Shown here one piece after another: positions 1 through 64,000 of a stretch of DNA of 64,000 nucleotides. Position numbers and translations under genes: made by a program. Below the pieces are notes generated by a model. That model searched no databases. It had not been told where the DNA came from and saw only the letters and a program-made list of their open reading frames with translations. Position 1 is the first letter of the stretch. Every line of letters begins with the position of its first letter. The DNA is from Apostichopus japonicus (taxonomy: Eukaryota > Echinodermata > Holothuroidea > Aspidochirotida > Stichopodidae): the NCBI RefSeq assembly GCF_037975245.1, contig NC_092575.1:17511810-17575809 (forward strand). The letters run 5' to 3'.

Positions 1-3000
1 ACTTGTCACTGAAAGAAGTCCTCTTCTTGTCATTGGGCTCGTTTTCAAAGTTAGCTGGAATGTGAAACTGTCACTTTCTGCATCCCAACAAACGCCTAGT
101 GTTCTCTCCGTAGGCAGTCGGTCCACGGATAGTCGCACCGATGGCGCTCTTTCATGTTCATCGACACTGGCCAGAACGGCCCTCTCATTACTCAACCACT
201 TGGTGAGCCTGAATCCTCCTTCTTTGAGGATAGTTGAGAGCCTCTGTAAAACCTTTATCGCCTCCTCCACGCTCTGAACTGAACCCAAACAGTCATCGAC
301 ATAAAATCCATCGCGCATGATCTCTAGTGCCTGTTTGCCCACTTTGTCTCTGTTGGTTAGCTCGTTGTCATCGGCTGTCTGCTTCAGGGCCTTTCCTGCG
401 CAGCACGGGGAGGAAGTGGCACCAAACAGGTGTACACACATTCTGTATTCCCTTGGCGATGTTTTCATGTCGCCATTTGCCCACCAAAGGAATCTCAAAA
501 CATCCCGATCTGGTTCTATCATTTTGACTTGGTGGAACATTGCCTCTATGTCAGAGACTATAGCTACCCTTCCCTGCCTAAATCTAAGGAGGACACCAAG
601 CAAATCATTCATAAGGTCAGGTCCCTTAAGTAGTTGATCATTCAGAGATGTTCCAGCAAACCGAGCTGCACAATCGTATACAACTCGAACTTTATTCTTA
701 TGGGGATTCTCAACAGGGTGGTGGGGTAGGTACCATACATTACCTGGGATGCCCTTGTTTACCACTGGTTCTGCATACCCCTGCTTGATGTAACCTTCCA
801 TGACGTCAGTATACTTAGCATGCAGGTCTTTGTTCGAAGATAATCGCCTTTTCAAAGACTCTAATCTCGACTCTGCCATTGCTTTATTCAACGGCATGTC
901 ATGGTTGTCGTTTTTCCATAGCAGTCCCATTTCATAGTGACCATCTTCTGTCTTCTTCATGGTAGACTCCATGACCTTACGAGCTCTAGAGTCTTGAACT
1001 GAGTCTTGCCTTTCGTAAAGGCCGCTATTCTCAATAGCCCAAGACTTTTGCACCTCGTCAAGCAGCTGCTGGTTACTTACCTGAATTCTGTTGAAGTAGC
1101 CATTCTTGCAGCCCTTTCCCCCAGGTCCCATAACGGACCATCCAAGTGGGGTCCTTATGGCGTAGGGGTCCTTTGGCTTACCTTTCTTTTCTTCCAAGAC
1201 CCAGAATGCTTGGGGAGAATCTGCACCGATTAGGATACCAACCTCCTTGGCCCAATGGTATTCCCACGGTATCAGCCTCAAGTGTTCCCACTTGCTCAAT
1301 TCCTCCATGGTGGGAATACCTTCCTCGGAGGCTGGAATCTTTGGCACCGTCAGGAACTCAACGTTCATGGGTTCATGCTCGTTCTTACCTTCGACAGTAA
1401 GCCTAAACCGCCATCCTTCCTTTTCCATGTTCCCATGGATCGTACACGAGGTGTACTTTATACGTTCACCCTTGATGCCAAGTTTCTTCTTCAGGTTGTC
1501 TGAGCACAGGCTTGTGTCCGAGCCATGGTCTAACAGAGCTAATGTGTTCACCTTCACACCATTTCTTGCCATTACAGTCACTGGCAGTATTCTCATGTAG
1601 ACCTTATTACCACTAGACACGACTCCTGAACTTACCTTTACCTCTTCAGCAGGAGGGTGAAGCATGTTATGATGCTTCTCGGATCCACATTCACATCTCC
1701 ACTTCCTTTGACATCTAGAACCGATGTGTCCGGGCATCAAACACCTGAAACATAGTCTCTTGGACATAACCATATTTACCCTCTGTTCATACTCACCTGC
1801 TAGGAACTCTTTACATGTGTAGATTTTATGTTCCCCATCACAGATGAAACATTTTATTGGTTTGCTGCTAATATGGTTGGACCTCACATTAACATGTCCT
1901 TGACCTTGTTTCTTCCTGTTGTTTGAGGACCTTGATTGAGCTAGGTACTTACCGAACATTGTGGATGATACTTCAGCATGCCTGACAAGTAGGCCCAACA
2001 AATCATTGAATGTTGGTTCCCTTTTCTCTTTGGTTAGTATGTCATGAGCATTGTTTACCCATGCAGATTGTAGGTGTGTGGGCAAAAGGTCCTGTACCTT
2101 CAGGAGATTAGAAGTGCTGTTGAGGTCACCTGTATAACCTAGCTTTGTCAGGGTTACATGGCATTTCTTCATTGATGCAATTAAATCCCACAATGAATCT
2201 GAATCATTTGGCCTAATGGGTTGCCTGTCAGTAAGCTCGCGCATGAGACTATTCAGTATCATATGAGGTTGGCCGAACTGCATTTTCAAAATACGTTTAG
2301 CTTCGCCATAGCCACTGTCACCAAGCAAATCACAACACTCAATATAGCTCCGTGCTTTACTCGTACACATTGTCTTCAGATGTTGCAGACGAGTAGGGTT
2401 AGAAGTAAGCTTTGACTCTATGTTAACCTCAAAATTTGACATGAATGAATAATATTCAATAGGGTTACCATTAAACTTAGCATATTCAGCCTTGGGTAGC
2501 TCCAAGGCTAGCTTGATCTCATTGAAATCACTTAATCTATTAGCTGTAGCCACATTACTACTGGCTTCACTAGCTTCATCAAACTCGCCACTATGCTGAC
2601 GAGTTGCCTCAAGAGGCTGTTTGTTTTCATTACTGTCACTTAATCCAGTCGTTTTACTGGACTCCTTGTTTTCATCACGAACCTTTACTGTAGAACCAAC
2701 CTGCTTATCCAAGTTGTCCCTCAGAAAACTCTCTGTCAAGAGTCTCACTTCTAGGAAGGTAGACTGGACTTCTTCCATCCACTTTTCTTCCTTCTCATAT
2801 TCTTCACCATCGTCGATCTGTTCAATCAAGCTGCAATGAGCTGACTCTACTGCCTCAAATGCAGAGGTTACCTTCTCGAAGAGATCAGCGATTGTCTCAG
2901 ATTTCACCGAATCGTTACTAAGTGCTGTCTTCAAAGAGTTGACTGCACGAGTCATGGTCCCCTTGCAGTTCCTTCGACACCTGCTCAAACCTTTCGTTTC

Positions 3001-3003
3001 CAT
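1..3003 (-). CDS. BEL/Pao LTR-retrotransposon polyprotein, N-terminal 1,001 codons (runs off the window)
   Basis: One uninterrupted minus-strand frame runs from an ATG at 3003 to base 1 with no stop, so the 3' part (RNase H, integrase) lies outside the window. In order it shows a charged coiled gag-like N-terminus (about residues 1-150); a DUF1759-type gag segment starting near ELPKAEYAKFNGNP; two CCHC zinc knuckles near residues 385-425 (CFICDGEH..C and CFRCLMPGH..C); a DUF1758-type aspartic protease with the active-site motif D492-H-G-S and the later LIGAD motif; and a reverse transcriptase beginning near VRVVYDCAAR with the catalytic Y901-V-D-D. This order is typical of the BEL/Pao clade. 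The protease has DHG where DSG is more usual. The absence of any stop or frameshift over 3 kb indicates a young, possibly still mobile copy. Element class is secure; family name is not assigned. Confidence 0.93.
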   Translation of the reverse strand, partial: METKGLSRCRRNCKGTMTRAVNSLKTALSNDSVKSETIADLFEKVTSAFEAVESAHCSLIEQIDDGEEYEKEEKWMEEVQSTFLEVRLLTESFLRDNLDKQVGSTVKVRDENKESSKTTGLSDSNENKQPLEATRQHSGEFDEASEASSNVATANRLSDFNEIKLALELPKAEYAKFNGNPIEYYSFMSNFEVNIESKLTSNPTRLQHLKTMCTSKARSYIECCDLLGDSGYGEAKRILKMQFGQPHMILNSLMRELTDRQPIRPNDSDSLWDLIASMKKCHVTLTKLGYTGDLNSTSNLLKVQDLLPTHLQSAWVNNAHDILTKEKREPTFNDLLGLLVRHAEVSSTMFGKYLAQSRSSNNRKKQGQGHVNVRSNHISSKPIKCFICDGEHKIYTCKEFLAGEYEQRVNMVMSKRLCFRCLMPGHIGSRCQRKWRCECGSEKHHNMLHPPAEEVKVSSGVVSSGNKVYMRILPVTVMARNGVKVNTLALLDHGSDTSLCSDNLKKKLGIKGERIKYTSCTIHGNMEKEGWRFRLTVEGKNEHEPMNVEFLTVPKIPASEEGIPTMEELSKWEHLRLIPWEYHWAKEVGILIGADSPQAFWVLEEKKGKPKDPYAIRTPLGWSVMGPGGKGCKNGYFNRIQVSNQQLLDEVQKSWAIENSGLYERQDSVQDSRARKVMESTMKKTEDGHYEMGLLWKNDNHDMPLNKAMAESRLESLKRRLSSNKDLHAKYTDVMEGYIKQGYAEPVVNKGIPGNVWYLPHHPVENPHKNKVRVVYDCAARFAGTSLNDQLLKGPDLMNDLLGVLLRFRQGRVAIVSDIEAMFHQVKMIEPDRDVLRFLWWANGDMKTSPREYRMCVHLFGATSSPCCAGKALKQTADDNELTNRDKVGKQALEIMRDGFYVDDCLGSVQSVEEAIKVLQRLSTILKEGGFRLTKWLSNERAVLASVDEHERAPSVRLSVDRLPTERTLGVCWDAESDSFTFQLTLKTSPMTRRGLLSVTS

Positions 3004-3700
3004 GGTGCTGGTTTCTGATTGGTCTTGGAGTCACTTCCAGTCGATGTATTCACTCACTGTAACTGCTCTTGGGCTCGGAGCCAGTTTGGTGTAGAGGGCG
3101 CTCTACGATCTCTACGGTCACGTCACACAAACACGAAGAATGACAATTGCTTAGACGACCATCAGTTTAACTCTTTATTTGGTTCTAACTGTGTCTTACT
3201 TTCTTCAAGTTGTACATTCGTTGTTCGGTGACTACATAAGAATCAAGGAAATAACAAAAAACATGCTTAATTGATAAATCTACACCATAACACGATATCA
3301 AACATAATATATGATGACACTGAAATTGGGTTGATGAAGAGAAACACGGTAGGAATATGGGAATAAGTCACAATCGTCTTCTGACCACAATATCTCAACC
3401 TGCCGGTTGTGACCATTAGCATGAATGCAAATATAAGACCTTACAATAGACTGATTCACAGCGATACACAAATACAGTGCTACGTTATAAGAAACCTATA
3501 TAAAATACAACAGTGCTCACGTGAATATGACCGCTCTAGGCCTCACAAATCGTACATTCTCTTAAGACATCAACTTTCTCGACTTCAACCCTGTAATATA
3601 AACATGACAACAATTACATCTTTCCATTAGTACATCTTACGATACAACTTGCAGTAAAACACAATAATAACAAACTGAACAAATCTGCGTTGTTTATAAC
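3004..3700 (-). mobile_element. Probable leader and 5' LTR of the BEL/Pao element
   Basis: This region lies immediately upstream of the polyprotein ATG on the minus strand. A minus-strand AATAAA (forward TTTATT at 3174-3179) fits the R region of an LTR. A segment at about 3064-3082 begins TGGCTCC on the minus strand and could be a tRNA primer-binding site, with a possible LTR end in ..CTACA just before it. TATA-like minus-strand sequence occurs near 3495-3505 and 3688-3695. The outer boundary is not defined, because the partner 3' LTR is outside the window. Boundaries are inference. Confidence 0.4.
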
Positions 3701-4835
3701 ACAATAAAGATTAATTTCAGTGGCTTAACATAAATTTGTTAGGTTACGCAGCCAGTGTGAAAACGTGCAGTGCACGACAGTCCGACGAACCTGCTGAGTA
3801 CTGATATTTTTGGCAGGCCGAATGGGCAAAAATTGGAGCGCACTAACAAAGCAGGGAAATACCTAACAGGGGCAGCCGCCCCCCCCCCCCCCCTCTGGAG
3901 CATATTTTTTATACATTTTTTTAATGTTTTTATGATATCGCTAGTAATTTCAAAAGAGAAAATGCTAAGATGCAACTTACAAGGCCTGCCATGGGAAGTG
4001 CCATTTCCACCGATCTGGGAGGCATTTTCAGCCAAAATGTTTGTGTACGCTTCGCGCCAATTATGGTGGCGCTACGCTTAGATAGTTTGCAGAGCCGTAT
4101 TTACGGCTCTCATAGTTTGCCTACATTTTCGCCCCTCCCTTGGCAAATTCCTGGCTACGCGCCTGATCCTATTTAAACTCTAATTTCATAAATGTCTGAT
4201 ATATAATTGAATTAATGTCACAAATGTTGTATTGGCTCGTATGGTTTATGCTAGGAGGCTGGGCTTTAGCACCACCATGCAAAAGGCATCAAACTTCTGC
4301 TATATCCTAACTACTCTAATTTGACAAATGTCTGAATTAATGTCTCTACCCCGAGAAACACCCTATAATTGTCTCTAAATTTGGCTGAACTTAAAACAAA
4401 GGGTACTCAACATAATCTACAATAAATAAAAATGTCTATTAGAGTCATAAGTTATCGCTATGTTTTTAACAAAATATTAAATTTGGTCAAAAATCGAATT
4501 AAAAACAATCCACAATCAATCGCGTTAGTGAGCTTCCCTGAGGTGGAGCTGATTTTTTAACCCCGAGAAACCCCCTAATGGTCCATAAATTTTGCTAATG
4601 CATATATAGGCCTACTTGGCAAACCGTGTAGCATGTTTTTTTTTTAGCATGCTAAATTTTACAGGCAATATTGATAAGTTCAGTTTGGTTTTCGTGCCCA
4701 GGTTCTTTCCTGGGTGACTTTTCTTAAAAAGTATATTGATAACTTCAGCATCCCTTTGCAATTAATGGATGCTGCCACGATGTTTGGTGTACAGAAATGT
4801 ACACACCAAGTTCTGTGGTGTCAGATTGCAGTCAG
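3701..4835. other. Intergenic, repeat-like, no gene seen
   Basis: AT-rich sequence with a C-run near 3880-3892 and a stretch (about 3740-4175) that looks like a decayed interspersed repeat, with short overlapping frames on both strands but no family motif. A shorter imperfect hairpin (GGTGTACA..TGTACACACC) lies near 4779-4808. No coding gene is supported. Confidence 0.5.
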
Positions 4836-4880
4836 GACCACTGATCTGTACACTAACAGTTAGTGTACAGATCAGTGGTC
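4836..4880. repeat. Perfect 45-nt inverted repeat (22-bp arms, 1-nt loop)
   Basis: The left arm begins GACCACTGATCTG and the right arm is its exact reverse complement, ending in ..GATCAGTGGTC, with a single A between them. It lies about 215 bp upstream of the DNase start codon. It could be a cruciform, a palindromic excision scar of a transposon, or part of the 5' region of the gene. Confidence 0.9.
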
Positions 4881-5096
4881 AGGACATAGAAATTGATAAG
4901 CCAGGATTTGTCTGATCCGGTTTGCAGACTACAACAGGTAACAGCGCAGCAGCTTCAGTGTTAACCTTAGTGTTGAGGACCGGTTTGCCTGTAAATTGTG
5001 ATTAGTACGCTTCTGTTTTACCTCCATGCTTAGACAAAAAGACACCAACGGCCTTACAGATCCTTACTGGATTACAGATCCCTAGCTGCCTTTAAG

Positions 5097-8000
5097 ATGA
5101 CAGCTTCAATGAATCTTATCATATTTGTTGTCGTTAGCTCTGTGGTTCTTACTTCATGTGAGGACATTAACCTTGCATCATTTAATGTCAGAATATTTGG
5201 CCAGCAGAAAGTTATGAATCAAGATGTTGTGGATGTACTTGTCCAGGTACAGTAAATTTATTGTTTTAGAAATCTTATTTCTTTTGTTCAGAAACATTAA
5301 TGGCTATAACTTTACATTTTTGAAAAGATGAAAGTATTAACTATAGCTTCTGTCTTATGAAATGGACTCCAAATTGTGTAAAATGGGGTAATACTGTAAA
5401 ATGGATAGCCAACAAATAGGAAGGGACTAAAGTAAAAAGACATTTGGCTTCACTCACATGCATATTAGGCTGCTTAGTGTTGTAAAAATAAATGGCCTTC
5501 AGGCCTGACTTGCAAATATAGACTGTAATTAAATCTGATTTTCTGGCCTAACTTTAGAATCCGTACCATTGGAATGGGATAGCTTACTTCGAATCGGCTT
5601 GGTTTCTGTCTGTAGCGGACTTCCTCCCAAATCGATAGAATAACAGTCAGTGAATAGGTGCGTCACGTGAATGATTCGCTGGAATGAATTAAAGGGGTAG
5701 AGTTCCAAATACCTGTCGGGTAGTCGAATGGTACGGATTCTAAATTAGTACCAATTTTCTTTGCCTCATGTCCATACATGTAAAATTAATATTTCATGTT
5801 CTTACTTTTCTTGATTTGGGGGGGGGGGGGCCTGGGGGGGAGGATGAGTAACGAGAATCAGGGTGGTGGAAACAAGTGATCTCTAAAAAATCCCTTTTGC
5901 TTTTCATGATCCTCCTAGATTATTTCAAGGTACGATGTAATCCTCATCCAAGAGATTCGTGACAAGTCAGAAACAGCTATAGAGGAACTCCTCAGACAGG
6001 TCAATGAGTAAGTGATGACTCAATTCTTTACTTTAGCTAATGTAAATTGAAATTAAACGTGAGAAAGACACACACACACAAAAATCCATTTTACTGTAAT
6101 AGTCTGACTTAATTTACACTCAATCAGTTGTGATGCTGTTCCTTCATTTATCTTGCTGCAATATTCATCCAGTCTGATCATTTAGAACCTTTAATATAAT
6201 TTCAGTCATTATTTATTAATTTTATGTGTTTTTATAACCTTTTAAGGATCTTACTTACTATTTATACATGTATATATCCAAATTGTTTTATCAAATTCTG
6301 TTTTCTTTTGATATTTGATAGATAATTGAACTCCTTTTCTATAAATATTTGCTACCGTACTTATATACTGGTTTAAAAAATGAAATGAAATATATAATAA
6401 TGATGCATGCAGTCAAGATATGGTATGTTCTTGTCAATAACACAATTCATACTTCCTTGTAAGAATATCTCAAGAAGAAACAAAAACATACAAATCTTGA
6501 AAAACATGCAGAAATAGTTTTATCAAATAAAAAAATATATACATTAATTTAAATTGTTGTGCATGGTGATGTTTTACTAAAATGTTTGTTTATATAATAG
6601 TAATAGAAACTTTCTAAACAATTGGTTCCTTGCTTGAGTTCCTTAATTAATTATGCATGTATTTCATTGCCACATGGACTCCAACTTGTGAAAACTGTAA
6701 AATGGGCTAATACTGTAAAATGGATAGCCAACAAATAGGAAGTGAAACCGAAAGTACTAAGACATTTGGCTTCACCCACATGCATACTGTATTAGGCTGC
6801 TTAGTGTTGTAAAATAAATGGCATTCAGTCCTGACTTGCAAATATAGACTGTAATTAAAGGCATTGAACCGCGTGCGGCAATCTGAAAAAGTTAACTTTC
6901 CGTTGCTTGCAAGTGACGTTTTGTTCGTGTCGCTACAAAATGCAGACAGTACAGTAATGAAACGTGATACCTTGTTATCTTTAGCTGGACCTGAGACGTA
7001 TTGACCGCAACTGTATGTACTGACTGTACACTAGTGTCTAATTACCGACGGTAGCAAGCTGTGTGTGTGTATTAGCTGGGATTGATGGTGGTGTCTAACA
7101 CTTCTAGCTGTTACACCTCATTCGAAACTAGGTCAGATTAGATGTTATCTTTTTAGATGTTTCTTTTTGCGCAAGTCTTCACACAGGTTCTGATTTTCTT
7201 TGCCTCATGTCCATCATGCGTGTAAAATTAATATTTCATGTTCTTACTTTTCTTGAGTTGGGGGATGGGAGGAAGGGGGGGGGGTGAGGCGAGGGGTATA
7301 GTAGCGAGAACCAAGGTGGAGGAAAATATTGATCTATACTGTCACTTAGGCCTATAGAGTAAAAATGTACAATGTAAAGTTAAATTTGATAATTTGCATC
7401 AACTGATAAGTAATTTTTTTCAAAAATATTGGAGACATTTTAATACAGACTGTTAAAATCTTTCTAGTTACTGTAGGTTTTCCAATCAATATGACTTGGT
7501 CAGACTTGAGAAATTATTCATTGAGCACCATTACTTGACTCTTCAATAAAAGATGAAGCTTTTTTTCTTTGTGCTGCTCATGGATTAATTATAGTTTCCC
7601 CTGCATAGAAGCAGCAACATAATCTACAGAAGTAAGCTACATTTACATGGGATGATATATCTTTACACTGTATCACATAAATATAAACAGACTTGGTTGG
7701 TTTTAATGTTCATCAATTCTTGGGGTGACTGCCTTCTTGTAAATTTAGGTAGCACATTTTGGACAGAATTTAATATTGGTAAAATTGATGACATAGAAAA
7801 CAATGAATTAATGATATTTAAGTCATTTAGGCCTGCCCTAGTTGAACTGCTTGATGATTTGAATTAGACTTAAAGGAGCATACCTGACCTGCTAACATAG
7901 CAGTTGGAGGAATCATGTTGAATGCCAAGGCTGAGGGGCGGGAGAATGCTTAAATATAACAATATATGATATTGACACACGTACAGAATGTCATAGGTGA

Positions 8001-9337
8001 TACCTAGAGACTATTCACTGGTGTCAGTTTATTCTATCTGGAAGAATGAGCTCTGCCAAAAAGAAGTTCTCTTCCAATCTTTGCTCAATTCTTCCTTCCC
8101 CTTCCTCCTCCCCCTCCCCCTTCAAAATCAAACGAAATGAGGGGAAAGGATGCAAACCTTCAAATGACTATGCACTGATATATATATATCTATCTATGTT
8201 TGCCTTCCCTCCATGCAGGGTCAACGATGATGCATTTAATCACGTTATCAGTGACCGGCTAGGCAGGACTTCTTCAAAGGAACAGTACAGCTTTTTCTAC
8301 AAGTAAGTTTGTGTCATATGGTCTTAGTAAATATTGTGAAAAAGTAGAAAGCAAATAAGTAAATAAACAGCAAGCAGGACTTCCTTAAATTTTTTTCACC
8401 CATTAAATACTAATATTCTTCCTGTTAACATACCAGAATGAATTTAACAAATAAATAAATGAAAGTAACATTAAACTGTAAAATGGATACCAGACTGCAG
8501 TACACAATATCAAGACTATATCAGCTGTAGAAATATTTAGAAGCTACAGTAAACATACTGCACCGTGCTTAAGGTTCTTAGCATGCATACGTGGGCTAGT
8601 GTTATGGATAAGTAGAACACTGCAGGTAAACTATTTATAGACTATATGGACTTTGGGCTTTAGCCTTTTCTGGTGAATATTAATAAACTTTGGATGGATT
8701 GCTAGCAGCGGCAACATAGAGAACATTGGGCCCTGTCATCATCCACTCTTTTACACTCAGAACTTATCCTTTTAAGTTTACTATGAAAATGAGAATATCC
8801 TAGTATTTCACTATCCAATTTTTTCACCCTGGGCTCCCCTCATATTTCCCAAGGCCTACTAACTGACCATGTGCCTCAGGGCTGTACCCCCCCATTACCC
8901 CTCCCCTCTTGCCAATCCTGATTGGTGCAGGTCAGATGGAATAAAACATAACATATATGTACATATTATAAGTGTACACTGACTGTGAGTAAAAGTCCGA
9001 ATTGAATTAAATAATGCCAACTTTGTCTTCAGTAAGTACTGCCATATTCATGAACTTCATCTGTTGATTTTGTCCTTTTATCGCAGAACTTCAGTTTTTA
9101 CTCTGGTTGATTCCTACATCTACGATGATCCAGGTGATATATTTGAACGAGAACCATTTAATGTCCGACTCCGAGTAAATAACTGGGGTGAGTTCACTAG
9201 GTAACAGACTTGTAGGTCCTCCATAATGGTACTCGTTATCTTCAGCATTATTGCCTGTACTCCTGTACTCGTGAATATTTTCATCAAACAATCTGCTTTA
9301 TTATTGGATCTCCTATAGTCATCTGTTCCCTTTTTCT

Positions 9338-9403
<66 letters not shown>

Positions 9404-12400
9404 TATCTGTTATAAGTAATTAACTGCTGTTGTAAGGGTAAGTTCTGTATCAAGTAATGACAGTGAATTGACCACACAAATCAATCAATTCCTTAACTAT
9501 GGCCATACCGAATCAACAGTCAGGACAAACATAATGGAGTCTTGGGTGATCACACAAATATATCTATAGAGTTTACTCAAAGAATACACCATTCCCCACC
9601 TCAAAGCAGTGAACATTTGTGGGTAGAGAGCACTGGCTTCCACTGAAGCTACTCATACACTGTTAAAAGTGCCTTCAAAGGCATTACAGAAAGGTTGTTA
9701 GACCACGATTGTAAATATGTACAAATATTACCAGGACTTCATATTTTAGCCAAATTAATTACCATAATTTTCAAACTGCATACAGTTTTTATTAATCTCT
9801 TGTTCCCAGCTCTTCCAGATTTGGTTCTAAGTGCAATACATACTAAGCCAGACGATGCAGTGATAGAACTATCAAGGATGGTTGACGTTTATGAAGACCT
9901 GGTGAAACGATGGGATTTAAAGGTAAAAATATACAGAAAAATCATAGATGTTCCTCTTCGCAGCAGTCTTAATAGCAGTCCATGCTGTGATTTGTTTTAA
10001 GGTTGGAAGTACTATTCAGTGTTTGTTAGTTTAAAAGAGCCATTTTTTATGGCATAATTGGTGACAATTTCTGCCATTCTGTGGCTATTACAAATGTCTT
10101 AGGTTGGCCGGAGAAGTTGGGGGGTGGGGGTGGGGTCAGGAGCTACCGCAACAGGGACCTGTTTCTATAAGGAGGAAGTATGGAAAGAGCCTTGAGAAAA
10201 TATGTGATAAAGAATAGTGTTTTCTCAGTAACATGATTACACTGCAGGATATTTGAAAAGTACAAAAATTGAGCCTGCGCGACTTAATTACCGCTAGGCC
10301 TGACGTGATTCTTGATGCGTCTGGTCTTAGGTAAGTTAGATAGGTAAGTTTGGTTATGTACGTCTTACCTGCAATACTGTACAATGAAAACAGAACTTGC
10401 AAAGAGTAGTTGGTAAACGCTTATATGTCACCTCTTGTTTTAATTGTTTCTACGAAGGATGTTTTAATTCTGGGCGACTTCAATGCCGACTGTTCATACG
10501 TCAGACAGAAGGAGTGGCCGGAAGTTCGGCTTCGATCTGACCAACGTTTCCAGTGGTACATAGGAGACGATGCGGACACCACCGTTTTGGAATCAACGGA
10601 TTGCGCGTACGACAGGTTCGTTAAGTAAACATTCTTGGGTTTGCTGGTATCAATAACAGTGACACCACGATGAGACATGGGAGTGGTCAGTGCATAAGAA
10701 GGGTCATGGGGGACACTGTTAGGGAATCAACAGATTGCGCGTACCACAGGTTCGTTACGTAAACATTCTTGGGTTTGCTGGTATCAATAACAGTGACACC
10801 ACGATGAGACATGGGAGTGGTCAGTGCATAAGAAGGGTCATGACACTTTTATTGAAATCTATAGCCATTTGTTACATGAATGTATTGTATTCAATATGCT
10901 GTAACATTAATGTCATGAGTAATATCTGGTATTTAGTATTCTCAGTCAACTGTCTCTTTTTGTAGCTATTTGTAGTGAGAGGAAATAAAAAAGTTATGAA
11001 TATTTGAAAGCACAAGAAAAGTGTTAAGACAAATTATGATGATATCATCAATACCAAGTACCTCTTTTCCTCATTACAAAAAAACTGTAACTATTATCTT
11101 TGCAGAAATTTGAAGTTTTGAGGACAAGAAAAACTGCCAATCAAAATCTTTATGATGCTTTAGTTAGGTGATGACATTTAACCTTAACATTTGTGATGAT
11201 CTGCAATATTTCAACAAAGCTCATCATGTCATGTGAAGTTATCTTGCAAATTATTTTTAAATCCCTCATTTGCATATGTCCCCTTTTGTAGATTTGCAAT
11301 CGCTGGGGAGGACCTGCAGAAAGCAGTCAGTAGTTACAAAGTCTTTGATTTCGAGACAGAATTTGGGATCAGTAAGGAGTTGGTAAGTTGCACCCTTGCT
11401 GTTGACTCATTTCTCGGTGCTTGTACAATCTATGAATGTAACAACGTTGATAAAACGTTTCTCTCGCATTGTTTCAATCTTTGTATCACTGCTAATTCTG
11501 TATAAGTATGTTTGTATTTATTTATGACCTAATAGGTGGTGTAGATTTAACTTTTTGTTTCCAAGGGGCGTCATCAGAAAGTTTCGGCTAGAGGAAGAGA
11601 GTACATTCACTGAACGGAGCTCTCTAACTTGATAAAGTTTAACAAACTTGTATACGTAGCAATATGAAATGTACCAGAAGAACTAAGCTGATATCTATCC
11701 TATCATTATCATTACTGTAGCATATCAGACAAACGTTAGTAGTTTGCTGGAATCTTTCAAAGTTATCAAAAGTGTTCTGCTAGGAGGTCTACCTGTCCCA
11801 GACATTCTCTAGGTTGAAAAGACACCATTTTGTTTTCTTGTCGAAATCAGTTTCCGTAATAACAAAATTAATTGTACAATTTTAACAGTTTGCAACAATC
11901 CCTGTTCTGAACTACTTTGTGGCCACTTTGTTGTGGTATCACCCCTCTCTTCCCATTCCTCCACTCACCCCTCCTGTTCCTTCCCCACCCCTCTCCTTCC
12001 TTCCCCAGCCCTCTCAATCCCCCCCCCTTCTTCCTCCCATGCTGCTCATCATCCACCTATACAAATCTACCTCTCTTTACACATGTCAAAAACTAGTTTA
12101 AGAAAGTCAGGCAGTGTGGTATTATAGTATAGACTTGTAAGAGTGAATAAAATAGACCAAAACTGAGTCAGCATAGTTTATATAAGGAGTGGATTTGACC
12201 CCCTTCTCAATAGAAACTCTCCCCTCCCCCTTCTCATGAGATGACCAATTCAGATTTGTGGGGCTGGGGTCAGGAGTTGTGGGCAGAGAAGGGACTGAAG
12301 GGTGCCAAACAGTGAGCTAAAGAGGACTAAACACAATGATCCTAATGATAAAGGGACATAAAGCAAAAAGACCTCTCCCTTCTCCCTCTCCCTGCTGCCT

Positions 12401-12735
12401 TACCCCTCTCAGGCTCTCCCTTTCCCCACTTCATGCCCCCTCCTTACCCCTCTCTGTTCCACAGTATTAAATCTTGACAGGCTACTACAGAAATATAAAA
12501 TAGTTGTTATTCATTGTATCTCTTTATTCTACAGGCAGAGAGTGTAAGTGACCACTATCCAATCGAAATGACACTATCAGACGAGGCATTCAACACAGCC
12601 AGCGAGCATAGTACAACAGATGGGAACGGAAGGGGCTCTGGTGTCCGTTGTAAGGGTCTTATATCATGTAATGCGCTCTGGATCTCTTCACTCCTCTGTG
12701 GGATTATGTTATTCTATTTCTTGTGGAGGGAGTGA
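5097..12735 (+). CDS. DNase I-family endonuclease, secreted with hydrophobic C-terminus, 8 exons, 328 aa
   Basis: Coding exons are 5097-5246, 5919-6007, 8219-8302, 9087-9187, 9810-9922, 10458-10615, 11292-11382 and 12535-12735; every junction is GT-AG and keeps frame. The protein is a DNase I-type Mg/Ca-dependent endonuclease. Residues 1-21 form a signal peptide, followed by INLASFNVRIFG. The catalytic set is complete: E62 (LIQE), H152 (SAIHTKP), D186 and N188 (LGDFNADCSYV), D231 (CAYDR) and H269 (SDHYPIEM). C191 and C228 match the conserved disulfide spacing. A tail of about 55 residues ends in a hydrophobic segment (about 305-326) just before the stop, absent from DNase I but reminiscent of GPI-anchored DNASE1L1, so a membrane-tethered enzyme is likely. 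Orthology to a particular vertebrate paralogue is not resolved. The ATG was chosen because it opens the signal peptide. Confidence 0.93.
5345..5885. repeat. Segmental duplication copy A in DNase intron 1
   Basis: The stretch containing ATGGACTCCAAATTGTG, then TGGATAGCCAACAAATAGG, then the G-run near 5819 recurs in intron 2 at about 6655-7340. The two copies share flanking order but each has its own inserted element. Copy A is interrupted by the 192-bp MITE at 5553-5744. Confidence 0.85.
5553..5744. mobile_element. 192-bp MITE with 18-bp perfect terminal inverted repeats
   Basis: The left end TTTAGAATCCGTACCATT is the exact reverse complement of the right end at 5727-5744. The homologous intron-2 block lacks this sequence, so it is an insertion. 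There is no coding capacity. The superfamily is not determined; the flanks are too AT-rich to define the target duplication. Confidence 0.8.
6655..7340. repeat. Segmental duplication copy B in DNase intron 2
   Basis: Homologous to 5345-5885. It contains the TTAA MITE at 6855-7189 in place of the MITE found in copy A. Confidence 0.85.
6855..7189. mobile_element. TTAA-flanked MITE (piggyBac-like), copy 1, right end decayed
   Basis: The left end TTAAAGGCATTGAA and the interior (for example AATTACCGACGGTAGCAAGC) match the copy at 62811-63150. The right end has GCGCAAGTCTTCAC but has lost the terminal TTAA. The duplicated block in intron 1 preserves the empty site, reading GTAATTAAATCTGATTTT where this copy is interrupted right after TTAA. 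TTAA targeting is typical of the piggyBac superfamily; no transposase is encoded. Confidence 0.8.
9343..9399. repeat. (TA)n microsatellite in DNase intron 4
   Basis: Uninterrupted TA dinucleotides over 57 bp, 156 bp after the exon-4 donor. Confidence 0.97.
10574..10841. repeat. Tandem duplication (134-bp period) of the DNase exon 6 3' end and donor
   Basis: The last part of exon 6 (GAATCAACGGATTGCGCG, then the donor CAG|GTTCG) and about 90 bp of intron are repeated 134 bp downstream. The second copy keeps GAATCAACAGATTGCGCG and a GT donor but carries a GAC to CAC change at the catalytic Asp codon. Reading through the first donor meets a stop within a few codons, so the second copy cannot simply extend the protein. 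Confidence 0.93.
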
Positions 12736-15680
12736 GGAGGGGGGGGGGTATGCAATTCACCATGTTCGCCTACCTCTCCTTTGATTTCTTATGCTTTTTT
12801 GGGGGTGGGGGGTGGGGCACAAAGGCGAAAATATCAGGAAGTATGTCCACTTTACAGAATGAAAAATAGAATTACCCTCCCTCCTTACACCAAGCCGTCA
12901 ATGAATCAAACGGCCTCTGCTCTCCATGACAGCAACTGTTTCCCCAGGAACATTGACTGTAGTAATATTGAAGAGTTACCTCCATATTTCCTTTGGTTTT
13001 GATTTTCTGATGAGATGGAACATATATATTTATCTGATAAATTATCTTATATATTATCTGAGATTAATGTGATTAATATTATAATGTGACATGGTGATAA
13101 GTCAGTATATAGAACAGCTGGTGGTGTTTGTAGCATACTTTTCTTCTAGAATTTCCCTCCATCAGATACATATTCTTGCATAGAAAAAATTGTTTTAGCG
13201 ATGGCACAACAGATGATTAAAATCTTGCATACATGCCAAGCAAGCGTCAATAGCTAGTGTAGGCTTACCACATTACCATAGAGCTGTTATACCTAATCTA
13301 CTGAAGTTATGTTCATTTGTTGAGGCTATTTCTACCAGGTATAATACTTGTGCATTTTGGAATGAAAATTTTGGCCTATTAGAAGATACTGATAATTATA
13401 TGATTAAACTATGCCTGGTTGAAAAATGGTGGGGAGTGAAAATAAGGTTAAAAGAGGCAAGAAGCTCATTTAAAGAGTGAAAATTAGTAAATGAGAATGA
13501 AACCAGGGCAGAAACTTGGAGACACAGTGGGACTTTCTCTTCAGTGAAGAGGCGGGGGGTGGGGGGGGGGGGAGAAACACAAGGACACAACTCAAAAATT
13601 TCCAATATGATGGATCACGTTTACCACAATGTCACAATTGTAATTTATGAGATGGGGACGTTTTGAGCTTTTCATAAAATTGGGATGGTATGTACCTCCT
13701 GTGCGCCCCCACCCCTTCCCCTGCCATCACTGAATGATGCCACAGGCTAAGAGCACTAAGTTTTGAAGACAAAAGAACTAATTAAAACTAACAAATTAAG
13801 GCTATATTTTGTTCAAGCTTTTTGTGTAGAAAGAGTACAGTACCTGCATATTTTTTTAATATATAAACTGGCTTCCCAAGTGTAATAAATTTATTAATTG
13901 GCAGAGAAATGAACAGCGTATTGTTCTTAAAAAGTTCCTACTTTAATAAAGTAACTTGATTATGAAGACCGTGCCTCTTTTAATCAGATCAAAATTGACC
14001 TTTTGACTTTAACATGATATTTCATCTGAAAAAAAATCATGATATCAAATTTCACAACTTTTTCATGTGCTAATCCTTTGTATCCTGTTTAGGGCCTCCG
14101 ATTTTTGTAACACCGTTTTTTGGTTCAATGTTTGCCTTTTTTAATAGTGCAGTAACTGGAAGGTGTACAGCTTACTATGTGCATGACAATATACACATCA
14201 AGTTTCATTGATTTGGAGATATATTGACGTAACATGTTTGGTTCTCTATAACTTTGGGTAAGAAATGAAACTCTGAATTTTGTTTAATTGGCCTTCAACT
14301 TAGATGCAAACATAGTATTTCGCTCCTATGCTGAACACATAAATGTGAATTGTTTCTTTCACCAGGGGGGGGGGGGGGAGGGGGTGCAGATTGACTTTTG
14401 TTCTTTTTCAACAAAGGTATCAACATGGCAAAAATCGGTACCATCATCAGTACTACAAATTGTGGGCCCTAAATAATGTCCCTCTGAATTTTAAGAAGAT
14501 ACCTCTACTCCCATTGTGTTCAGACAATATCCTAACAATTTTGTTGCCTTACAAACAAAATAAGAAAGGAATTGCTTCCATGTAGCAAAATAAACTTCCA
14601 AATTGGAGTGGGTTAGGAGGTAAGGCCTGAAAGAGAGACTATGAGATAGGGGAACTTCCATCAAACCTGCTTCCAATATTTCTTAAGAACTTTCCAAATT
14701 AAAAACTATTAATTTGTCCATCGGTTCAAAATTATGCAAAAAAATTTCTCGTTTTCTGTAAAATTTACTTCAGTAAGAATCTTAAACTTTTTAATTTAAT
14801 TTAATTTAAATTTAATTTGCATGCTATATTTTTTTATTACTATACAACAGATTGACTATTATATATGAATATTTATCTCATGTAGATTTACTACCTTCTC
14901 AGACGGTGCAAACATTCTTTCATTCCAGTAGACCAGTTTTTGTTGGACATTTCTATGTATAATGTATCTTTGTTGGACATTTGTATGTATAATGCACATA
15001 TAATGTATCTTTCACTAGAATTTCTACCAAAGAATTTTTTTATTAAATGAGTTTACTTTAAATATTTCATTCGCTCCAATAATATGATTTTGCACATTAT
15101 CTAAAATCTAAGAGCAAAATAAAATAAATATAAGAATAGAAAACTAAACTATCTGTACTTTTCTATCTTGCATGTATTCCTGTTTCTTAAAAGCATGAAC
15201 ATCCAGAGGGCTCAGTACTATCGCCCCCGTCTTGCACCCATGGACCATAATGGGTATGATGAACAGGGCAAAGGAAGACCCAGGTTAAGGAAACCTCTAT
15301 TTCCCTTTCCAGTATTCTCCCTCCACATGGCCCTCCTTGTTTCTCCAACAGAAAAAAAAAATGTTAGTAGAAATCCAAGTGTTCTGTGTATCACTGAATA
15401 TGGAAGGATGAATGTCCCCACTCATTTTTCCCCATCCCCCACCCCTGCCCCCACCCCCTCCACTTGCTTGGCAAATAAATCCCATGCAGGGCGTCAAATC
15501 TGATTCCATGCTGATATGATTTCCAAACATTTGACTTTGTAAGTATACGTGGACTCACATAAATAAATTGTAGAACAACAAGGCTAAAGAATACCATGGA
15601 AAAGGCGCCCGCAAGAACCCCACAGTGCTTTGGCTCTTCTCACAAATTATTAGACTAGTATCAATGTTGGTAGACATAGT
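12736..15680. other. Non-coding: DNase 3' region and intergenic DNA
   Basis: Probable 3' UTR followed by intergenic sequence. AATAAA motifs occur near 13883 and 13944. It holds G-runs (12737-12747, 13557-13571, 14366-14377) and AT-rich stretches. Short frames here lack family motifs and mostly follow low-complexity tracts. Confidence 0.6.
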
Positions 15681-16142
15681 GTACGGAAGCTCTGAAGGGC
15701 CAAACCACTATCAGTCTTGATTTAAATTCACACTTTGTTAACGTTAAATTTACACTTTATGAATCATAAATTCACACTTTATAGGCCTAGACGTTAAATT
15801 TACACTTTATAAACGTTAAATTCACAATTTTTAAACGTTAAATTCACACTTTATAAACTTAAAATTCATACTTTATAACCCTTCAGTTTACATTTTATAA
15901 TCCCTCACTTCACACTTTCACCTTTTTTTTAACATGAGAAGATGTAGATTACGTTTATTAAATTGTGTAGTTAAGGATTATAAAATGCGAATTAAACATT
16001 TGTAAAATGTGAATTTCAGGTTATTATATATTGTGAAGTTAATAAAGTGTAAAATTAACATTTTAAAGTGTAAATTTAAGGTTTATCAAGTGTGAATTTT
16101 AGACAAAAAATAAAGTAGTTTGGACCTTCAGTGCTTCCGTAC
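15681..16142. mobile_element. Foldback / MITE-like element, about 460 bp
   Basis: The left end GTACGGAAGCTCTGAAGG and the right end CCTTCAGTGCTTCCGTAC are inverted repeats of each other, with TA at the outermost position. The interior is itself a large imperfect palindrome: the left half repeats AAATTCACACTTTATAAACG-like 20-25-bp motifs about eight times and the right half has their inverse (AAAGTGTAAATTT). There is no coding capacity. The TA edge is compatible with a Tc1/mariner-type target. Confidence 0.82.
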
Positions 16143-16614
16143 ATAAGCTATATACCGGGTTGCGTTTACTAATAAAAAAAGACATACCATTTGCGTTTCC
16201 GATGGTATAAATTTGCCTCACTTTGTCTTTCATATATCATTAATCCGCTTCGTAAAGCCATACACTTCATACACACATTATATAAAGTACATAATCAGTA
16301 TAGAAAATGATCGCTAATAAGGTCTTCCCGTCATAGCTGTTGCATTCAGGATATACCCTTTTAAAGTAACCACCTTCACTTGAAAGGCTGTTTTATAAAG
16401 GAAACCTTTTCCTTTGACGAAAGGTTCTAAATTTGGACATCCTTTTCGGATCGATCTAGGAGAACACACCGTTGCACACGGGAGAACTGTAACAATATTT
16501 ATTTTGTAATATTTGCATGGAACAGTGAAAAGGGTGCTGTATGGATTTTGCTCAATTGCTTCAAAGTTAGAACTCCTCGGTGTGTAAATCTGGACTGAGG
16601 AAACAGATGCAACC
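16143..16614 (+). promoter_or_regulatory. Upstream region of the fucosyltransferase, candidate TATA box
   Basis: TTATATAAAG at 16278-16287 is the best TATA-like sequence between the foldback element and the ATG. The 470-bp gap otherwise contains only an opposite-strand frame with no family resemblance. Promoter role is inference. Confidence 0.3.
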
Positions 16615-18111
16615 ATGGCAATGTCCAGTTTTCCATTTCGAGCAGTTTTATTTCTAAACTTGACAGGACTAGCAGTACTTCTAATGATTTATTACATCCA
16701 CTCTGTAGATCGTTTCACAAAAAGGAACATAAAGGTTGATTCTTTCTTATTTGCGTATGGAAACTTACCACTCGACCATTCCAATGAAGCTATCACGTAC
16801 TTCGAAAACGTTATGTACGAGCACGACCCATTTTATAACAAATCGACGAGCTACACCGCGGCATCGCCAAATATAGACATCCAACCTAAATATCGCGGTT
16901 TAAAAGAAATGTGTTCCTCAAAGTCACAACCGTTGAGATGCCCCTCCAATAAGTTTGGTAAATGTATCAAGATAAGTTTGGTCGGACTTTGCGGTCACTG
17001 GAACACGGTGGGTCTCTTGCGTGCACTACCAGCGGAAATCTCTTCCTGTGGAACGCCAAGAAATATATCCATCGTAATAGATCACGCGGCCACAGCGTCA
17101 GCAATATCAACATCTGATATCGTAGTATTTTTGTTCGTGAATAACTACTTGAACATGAATGTTTGGCAGAGTTTAAGGTACTTCAAACCAGCGGGACAAA
17201 TGTGGGTATTCCAAACCGAAGAAAGCCCATACTACGCTATCGGTTTATTGCCTCCGTGGATATATCGGAACGATTCCTTCGATATATCGAATACGTACAG
17301 AACCTCAGCGGATATATATTCACCATATGGATACTTCGAACCGTTTCGTACGGAGGAGTCGAATCAAGTGGGAAATATATCGGCTGTAATCGAAAACAAA
17401 TCGCGATTCATGATCTGGATTAGCAGTCATTGTGAGACGTTACAATGGGACAGAACAAAATTTGCCCGAGATCTTCAAAAAATTATGAAAGTAGATATTT
17501 TTGGAAGATGTGGAAATGATACCTTGTGTAAATGTAGGTGGCAACAAAACTGTAGAAATGAAGTCGATGATTTTGTACGAACATATAAATTTTCATTGGC
17601 CTTAGAAAACTCTTGTTGCGAGGATTACATCACAGAAAAACTATGGCATACGTACTCCGTGGGTAATATCCCAGTCGTCGTCGGTCCAAAGATACAGAAT
17701 TACGAAAAATTAGTCCCGCCTGGTTCTTTCATTCACGCGGATCAATTTAAATCTATTCATGACCTTAAAAAATATTTGGAATATCTCGATAGAAACGATA
17801 CAGCATATTTAGAATATTTCCAATGGAGAACTGTCGGCAAGATAAGCGAACATTCGATCAAAGACCATTTTCAGAGTCATCTCTCTAATCCGGTTATGTG
17901 TTCGATCGTAAATAAGTATATAGAGAGGCAGGATATGGCAAAGAAACAAAATGACGGAAAGAGAGGAAAGCTGGATGGTGTCAAAATGTTCGATCCTTAC
18001 GGCCCGGAGTGGAAGGGGACATGTCATAGTTGCGGCGATAACCAGTGGATTAAGGATTACGAATATCCTCCTGGTCACAAAAGGCAAGAGGAATGGATAT
18101 GGGCTAGGTAA
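16615..18111 (+). CDS. Intronless alpha-1,3-fucosyltransferase (GT10), 498 aa
   Basis: A single 1,497-bp frame encodes a type II Golgi protein: a short cytoplasmic end, a signal-anchor at about residues 9-28 (FLNLTGLAVLLMIYYIH), a stem, then the GT10 domain. M196-WVFQTEESPYY corresponds to the first conserved motif of alpha-1,3-fucosyltransferases. L328-ALENSCCEDYITEKLW followed by NIPVVVG is the GDP-fucose-binding family signature. Several N-glycosylation sequons are present (for example NKS, NIS, NDS). The protein is longer than the usual 350-430 residues because of a stem and a C-terminal extension of about 80 residues containing a CHSC motif. A single-exon gene is common for this family. 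The second Met (codon 3) is an alternative start. The likely role is transfer of fucose from GDP-fucose to N-acetylglucosamine in glycans; the exact acceptor cannot be read from sequence. Confidence 0.92.
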   Translation: MAMSSFPFRAVLFLNLTGLAVLLMIYYIHSVDRFTKRNIKVDSFLFAYGNLPLDHSNEAITYFENVMYEHDPFYNKSTSYTAASPNIDIQPKYRGLKEMCSSKSQPLRCPSNKFGKCIKISLVGLCGHWNTVGLLRALPAEISSCGTPRNISIVIDHAATASAISTSDIVVFLFVNNYLNMNVWQSLRYFKPAGQMWVFQTEESPYYAIGLLPPWIYRNDSFDISNTYRTSADIYSPYGYFEPFRTEESNQVGNISAVIENKSRFMIWISSHCETLQWDRTKFARDLQKIMKVDIFGRCGNDTLCKCRWQQNCRNEVDDFVRTYKFSLALENSCCEDYITEKLWHTYSVGNIPVVVGPKIQNYEKLVPPGSFIHADQFKSIHDLKKYLEYLDRNDTAYLEYFQWRTVGKISEHSIKDHFQSHLSNPVMCSIVNKYIERQDMAKKQNDGKRGKLDGVKMFDPYGPEWKGTCHSCGDNQWIKDYEYPPGHKRQEEWIWAR

Positions 18112-19384
18112 TATATGTTATATTGATGGATTTGGAGCCGCGAACTGCAAGGTTGAGGAAGAAGAGGTTGAGGCCGGAACTCGGTTAGGACTTAACCACT
18201 TTGGAAGAGTATTGATTTCAATGAGGGGGGGGGGGGGGAGTGGGAGGGGTAGGTGAGAGAGAAAGAAATATCGTTCGGCTAGTTTATTTTTCGTTTCTGT
18301 AATTTTGTTTGAGGTATATTTTAAAGATTAACTCGGTATCATCTTAAACTATTAAGAGAGGCTTAAATTTACTTACAGTTAGAAAAGTCATTTCCTTGAG
18401 GTTCTGACCCTCCAAATAATGCCAAGGCATTCAGGTGCCAGTGCAATTGGAAATAAAAAGGTGACGTGTGAGAACATATTCTCTCTTTTTTTTTTTTTTA
18501 AATCTGAGCATGAGGGGTTGGGTAGAGAAATTGATGGTGCTTACATGAAAAGTGGTGCTATATTCTGGATTGGGGGTATTGACTTTATTCTCTACCCCCT
18601 CCCATCAGAAGTATACGTGGTTGCTCCCTTGTTTCCAGTATATTTGACGGTAATACTGAAGAACTATAATATATTTGCGACATCCCACGTGGGGCACTGG
18701 TCATGGCTTTGTATGTGAGTTTATCAATGATGTTACGTCATGTTTTTAATCGGAATTGCTTTTAATGTTTCCGTCACATTTTCACCCTCATACCAAGGGG
18801 ACTAGGATTAAGAGTGGATCAGTATATTAGGTTCGTGCATAGGGACTTTCTTGGGGACTCTTCTTAAAAATAAAGTGATGTAATCACAAATGCGTTTCGC
18901 ATGTAGGTACCATACCCGAACATGTCCGTTGTCCGACACTGAGAAGGGGTGAAGAGAATACAGTCCTGGGACCCAAGGTCAATAAGAGGACCCAAGGAAA
19001 TATGGGATAAATTATAAGATTCATAATACAGGCCAACTTTACATAAATATTTTCCCTGGGCCCCATCTGGCTCTCGACGCTACTGACCACAATTATTGGC
19101 GGGCAGCGTCTTACCTAATTTGGTGACTGTTTCGCCGTCATATCATGAGAAATCATTTTTTTACTGCTTGTATGTTATAGAGAACAAATCAAAGTACATG
19201 TGTTGTTGAAACAAGGACTGAATGTGACTTAATCGAAGCATTTTATCAATTCTTTGTGGATAGCAAAGACCTTCTGTATTTGCTTTAGCGGGCTTGGAAA
19301 GTGACCAATTAATGTCAAGTCAATAGACCAATCACTTGTGTTACAAAAACTACATACATGTCGTCTCGCTTATTATTTATTTAT

Positions 19385-19450
19385 TAAACTTTATTTTGAG
19401 AGGGTAACTCGTTTAGCCGAAGCTAATCTTCCACGAGGCCTATACATGAT
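19385..19450. repeat. Interspersed repeat fragment shared with 49725-49780
   Basis: AGGGTAACTCGTTTAGCCG followed by AAGCTAAT resembles AGGGTGACTCGGTAAGCCG and GAGCTAAT at about 49727. It is probably the end of an unidentified SINE or LINE family. The boundaries are unclear. Confidence 0.55.
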
Positions 19451-20770
19451 TTCACCATGCGACAGCGCAGCTGAAATAATGATACGGACAGAAGCCCATT
19501 ATTTCCATTAGAAAGATATTTTTAATTCGTTCAAACGAATAATTTTTTCCTTGGTACCAATAATTACTTAGTTCGAATGAATTAGTCATTCTTTGCTACA
19601 CGAAGTAATAATATGTATACGAACGAATCATTTCGTTTTCGAATGGCACTAATGGGCTTCCATAGTCTTCATATGGTACCACTTATTATTAATTCTTCAA
19701 TATATAGCTGTCCAACGGAAATTCGACCGATTCCTTTTTTAGATGAGCAGTGCAATGGAAAATATTGATATTCCATTGCAGTACAATATTGTGAAATTGA
19801 TGCAAAGCCACGTGCAAGGGGTTAAGGAAAGAGTTCAAAACTTCGAAAGACCACCTAGAGACATTTAGTTCAATGAGCTATTTCACGTGACGAGAAAATG
19901 AGTAATGTCAAAGGTCATAGTTTGGCAATGACCCAATTTTAAGCAAAGTTACATTCGTCGATATCCCCGCATCATACACCCCCTTTTGGGTAATTTCTGC
20001 ACACCCCCTCTTGTTACCACTTCGCCCACCTCACCCCTAGGAGGTAGTAAAGTTACAGGGCCAATCTTACATAGAACTGCTAGAGACACACTAACAACAG
20101 ACAGTAAATAAAAACAAGTATCTTTCATTTCGAAACGTTTTATTGTCGAAGAAATGTCACTTTTATACTTCATTGTAATACTCATCATAGCTCCTTCTCG
20201 AGTTCTCCTTTCTTTCTTGTTTTTACTGTACACCAAGGCTTTCGGCTTTTGCTAACATCAAACAAAGGGAAGGAAAAGCTCATAGTGAATTAACACAAAT
20301 GTTCGAGATGTCTTAACAAATATTGAATGAACCACTAATACAATCAAGCAGCACAAAAAATACAGAAACCTTCGGTCACAGATGTTAATTTAAATCTTAC
20401 AAAGACAGCAAACGCTACTTGATATAGTGACGGCTTATGTCTATGACCAACCACGACAAAAGGGTGCCAATTAAGAGAACACCCCCCACCTCCCCTGTCC
20501 TTCCAAAAATAAACAAAGGTGTATTCTTCTTCACAATATGAGCTTGCAAACTAATGGTAAAATTATACAACCTTATGGATAGCTTCCCCATAAGTCTTGG
20601 CCTATAGCTAAGCTGACATTTAAAGTTCCCAAATCTGTCCCTTCCCACAACAGACAGAAAATGTTGATTACAACTTAAGCACCAAATGTGTAAATTATGG
20701 TTAAATTGGGAAAAGAGATCTCAACATGTAGATGAAGAATACCCATGGTGCTTGGCTGAGGAGAATGAGA

Positions 20771-20811
20771 GGGTTGGGGAGGGGGTTGGGGAGGGGGTTG
20801 GGGAGGGGGTG
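20771..20811 (+). repeat. 12-bp G-rich minisatellite, G-quadruplex-prone
   Basis: About three tandem copies of TTGGGGAGGGGG, giving many runs of four or more G. The AGR-like short frame here (repeated GLGRGLGR) is a by-product of the repeat. Confidence 0.9.
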
Positions 20812-22621
20812 GATGAGGAACAGGAGGAGGCTTCTTCAGATTATATATGTTAACTACAACAGACTTGCTTATAAAGAAACAGTCAATGAAATAATTAAAT
20901 ATGCCATAACAATACTTTTTCTCTGCGAAACAATTTCACAAACTGTGGGGGTGGTGGAAGTGTGTGTTTATATGTTGGGGGGGGGGGGGGGGGTAAGGGT
21001 GAATACTAATGACACTTTTAATAAGAGTAACTTATCTACATTTTTAATCAAAGTGAAGATAGAAATTTATGACATTACCGACATAGACTGGCAAAATTTT
21101 ATTTGAAATGGAAACAAACCTAAATTGGCAGAAACAAAACGCTTTGCTGACAATTCTTACAGAACCTGAGGACTTCAAGTTCTAATAACACACAAGGCTA
21201 AAGATACTCGTAACGTTGGAGACTTCACCTCGTAAAATCAGAAGGAAAAAGTGACTTCACAAGCGAAAGAATGAATTTCCTTTTGAACCTTTCATTTGTT
21301 AAAGAGGAAGAACATTTCCTGCATTTATTGGCATCATCGTTTATCTAAAACACCCAATAAAGAGACAATGGTACTCTCATAACATACTCATACTCATTAC
21401 ATACTCATAACATAAGCACTGGTAGTGACAGTATGAGCAGTATGAATATCCTAGTAGATGAAGTCTCCCAGTTAGGACAAATATTAGATAAAGTTTCCAA
21501 ACCTTTCTACGATTGCTATCAATGTAAGCTATGAGAGGACAAGCACACAGTGGAACTAGAATTACTAGAAAATAGTCCAATTAGCTGATTTGCAAGCACC
21601 ATGTTATAAGCATGTCTGTAGCATTTTTAATGTTCCCCTAATACTATAGGAGGAACAACATGGACAATATATTAGTGGCTAATACCGGAAAACAAAAGTT
21701 TCACGTGTCGGGATGAAGTACCAACTTTCAAATAATTCTGTCCGGACGACTGGTCATCTCTTCCACAGAGAGACTTATGGGATATTATTATTATGAAATA
21801 TGAACTAAAATGGTAATGCGATACAGAAGTAGTACATGGTTAACCTCGGACTTGGAAATAAACTCGATTCATACCATGCGCTTAAAAAAAATGCATTCTA
21901 TTCATACCAAACAGTGCAAAATTCTGACTTTGTTTGACAGGAACACGACTCGTGACCTTTAACACACTATTACGAGTCCAACGAGACAAACTGCTGGAAT
22001 CTAAGCCAAATATGAGACGAGATCATTTTTCATCTTCCACAGAGTAAATCTTTTGTCCATCCGTAAACAAGATCTTGTCTTGCACTAAAATGTTGACCTG
22101 GTATAGCCGAAAGGAACCCAAGTTTCAGATCGATGTTAAACAAAAAATCTATTTTTAAAACTTTCCTTGGATACGATTTCCTCCATTTGATAAGCAAGAG
22201 TCGGTTTTGTGCGACGGTGGTATTACAAACGAATAACGAAAACATCATGAATATTCATTGAAGAACTGAGACAACTGTACAGTCAAATCGACCGAAGATC
22301 TTAACAAACTTAACAGTCGCAAATTAATTCTCTAAGCAATATCATCATGATCTTTTTAAAATTAATATTCTTTGGAACTGCAAGACTGGAAAATTTATTC
22401 TCGGAGCTAAAATTCTTTTTGTTTCCCCTTTATTTCTTCTTCTTGTTCTTTCTTTTTTTCTGAATCATACTAATGAAACCAAAATTTAATCAATTGCAAG
22501 GAATAGTCCATTTTCTCCACAGGACAAAATTATTTACAACGTACCTTTTTTAAGCAACAGAACAACAACATTCTCATACATACAACTTAAAGATTTCTTT
22601 GTTATTTACACTTTTTTAAGT

Positions 22622-22650
22622 TTCTTCTTCTTCTTCTTCTTCTTCTTCTT
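22622..22650. repeat. (TTC)n microsatellite
   Basis: Nine to ten uninterrupted TTC triplets. Confidence 0.95.
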
Positions 22651-24023
22651 GTACACTTTTTACACAACAAAATCCAATTGAATAGTTCTTCACCGACATC
22701 AAAAAAAAAAAATTGTTTGAAGTTTGCCTTTTTTTTTTGGTAGTCATTTGACTGAAAGAAAATATGAGCAAAGGAAAACCGAGAAGCAAGCGAGGGTTGA
22801 TACCTCAATATGACATCAAATGCTACATATTTGTAAGGAAGCATTATTTTCAGAAATGTACAACTTTTTACAAGAACATCAATGTCAACAAAAAATGGTG
22901 AGATGGGGGGGGGGGGGGAGAAAGAAAAGGAAATGGCCTCTTCACACTTTCTATCGAGGGAAAACAGGTTCACAACTGAGTAAACATTTAGGCCTCATGG
23001 GAAAAGTTAGACAGGAGAACTATAAACAGAACCATACATCAAGATTTTATTTACATGCATGAACACCAAAACATTTTGCAGTCGCTTCTTTCCTAATCTC
23101 GTGGAACTAAATAGACCAGCAATAATATCAACGCACTAGCTTTTCCCCCCAAAATAGAATCAAAAGAGAAAGAATCTAACAACAGTTGGTACAGACTGTT
23201 GTAGTGGTGTCCAAAGACTACATTACTGTACATCAACAGTTTTGAAGGAAGGTGATACAAATTGGTCCACTTTACAGGGTGCTTTCCATACTAAGTCAAC
23301 ATGAACTTTAAAGAAACACAAAGAGGTATAAATATAGGCTTGTTTACTTTCAAGCTGAAGTAAATTATTCAAACGACAGAAGGTATCTTTGTACACTTTA
23401 AACAAGATTTGGTCTTTCCATTTTTCACAAAGTACACTTGGCTACTTACCCCCACTCCCCCCTTCCCTTTTGACTACTCACATTCCCCAGAGGCCAGGTC
23501 CACAGACTATCGTCCTCTCTCTTCTCCATTGACCTGACATAACCTATGACCTATCCACTGGCCATCTCATGTACAGTAGTACAGCTCCATGACGATGCTA
23601 CACTATATTATAAACATAACTAAACTTCATGCCTAACGTGGATTACCTCAACCCATTTCTTAGTCCAAATATCACTCTTTATGCACACCATAGGCATTCA
23701 AACCCACATTTCAGCAGGATTCTGTGTCTGATCGTTAGTCAGTCTTGTAAATCAATATTACCAAATCTACCAACTACTGATCCCGATATAGTCACCATCA
23801 GTACAATGATCCAGTTTAAGCTTCCCTAGTTTATGAAACAGCATCAGACTAAGTCAGCTGAATCATCGATTTCATCTTCAGAAACAGGCCGAAGAAAACA
23901 GTTCTATTGAAAACCAGTTAATGACTTTCAAAACAAGGTAAAGGTTGACCAAAGATGAATGAAGATTACTGATCGTGTCGTGAATCTACCTGAACCATCT
24001 CATGCTTTAGATGATTAATTATT

Positions 24024-24870
24024 AGCAATTGATCAATGTTTATGTAACCTATTGATGGTAATGACTACCGGTACCATAGTAACTGATCGAGCCAAACCTA
24101 CTAACGGTTGTTCAAAACCTAGTTCTAGCAATTGATCAATGATTATGTAACCTATTGATGGTAATGGCTACCAGTACATTGGTAACTGATCAAGCCAAAC
24201 CTACTTACGGTTGTTCCAAACCTAGTTCTAGCAATTGATCAATGATTATATGTAACTTATTGATGGTAATGGCTACCTGTACCTTGGTAACTGATCAAGC
24301 CAAACCTACTTACGGTTGTTCCAAACCTAGTTCTAGCAATTGATCAATGATTATATGTAACTTATTGATGGTAATGGCTACCTGTACCTTGGTAACTGAT
24401 CAAGCCAAACCTACTTACGGTTGTTCCAAACCTAGTTCTAGCAATTGATCAATGATTATGTAACCTATTGATGGTAATGGCTACCAGTACATTGGTAACT
24501 GATCAAGCCAAACCTACTTACGGTTGTTCCAAACCTAGTTCTAGCAATTGATCAATGATTATGTAACCTATTGATGGTAATGGCTACCAGTACATTGGTA
24601 ACTGATCAAGCCAAACCTACTTACGGTTGTTCCAAACCTAGTTCTAGCAATTGATCAATGATTATATGTAACTTATTGATGGTAATGGCTACCTGTACCT
24701 TGGTAACTGATCAAGCCAAACCTACTTACGGTTGTTCCAAACCTAGTTCTAGCAATTGATCAATGATTATGTAACCTATTGATGGTAATGGCTACCAGTA
24801 CATTGGTAACTGATCAAGCCAAACCTACTCACTGTTGTTCAAACCTAGTTCTAGCAATTGATCAAACTTG
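24024..24870. repeat. 103/105-bp minisatellite, eight units plus a partial
   Basis: Units begin AGCAATTGATCAATG at 24024, 24127, 24230, 24335, 24440, 24543, 24646 and 24751, with a ninth truncated at 24853. Two subtypes occur: 103 bp (GATTATGTAACC.., CCAGTACATTGG) and 105 bp (GATTATATGTAACTT.., CCTGTACCTTGG). After the divergent first unit the order is A B B A A B A. Further decayed fragments continue to about 25080. Confidence 0.95.
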
Positions 24871-25132
24871 TGATCCACAATGATGTTTCAATGTAACACT
24901 CTCATAGCAATGACTGTACCTATGTGGCATTTCATCAATGATGTAACATTTCATTGTACTGAGTATTGGTATGTATGTAACTCATCACACCAAACCTACT
25001 TCTAGCAGACGATAAACAATGATGTAATACCTTCATAGCACTGACTGTATACAGGTAACCGATCCAGATACATCTGCCTCTAGTCCTTGATTAATCCTAC
25101 CCTACATGGAGTGGGTCCTTACCCTGCCCTAG

Positions 25133-25340
25133 TGGAGTGTTAGCTCGGTGGTTAACACCGGTGCCTTCGAGTCACTCCAAGATTAATGTATGTCGTCCAG
25201 TTACAGAGTTGTTGACAACTGACAATTCATAATCATGGACGTTAATTATGAATGTAAGAGACTGACTTCGGTCAGCTTGCGGCTTCAATAAGTCAATGAG
25301 GCTTCTTCGCGAGTTCCTGCTTGCAGGAGGATCTAAAATA
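25133..25340 (+). mobile_element. tRNA-derived SINE with shortened tRNA head
   Basis: The acceptor-stem halves TGGAGTG (25133-25139) and CACTCCA (25173-25179) pair. A pol III A box (TTAGCTCGGTGG, 25140-25151) and a B-box-like GCCTTCGAGTC (25163-25173) lie between them, but only about 47 nt separate the ends instead of about 72, so part of the tRNA is missing. A body follows, including GACTTCGGTCAGCTTGCGGC and GCGAGTTCCTGCTTGCAGG, which may be a conserved SINE core such as a Deu-type domain; that assignment is from memory and unproven. The tail is AT-rich. Confidence 0.7.
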
Positions 25341-26796
25341 CATACATTTCATCACACATCAACTTCCCAAGTAAATATCTACCCTTGTGAGAGGCAAGCT
25401 GGAATGATGCCTTCTTCAGCAAGTTAAGTTAAGTCCAATCGAAACAGAACTCTTATAACCAGAAGAGAAAAGGTACCAAAGAAAAATAGCTGAAATTTAA
25501 TACTAGTGTCAGAGATTTTCAATAAACACAATGACTTCCTATAAAAGGCATCCAAATTAGACAGCCAAGTATGAAATATCTAACGACGGTTCACCGGTAA
25601 AATTTTGCATATCCTTGTGTGCTACGTCAACATGTAAGCTCGGAAAAAAACTAAAGGCAAAATGAAATGTGAATACGTTAAAACGTAGAGAGAAAAGGAG
25701 AAGAAAAAAAAAATATTGGCCTACATATTATACAGAAACACACGTTCTTTTTTTATACATCGACATCTATATCACAACAGTGGAAACACAAACTTGTACC
25801 TTCACAAAGTTTAATATTTTACCTTGTTTGTACATTCCCTTTACTTAAAGGGTCACATTATGACAGTTTTGACCTTTTAGTACTTATTCTACAACCAAAA
25901 ATTAGGAAGTGGTGATGAATTTCCTTTGTCACAAAACATTCAAATGAATATATACCCAATTTATTGGATGTCAAACCATAAATGAAGAAGAAGGCACCTC
26001 TAATTTCTAGATCCATATTTGAAGAAGAAAAGGGACAAGAATTGTTTTGAAAAGGACAGCATTTCAGAGTCAAAACTGAAAGTGGAAACTTAGGAAAAAT
26101 GAAATTGATCTAGAAGGACATATTTCACAATGTTTTGACTGGGGCCCTATAAAATTTTATGGGGCACAGAAGTTTATTAAAATAGGTTGGTTCCCAATTC
26201 ATTACTTTTATTAAAAAAATTCTACAGCACTCTCTCCCATTAGATCCATTTATATTTTACTGAAATAGTTTCACCCACAATTCTGTGTGTCATCCCTATC
26301 TTTGTTATATGCAATGGTGTAAACAGGTCAGGTACTAAACCTAATCACATCAGCCCAGAATAGTATGTGCTAATTAGGTTAGATCTAGGTACATCTGCTA
26401 TGAAAGATTTGTTAGGCCCAAACTATGGGTTAAAACATTTGCTTTGGAAAGTAACCAGGCTTTACTTTTAAGTGCTGTACTAATCACCTAACTACACCGG
26501 TCTGACGAATTTTCGTATTCGGTAACAAAAGTTTTGAACAAACGTTTACTCCCCAAAACGATTTATTTGCAGTTAATGTAAGAAGTACATAGAGAGGACT
26601 CAAGAGAAGGAGGCAAGCAAGATAACAACACTGGACATAAAAAGTTGGCATTGGGATGCACAACAGACAGTGTGTTTGAATAAAGCTGTGGAAATTTTTG
26701 TTCCATAGGAAACAGGAAATTGGGCAACTGGGTCTTGCCAAGGAATGAACCATTTAGTAGAGATAAACTTAAAAGGCACCTGGGTCCAGGAGACTT
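25341..26796 (-). other. Probable EIF4ENIF1 3' UTR and downstream DNA
   Basis: Downstream of the 4E-T stop codon on the minus strand. A minus-strand AATAAA at 26567-26562 lies about 230 nt past the stop and is the nearest polyadenylation candidate; others lie further left near 26206. No open gene was found. Confidence 0.5.
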
Positions 26797-29700
26797 TCAG
26801 CTGACTGTCTGCTGGTGTTGTCTCTCCAGCTCCTCGACAGAAAGGACCTTCAGCCCCTCTGGGACCCCTGGTGGAGTGGCTGCATGGGACTGCTTCAAGA
26901 GATCCTTGCCAAACCACTTGGTGAGGGGGTTATGTCCAGCGTCGGGCGATACAGCAGAAGGGGTGTTGGTACTGGGAGGGAGTCCTGCCGACATCTGGAA
27001 CATCTGGAAGTTCCGCTGATGGTCCATGGGCCCAGTCATATCTGGGGTAGGAGGAGAGCATGGAGATAATAGTTCCATGGGCCATGACAGACTTTTCTGT
27101 GGATTTACTGGTTTCGATGATGTAACATGAGCAGTTTTCTTCATGAATCTGACTTCATGTATAGTGAGGGTATACATGTTGCTTTCATGATTTGACCTGT
27201 TGTCCCCATATGACCTTTGACTTCCACCAAAATCAATAGGCTTCTTTTTTACTCAATGTTTTACACCTTCATACCAAGTATGATATCTGCCCATGATTCC
27301 CTTCTTGAGATATCGTGTTTACGAGGTTTTCACAATTTGACCTCTGGTGACCCCAATTGACCTTTAACCTCCACAAAAAACAATAGACTTCTTGTACTCA
27401 ATGTGGTACTTCTACACATTGAATACAAAGTCTGCTCATGCTTCCCATCTTGAGATATCCTGTTTACAAGGTTTTTCACAATTTGACCCCTGGTGACCCC
27501 AAATGACCTTTGACCTCCACAAAAAACAATAGGCTTCTTGTACTTAATGTGATAAATTCTACACCCTATGAAGTTGGTCTGACCTTCCCTTCTTGAGATA
27601 TCGTGTTTACAAGCTAGGTGTCACAAACGCACTCACACACGCATACGCAATCATGAATGCAAGGAATGCTACAAGCTAGTGTTGAAGTTTCTGTCCCCAC
27701 ATGACAGTCGGGTGTATCGCATGGCGTATCAGAACACTCATGCCATAGAATGTGATCCGCTGCATTAAGGGTTCAACTCTGTGAGATGATTATCGATGAC
27801 ATTCCCACTTGACATCATAAACCCTTATGTCTTGCGACCAAAAGAGAAAAAAAAAATTTGAGCTTCGAAACCTACCGTTAGACATACCGTGCTGATGGAG
27901 GGGTACCCTGTTTTGCTGGGTCATCTGAGGGTGAGCAGGAGAGTGTAGGTTTCTTGGGTTGACCACTGGCATGCCCATGGCACCAGGATGGTGAAGCACC
28001 TGTTGAGAAGTGTACTGTGACGCCAGCATACCTCTAGTCATGCCTCCTTGAGTTGGTGAGGTAGCAGATTGAGGAGGAGGCATTTGCATCTGACTCATGG
28101 CAGCTCGCTGGTTCATTTGCTAGAGAAATAATTGGAATAGGAGGATTGTGGGTTTTGGTTCAAAAAGAGTAGAAAAGAATTGACTTTCATCAAATTGTTG
28201 TATAAAAATTCTGTTTACTAAACAGGTGGTGCTTTTCATAGTTTTCATATTTATTGTTTGATATCGATTCGGCCTTGCTGAATGCTATGCAAACTGACCA
28301 GTGCTATGGTATTGAAACATCGGTTTTTTCAATTTTGTATACTGACAAATTGTTTGTACGTCTACTTCAGATGTATAAATATCAACGAATGTACGAAAAA
28401 TGGGACAAGTTTGCTTCTATCAGCTTTTCAAGAGATCAAACAGTTAGACTTCAAACCCGATCAATGTGATATCAATGATGATTCAATGTAATGAAGGGAG
28501 ACACCACTGGTTTGGTTTTGAAAGTTCGATAAACGAAGAAATAATTAAATTTCGCTTGACAAGTCAAACCTGCTTTTGAAACAAACACATCATGTAAATT
28601 TTAGGATTTCAGAAGTAGAAGATTACTTTTCTGGTAAAAACTGAAAAATTACACAGTTGTAGAGCGGTTAACAAGGACACTCACCTGCATGGCAAGTAAA
28701 GCCATGGGATTGACTGCTGTAGGTCTTTGAGGGGGCATGTTCGGCTGGAACATCATACCCCTGATCAGGTTCTGTTGGGCTGCTTGGTTCATACCCATCT
28801 GCGACCCCATCGGCATTCTCTGATTGGGATGCATCATGGGAAACTGCTGTCTGCCTGGCATCATTGGAGGGGGTGGCTGCTGTTGGCGTAGAGGAGGTTG
28901 ATGATGCGGGTTGGGCATTCTCAGCATAGGACGGAGTTGATCTGGCGACGGGGCAACACCCGGGTAGGACTGCAGGCCACCCAACAGGGGATGCCGGACC
29001 AGGCTGTTTGCCATGTTCTGTTCGGGAACGGGTTCGTTGTTCTCTCTGTTAAGCATGTCAGGTCTCGGCGGCACCTGTTGGTTCGCTCCAGGTGAATGAG
29101 GACCGAATCCCGGCTGGTGGTTGGTCAGATTTTTTGACCCTAACATGTCCCCATTCGCAGTGACGGCTTTCGCATCACGGGGCACGTTTGGCGAGTTCTT
29201 ACTTTCGATCTCTTCCTGATTAATTTGTACACGCCTGTCATTTGCCCCTTGCGCAGCGTCCCCCCTGCCTAACTCTGTCTGTCGGGAACTGACAGGGTTA
29301 GGTTGACTGTCACGCTGGGGGGTTGAATGACCAGCTGGAGGACCGACCCTCTGTTGTCCTGAAATGCTCTGGTCTGTACCCCTCACTGGAGATGGATAAC
29401 CACCCTGGGTATGAATCCCATCTGAAATAAATTTAAAAAAAAAAATAGCGGAATGCAAAACAGATGAAAGTATGACTTTATAAGTAACTAACACAAGAAC
29501 GAATAATATTATATTTTCTGATAACTAAATAAATTTAAAAGAAGTCTGGAGGACAAAATCGCTTCTATCGTTTGGGACTTTTGTAGTCGTCATGAGGTCG
29601 GTACTGCTAATAATGATGTTACAATTCCAGTCACAGTGATATTTTATATCATTTAGAGAAAAGAATATAATCAAGGGTGATATGTTCAAGGATTCATTAT

Positions 29701-32298
29701 CAATTTAAAAAGAAGAATATGTATCTCACCTGGGACAGGCTGGCCTGAGGAGGAACCTTGGCCTTTGGGAATGTGAGAAGGGGTGGTGGGAGTGCTTGGC
29801 AGCCCATCCGAGGCCGGTTGGTTCATTTCTGATGGACCTGGCGATTTGGTCTCCATGGCCTTGGCCTCTGCTTTGCTCTCGTGCATTTTACGGATGACGG
29901 AGGTCGGAGTGAAGGCCGTCGTGAGGGTCTGAGAGGCAAACATTAAAATCACTTGGTTAAGTATCAGAAGACTTGTGTATCTGTCAAATGTGATTCTCCT
30001 TTTTTTCAAACTTTGAATTCCTAATAATTAGACAAAAGGGGCGGTGATCAGATGTGATGGTGTGATCTTGAAAACAATAGCCCATTCATGATCCGATTGG
30101 TGGAGACATGACCATTCAGGGGAGGTAAAGGAGAGGTAATATTCTACCCGCACACAAGAATGGGATACTTGAGAGTAATATTTCGCCCCAGATTTTCAAA
30201 CATACACAAATAGTTGAGATCGTAAACTAACAGATGACATTCTGTTGATTTGGGTCAAGTTTAGAGGTAGGAAGTCAACAGAACCTTGTTTAAACCCTAA
30301 CCAGGTGATGATCTTGGATGAATACTGAACTGATCTTTACGGTGAGCGTTCAGAGAATTACAAAGCAGAGGTATAACTGTCACACTCAATCCTGCTCAAG
30401 GGAACCCCGCTTATCATTTGACAGACTAGCACTGCACCTCAGCAATCTGACCTCTTTCTCAAATACAGAGGGATGTGAAGCCCCCCCCCCCCATTCATCA
30501 TGACTGATGTTTTACAAAAGTTGTTTTGTAAAAACCATTGACTAAAGGAAAACAAACCCAATTACAAACACTACATGACTTCATTCCACCTCTCCCACAA
30601 CCACAAAGTCTACTGGAATATGTTGTATCTTTGTTCCATTAGTGTCAGAACATGTGCAATGTATCAAGTAGTTTATAATATTTCATTAGTTTGCATCATG
30701 GTTAAACACAAGCCTACATCAAGCCTTTTCTCTTTGATGAGTGGTCAGAGAATTTATGAGGCAGGTGTGCTATTGTTGCAACCATTCCTGCTCTCTGAAC
30801 CACCACTAAACACAACCATCCAAAAGATGTCAGGGTACCTCAGTATTTGACCACCTTCTGAGGGAGGTGAAGGCACCCCATTCATCATGACCGCAGTGCA
30901 GCCACAGTTGACAAAAGTTATATTTAAATACCACTGACAGGAGAGAAACAAACCCAATACAAACACAACATGACTTCATTCCACCTCCTGAACCACAAAG
31001 TCTACTGGAATATGATGTATCTTTGTTCCATTAGTAACAGCACATGTGCAATATATCAAGTAGATAATTGTATTTCATTAAGGCATGATGTAACTCCCAT
31101 GTCACATGTTTTCTTGCCCAAACAAAAACTTTTCTTGCTGTTAATATTTATTTTCTTCTTTCATGTTCTTCACCATTGTGCCACCTAAAAACTTTCTGGA
31201 ATTTACAGCAATATTAGTTCCCATTCATATCTATCATTTTTAAAGTGAATATGCAACCAAAGTGTTTTAGGGGGAAATGTAAACTTTTACATTTGTCAGA
31301 AATCTCAGACATGTTTCTGAGCCACATCTAAATATAGCTGATAGGGCTTCTGCTGGCATACATACCTTTGTGCTGGGTGTTACAGGGGGTGTCCTACCCC
31401 CAGATGCACCTCGCCTTTGGCCCATCTGTGTTGGAGTTGGAGTAACTGGGACAGGAGATCTATTCCTGTTTAAACGAAAAGCAAACAAGCAAAAACAAAT
31501 TAACAATTCCTGATTAACACGACTTAACGTAAAAACTTTTTGCAAAGTTCCCTCTTGACGTCAACAATCACAAAGTCAGTTATGTTCTACAGAGTAGAGG
31601 CTATGTCTTCCCTAATGAGCAATTAAAGTGGTCTTACAGGAAAGTGTTTATTACAGGTTACACTTTGTGGGCTAACTTGTTACACTGACAAGCTAACCTT
31701 TGTCATAGCTATTGAAAATGCAAATAACAACACAGATACACAAAATCTATACCAAGGAATTAGACTCTTGTGGACTTGCTTCAAGTCTCCACTCACTTTG
31801 TTTCTCGTTCCCTTGCATAAAAGTTCTCTCGTTGCACCTCCAGCTGCCGTTTGATCAGTGCGTGCTGCAGGATATTCTGGGTGTGCTTCACCAGCTCCTG
31901 CGGGGACGGGATGCGCGGTCTGATCGGGGACGGCTGGTGGGCCCCGGGGGGCACTGCGACCCCCATGGGGGGAGGAGGGATGAGATGTTGACCCACCATC
32001 CCCAACGGTGAGGTGATTCCACCGGGATGTTGGGCGTTGGGTGTGAGCGGAGACTGTGTACCTCCCAAAGCTGCAGGGCGAGAATTGAAGAGAAAACAGC
32101 GGGATTAGGATAATATATAACAGGCATTTTCTTCAAACCCTTGAAAACAATGTTTGAATGCAAAAGTTCTATGAAACTTGACTTTCATAGGATCAATGCA
32201 ATAATGATTCTGAACCCAAACCTTGAATTACCGACCAAAGTACAGACTTCTTACCGAGGGGAGATGTAAGCAGGGGAGAACGTCCTCTTTGTGTGGCC

Positions 32299-32333
<35 letters not shown>

Positions 32334-35300
32334 TTGTTGTTGCTGCTGGTGCAGAAATGCCTGCTGGAATATCTCCTGTGGTGACATGGATCTCTGTTGG
32401 GTCTTATTACTGAGATCCGCCCCTGCTGAATGACCCAAGCCCTGGGAGATGACAGACTGTACCATGGCAGGGTTAGTTGCCACTGCATGTTTCACCAAGT
32501 TCGCCATGGCCTCCTGTTTGGCCTGCGGGGTCATCTGGCCGTGGTTGTTGGCGGCGATCTGCTGTCGGAGGATGCTGGACATCTGTTCCTGCATCAGGGG
32601 TGACTGTCGCTGATGGAAGCCGGCCTCGGTGTTCTGTGGCACCGGCATTGAGGCGGAAACCTTCAGGAGGTCTAAGAATGTTCCCTTATCCAGAGGTGAG
32701 GCAAGTCTGTTGATGAGTGAGTCCAAGATAGGAATTGATCATAAGTGACAAATAGAGGGGGTGGGAAGGGGGGGTTGATCATAAGTGACAGATAGAGGGG
32801 GTGGGACGGGGGGGCAGGGTTGAACCCATAAACTCACAGATCTTAGGTTTCACTGCATATAATACTATCACTTTGATCCACTAGACCATAGCACTGATTT
32901 AAATGCTGTTTTTTTGTTCCTTTTTTATTATTACAAATTTCTTATAGGTCAATTTTGATTTCACTTTTAACTTTAGTCACATTATCTTTAGGCTGAAATC
33001 GTGTTTCTTCTTCTGTTTGATCTGTAGTTAAACTAGTTCTATCATTCCCCCCCCCCCTTCCATTTAATTTTTTACCACCTTACAAACTTCCAAAGAAATA
33101 AAACTCAAACCTGTTTTGCTGTTGGTCAAGCTCTGTTGGCACCGTCCTGAAGTGGAGATCATTATCCAATGGAACGTCTGGGCTCTGGAGAGATGCGAGT
33201 CTGCCGTCAGGATCCTTGAAGGAATCAAAGAAGTGGTCCGTGGGACCGCTACTGAAAGGACTTGGGAGACCGGTCGAAGACAGAGGGGAACTCTTCCTGG
33301 GAGCAGATCCCGGTATGGGACTCTGTGGCAAAATATGGTACAAAAAGATTGTAATTATTTCAGTGGCCCCATACGGAATAATTAACAGAGTAAAAGTTAA
33401 CCAGTAAACCTACCTCTTCCACCCTACCCCCCTACCCACCCCCAACCAACCCCCACCCCTTCCATATATTTGACTCCAGCTCCTGACACTGAATATTCCA
33501 TCCGCATGGAACAAAAGGAAAGGACCTTTGCTTGCCATCTTAAGATCAGTTTCAGAAAATATAAAAAAAGTGGGGTTGGCTGCCTGGCCAGAAGTTTGAA
33601 CTAGTCAGACATGCTAGGAGGAGGGAGCTAAGAACTCTAACAAGGGAATTTGTTTACCTTATGAACATCATTCCCATGAGTTTTGTATCCTAGTTTTTCT
33701 GTTGTATCCTAGTGGGGGTGGATGCCCTGCCAAAATTTGAGCTAGTCATAGAACCTAGCAGAAGGAAGCTTAGATTCCCCCCATCCCCCAACTGTGCTAC
33801 TGCTGCCACAGTAAGCCTCTCAAGAACAACTTCTCATCTTTCTTCCTAACTACAGACCGACAGCATTTTAACCCTTCCTCCCTAAGCCTCTCTTCTCTGT
33901 GGGTTTACAGAAAGCCTCTCAAAACAACTTCTCATCTTTCTTCCTAACTACAGAGTGACATGTTAAACCTTCCTCCCTAAAGTCTCTCTTCTCTGTGGGT
34001 TTACAAAAAGCCTCTCAAAACAACTTCTCATCTTTCTTCCTAACTACAGAATGACATGTTAAACCTTCCTCCCTAAAGTCTCTCTTCTCTGTGGGTTTAC
34101 AGAAAGCCTCTCAATACAACTTCTCATCTTTCTTCCTAACTACAGAGTGACATGTTAAACCTTCCTCCCTAAAGTCTCTCTTCTCTGTGGGTTTACAGAA
34201 AGCCTCTCAAAACAACTTCTCATCTTTCTTCCTAACTACAGAGTGACATGTTAAACCTTCCTCCCTAAAGTCTCTCTTCTCTGTGGGTTTACAGAAAGCC
34301 TCTCAATACAACTTCTCATCTTTCTTCCTAACTACAGAGTGACATGTTAAACCTTCCTCCCTAAAGTCTCTCTTCTCTGTGGGTTTACAGAAAGCCTCTC
34401 AATACAACTTCTCATCTTTCTTCCTAACTACAGAGTGACATGTTAAACCTTCCTCCCTAAAGTCTCTCTTCTCTGTGGGTTTACAGAAAGCCTCTCAATA
34501 CAACTTCTCATCTTTCTTCCTAACTACAGAGTGACATGTTAAACCTTCCTCCCTAAAGTCTCTCTTCTCTGTGGGTTTACAGAAAGCCTCTCAATACAAC
34601 TTCTCATCTTTCTTCCAAACTACAGAGAGACATGTTAAACCTTCCTCCCTAAAGTCTCTCTTCTCTGTGGGTTTACAGAAAGCCTCTCAATACAACTTCT
34701 CATCTTTCTTCCTAACTACAGAGTGACATGTTAAACCTTCCTCCCTAAAGTCTCTCTTCTCTGTGGGTTTACAGAAAGCCTCTCAATACAACTTCTCATC
34801 TTTCTTCCTAACTACAGAGTGACATGTTAAACCTTCCTCCCTAAAGTCTCTCTTCTCTGTGGGTTTACAGAAAGCCTCTCAAAACAACTTCTCATCTTTC
34901 TTCCTAACTACAGAGTGACATGTTAAACCTTCCTCCCTAAAGTCTCTCTTCTCTGTGGGTTTACAGAAAGCCTCTCAAAACAACTTCTCATCTTTCTTCC
35001 TAACTACAGAGTGACATGTTAAACCTTCCTCCCTAAAGTCTCTCTTCTCTGTGGGTTTACAGAAAGCCTCTCAAAACAACTTCTCATCTTTCTTCCTAAC
35101 TACAGAGTGACATGTTAAACCTTCCTCCCTAAAGTCTCTCTTCTCTGTGGGTTTACAGAAAGCCTCTCAATACAACTTCTCATCTTTCTTCCTAACTACA
35201 GAGTGACATGTTAAACCTTCCTCCCTAAAGTCTCTCTTCTCTGTGGGTTTACAGAAAGCCTCTCAATACAACTTCTCATCTTTCTTCCTAACTACAGAGT

Positions 35301-38300
35301 GACATGTTAAACCTTCCTCCCTAAAGCCTCTCAAAACATCTTCTCATCTTCCTAATAACAGACTGACAACATGTTACACATACCTCCCTGAAGTCTCTCT
35401 TCTCTGTGGGTTGGTTGGGTCTGATAATCGCCAAAAAGTTATTAAATGCAGTCTGGTCACTCTCCCCCACTGCACCAGCTGGTGAACCGCCTCTTGCAAC
35501 CAATCCGGTGCTGCCACGTCTCTTGGAATCTTTCTGCAGCTCGAATTCAATCTCAGCTAAACTCTTTGCTTGGCCTTCCATCACTGAGGGAAGGGCAAAA
35601 TAAAAAAAAGGGGTGTGTAAAGCTTGGGTTTCACCCTATTGGTGGTCACTTGCCATATGAGGTAAAATAAAAAACATAAAGTAACCAATCTTTGAAGGGA
35701 ACATGTTACACCCACCATAAAAAAAAGGGGTGTAAAGCAAGGGTTACACCCTATTGGTGGTAACTCGCCATATGATGAAAAAAAAACCAACATTAAAGTC
35801 ACCAATCTTTGAAGGGAACACGTTATACCCACCATAAAGACAGTACTTTTACATCCTCTCTACAACATGAAGTTTTCAGAAATTAAAATGACACTTCATT
35901 GCAAATGAGAGCCGAGAAAGGCTAGATGGCAATTAGAAGATAAAAATGTCACTGAAACTCTGCTCACATTTCTGTTGCACCTCTCGCTTGCGCATGTCAT
36001 TCTCCACATCCATACTGTCCTTCCCGGATCCCTTTTGTAGCATCTCCAAGAGGGTGAATGGGGTTGAGTCGGGGGTGTCATTAATCAGTGCATGGATGGG
36101 GGTGGAACCCGCCGATTCGGAACCAGAATGGCCTCCACGAAGGTCTGTGTGTAAAGCAAAGCAGGGTATAAGGGTTGGGCAGACTGTCCAATTGATTTAA
36201 CAATTTTTCTGTTTCCATTAAAAAAACTCTTGGTAAACTTTTAGGCTCAACAAATATTTTGTGCTAATAGATTTATTTTATCAACAGCCAGTGCAGTAGA
36301 ACCAACTCTATTGAAACATGTAACAAAAAGGTGAAAAAGACATTTCTAAAACTAAAAATTAACACATAAGGCCCTGTGGTGCCATTCTTAGATTTACTCA
36401 ATCCATCTATACTGATATATATGAAAGTTACATTCAAAACCGAAAAACCTCCTTAAAAGCAAGATTCTCAGCATCTGTTTGCAGGGACATCACAAGCATA
36501 TCCCTCACATGAAGTAAACATGATGATTCAGCTTGCTTCTACTTTATTGAGGCAACTGCAACCACTACTGCCCCAGAAGGGCCTGGGCCCCGAAATCTAT
36601 GGGGGCCCCCAAAAGCAAAAGGCAAGAAAAAGGGGCCTATTACAAACATATCACCAAATATCTTTTAAAAAGAAAAAAAATTGGAAGTTGCCTCTTTGTG
36701 ATACATTTTTTGTTACATGTTAGAGCACATTTACATATCAATCAAAACTTATGAATTACAAAGTCTACACAATGCAAACTGCCTCTACACAAACACATTG
36801 TTATCGTCGTTCCTGTATTAAAAACTGCAAATATCAGCCATGCATGCTTTGGTTGCCTGTCAACTGGCCAGCTGGGGCACAGGAAACTTGTATCCGGCCC
36901 GGGGCCTACAAAAGCCCTGAAACCGAGTGCCATCAGCCTCTCACAAAATTATCTGGTCATTTTTAAGCTTTAATCTAGACCGTGAAATATGAACAAATTC
37001 CAAGTTTCATTCCAAGTGGGACGAAAAGTAATATTTTACCAGGAAACCATTGTGGATGGAAATGTCAACAATATCATATCGACAAAATAAGGCCCGATAA
37101 TGTTGAGCATCCTCTTACTCACCCTGGAGGAACTCCAATTCATCTTTCTGGAGTGACGATCTACGGCTGGAGCCCAAGCTGCTGCGTCCGTCCGCCACTT
37201 GTCCGTTGGTCGAGAAGAAGTGGCTGAATCGACTCTGAGTCAAACCCTGCTCTTCGTTTTCCACCGGGGGAGCGATCTGTAACGTAACCGGAAGAAGAGG
37301 ATTGATTGATTTCTTGAAGCATTTCCTGAGGGCTGTTGAAGTGTCTGATAGTTCCCTATGTGGTTTAAAGTCGACCTATAAATCGCCATTTCTACTTGAC
37401 AGTTCTTCAAAGTAAGACAATGTTGGGACTGTTATTAATTCCTATCACAATCTTGTGTGTGACTATAAATGAACATGACTCTCGGTCGAGACACTCTGAG
37501 AAGATTTACGTGGGCGATTGCGGCTTGGGGACACAATTCGTTGGATGTGTTTATACACAGCCTTTTGTTTACATCTCATCTTACCAAACAAAATTATCTG
37601 AAACTGATGCACACGTTTTGAACCGAGACTTCTTTACGTCGTGCAAGAAGTCAGTTGTGAAGACAAAGTTAGCAAGTGTGTTAACATGTTTGGAGCCTAC
37701 CTGTATCAGAGTATAAAATCACAATGGGAAGGGTTCGCACAAGGAAGTTATACCTGATCGATTTTGTTTAATGTCATATGAATGGATTAAATGTCACAGG
37801 ATTTAAGTAAATGTGAAAGGATGAAATGACATCCTAAATCATATTATTAGATACTGAAGAAAACAGCAACACTATACTGAAAATATTTCTAATCATATAC
37901 CTTGAAATTCCAAACACAATATATCTTAACTTAGAACAACGTAAGGGAGGGTTTTTTCAAGTCAGAAGAAACAAGATGCTATACTTTATCTGAAACTGTA
38001 TATTTCTTACGGGTGGGTGGGGGGTGGGGTAAAAATTGTGCTTTTAAATTAATCTGATTCTACAGTTCCTCAACTAAAAATATAAGCTCACTAAATTCAA
38101 GAGCATATGTACCTCAAATCATAATCCTCTATTTATACATTTATATGGATAATATGCATGGTATAGGTGCTTGCTTCCTTATTGACAAATTGCCCCCCCC
38201 CCCATCTTCACTTCATATCGCAAAAAACTTATGACAAGACAAGCGACTTTATCTGTATATGGTATCTTGGTCTCTTGACTAACAACAACGGGCTGCTTCA

Positions 38301-41300
38301 ATTAACATAAGGTTAATCTAAGATATCATGTAGAAGTATTGAGGGAATGCATGGTTTGGGACAATAAAAGAATATTCTTATAAATAGAAACAGACATATC
38401 AGAAGTTTAGCATCATAACAACAAGAGCCCAAGGGCACTGTGGTTCCTTGCTTGGGGTATATGACAATACACATAATATTATCAAGCAAGATTGGGCTCA
38501 AATAGTCCAAGTAATTGTGGTCCTACATGTTCCCATAAAGTAACCAACACTATAGCCAACACTTTTGTGATCACAAAATGTGATCGGATTTTGGATCAAA
38601 AGGCACTTTTGAGATCTAAATATGGCGTCGAAAATGTAAGAAATATAAGAGACCTACAAGCGTGTCAACAGATATGATAACATTGGTGACCTCAGATGAC
38701 ATGACCTTTAAGTTTCAAAATGTTCCACCACCCCGTTCACAACTTGTCCCAAAATATCAACCATGTCACACCTTGGCATTGAGATTTAATTGCATTAAAT
38801 TAAAAAAAAATAACACATAGCTTCACACACAAAGGTCACCCGAAGGTCAACCAATTGACATTTTTGAAAGGTGAGACCTAAATAGAGCATGACTGTAAAA
38901 ATTCAAACATTTTTTCTTGCCCATTTTCTCCCCCCAAAATACTACTTTTTAACATTAGCTGACCTTTGGTGACGTTGGACCACATGACCGTTAAGTTTGA
39001 AAATATTCCCCTATACCATTTGCAACTTGTCCAAAAAAATAAACCTTGTCACACCTTGGCACTGGGAGTTATTGCATTAAATGTGTGAAAATTAACTTTG
39101 ACCTCATATAACTTCGCACACGAAGGTCACATGGGGGTCAACCCATTGACATTTATGATCAGAAGGTACCTTTAACATCTGAAAATAGCATCGAAACTGT
39201 AAAAATCCACAAAACACGAAAAGATCACCAGAGGTCAAATTGAGGTCAAGGGTCACCCAGATGCGGGTCGACAATTGGATTACATTGAAGCAACTCCCAA
39301 CCCTAACGGACAATTTGTTCTCAAGTTATCGCAAAAATACTAGTTTTTTTATCATTAATTGACCTTTGGTGACCTCGGATCACATGACCCTTAAGTTTGA
39401 AAATATTCCCCTATAGCATTTGCAACTTGTCTCAAAATATCAACTGTGTAACACCTCGGCACTGGGAGTTATTACACTAAATGTCTGAAAATTAACTTTG
39501 ACCTCATATAACTTCGCACACGAAGGTCAGACGGGGGTCAACCCATTTACATTTATGATCAGAAGGTACCTTTAACATCTGAAAATAGCATCGAAACTGT
39601 AAAAATCCACAAAACACGAAAAGGTCACCAGAGGTCAAATTGAGGTCAAGGGTCATCCAGATGCGGGTCGACAATTGGATTACATTGAAGCAACTCCCAA
39701 CCCTAACGGACAATTTGTTCTCAAGTTATCGCAAAAATACTAGTTTTTTATCATTAATTGACCTTTGGTGACCTCGGATCACATGACCCTTAAGTTTGGA
39801 AATATTCCCCTATACCATTTGCAACTACTCCAAAAATATCAACCTTGTCACAACTTGGAACTGGGAGTTATTGCATTAAATGTCTGAAAATTAACTTTGA
39901 CCTCATATAACTTTGCACACGAAGGTCACATGGGGGTCAACCTATTGACATTTATGATCAGAAGGTACCTTTAACATCTGAAAATAGCATCGAAACTGTA
40001 AAAATCCACAAAACACGAAAAGGTCACCAGAGGTCAAATTGAGGTCAAGGGTCACCCAGATGCGGGTCGACAATTGGATTACATTGAAGCAACTCCCAAC
40101 CCTAACGGACAATTTGTTCTCAAGTTATCGCAAAAATACTAGTTTTTTATCATTAATTGACCTTTGGTGACCTCGGATCACATGACCCTTAAGTTTGAAA
40201 ATATTCCCCTATACCATTTGCAACTTGTCTCAAAATATCAACTGTGTAACACCTTGGCACTGGGAGTTATTACACTAAATGTCTGAAAATTAACTTTGAC
40301 CTCATATAACTTAACATACAAAGGTCACCTTGGGTTAACTTATTGACATTTTTGATTGATGAGACCTAAATTAGAGCATCAAACTATACAAATTCAAACA
40401 TTTTTTCTTTGCCCATTTTCTGCCCCAAAAATACTAGTTTTTTAACATTAATTGACCTTTGGTGACCTCGGATCACATGACGGTTAAGTTTGAAAATATT
40501 TCCCTATACCATTTGCAACTTGTCCAAAAATATCAACCATGTCACACCTTGGAACTGGGAGTTGTTGCATTAAATGTCTGAAAATGAACTTTGACCTCGT
40601 ATAACTTCGCACACGAAGGTCACACGGGTGTCAACCAATTGACATTTTTGATCGGAAGGTACCTTTGATATCCAAATCTAGCATCAAAACCAAACATTTC
40701 CTTTTTTGCTCGTTTCCTCCCAAAATAAGCACATTTTTTCTAATGTGACCTTTGACCTTTTGACCTTGGTTTCAGATGTAGTTTAATCTCCTGATTCCAA
40801 AAAACAAAACGACAAGTCTGTACAACCATCCTAACTCTGACCGAAAAACTTTGACCCCATATAACTTCGCACATAAAGGTCACACGGGGTCAACCTATTG
40901 ACATTTATGATCAGAAGGTACCTTTGACATCTGAAAATAGCATCAAAACTGTAAAAATCCCCAAAAACACGTAAAGGTCACCAGAGGTCAAATTGAGGTC
41001 AAGGGTCACCCAGATGCGGGTCGACAATTGAACAACATTGAAGCAACTCCCAACCCTAACGGACATTTCGTTCTCAAGTTATCGCAAAAATACTAGTTTT
41101 TTATCATTAATTGACCTTTGGTGACCTCGGATCACATGACCGTTAAGTTTGAAAATGCTCCCCTAACCAGTTCACAACTTGTCCCGAAATATCAATCTTG
41201 TCACACATTGGCACTGGGAGTTATTGCAGTTTTAATATTTTCGGTTTTTGGACCATAACTGACCTTTGGTGACCTTTGCGGGCACCAGAAACAATAGGGC

Positions 41301-44300
41301 ACACCTTCTCCATATGGCGGATCTATAGTCCAAGTTTGGCCCCAATCCAACATTCCCTTATTGAGATAGAGCGTACCCAAGCAAGTGTCACAGACACACA
41401 CACACACACACATACACACACACATACACACACACACACGCCAACCTGACTGCATAGGTTCCTTTTGCTAAAGCAAGGAACCAAAAATGGGGTGGGAGGG
41501 GAGGGGGAACAAGCAGAAAATGAGCTCACAGGTACTGGATCTGAAAAGTTGAAGAAGTCATTGATGTCGAACTCCTTGCCAGAGGTTGGGGTTGCTGCAG
41601 GTTGTCCACCTCTGTCCAGAGCTGCAACTAGATTATCCAACTCGCTAGGCCTCTGTTTCTTTTTGGCCTCTGTCAAAGAGAGAGAGAGAGTGAGAGAAAA
41701 TATGTTGAAGTGTATTTGATGACAACAAAAACTTGATAAAGCAATTGCAAACCTTTTGCTATAACTTTCTCAATATTGGCAACATTATAAAATAAAAAAT
41801 ATACACTTTTGTATTTCCATTTGATCTCCCCATCATTGTTATTAATTAAACATCCATCCATCCATCCACTGAACAATCTAGCACACAAGCACCCTCCCCT
41901 GTCCCTCAACCCCCCCCCCGTCATTCCCACACCATCCCCCTACTGCACAAGGTTTGCTGCCTTCAGTAATCAATCAACAAAGCCACTGACCTCTCTCTTT
42001 CCTGAGGTTTTCATTGACCCCAATCCTCTCGGCTTCTTGCTCTTCCCCAAAACCGTGCAGTTCGATGGTCTCTAACTGATTGGTCGGGGCATCCAGAAAC
42101 CATTCCGGCTGCTCGTCTTTTCCTAGAGAAAAATTAAAACGAAAAAAACATTTAAGCAGTCACAACTAGACACAAATATTGAGTACGTACTCAGCCGTGT
42201 CAATTTGTACCCATACTCGGGGCATTTGGAATAGAGGTCGAGGGAACTATACAAATCACTTTTTTGTAATGATGCTCTGAGCACTTAACTCGTAACCATA
42301 CTCATACAGAGAGAAATTCTACTCGTGCTGTTACATCTGTACTACAAAATGTGTTGTCAACTGAGGAAACTGATGTCATCTGAACAACTCAATCTTTAGA
42401 GGTATCTACGTGAGTATAAGACGACAAAACAAACGGAAGGGTATCTCACCAACAAATAGCACCCGCATGTGAGATACAAATGGAGAGAATGTAGAATATT
42501 GAAATATTGAGTACGTACTCAGCCGTGTCAATTTGTACCCATACTCGGGGCATTTGGAATAGAGGTCGAGGGAACTATACAAATCACTTTTTCGTAATGA
42601 TGCTCTGAGCACTTTACTCGTAACCATACTCATACAGAGAGAAATTCTACTCGTGCTGTTACATCTGTACTACAAAATGTGTTGTCAACTGAGGAAACTG
42701 ATGTCATCTGAACAACTCAATCTTTAGAGGTATCTACGTGAGTATAAGACGACAAAACAAACGGAAGGGTATCTCACCAACAAATAGCACCCGCATGTGA
42801 GATACAAATGGAGAGAATGTAGAAATTATTCTAGACATACTGTAATAAAAGCCAATGGATACTTGAATACTTAGAAAAATATACATTTATCACACAAATG
42901 GCTCTATTTCTGTTCAAAACTATTACACCAGTCAGTCAAATGTTTACAGTAAACTGTGAAAACCTTTCAACTAAGGATAGTGTGTAGTATCTGTACTATC
43001 AAGCATCGGATACATTGTGCACAGCAGATCACTAACCAACCTTATAATTAAACAAGGTCGCATGTAGTGTCTATTCCCTTTCAATGCGGCTCAACTTTCA
43101 AAACTTCACCTGGCGTAACATCGTCATGACTATATGGTTACAAGGTCTCGATGCAAGGGGACTAGGATCAAGAGTGGATTAAGTTGTTTACATGCCTATC
43201 TTAATTGAATTTTCTTACAAGATACTGACATGATGACTGGCATTCCACAGCAAATGCAACCAGAGAGGTAACCTACCCCATCCTCCCCCCCCAACCACCC
43301 CACCCACCAACTTCACCTCCATGGAGACTGCTTGTCCAGAACAAACCAATAGCATCATTCTAGTAGAATGTTTCTCCTGATTAAGATTCATAAGATATGG
43401 AACAATGACTCTTACTTCTTCTGTTCTGGCGATCGTAGCTGCCTCTTTTTTGGTACCGTTCCTTGGGATCTCGTTCTTCAAATCCGCCATTCTCTCGTTC
43501 TCGTTCTCGTTCCCGTCTCTCTCTCTCCTTCTCTAACAACGTTTCTCGACTCGGTCTGGTTATTACTCGCCGACGACTTTGGATGACCCTTCCGTTGACC
43601 TCTGGGTTGTCTCTCGGGTCCTTCTCGAGCGGGCTTTTCGGTCTCGGGCGTTCGGCAGCTAAACTTGATGGCGGAGCGAATGGTATCTGGCAGCCGTGAC
43701 CAAAGCTCCGCCTCTGAGGACTGAGGATGATCCCGTCTTGCTCCTGTTTGATCCTCTCTTTGGCATCTGAGAGGGACAAAATTTAAAAGACAAGGGGAAG
43801 CATTTAATGAAGTGCTCTCGTTCATACAACGCAGCAGCAACTCAATTGAAAAGGGGCAAAGGAAAGCTTTGTTCTCAATTTCTCAGTCAGTTTTTTTTAT
43901 TGTTTGTTTAACTTATATGATACACATACAAAGCCAAATTACTCTTGGACTCCCTTCCTGAAAAACAACTTTCAGTTACTTTGGTTCATCAAACTTGCGC
44001 CAGTGGACATAAAATTAATAACACATATTTTTAAGGTTTCTAAAATGGTTATTACATTAATTTTGAGGGAACTCTCTGGTGTGAATTCAACCCTTGATAA
44101 ACTTTAAAAGGGAAGGGAAGGGATGGGGGCAGGGAGTTTTTAAATGGTTGTAACCACACCAATATCCTGGTTAGACCGAGGGTATCTGACTAATTTTGAC
44201 TAGTACATGGTCAAGCCAGAATGTCTGGACACAAATTATTACTACTACTAATGCCCATGACAACTTGACGACAAGATAAGTTTTAAGTCTCATTACTGGT

Positions 44301-47300
44301 GACAAAACTTTTCCATTTTCTATACCTGATGGCTTTCTAGTCAGCTTCAATTCCGGTAGACCAGCCGGTGATGAAGGCCTGGATTTCTTAGCGGAGAAAG
44401 AAGCATGCCATATCTCGGGGTCCCATGTCCCATCCTCACTGAAAATAGAACAAAACAGAGAGCCAGCTGAAGAAAGTTTAGAGAATGGTATTCATCGTTA
44501 GGAACTCTTTGGATCTTCACAAATGAAATATTGTACACACCACACAAGATCACTTGTCATGTATGAAAAAGCTAGTTACGAATAAAATCTCTCTTTTCTT
44601 CTTTCGAGTAGAACAGGTTTTAACCTGGTCAAGTTTGCTGCTGTGCTTTGTCCAGCCTGTATCAAAGTCACCAAACTAATGTTAACTAAAAATGTTGTCA
44701 CTAGAAACAGTAGCTGTCTATGACTGCAATTTTCTGTCAGTGACCATACCACATTGCTATAATGCCCTTAAACATTGCCTCGCCCCCCTCCCCCCCTACT
44801 TGTTGTCTGAAACTCCAGCGCTACATCACCAAGAAAACAGCAATCAAGCATCTGCAGGAAATGTAAAAATGTAGACACCTATCTTGTGAATCGTTCCTGT
44901 TTCCTTTCATTTCTGTATGTGTTTTCTTTCACTTAAGAAAAGATGCCATGGTGTATGTATAAAGTATTTAAACTTGCATTGGTGTCCTTTAGGAAGCTGA
45001 ATGTTTGTCCTGAGGTTTTCTTATAAAAATCAGAGGAAAATTCCTAGTTTTCGTTTATCCTTAAAAAAGTAAGAAAGAAGGCTGCTCCGCCTCTCGCAAC
45101 TCTCTATTGGAGCGCTAGTCTACGAGTATTTATAAGATAATAATTGTGCCTGAATATCGTTCCACTTTCCTGAACGAGCAAACCACAGGATACCGCCAAA
45201 AACTTACCTGCAAAATTCCTTTGATAAACATTCAGGTCGTTGCTTTACAATTGGACTGTGTCTGAAGGCCAAAAGCCGCTCCTGTAAATGTTAAAGGGAG
45301 AGACAAAATGTAAGTGGAAACAAACAAAATCGTTAAATCGACAAAATGCTTCGAAATGCAGCAGAATCACCTCAAACCTACACAATCCTAATGAGACAAT
45401 TTGTCAATGCATCTATTCAAAATCCTTTTGTTCTTCAAGGACCAGCTTGCGAAACTCCTAACTAGAAGCACAGGCACTTGGGACTACTACCTTGGACAGG
45501 GCGAGTTTGCATACAAGCATCCAGACATGCAACAACAGGATACAGTCCATATTTCATCTTTGAGAACCGAGAATACGAGCTTCACTAATCGTCTCACCCC
45601 CAGTATCTAATTGCAACCCCAGTACCCCCTGCAGAATACTGTGCAAAGATAAGCTTCAAAGAACTTTTCAGCAAGTGATCGAAGACGAGACAGAAGCACT
45701 ATTACTACAATAAGGGCAGATATTCACCCTTTAAAATTGGAGACATGTTACTGAATATTAGAAAATACTGCCAAAAGCAAAAGGAACAATCTGGCACCGA
45801 AGTGGATTGGTCCTTCCAGGGGGGTCTCATTAATGCCAAGAGGAGATGATATTCTTAATTACTAACTATACAAGATGTGGAAATGCGGCCAAATTTCAAA
45901 TCGTGCACTACAATCGACTAAAACTCTTTAAGGGAAATCAGATTTCCAATGAGCATAGCAGAATATTAGATAACCCCTTTCCAACTAGCCAGTCTACCAA
46001 GCCGAAAGAGGACAATGTTATTACAGAATTGAGCTATCACACAGACGCAGCCAAAATTCCCTTTCCCCTGCCATATCAAACTCGAATGCAGAGACTATTA
46101 GTACCCCCAGCCCATAGCAAACTATACCAAACTAGGGCTGGTAGAGTTGTTAGAAAACTGATACGATATGGGATCGAGGGATATACTGTAGTTAAAGTAA
46201 TGTACTTTTATATCTTGTGTTTTGTATATTTTGTGTATGCAAATATAGCATATCATATTTTGACAATGCACTCACACACAAAAAGAATCAGATGTCTATA
46301 ATTTAATAATGAAAATGTTAAATAAGAAAATAAAAAGACAGATCACATGTAATGAATGATGTATATGTCATGGTAATATATCAAAAGAATCAATGTTTGA
46401 TATTACGCAATGAGCAATACATATTTGATCTTTTTTTTTTGCCACATTTGTAGAAAAGTTGCAATTTGCCTTTAATCATTCATTTGAATGATATTTTCTC
46501 CAACTTGTAAATTTTTGCATGTAATGACATCTCGTGTATTCAAAGGACGAGATAGATGTGGATACATATATATGTTGCATGGAGAGAGGACAATTTTATT
46601 CAAAAAGAGGGAAGATATGTTGTTACAAGTCAAAACGCCTGCCATTTGAAGGTTATACTATTTTGTTTCTGAATGAATTCGTAGGAATTCTGTGCGATAG
46701 GAAAAGCTGGATAAGTGCTCCAACTGCGCAACAATTTTTACGTGTCAGAGAAGAAGAGAATACAGGAGAGTCGAGTACAGCCCGTCTAGGTTTCACATAC
46801 ATCAGTTTTGCGCCTTCTTCTCATTCTTGTCCGGTTTTGATAATCGTCTTCATATCTAGTTCACCCACCAACAAACGTTACAAAACCAAACGTCCCTCTA
46901 CAGAAACTCTTGCATTCAAATCATCACACAACGCTACAAGATGTGTCATATACTGTATTCATTGTTTGTGCGTTTGCTTAAATTATTAGTGCTAGTAGTT
47001 GTAGTAGCCTAGTAGATTCATTCAAAAGTTTTTGCTTTACTATGAAGGATTTTAAGAAATGCTGTAGATTGAAAGTTGTTCACAGCTTTTTGGTAGAAGT
47101 TTTATCATGATTTAGAAACCACACATTAAGACACGAAAGAACAAATAAAGACAGTCCACCATGGAGATAGATTTGTTTGACTGCATTTCTGCAATATAAA
47201 TATTACAGTGATGGCATCACAACTGTAACCGAGTAATCGCGAGATGAGCTATGCGATTAATCGACTACATAAGAAAGAGTCGACTATCAGCATTTAATAC

Positions 47301-47762
47301 TGTATATAACTTAACTACTGAAATTCTTAACATAAACCTTAGGATGGTATTGGTCGCAGTGTCAACACTTTAAGCATTCTACTTTGAAAAATATGAAAAT
47401 AAAACACAAGTGGCACTACAACATCACAGATTTACAGCACATTCAGACATGCCTCCAAAACAAGATATATTCTAATCAGAGCAGGACATTTCTTAGCTTT
47501 AGGGGGGGTAACTGATCATCACAAAGATAACATATTTAAGCTTTAGATGATAGTTGGGTATTTGTCTCTATTAAAAATAAACAATCTAGGTGGGTTAATT
47601 GTTTTATTTTTTATCAATGGTATACATAAAACATATACTTACATAGGTATACTGTTTGCGTATCTTGGCTGGGCCTAAAGGTACATTCTCTGCCTTTTTA
47701 ATGTGAGGTTTCAGATCTTCCTTGCTTTCTTCTTTTGGCTTGATTTCATCCTCAATAGGCAT
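26797..47762 (-). CDS. EIF4ENIF1: EIF4ENIF1 / 4E-T, eIF4E transporter, 17 coding exons, 1,307 aa
   Basis: Exons (high to low): 47762-47643, 45281-45208, 44438-44326, 43766-43416, 42122-41991, 41669-41530, 37276-37123, 36144-35968, 35583-35384, 33322-33111, 32706-32255, 32070-31797, 31465-31366, 29928-29730, 29421-28685, 28119-27876, 27041-26797. All are GT-AG and in frame. 4E-T binds eIF4E and represses or stores mRNA in P-bodies with DDX6, LSM14 and PATL1. The eIF4E-binding YX4LL motif is Y38-TYER-L43-L44. SPQRRSFG (from residue 118) matches vertebrates. PEWF..T-I239-E-L-HGF is the CUP-homology (DDX6-binding) region. FDINDFF, QTAFNNF and FTPTSVIRKM are also conserved, and the C-terminus has LTKWFGKDLL and VLSVEELE, the LSM14-binding end. 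It is longer than human 4E-T (985 aa), through Pro/Gln/Met-rich exons including a 17-Gln tract (678-694). The ATG directly follows an acceptor, so a 5' UTR exon is expected upstream. Confidence 0.95.
27179..27662. mobile_element. TIR-bounded element with 147-bp GACCTTTG tandem repeats
   Basis: Lies in EIF4ENIF1 intron 16. The left end TTGCTTTCATGATTTG is an imperfect inverse of the right end CAATCATGAATGCAA. Between them are three tandem units of about 147 bp, each with GACCTTTGAC, CAATAGGCTTCTT and CTTGAGATATCGTGTTTAC, and a short CA-rich stretch (GTGTCACAAACGCACTC) near the right end. There is no coding capacity. The same layout recurs at 38442-41482. Confidence 0.65.
30347..31090. repeat. 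Tandem duplication, about 396-bp period, EIF4ENIF1 intron 13
   Basis: GACTTCATTCCACCTC followed by CACAAAGTCTACTGGAATATG occurs at about 30575 and 30971, and the preceding ATTCATCATGAC and CAGAGAATT blocks repeat with the same spacing. The copies are moderately diverged. Confidence 0.85.
32733..32816. repeat. Two-copy 43-bp tandem repeat near the exon 11 acceptor
   Basis: TTGATCATAAGTGACA plus a G-rich tail occurs twice, about 30 bp upstream (minus sense) of the exon 32706-32255 acceptor. Confidence 0.85.
33808..35350. repeat. 96-bp satellite array, about 16 units, seeded from EIF4ENIF1 exon 9 donor region
   Basis: GGGTTTACAG recurs at 33901 and then exactly every 96 bp to 35245 (15 occurrences), and units are nearly identical apart from a CAATAC/CAAAAC variant. 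Read on the minus strand, each unit contains CCCACAGAGAAGAGAGACTT, which is the end of coding exon 35583-35384, followed by GGGAGGAAGG where the exon has the donor GGGAG|GTATG. The array directly abuts the exon on its 3' side, inside intron 9. The unit length is 32 codons, but the frame contains a stop. Homogeneity points to recent expansion. Confidence 0.96.
35604..35842. repeat. Two-copy tandem repeat, 115-bp period, EIF4ENIF1 intron 8
   Basis: CACCCTATTGGTGG occurs at 35632 and 35747, followed in both copies by GCCATATGA and CCAATCTTTGAAGGGAACA. It lies just upstream of the exon 9 acceptor. Confidence 0.92.
38442..41482. mobile_element. 3.0-kb element: 12-bp TIRs around a 400-bp GACCTTTG satellite
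   Basis: Lies in EIF4ENIF1 intron 6. GGTTCCTTGCTT at 38442-38453 is exactly inverted at 41471-41482. The interior (about 38680-41270) is made of about 400-bp units (GAGGTCAAAT at 39231, 39631, 40030 and a diverged spacing to 40984), each with TGACCTTTGGTGACCT, TCACATGACC and CAACTCCCAACCCTAACG. A (CA)n tract at about 41393-41441 sits just inside the right end. There is no coding capacity. The layout matches the smaller element at 27179-27662. Confidence 0.7.
41393..41441. repeat. (CA)n microsatellite
   Basis: CACACA runs interrupted by two CATA steps, near the right end of the TIR-bounded element. Confidence 0.95.
42175..42824. repeat. Recent 328-bp tandem duplication, EIF4ENIF1 intron 4
   Basis: GAGTACGTACTCAGCCGTG at 42181 recurs at 42509 and the following ~315 bp are nearly identical; I see only two substitutions (T/C in a T-run, A/T in CTTAACT/CTTTACT). 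It starts about 55 bp upstream (minus sense) of the exon 42122-41991 acceptor. It could be a true duplication or a collapsed or expanded allele in assembly. Confidence 0.95.
45440..46200 (+). mobile_element. Ty3/gypsy pol relic (integrase C-terminal region)
   Basis: Plus-strand fragments with stops and at least one frameshift lie in EIF4ENIF1 intron 1, antisense to the host gene. HYYYNKGRYSPFKIGD (about 45700-45745) resembles the integrase tail before the GPY/F module, and FQIVHYNRLKLFKG (about 45894-45935) plus TRAGRVVRK resemble the conserved pol C-terminus of Ty3/gypsy elements. No LTR was identified. It is a dead copy. Confidence 0.7.
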
Positions 47763-50700
47763 CTGGACAAACCAAGAAAGAAGGGAAAAAATGGAATCAT
47801 AACTTTTATTTGTTGCTGAATTACTTGTATTAGACAGTTTGAGTAAATTACTTTGAACTGACAAAGGCAAAATGTGGAAATGACAACTAGATACAGACAG
47901 GAAAAACAAAAAAGTTTCACAGGTATATTTAATGTTTGGATGTAAAAGGGAAACTTGATATAATCAACAAACTCTCTGACCAGAGTAAAACAGCTTTTTT
48001 AAAGCAGTTTTCTGACCTTGGTCAGCAAGTTTTCCAAACCTAGGCCTCTTGAGTATTACTAAAAATAAGATTCCAATTTATCAAGGCAATTGCCTACATT
48101 TTTCCAACAAAGAAGTGTTCATGTGTAAATTATAAAGGAACTTGCTTCAATCTTCAATCTTTTGTTCTTTGGCTACACTATCTGTAATAGCTAGTCAAGG
48201 TAATGACCTCTATTGATGAGATATTTATTTAAAACAGCATCAAAACATTTCTCAAAATAGCTGCTTTGAAAACTAGATTTCATAAGAAAGAGAACTATTC
48301 ATGCTGGGAGCTGGTTGTCACATGTCTAAAATAATATGAACAAACAAATTTCACTGTTATGTGCAAACCAAGAATCTGTCTACCCTTTCTTAAACTCAAA
48401 CAGATGTCTTTACACTTGAAAGTCAAATTCAATTTACCAGAAAGAAGGAGAATTAAAAGAATGAAAAATACTGCTATATTAAAGTCAGGGGAGAATAAAA
48501 TAATAGATTGAATATCCAGCCACCCAAAAAATAATTACAAGTGACCTCGAGCAAGAGTCACACTCACAGCATATTTTTTTCTTGTTTTGTTTTGTCTTGA
48601 TGACACTATTGAAAATCTCACTTAAAATTGCTAGCCTACTTCTACTGTTGTTAGGCTAGAATTCTTAGTATTCAAGAGTAGCGACAAAAGCACAGCATAT
48701 ACACACATGGATACATCAGTATTCAGACATTGATTTTTGCTAGGCCTGTGTCTCTATCCAGCGATAGGTCCTGCAGTAACTTAGTATTAATCTAGCAGAA
48801 TCCTATCGCCTAAGCCTATTGAAAAGTAAGATTACACTGTGAATCACAGAGTGAAGGACATGCTAGCCTAACATTGGTCTAACACATGAATTCGTTATGT
48901 CCTGACAAGCGTACTACTAGCCAATTCTAGTTCACTCACTTTTCGGGTCCTCTGACTGAACCTGACACACGTTTTCGCCCTCCGTCGCACACAGTCGATA
49001 ATGTTTGCTTCAAACTCTGGTTCTAACTATTTTTTTGAAACAAACAACATTCCTAAACCAAACAACCTTTGCAAAACGTAGTGTCTTGTAGGTTTTACGA
49101 TGTATCATGTCTACTGTGACCACAACGTACGTAGGCCATGTCCACATATATTACAATCTGTAGAATTAGAAAGGTTCGACATATTTTTGAGTCTAGCAGC
49201 ACATATGAACGCACTTCTTCACAACCCCGGATGAAAACAAAGAAGTATATTAACAGATGCATAAATTTTACTTCGATCAGCAAAGTCAATAAAAAGATTA
49301 TATGCCTGTATTATCATTTTGTAAACCATCTGAAATAAATTTTATTATTTTAAAATATTTTGAGATAAATAAATTTTAAAAATGTTACAGTTGGAGCTTT
49401 CTGAGATAAAAATTATTGGGAAACCTCAAATTTTGTTGACAAGCAACTACAGTGACAGACAGTCCTCACAAAGGCCACTCTCTGGGCATCTTGCAATCTG
49501 ATTCAATCATAGAAGAACACCAAGCACATTTCCTCATTCGGGGACATTCTTCAAAGAACGTAAAGCGGCAGCTATAGGTGTCAAAAACCCCCAGTCTGCC
49601 CCATTATGGCATACTGATTTATATATCAAACTAAAAGCAACACCCATCCCCTCCCGCACCACCATATATATTCATACTCTCTCAAATTTTGTGGCATCAG
49701 TGAATTCAGTATATTTATGTAAACAGGGTGACTCGGTAAGCCGGAGCTAATTTTTCCTGAGGCTCTCAGTTACAAAGGCAAATAAAAAAGAATTGTAGTT
49801 AACATAATCAAACAATTATGAACGAAATTTAAGACGGGCAGGTTCGTACAGATAAAGGAAGCAATGAAAGTGTACAGAAAGAGCAGGTTGAAAAACAGGC
49901 AATAAGAGAAGTGGAAGAATAAAACAACAGTAAGCATAAAAAAGAAAACAAACAAAACCCTGTAAGATAGTAATATATGAAAGGAGCAAAGGAATTAAAT
50001 TATTTTGTATATGACTTGCACAATATTCGTCGGCCGCAAAGTGTCATTTTTTTCTAGGACATATCTTAACTCTGCTCCTTTCCTTCCCTCCCTCCCACCC
50101 CTACCTCCCTATATATTCCCTATCTCCCCCTCTCTCCACCCCGTGTTTTAGTATCGAGTCACGGTGGCTCGCCGACACGACACTCCGTTTCCACTTACAG
50201 ACTCAACCTCTAATATCATATCTTTCCTAATATACTCTCGTAAAGATGGCGTATGGGAATCAACCAGTTCAGCACCGATACACTCCCCCGCTATATGTAT
50301 ACATGATATCTTTGGTTACGATCATATGATGTTGCATATCTGTACTGTATACGTAGAGTGTAGGATGACCGGCATACCAACACAATGCATGATACGTTGT
50401 CTACAGAATGATTGTGTAACATGTCATTGTCAAAAACACCCTACAAACATCTGTCACTTTGTAAGAAAATGGTAAGGAAAGTATGCTTTTTTACTGTCAA
50501 AAAACATGCAATGTAGTAAGTACATACATGCAAAATATTCTCATTCTTTTAACGAAGGGTTTTCCTTATGTAAGCGTAACGTTAAGATAGCTGAGTTCAG
50601 TTCCCCTTCTACTGTTCTAGGCCTGACATTAGTTCTAACCTAGGCTAGTTAGGATAGGCTTATGTTAAGCCTATCAAAATTATCATAATTATTACTATTA

Positions 50701-51366
50701 CTTATTTGCCTATTTTATTTGATGAGTGTTTGGCCTAGCCTAACTTGGGTTACTTTAATGTTAGGCCTACAATAGTTCTACATAATTTAGTGTGTCTCAA
50801 ATCCCCAAACTACTGGCTAACTAACTGCCAGAGGATTTTTGATGTTTGCTAGTTGATAAAGAAAACAATTTTCGGCACATACTACATTAGCTAGGCCTAG
50901 ACATAAAGAAAGTGAAATATGTGGTAATTCTGTTATTGTTAACAATAAGTTTGGCATTTTTTGCAAGTGGTTAAAGTTATGAGATTTTGGGCCCGTAATC
51001 TTAATAGTGCAGTCAGGACTATGGCATTTAGCATAAAACTAAGTTTGAAAAATAATTTTTCATCATTTAATTCTCTGACCCAATTATTCAATAATGTTAA
51101 TATGTTTCTCTGATCATTGACAAGCCCCCTTACTCAATTACCTGAAAGATTGCAAGTGAGCAATGGCATGACTTTAGCACAATTCTGCATTGTTTTGCTT
51201 TGACATGTGAAAGGCATACTGCCATGAAAAAGTCTAATATAACATGATTCTTGGATAGAACATTTAGCTCAGAAAAAAAATAATGTTTTGCCTCTCTATT
51301 GAGAAGTTTGGAATGAGTTCAGTGTAGAGTTACATCAAAACTGTCAAATGAGGACAATTACCAACA
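47763..51366. other. Region between EIF4ENIF1 and RNF185: 5' region, no further gene seen
   Basis: Contains the presumed EIF4ENIF1 first intron and promoter, AT-rich filler and an interspersed repeat fragment at about 49725-49780. The short frame at 50164-50475 has no recognisable domain. No strong RNF185 promoter element could be assigned. Confidence 0.5.
48940..49010 (-). promoter_or_regulatory. Candidate EIF4ENIF1 5' UTR exon and promoter
   Basis: On the minus strand a locally CpG-rich stretch (GTGCGACGGAGGGCG) ends at a strong donor, GAAAA|GTGAGT at 48940/48939. This would be a non-coding first exon joining the acceptor directly before the ATG at 47762. The transcription start is unknown; this is inference. 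Confidence 0.35.
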
Positions 51367-51374
51367 ACGTCTTG

Positions 51375-53038
51375 TAGGGCTGTGCCGTTTACACGTTTAA
51401 ACGTGGAAACGAACGAAACATCGTTTAAACGTTTAATAAAACCTTATGAACGTTTAAACGAAACTATATCAACTGAAAATTAAATTATTGGCAAAAATCG
51501 CGTATTAATTCCCGTGTTTATTTTGTCTACTACGCGAAATAACAAAACAACTTACGATCAGTCGAATCATAAACCGCGAACGTAATCCTACTTTTGTCCC
51601 CCCCCCGATGTATCCGGCGATATGAATGGCTTAAACTTGAACGCTGTTATCCTTTTGTGAAAACTTCCTGATTCGCGGCACAGATAATCCAGTCAATACA
51701 TGTTCGATCGAAATGATTACAATCCCTGTCCATTACGTTGAACTCTCGGACCAGACAATACCGGGTCGAATTCTCGACTTGGTAATAGTTGTTCAAATAT
51801 ATGATCAAAGGAAATGTATCGATTGGAGATCGTAAAATAAACTCTGAAAATCAGTAGAGAAATTACCAATTGTGTACAAAAAGTAAGTTGGTACACCTTT
51901 CAAATTTTACGAAAGATCAAGCAAAACACTTTCGAAAAATTCACATGAAACTGGCAAATCGTGCTAAATGCAACTAATGTCATGTAAACAAGGCTCTAGT
52001 ACACCCATTTATGAATAAACCGTAAAACCACATCTGGTGTTAAGCGGGGGTGGGGGGGGGGAAGAGAAAGTATTTTCTAGAATTTCCAAAAATACGGAAA
52101 AAATAATGTCCTACCACAGTTAAGTGTATAACAAATAGCCTAACCACCTCGTCTGTTACGGATCTCACGTAACTACAAAAACACAACCAATTGTATTTTG
52201 CGAACTTGACGTTTTCTACAAGAACATGGAAATAATGTTAAGCATTAGTTAATCATGCCGTGTGGCCTAAAACATATTTTATTACAAGGTTTTCTTTCAT
52301 AAAGATGACCATAGCTTGATATCTTGTGCAGCGTGTATGAACTGTTCCTCGTGTATCATGGGGAATACTCTATGAAACGTTTCTTGGAAACGTGCCAAAA
52401 ATATTAACAAACAGGTGTTAGACAGGGGATGAGCGCGCAGTTGTTTGGCGAGGTACCTGGGAAAATTCTGAGCACATATACAGTATCCTACCGTAGTATT
52501 TAAGTTAGGTTAAACCGTACTGCAGTTGTAAACTGATGTACGTTTAGTGCGCGCTATTCATTGTTAGGCATTCTAGAAACGGGGCTTTGCCGAACGTTTT
52601 TTGTTTCATAATATCGGAGGTTCTGTAAGTTTTTAAACTTTTTAAAGATTGTAACTTTTTAAACTTTTTTTTAACTTTTTAACTTTTTGTAATTTTTAAA
52701 GATTGTAAAACAGATTAAATCTCTTTTCATTTTATAACATAATACAGGTACTATAACTTGTCATTTAAAATTTTTCATCAGCTTCGTGACAATTTAAATT
52801 CAAAAAGTTGTCAGTATTTTGCATCCTCAACTGCGAATTTTGTTATCGCCAGACACGCAAAAAATTCCTTTTCCTTTTCCGGGGTCTTCGCCCCACCAGG
52901 GCCCTAGGGCGGCTCCCTGGACCCCACGCCTTTATACTCGGCGTTTTCTCGCGATATTCGCGAACGTTTAAACGTTTAAATGAACGAAAAATCGGCCGTT
53001 TAAACGTTTAGGTCTTTAAACGAAAACTCACAGCCCTA
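51375..53038. mobile_element. Non-autonomous hAT-like transposon, 1,664 bp
   Basis: The ends TAGGGCTGTG and CACAGCCCTA are perfect 10-bp inverted repeats, flanked by 8-bp duplications ACGTCTTG (51367-51374) and ACGTCTTC (53039-53046), matching at 7 of 8 bases. An 8-bp target duplication and a YAGGG-type end are typical of hAT elements. Palindromic GTTTAAAC motifs cluster at both ends (three left, two right) and could be subterminal transposase-binding sites. No transposase frame was found. An internal GC-rich patch at about 52880-52945 contrasts with the AT-rich remainder. Confidence 0.85.
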
Positions 53039-53496
53039 ACGTCTTCAACTTTCAATCATTTCCAAATTACCCTACGAGCAGTGTAATAAATCACTGTTTT
53101 GTAGTTAAACACATTCGAGGCCTGTTTCCTTGTGGCTGTCAATGGATAAAGGATACTACTTAGTGCTCTAAAGTTAACATCAAAATTCACATTAACCATT
53201 GTGTTGTTCTTTATGTTGTGCCATATATCACAATCCTTTCAGAAATTTCCCTCTGTTGTTTTCAGTTAAGGATGGTGCCGTGAATCCTGTTTCCAAATCA
53301 TTTTCCACTGAACCATCTACATTATATACATGAATGTGTGACTGCTGACAAACCTTGATGACTCTAGATGGTCTTGGATATATTTGCATTAAGAAAAGGG
53401 CTAGACTGACCTGTTTTAAGAAAGAAAAGACAAGAATCTGATGCCATAAATTACAAAAATAAAATATAAAAACTGTAGTAACAATTAAAACAAAAC

Positions 53497-56400
53497 ATGC
53501 ATATGAGGCCAGATGATGCAGATGGAGCTGGTGGTCCAAGAAGTGCCAAAGAGGCAGAGGTGAGACAACGAAATTCAAAGGATGGAGAACCTGCTGCAAC
53601 AGAGCCAGAGGTTGAAGGAGCAACAGGTACAACCACCCAGCAGGATGGCCATTTTGAATGTAACATATGTTTGGACACTGCAAAAGATGCTGTAGTCAGT
53701 AGATGCGGCCATCTTTTCTGGTGAGTCGGTCTATTTCATGGTAATCTGCTTTGATCCATGTTAATGTTTCTACAATTGACTTTTCTAGGAACGTGCACGT
53801 ATGTTGTTGCTTGTTATACCCAGTAAAGAATATATATTCAGGGGCAATGGGAAGAAGGACCAACTGACATTCCAGGGAGAGTGGTGAAGTAAGATGTGGC
53901 AATGTACATATATATAATCTTCTCAGACCATTCAAAAGTAGTGAACTGCTCTGTTACTCTAAAAGTATGATTTTGAATGATTCAGAATTGTCCTTTTTAA
54001 GTCCTGATTTTAATAAGAATTTTGAACAGCCATCGGTTGGTTGTGTACTCATTGGCCATTTTGATGATGAAGTATCACGTACATGTAAGGACTGTACATA
54101 GTGCATCTATAGCGCTGTTTTACTTTATAGTGTTGCATTTATTGTGTTCAGTCATCTCTGCATGTAGATAGATATTCCAAAACTAGATTCTGGGTGAGTG
54201 TTGACATTTTTCTGTTCTTAAAATACGTACTTGTTTAAGGCTCTTTATATATGGAGAGGTTTACTATATATACAGTAGTTGGGCACTGATGGGGGATATA
54301 AACCATTTCTGTTGATTTTCAAACGATTACAGACAATTTACATCAAGGCTTTTTATGGAGGTGTTCTAAAATTGGGTGTCTGTAGGAACTCACATTTTCT
54401 CTAATGTTGATTTGTTGATTTTCTAAAGTGTAAACAACAAAAATAGCATGGTGCCAAACTATTAATGTTAACTTGCATATATATAGATCTTTCATTTTAG
54501 GACATCTTTTTTCTTTATCTATTTATTTCAGTTGGCCGTGTCTCTACCAGTGGCTAGAAACAAGACCCAATAGACAGACTTGCCCTGTATGCAAAGCAGG
54601 CATTAGCAAAGACAATGTCATTCCACTGTATGGTAGAGGTAGTACCAATCAACAAGATCCAAGGTATTGTTTATAATTTGTTGATATCTGTAATAACATG
54701 AAAAAGTTGCTAAAATCATAATAAGGTAGCTAGGCTAGTCTCGTTATAACTCTTGTCATAGTCTGCAGGTTCTTTGAAACTTCCAACTTGGCTCTTCCCG
54801 TAAATTGTTTCCCAAACTACTATTTTTTGGTGCAAAAAATTGGTGGAACATATCAGACAGCAAGTGATATACTTTAACTGTAGTTAAGACCCCCCCCCCC
54901 CCCGGCTTTAGACATCTGCAAAGGGTAGTTTGTGTTTCTCAAAGCAGAGATCTATAACACCTATATCGCCTGGGTGGTAGCTACAGTATGATATGACGAT
55001 ATAGAATAATAGTTGAAACCGTCCACAAAATATTCTCTTCACAAATATGTCCAAACACTTCAGTTTTGTGGTTTGAGACGGTCAAGTCACCAGATGTGAA
55101 CATGTTTTTCAGTGTTTTTATTTTATGAGCCCCTATTAAGTCAGAATGTGTTTTTTCTGGGTTTTCCTAAAGAATTGAAGAGATCCTATTGTTTTCTTTG
55201 TTTTTTCTATCAAGGTGCATTTTGTTCTTTCCAATGCTGCTTTAACAAATTTGGTAGTTGTTTCTCGATTTCATTTTGACCAATCATATATCTTATATAT
55301 ATATGAAATCAACATGGAGAAAAAAGTAATCCAAAAAAGTTGCAGCATGGTAGCAGGTGATTGCACACTTCTCTTTATTTTGGGGAAAAAACTGTCAAAA
55401 TTTCTTAGCATAAAACTAGTCTGTCTGGTTCTGTTGAGGTTTGCGTCCATGTTGCTTTATTTGCGCCAATATTTATGTATTTTTGGTTTTTACTTTATAG
55501 AGAGAAGCTACCACCTAGACCTCAGGGGGAAAGACCAGAACCAGAGAATCATGGGGTGAGTAACAATTAGCAATGAATAATAAATGGCTGATCATAAGCC
55601 ATCTTGGTGGGGGGCGGGGAGGGGGCGGGGGGTGGACCAAAACCAGAGAACCATGCGGTAAGTAACAATTATCAATGAGTAATAATGGCTGATCATAAGC
55701 CAACTCCCATCTTGGCGGTGGGGGGGGGGCTGGAATAAAACCAGAGAACCATGGGGTAAGTTACATTAAGAAAGAGTAATGAATGTTTGATCATGGGAGT
55801 GTTGCTATAACCAACATTATTACAGTGGCATTCACAGGATTTCAAAGGTAGGGGAAGGGTAAAACTTTCAAATTTAGACCGAACTTATATGAAAGGGCCA
55901 GAGGTAAATGAAGGATTTTGGTGGTGTGGCCTTGGGGTGGATGAAGCAGACTCTGAAGAAGATGGGGTGGGGATGGCAATCCCACCCAGAACCCCCCCCC
56001 ACCCCACCTGTTTGCCCATACCATTGCATCATTAGATTATCTTGCCTCATAGTGCTCATATAATTTACATTTTATTCTTTTCTTATTCTTTCTTACAGCC
56101 ATTTCATAATTTTGGTATCGGTGACGGTGGTTTCCAGATGTCTTTTGGTATCGGGGCATTTCCTTTCGGCTTCTTTGCATCAACGTTTAACATAGGAAAT
56201 GGTCAGTTTGGAGGACATCCACGTAAGACATGCCCCGTTGTTTAAATGTGAAATTGATGTAATAATTGCAATTAAGGGGTTTTGTGATGAGGGACAATGT
56301 GACACTTATATGAAAGTTAAAGTTACCCTAAACTGTATAGGTGACAATTCTGTCTGGTTGTCTTGTTTTTAACTCTACATATGGTTCTTAGAATGTAAAG

Positions 56401-57003
56401 TAATTTTACCAGATAAAACCCTTCCTTATTGTAAGAAGTGGATCACAGCAGGTGGTCTGTGATGTCATCACAGCATCCTTGCACGCGTATAGGAACGTTC
56501 GTTTTGTAACGTTAGTGTGACAGAGCCTGTTTTCATAACTTGAAGTGGTGTCAGTAAGATATCAGTGGCATGCCTTAACCTGGGTAAATGATATTAACTG
56601 GAACCAATAAAACACTGAAGTATTTGATATTATACGAAATGTATCACCAACAATTCTATGAATAAATATTTTGATGTGGGAGAAAAAAAGGTAATAAGCA
56701 TGTATGATTTTGTCTACACTCTGTTTTTTCTCTTTTTGAGGGTGTGGGGGGTAGGGGGGTGTGGGGGTAGGGGGTGTGGGGGGTAGGGGGTGTGGGGGGT
56801 AGGGGAGAGAAGGATAAATTGTGGATGTTCAATTGTTGCAATACAATTATTGATAAGCTGAGCTTTTCCTTCACTTTCTTTGCCCTGTTTTCCTTCTTTC
56901 AACAGCGAGGCCAAATGTTCCTCAGAACGCCGAAGAGCAGTTTCTTTCGAAGGTGTTTCTGTGGGTAGCTGTACTGTTCATGTTCTGGCTCCTGATGGCT
57001 TGA
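53497..57003 (+). CDS. RNF185: RNF185 (RNF5/RNF185 family) membrane RING E3 ubiquitin ligase, 5 exons, 210 aa
   Basis: Exons are 53497-53720, 54532-54663, 55501-55555, 56099-56222 and 56906-57003, all GT-AG and in frame. The family are tail-anchored E3 ligases of the ER and mitochondrial outer membrane acting in ER-associated degradation and mitophagy. The N-terminus (1-50) is variable and charged. The C3HC4 RING is complete: C55, C58, C70, H72, C75, C78, C92, C95, with the family-specific [15 protein letters not shown] and [17 protein letters not shown]75 is split by intron 1. VIPLYGRGS follows, then a proline-rich stretch, a Gly/Phe-rich hydrophobic segment (about 148-170) and a C-terminal anchor ([15 protein letters not shown], 196-210). 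It is slightly longer than human RNF185 (192 aa). RNF185 fits better than RNF5 from memory ([20 protein letters not shown]). A second Met at codon 3 is an alternative start; a 5' UTR exon may exist. Confidence 0.96.
55533..55790 (+). repeat. Triplicated RNF185 exon 3 end with its donor (about 100-bp period)
   Basis: The exon 3 end ACCAGAGAATCATGGG|GTGAGT at 55556 is followed by ACCAGAGAACCATGCG|GTAAGT (donor 55658) and ACCAGAGAACCATGGG|GTAAGT (donor 55757). Each copy carries TGATCATAAGCCA or its remnant and a G-rich tract. The downstream donors are closer to consensus than the one used for the frame. Reading past the first donor hits TAG after four codons. Confidence 0.93.
56740..56806 (+). 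repeat. G-rich minisatellite in RNF185 intron 4
   Basis: About four copies of a 15-17-bp unit like GGTGTGGGGGGTAGGG, roughly 100 bp before the exon 5 acceptor. Runs of four to six G make a G-quadruplex plausible in the pre-mRNA. Confidence 0.9.
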
Positions 57004-59130
57004 AGACAACGCAGCTCAGGCCAACTCCCCGCGACCAAAGTGCATTAGAGGACATCGCCTGTCGTGATCGTTTGTCTCTGCAAAGTCTTAATGGATGATA
57101 AACTGCTGTCCAATATGATTCGTAACCAGCAGGGGCGCGGTAATCTTATGGGATCTTATGGAAACGGACATAAAACTTGTGGATTTGATTTTAAATAACT
57201 GTGTGTACCCACCCATTCTCGTCCCGGAAGTGAGGAGGGATTCACTAAAATGTGAATTATATGTTAATATCATACACGGAGAAGGGGATGAAAGGTAACT
57301 GGGAACATAGAGATGAACAATAATCTCAAATTTGGAGCAAACTGAGAGATTGGGGATTAAATTAATTGTAGTGATAGAAGGGGGTTGTTAATATCATCCT
57401 AAATTTGGAAGATGTGGATCAACGTTATCTCAAACATTGTTCGAGTCACCTTTACATTACCTCAAACTTGGGGGAGGCAACTTTATTGTATCGCTAACTT
57501 TGCGGAGGGTAAGATGAGACTCTGATAAGGATCATTTTACCGTTATCTCAATCTTGTAAGTTCAAGCTTTTAACTTAAATGATCTATCTAACATATGGAG
57601 GAGGAGAATATACATTAGCTCAAAACTTGAATTGGAGAAAAAGACTGATTTATCCTTTATAGAGAGGTCGCTCAAATTTAGTTGTTATTTACAGTAGGAA
57701 GAAGTGGCACAGAAGGCTTGAATGACTCAACAAATATTTGAGCAAAGAGGAAGCGAAGAATGCACATTGCTCTGTCCAGTAGATATCGAGAAATTGGAAG
57801 TTTCCTTTGTTTAGTGAAATATTGCATGAAAGAATGATAGATTATACAGCTCCCCCACAATTAAATGGTTTATACTAAATACAATAGAATGTGAACATTA
57901 TCATTTACAAGTAGTAATCAGTGGTTGTTTAAATTGGAGATATTGTCCTTTTTTTGTAGAAGAGTGATTTTTCTTCAAAATTCTACATATTTTCAAACTT
58001 TCACAAGATTTAAATGTTACAATTTCTGTGTGATAGATTTATAGGTTCTGTGATGAAGTGCAACATTGTTCATCTATGTTGTTTTAGATTGTGTTTTTTT
58101 GGAAGAGAGGAGAAGGTTGGCTGGGGGGAGGGATCGTTGGAGGGGGGGTTGGATTAAGGGAAGACATGTTGATATCACTTGAAGGAAATATTGGAATTTA
58201 TTTTCCACATGTGTGCATCATCACAGTCTTGGGGTGACCGCTCTATACCTTGAAGTCATTAATACCGAGAAAAGTCTGCATTTGAGTATCATTTTCGGCA
58301 AATACTTTGTTTTATAACTCCTATTCTTGTCATCCGTAATAATAAAATCTTAAGACATTTTTTATGCATGATCTTAACTAAGATTGTCCATAAAGTGCAA
58401 ACACACATATATGTAAAGCATTCAGGCAACAAACAAAACATTGAGAATTGAATGGATTCATTAACTACTCCAAAGAGTGGGTCCAGGATTTTAGCAAGGA
58501 GGAAGTTTAGCTCTGGGGTGGTCTAAGCCAACTGCCATGTAAGGAGTGATTTGAGGGCTTCCCCCCCCCCCCCAGAAAAAAAAAAATTTAGACTTGAAAG
58601 ACTGTATTCTGAGGCATATTTAAGGTATTAAATTTGGTCTACAGGAAAGGTTGTGCTAATAACTAATATTAATTCTTTGTGGTGGATGTACATCTCTCAC
58701 ATCAACCCCCCCCCACCCTTGAATCCTCGCCTGTATTTAATTGAGGGAGGGTGGGTTTAATTGAGGGAGGGATTCTTTCCCCCTGGTACATTTTTTCTGC
58801 AGTTGATTGTCATTCACAATGAAGTGTGAGACTATTTACTTCTTTTGAACATAATACATTGAAATACTGAAAATCGTTTTTCTCTGTATTTTTTATTTTA
58901 GTAGCATTCAGGTGTACACACATTGCATTTCAATTTGTAAATGTCTTTTCTTCGTCCATAGTTTATTCATCATTTAGAACATGTTAAGCCTCTCCATTGC
59001 TTTGAAGGAGGCCTCTTTGTTTATATGATTACACAAATTTCATCATATTTAAAACAACTTTGAATGCATGTATTTTGATCCAACATTAACTTTGTATTCC
59101 AAGAGTGATATGGAGACAAGTAAACAGATC

Positions 59131-59325
59131 CTCATTAATTAGCATTTTAATGAATATTCATAGACACTCTCATTAAGCAGCATTGTAATGAATATTCATA
59201 GACGCTCTCATTAAGCAGCATTTTAATGAATATTCATAGACGCTCTCATTAAGTAGCATTTTATTGAATATTCGTAGATGCTCTTCGTCATATCGGATGA
59301 ATATTCATAGAGGCTCTTCTTCAGA
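59131..59325. repeat. 38-bp minisatellite with ATGAATATTCAT palindromes
   Basis: CTCATTAAGCAGCATTTTA-like units begin at 59131, 59169, 59207 and 59245, followed by decayed copies. Each carries the 12-bp palindrome ATGAATATTCAT or a one-base variant. Confidence 0.92.
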
Positions 59326-62300
59326 TTGGAGATATGGATATGAATAGATACGAAGTTACTATTGGGAAGTATGTATCTCAGACTTCTTTATGTTACGTAA
59401 ATGGACTTGCTCGAGAGTGTGTGATTCAGTGTTAACTATTGTTGTGTGTTTTGTTCCATACGAGGACTTGACAAGCCTATCAATACCCTAACACAGTATG
59501 TATACATGTGCTAAGGAAGTATGAAAGATTTCTATAGACGAATGAATTTGTGGTCATTTTTGCGACTGTTCTTTTGCTGAACAGTTTACAAGTTTTACAA
59601 CAAAGAGTCTTGTCATGCAAGATAAAATCATCGGTTCCTTGACGAGGCAACATCATCTTGGAACTTAAAGAACGGAAAAAATGGTTTCTGAGAGAGATTC
59701 ATGATTTGATCAGTTGAAGTCAGATTGCTCAAGTTGCAATTTTCAGGAATTTACTGATCGAATAAACCAAAATGTAAAAGTCACAAGATATATTTATTAA
59801 TTTATTTATACGGTGAGGTGAAAGTTCCATGTGTATGATTGTTTTCAGTTGAAAATAATAAAAGTCTGTAAAAGAAGTAAATAGTTAATTTGACTAAATT
59901 TAAAAACTGTATTCATATTTTCACCAGATTCACTCCAATCGCTAGGGCAATATGTTGTACAAAGTATGTATGTACAAACTTCAACAGATAATTACATTAA
60001 AAATTTCAAAGTATACTCACTAGGCTAGAAGCTGTTGGTTTGAGAGTGTGGTAGGACTAGGCTAAGTGCTGTTGTTTTTTGGGGGATGGCAGGTGGGGGG
60101 GGGGGGAAGAATTGAGAGTTTTGTGAGAATTACAATGTATCCAGTTTCATCTTTTTTCTTCTTTTTTTCATCTTTTAATATGACATTAATGCAGCAAACT
60201 TGCTGGGGAAAAAACCATGATAGATTTTGTTCAAATATATTTGATGGTGAGTGAAAATTATGCTGCAGAAACTCTCAGCTGATTTAAATTTGGTGTTGTC
60301 TGTAAAGTATGACAGAGAAGAACAAAATTGTATAGTATTTCAAAATTTCTATAAAAAAAAAAGTTAGAGTCTAGATGGGGTAGAAAACTTTCCAAGTTTG
60401 TTTGTTGTTTTTTCCTTTGAAACATTGCTTTGTGCTGCTGAACTTTGACCTTGGTTTCATTCCAAACCAAGCAGTGCATGTAACATGCACATAGAATGGG
60501 ATATAGAATGGGATATGATTGTGATATAAATGGGATAAAATAAAATGGGATATAACTTGATCTAAGTAAGAGATTTCTGTGGATAAAACAGATATTGTTG
60601 CTTCTTCCAAGCCAAAAAAAAACTTGGAATCCAACACAAACAGCATGCAGTATTGGTCCTAAATATTTAGCATGCTAAAAATTGCTAGTAAGTGTTCACA
60701 ACTGCTCGCCCCACGAATGGTTATGATTTTCCAAATGATCTCCAGACATTGAAAATTGTTAAAGAGATGATGAAATGTCTCAGAGTGGATTACTTGTTAT
60801 AGTGGCAGGAAAATGCTTGTTAAATTTTGAGCATGGGTGACCAATTATCTGGCTTTATAGCATATTCAGCAGCATTACCGATGACCTTAAAAGATCAACA
60901 TTTTTGTTTTGGGGTTCATCATCTTGTCATGTGCCTCTAGCTATTACTTTTTCATAGCACTTATAGTTGTGTATCGAAAACATGAAGAGTGGGAAGGGAG
61001 GAGGCATATATACAATGCTGTTTCCTCCCATCCCTGTTTCTATATTTAGTCAGAAGACTGCAACAGGTTCACTTAAAACTGATGGCAGGAAACCTATTAA
61101 TTAATTAATACTGATGGAAGGAACCCTATTAATTAATTGATAAATTAATTGAATGAATGAAAAAAAAATTGTCACGAGATTGAAACAAATATATTTCAGT
61201 TACAAAATATTTTGTAAAACATAAAATTCATTGGATTCTTTGTAAAGATTTTGGAAGATATTTATATCTAGGGATGGATAAAAGATGTTAAATTTTCTCC
61301 ACGGCTGTGCGGTTTGCTCGATTGTACTAAATGCGATGGAGAAACGAATGATAATAGCCATTATACAATGACTAAAGGCACAATTAATTTTGAACTGTTA
61401 GTAAAATACTGCTATCAATTCAGATTGTACTTAAATTTTTGAGTAAATGTCCCTTTAAAAATGTGAGGCTCATCAATTAAAGTGACTGGACTATGTAGTC
61501 TAATGCAGACTATAAGATCAGTTCCTCAGATATGCAAAGGTAATTTCAATTGGTAGACGTATGAGTTTTATGGCCTCAGATGAGTTGTTTACGTTGCATA
61601 AGGCAGAATATCTTGAAAACCCCCAGTAGCTATAGCGACATTTGCTGGTACTCAAATAGTTCATCTTACATATGAAGACTAAAATTCTGCCAAAAATTTA
61701 ATCTTATACATAGATATAATAGTGTGTATATAATATGTTAATGAGAGAAATGACAACTTATAATGAAAGTGCTCTCAGTTTTATATTATACAAAATGTGC
61801 AGTGATTTGAGAGCCTGTTGGATATTTAACACTTATCTGTTGTAAATGGTTTGACAAAGTGTAATGATTAATCATCCTGTTAAAATGTGAAAGGCTGCTA
61901 TCTACTTAGTATACCTACACTATGTACATAGTACCAATATCAAGTACCTCTATCAAGTATAAACACCAAAGCTTGCCATTGTCAGAAAGCCATGTGTTAA
62001 ATACTGTTCTGTGGTCAGTTTTTTTTATTAACAATTTATCCGTCTGGATTTACAGTATTTTGAACCATGATATTGTATTTGTTTTTCATTTTTTTTTTTT
62101 TTTTTTAATGTTCAGAAACGTGATTGCTCGAGAAGCTAAAAGATAAGAAAGCTGTAACATTTGCACTTTAGGATGACAAGAGTAGTGGTATAAATTCTTG
62201 TCATTTGTAACCCATTGTCATACCATGAAATAAAACACCCCTCCTCAGCATTTTATTTAGGACTGTGGCACTGATGTGGTTTGAATACTAACTAACACAT

Positions 62301-62763
62301 GCCCCATGTCAAATGTTTCTCCTTCAATAGAGGTTACGATTACATAACATGATGAGTGTCTCTTTTTGTCCTTATTTAGCATGTTTTGTACCAATTTAGT
62401 AATTATGAAGCCCTGAAGTTTGGTCTAATCCTTATTGACTTGGTACTGGTTGTATGTGATAGTCTTGCAGAAACAGTATTGTACAAACTAACTCCACCTC
62501 CCACTCCCCAGATTTGTTAAAGGGATGCTGCATTGGCCCCAAATATGCTAGATATTTAAATATGGTCACCTGTGGTCAAAATTCTTTAACTGTTTTAAAC
62601 AAAACCCTGAGGGAAATTGACCTCATTGGGACATTCAGTCATCTTTTGTGTTCATATAGAATGTCTGAGAACAATTTGGAGAATAAAGACCCCCAGGAAA
62701 GTACATTTTGAAAACTTATAGAAATGATAAGGGCTCATGCTGTAAATTTGGGGCCTATACAGA

Positions 62764-62797
62764 CCAGGGAGTTATGGAATTCCATAACAACTCCCTG
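62764..62797. repeat. Near-perfect palindrome
   Basis: GTTATGGAATTCCATAAC is an 18-bp perfect palindrome flanked by CAGGGA and, after a 3-nt offset, TCCCTG. It lies just outside the TTAA MITE. Confidence 0.9.
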
Positions 62798-62810
62798 TAC
62801 AGACTACCTT

Positions 62811-63150
62811 TTAAAGGCATTGAAGACTCGCCCAAACCGCGTGCTGCCGTCTGAAAAAGTTACAAGTAAACTTTGTCACTACCAAATGTAGACTAATGAA
62901 ACGTGATACCTTGTTATCTCTTATCTGGACCTGAGATGTCCATCGCTGCTATGTACACTGTGTTGTGGGTATTGACCATAGCTGCATGTTTTGACTGTAC
63001 ACTAGGGTATAATTACCGACGGTAGCAAGCTGTGTGTGTATTTTCTGGGATCGATGGTGGTGTCTAACACTTCTGTTACACCTCATTCGAAACTAGCTCA
63101 GATTACCGGTATCAGACGTTTCTTTGTGCGCGAGTCTTCACTCCCTTTAA
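62811..63150. mobile_element. TTAA MITE (piggyBac-like), copy 2, both ends intact
   Basis: Begins TTAAAGGCATTGAAGACTCG and ends CGAGTCTTCACTCCCTTTAA; the ends are inverted repeats over about 20 bp with few mismatches. The interior matches 6855-7189 (for example AATTACCGACGGTAGCAAGC and TTACACCTCATTCGAAACTA). There is no transposase. Confidence 0.88.
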
Positions 63151-63725
63151 TGATGGACCTAGCCTACCTCAATTATGGAACTGAATTCTCTACACGCATA
63201 TCAGATCAGAGGATGAATGACATTTTTTCTTTACTTCCATATTTTAGTATATTTGTGGTCAATTTTGGCGGCCTTTAAATATGAAAGTCAGAAAGTGAAT
63301 ATATGATAGCTTTTATAAGAAACAACGGTGCTTCTGAACCGCTTTAGACAAGTTGACTCGGCCGATTCATGCCACCACACCATAAGAGCCTAACACAATA
63401 CTGGCAACTCTACTAAATATCAGGTATTTGAGCTCTATGGTGCGGTTGTAAAGTTGCTAGGTAAAGATGGCGCTCTTTCGGTAATATAATAGTAAGCTAC
63501 TCGTATCGGTTTTTGGGAAAATTACCATCTTGTAACTGCATGCTACAAAAGAACCACGTTTGAGAATTCAAATGGTGATATAAAGATTCTTCTCTCTGAT
63601 ATCATCGTTTCTTGAGGATTATTTTATTTCAATCTGGATTTTAAATAAGTTACTGGATACGAAACGTCAAACGAAAGAATTACTGTACGAATATATATTA
63701 TTTTTTATTCGCAAATATCAAGCTC
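63151..63725. other. Intergenic, nothing recognised
   Basis: AT-rich sequence between the MITE and the tRNA gene; no motif, frame or repeat could be supported. Confidence 0.6.
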
Positions 63726-63797
63726 TCCCATATGGTCTAGTGGTTAGGATCCGGCGCTCTCACCGCCGTGGCCCGGGTTCGATTCCCGGTATGGGAA
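63726..63797 (+). tRNA. tRNA-Glu (anticodon CTC)
   Basis: The acceptor stem TCCCATA pairs with TATGGGA, with discriminator A. The A box is TGGTCTAGTGG and the B box GGTTCGATTCC. The anticodon stem CGGCG/CGCCG encloses the loop CTCTCAC, giving CTC, which reads GAG (Glu). The sequence closely follows the metazoan tRNA-Glu consensus. There is no intron and CCA is not encoded. Confidence 0.96.
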
Positions 63798-63807
63798 GTT
63801 CACTTCC

Positions 63808-63824
63808 TTTTTTTTTTTTTTTTT
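63808..63824 (+). terminator. Pol III oligo-T terminator of tRNA-Glu
   Basis: A run of 17 T begins 10 nt after the tRNA 3' end. Confidence 0.9.
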
Positions 63825-64000
63825 GCTTCTCTACTGACACTACTCACGTCATGAGGTTATATACCATTATCCTACCATAATGAAATGGTTGGGTATGTAT
63901 TTAAGTGTCAATGGCATCATGAGTATGGTCAACAATGTTGTATAGGTGACTTTTCTTAATATATATTTATGGTAATGATTAAGCAAATGGAAGGCAATAC

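Follow-up and report, generated by a model that had tools for sequence, protein, structure and literature searches.

Within the window, by which we mean the whole stretch of 64,000 nucleotides analysed here, three unrelated genes carry tandem arrays in which the end of an exon is repeated together with its 5' splice site, and this raises the question of whether such arrays reflect a process acting at donors or the general background of local repeats. Predicted gene models combined homology with open frames, GT/AG sites and splice phase; the homology probes were human proteins, and frames and splice phases are independent of their exact letters. The models, which provided 27 donors and 28 acceptors, comprise a DNase I-like gene (~5.1-12.6 kb, forward strand; homology to DNase I and splice phases), a single-exon GT10 fucosyltransferase (16588-18111, forward strand; Pfam PF00852), EIF4ENIF1, or 4E-T (~26.8-47.8 kb, reverse strand; open frame, phases and context), and RNF185 (~53.5-57 kb, forward strand; homology to RNF185 and splice phases). 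On the reverse strand at 1-3030, a long open frame that is cut off by the left edge of the window was read by eye as the gag/protease/reverse transcriptase of a BEL/Pao-like retrotransposon. Repeats were detected with TRF and self-alignment, a local direct repeat being defined by a length of at least 30 bp and an offset of 20-2000, and individual cases were inspected by eye. Homology and a weight matrix served to call splice sites; for the donor scores in the window, the matrix was built from the window's own donors.

Exon 6 of the DNase I-like gene (10458-10615, forward strand) was assigned as coding from DNase I homology and its phases with exons 5 and 7, and ends at the donor CAG|GTTCGT at 10615. 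TRF placed the array at 10589-10842, with a period of 134 bp, 1.9 copies and 97% identity, and inspection by eye extended the first copy (10574-10722, forward strand) upstream to GGACAC at 10574; this copy comprises the last 27 bp of the exon, or up to 42 bp, with the donor and the start of the intron. The second copy (10723-10842, forward strand; TRF and donor scan) is intronic and contains a decoy donor with the same sequence as the real one, CAG|GTTCGT, and the same PWM score (7.8), and its exon-derived portion has decayed (Asp to His). Use of the distal donor would meet an in-frame stop 10 nt beyond the real one. By eye, GACAC occurs both where the unit starts in the exon and directly after copy 2, which on this one reading would fit a microhomology-mediated duplication.

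In EIF4ENIF1, the late coding exon at 35384-35583 (reverse strand; open frame, phases and context) has the donor GAG|GTATGT at 35384, and a minisatellite with an exon-side copy spans 33808-35413 (reverse strand; TRF, self-alignment and donor scan). The intronic array (33808-35332) consists of a 96-bp unit in ~16 copies (15.9 according to TRF) that are 98% alike. TRF ended the array at 35332, and the exon-end copy, which includes the exon's last ~30 bp and the donor, is more diverged and was detected by self-alignment only. The donor GGTATGT reads GGAAGGT in the intronic copies, and a donor scan of these found no donor-like site remaining; were a distal donor used, an in-frame stop would be met 60 nt beyond the real one. 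The introns of EIF4ENIF1 are unusually rich in repeats. A separate 117-bp repeat in two copies (35600-35838, reverse strand; TRF) lies upstream of this exon without reaching it, ending 17 bp before the acceptor (35583), and a large tandem array of 399-bp and 295-bp units lies in an intron at 38936-40725, besides the 96-bp array.

Exon 3 of RNF185 (55501-55555, forward strand; RNF185 homology, phase 0 into exon 4) ends at the donor GGG|GTGAGT at 55555. Three copies of its last 17 bp, the donor and the start of the intron occupy 55539-55794 (forward strand; TRF and donor scan), with a TRF period of 98 bp, 2.6 copies and 80% identity, and a donor-to-donor spacing of 98-102 bp. Both decoy donors, GCG|GTAAGT (10.0) and GGG|GTAAGT (10.3), match the real donor (10.3) in strength, and an in-frame stop lies 12 nt beyond the real donor in the event that a distal one is used.

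The three arrays were thus found where the preliminary description had placed them, each overlapping a homology-supported donor (10615, 35384 and 55555), and its periods of 96-134 bp and copy numbers of two, about 16 and three agree with those given by TRF (134, 96 and 98 bp; 1.9, ~16 and 2.6 copies). By TRF all three are head-to-tail repeats of high identity with a unit of ~10-150 bp, as in minisatellites and local tandem duplications, and in all three genes the unit contains 17-42 bp of exon and the predicted donor, as in boundary repeats. The introns concerned border normal exons with matching phases, the splice junction itself lying inside the repeat unit. When the three units were searched against the DNA of the whole genome (671,581,487 bases in 35 contigs), each matched its home locus only and no dispersed copies were found, indicating that no dispersed element was being inserted; an origin of this kind was therefore rejected.

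To place these cases against a background, we sampled exons matched by five Pfam families (myosin head, kinesin, AMP-binding, ABC membrane and SNF2), taking 76 loci of ~3.2 kb, 20 further exons within them and 37 shorter loci, which amounted to 131-133 exons beyond the window, all of them taken from conserved domains in a small number of large families, with several belonging to the same genes. Minus-strand loci were reoriented before donors and acceptors were compared. Local repeats covered 10.5% of the 76 loci around conserved exons, and first-order Markov versions of these loci gave 0 such self-matches, showing that the repeats are real and not due to chance. In the window, they covered 12-16% of the genic span (15.9% with the criterion given above) and 26.7% (about 27-28%) of the introns of its genes (26.6 kb in total). 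With that intron coverage, approximately seven of the 27 window donors would be expected in repeats by chance, and three were observed; finding this many in 64 kb is therefore not the unusual concentration it had been taken for. None of the 28 window acceptors lay within a local repeat.

In the sample, copies straddling exon boundaries were seen at donors and acceptors alike, in unrelated genes. At donors, a myosin locus (L003, G000:C4:23980312-23983548, array at ~1729-2651) contained a 53-bp unit in ~17 copies with only 7 bp of exon, each copy carrying CTAG|GTATGC or GTAAGC, which makes it a naturally occurring series of nearly equivalent 5' splice sites. Two further myosin donors were repeated, one in a unit of 206 bp at 91% identity with 75 bp of exon (L024) and the other over up to 163 bp in four copies with 89 bp of exon (L028), as were a kinesin donor (L069, ~113 bp with ~70 bp of exon), whose copy has lost its donor, and an SNF2 donor (L106, 44 bp in at least six copies); L003 and L069 were counted after by-eye correction of the automatic donor call. 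Two weaker donor cases, L097 and the myosin locus L030 (G000:C18:1310735-1313926), were also included. In L030, the copy is found in the intron before the myosin exon, ~400 bp upstream, and consists of the 3' end of that exon and its donor, at which 8 bp are inserted.

Equivalent duplications spanning acceptors were found at four loci, and the pattern is therefore not restricted to donors, contrary to what had been proposed. In the myosin locus L008 (G000:C19:15108385-15111570, ~249-623), a 124-bp unit is present three times at 98% identity, each copy comprising the end of the intron, the acceptor and 69 bp from the start of the exon, so that the real acceptor has two complete ones ahead of it. 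The other three were a kinesin acceptor (L050, 165 bp in two copies) and two ABC acceptors, one with a 63-bp unit in at least four copies (L094) and the other with ~134 bp in two copies (L086), where the acceptor call is weak and both candidate sites lie within the repeat. Among all these cases the duplicate splice sites were often intact. Loci L063, L022, L091 and L021 were left uncounted, as their arrays start at or shortly past the donor without exon sequence, and so was L099, where the copied piece of exon stops short of the donor. The array of L021 (G000:C10:9078249-9081467, ~1748-2448 in minus-strand orientation) is ~700 bp of near-pure (TCCTC)n, 38 bp past a myosin donor.

For window and sample together, 10 of 158 donors (6.3%) and 4 of 158 acceptors (2.5%) lay in a local repeat (Fisher p=0.17). 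Of the two halves of the data, the first (window and central exons) had given 7/103 donors versus 0/104 acceptors (p=0.007); the asymmetry was absent in the second half, made up of new exons (3/55 versus 4/54), and a donors-only pattern was consequently rejected. Dropping the weakest donor cases left 7 versus 4 (p=0.54) and the conclusion unchanged. The deep-intron baseline, scored as 16-base stretches wholly within a repeat at positions more than 250 bp from sampled exons, which may include intergenic DNA, was 11.7%, and both kinds of junction fell under it (donors, p=0.018; acceptors, p=3e-5; binomial values that are approximate, as junctions were taken as independent). Splice sites are thus depleted of local repeats relative to introns, not enriched. 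Exon interiors had 2% in local repeats. At 500-1400 bp from the exons, coverage was equal on both sides (donor side, 13.6-14.6%; acceptor side, 13.6-14.9%), and within 60 bp, in the central-exon sample, it was 0-1.3% on the acceptor side versus 5-6% on the donor side. Coverage was also higher in the 30 bp adjoining donors than in those adjoining acceptors and, given this and the first half of the data, some of the asymmetry may be real, although it is weak and unproven.

Taken together, our results suggest, with a probability of about 0.85, that the arrays represent ordinary minisatellites and local tandem duplications of a genome rich in repeats, and that the three cases in the window are draws from its background. 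Since the repeats are common genome-wide, occur at both exon ends and cover splice sites less often than introns, no donor-specific mechanism is needed. Small tandem duplications would arise regardless of exon boundaries, some then probably expanding by slippage or unequal exchange, and those altering coding sequence would be purged by selection. A duplication straddling a boundary would keep one copy on the intact exon, the first at a donor and the last at an acceptor, and would be tolerated because this copy continues to provide the splice site; the remaining copies would presumably be spliced out as intron and could decay or multiply. Provided that splicing uses the copy on the whole exon, the genes keep their normal reading frames. 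The earlier suggestion that selection tolerates growth on the intron side holds in so far as exon interiors are at ~2% and straddling copies lie on the intron side; it does not hold as a property of donors alone, being true of both exon ends. What had appeared as a pattern thus becomes a measured background rate, in which splice junctions are often duplicated, at both exon ends and usually with an intact duplicate site. For gene annotation, duplicated exon ends of this type can prompt wrong exon calls.

Tandem duplication has reportedly been linked to new introns by Zhuo et al. in 2007, among other studies. It is an accepted route to intron gain (PMC4974935; PMC2891723), and our arrays resemble such gains in that splice signals and exon sequence are copied with the protein unchanged; they differ in that an existing intron grows and no new one is formed, because the duplicated segment already held an exon-intron junction. 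The kind of repeat is itself already described: in 2009, De Grassi and Ciccarelli compiled a catalogue of tandem repeats located at exon-intron boundaries of human genes in segmental duplications (162 candidate alignments before manual filtering and 27 intron modifications after it; PMC2812944). In that catalogue, as here, the units (there 62-126 bp and shorter) straddle exon-intron boundaries, and the repeated part is spliced out (PMC2812944), as is presumably the case in our arrays. The human repeats vary between paralogues and include some new introns with RNA evidence (PMC2812944), while the present arrays, read from DNA alone, lengthen existing introns of apparently single-copy genes. Intronic minisatellites in C. 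elegans are reported to be linked to multiple alternative splicing (PMC4039745); they are likewise locus-specific arrays within introns with units of tens of bp, and differ from ours, in which the unit includes the exon end and the splice site.

The preliminary description had attributed the arrays to a mutational mechanism acting at 5' splice sites, such as R-loops or transcription-linked replication slippage, in keeping with all three window boundary cases being donors and with the donor excess of the first half. Its proposed comparison of donors with acceptors and introns, run on the genome-wide sample, gave no donor enrichment, the outcome it had itself named as counting against the idea: donors (6.3%) were under, not over, intron positions (11.7% in deep introns, ~28% in window introns) and did not significantly exceed acceptors (p=0.17), deep-intron coverage was alike on both exon sides, and the acceptor cases share the same anatomy. 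We therefore regard this mechanism as highly improbable. Slightly more credible, and still very unlikely, is that the donor copies serve as functional decoys, for instance as additional U1-binding sites regulating splicing or intron-terminal processing. Most copies do retain donors, as in RNF185 (10.0 and 10.3 versus 10.3), L003 (~17 times CTAG|GTATGC), and L106 and L028 (CAG|GT); on the other hand, the donor is lost in all intronic EIF4ENIF1 copies and in the L069 copy, young arrays are expected to keep intact sites anyway, and the donor 9-mer of L003 is conserved no better than another stretch of its unit (TTAATATCATG). Selection on the L003 decoys was rejected, as an excess of invariant positions was due to cutting the copies at the donor and another anchor gave a tie. 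Copies that are nearly identical carry a classic risk of assembly error, through collapsed or duplicated haplotypes. This general risk, to which nothing in the present data points, makes for the least probable of the explanations, given that the cases are numerous, the copies bear distinct substitutions, and the matching published assembly was made from HiFi reads (PMC10344927), whose length is sufficient to span such arrays.

A further, doubtful possibility is that duplications straddling acceptors are purged harder than those straddling donors, the donor pattern being a by-product of this exclusion. A duplicated acceptor would put a complete and usable set of branch point, tract and AG upstream, where they are transcribed first, and a duplicated donor would leave the real one first. 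The counts at the junctions (10/158 versus 4/158), the near-acceptor coverage of 0-1.3% versus 5-6% within 60 bp, and the acceptors being furthest under the intron baseline are consistent with this; against it are the overall comparison (p=0.17) and the second half of the data (3/55 versus 4/54). The arrays offer natural constructs for testing how splicing chooses among several equal sites, and junction duplications (~6% of donors, 2.5% of acceptors) are perhaps abundant enough to serve as a natural experiment of this kind, in which, tentatively, acceptor duplications might be purged more than donor duplications because use tends to fall on the upstream copy of a site. Were splicing to prefer the upstream of two equal sites, duplicated donors would be spared and duplicated acceptors would be harmful; yet L008 and L094 persist, with three to four near-identical acceptors upstream of an intact exon, indicating that such structures are tolerated.
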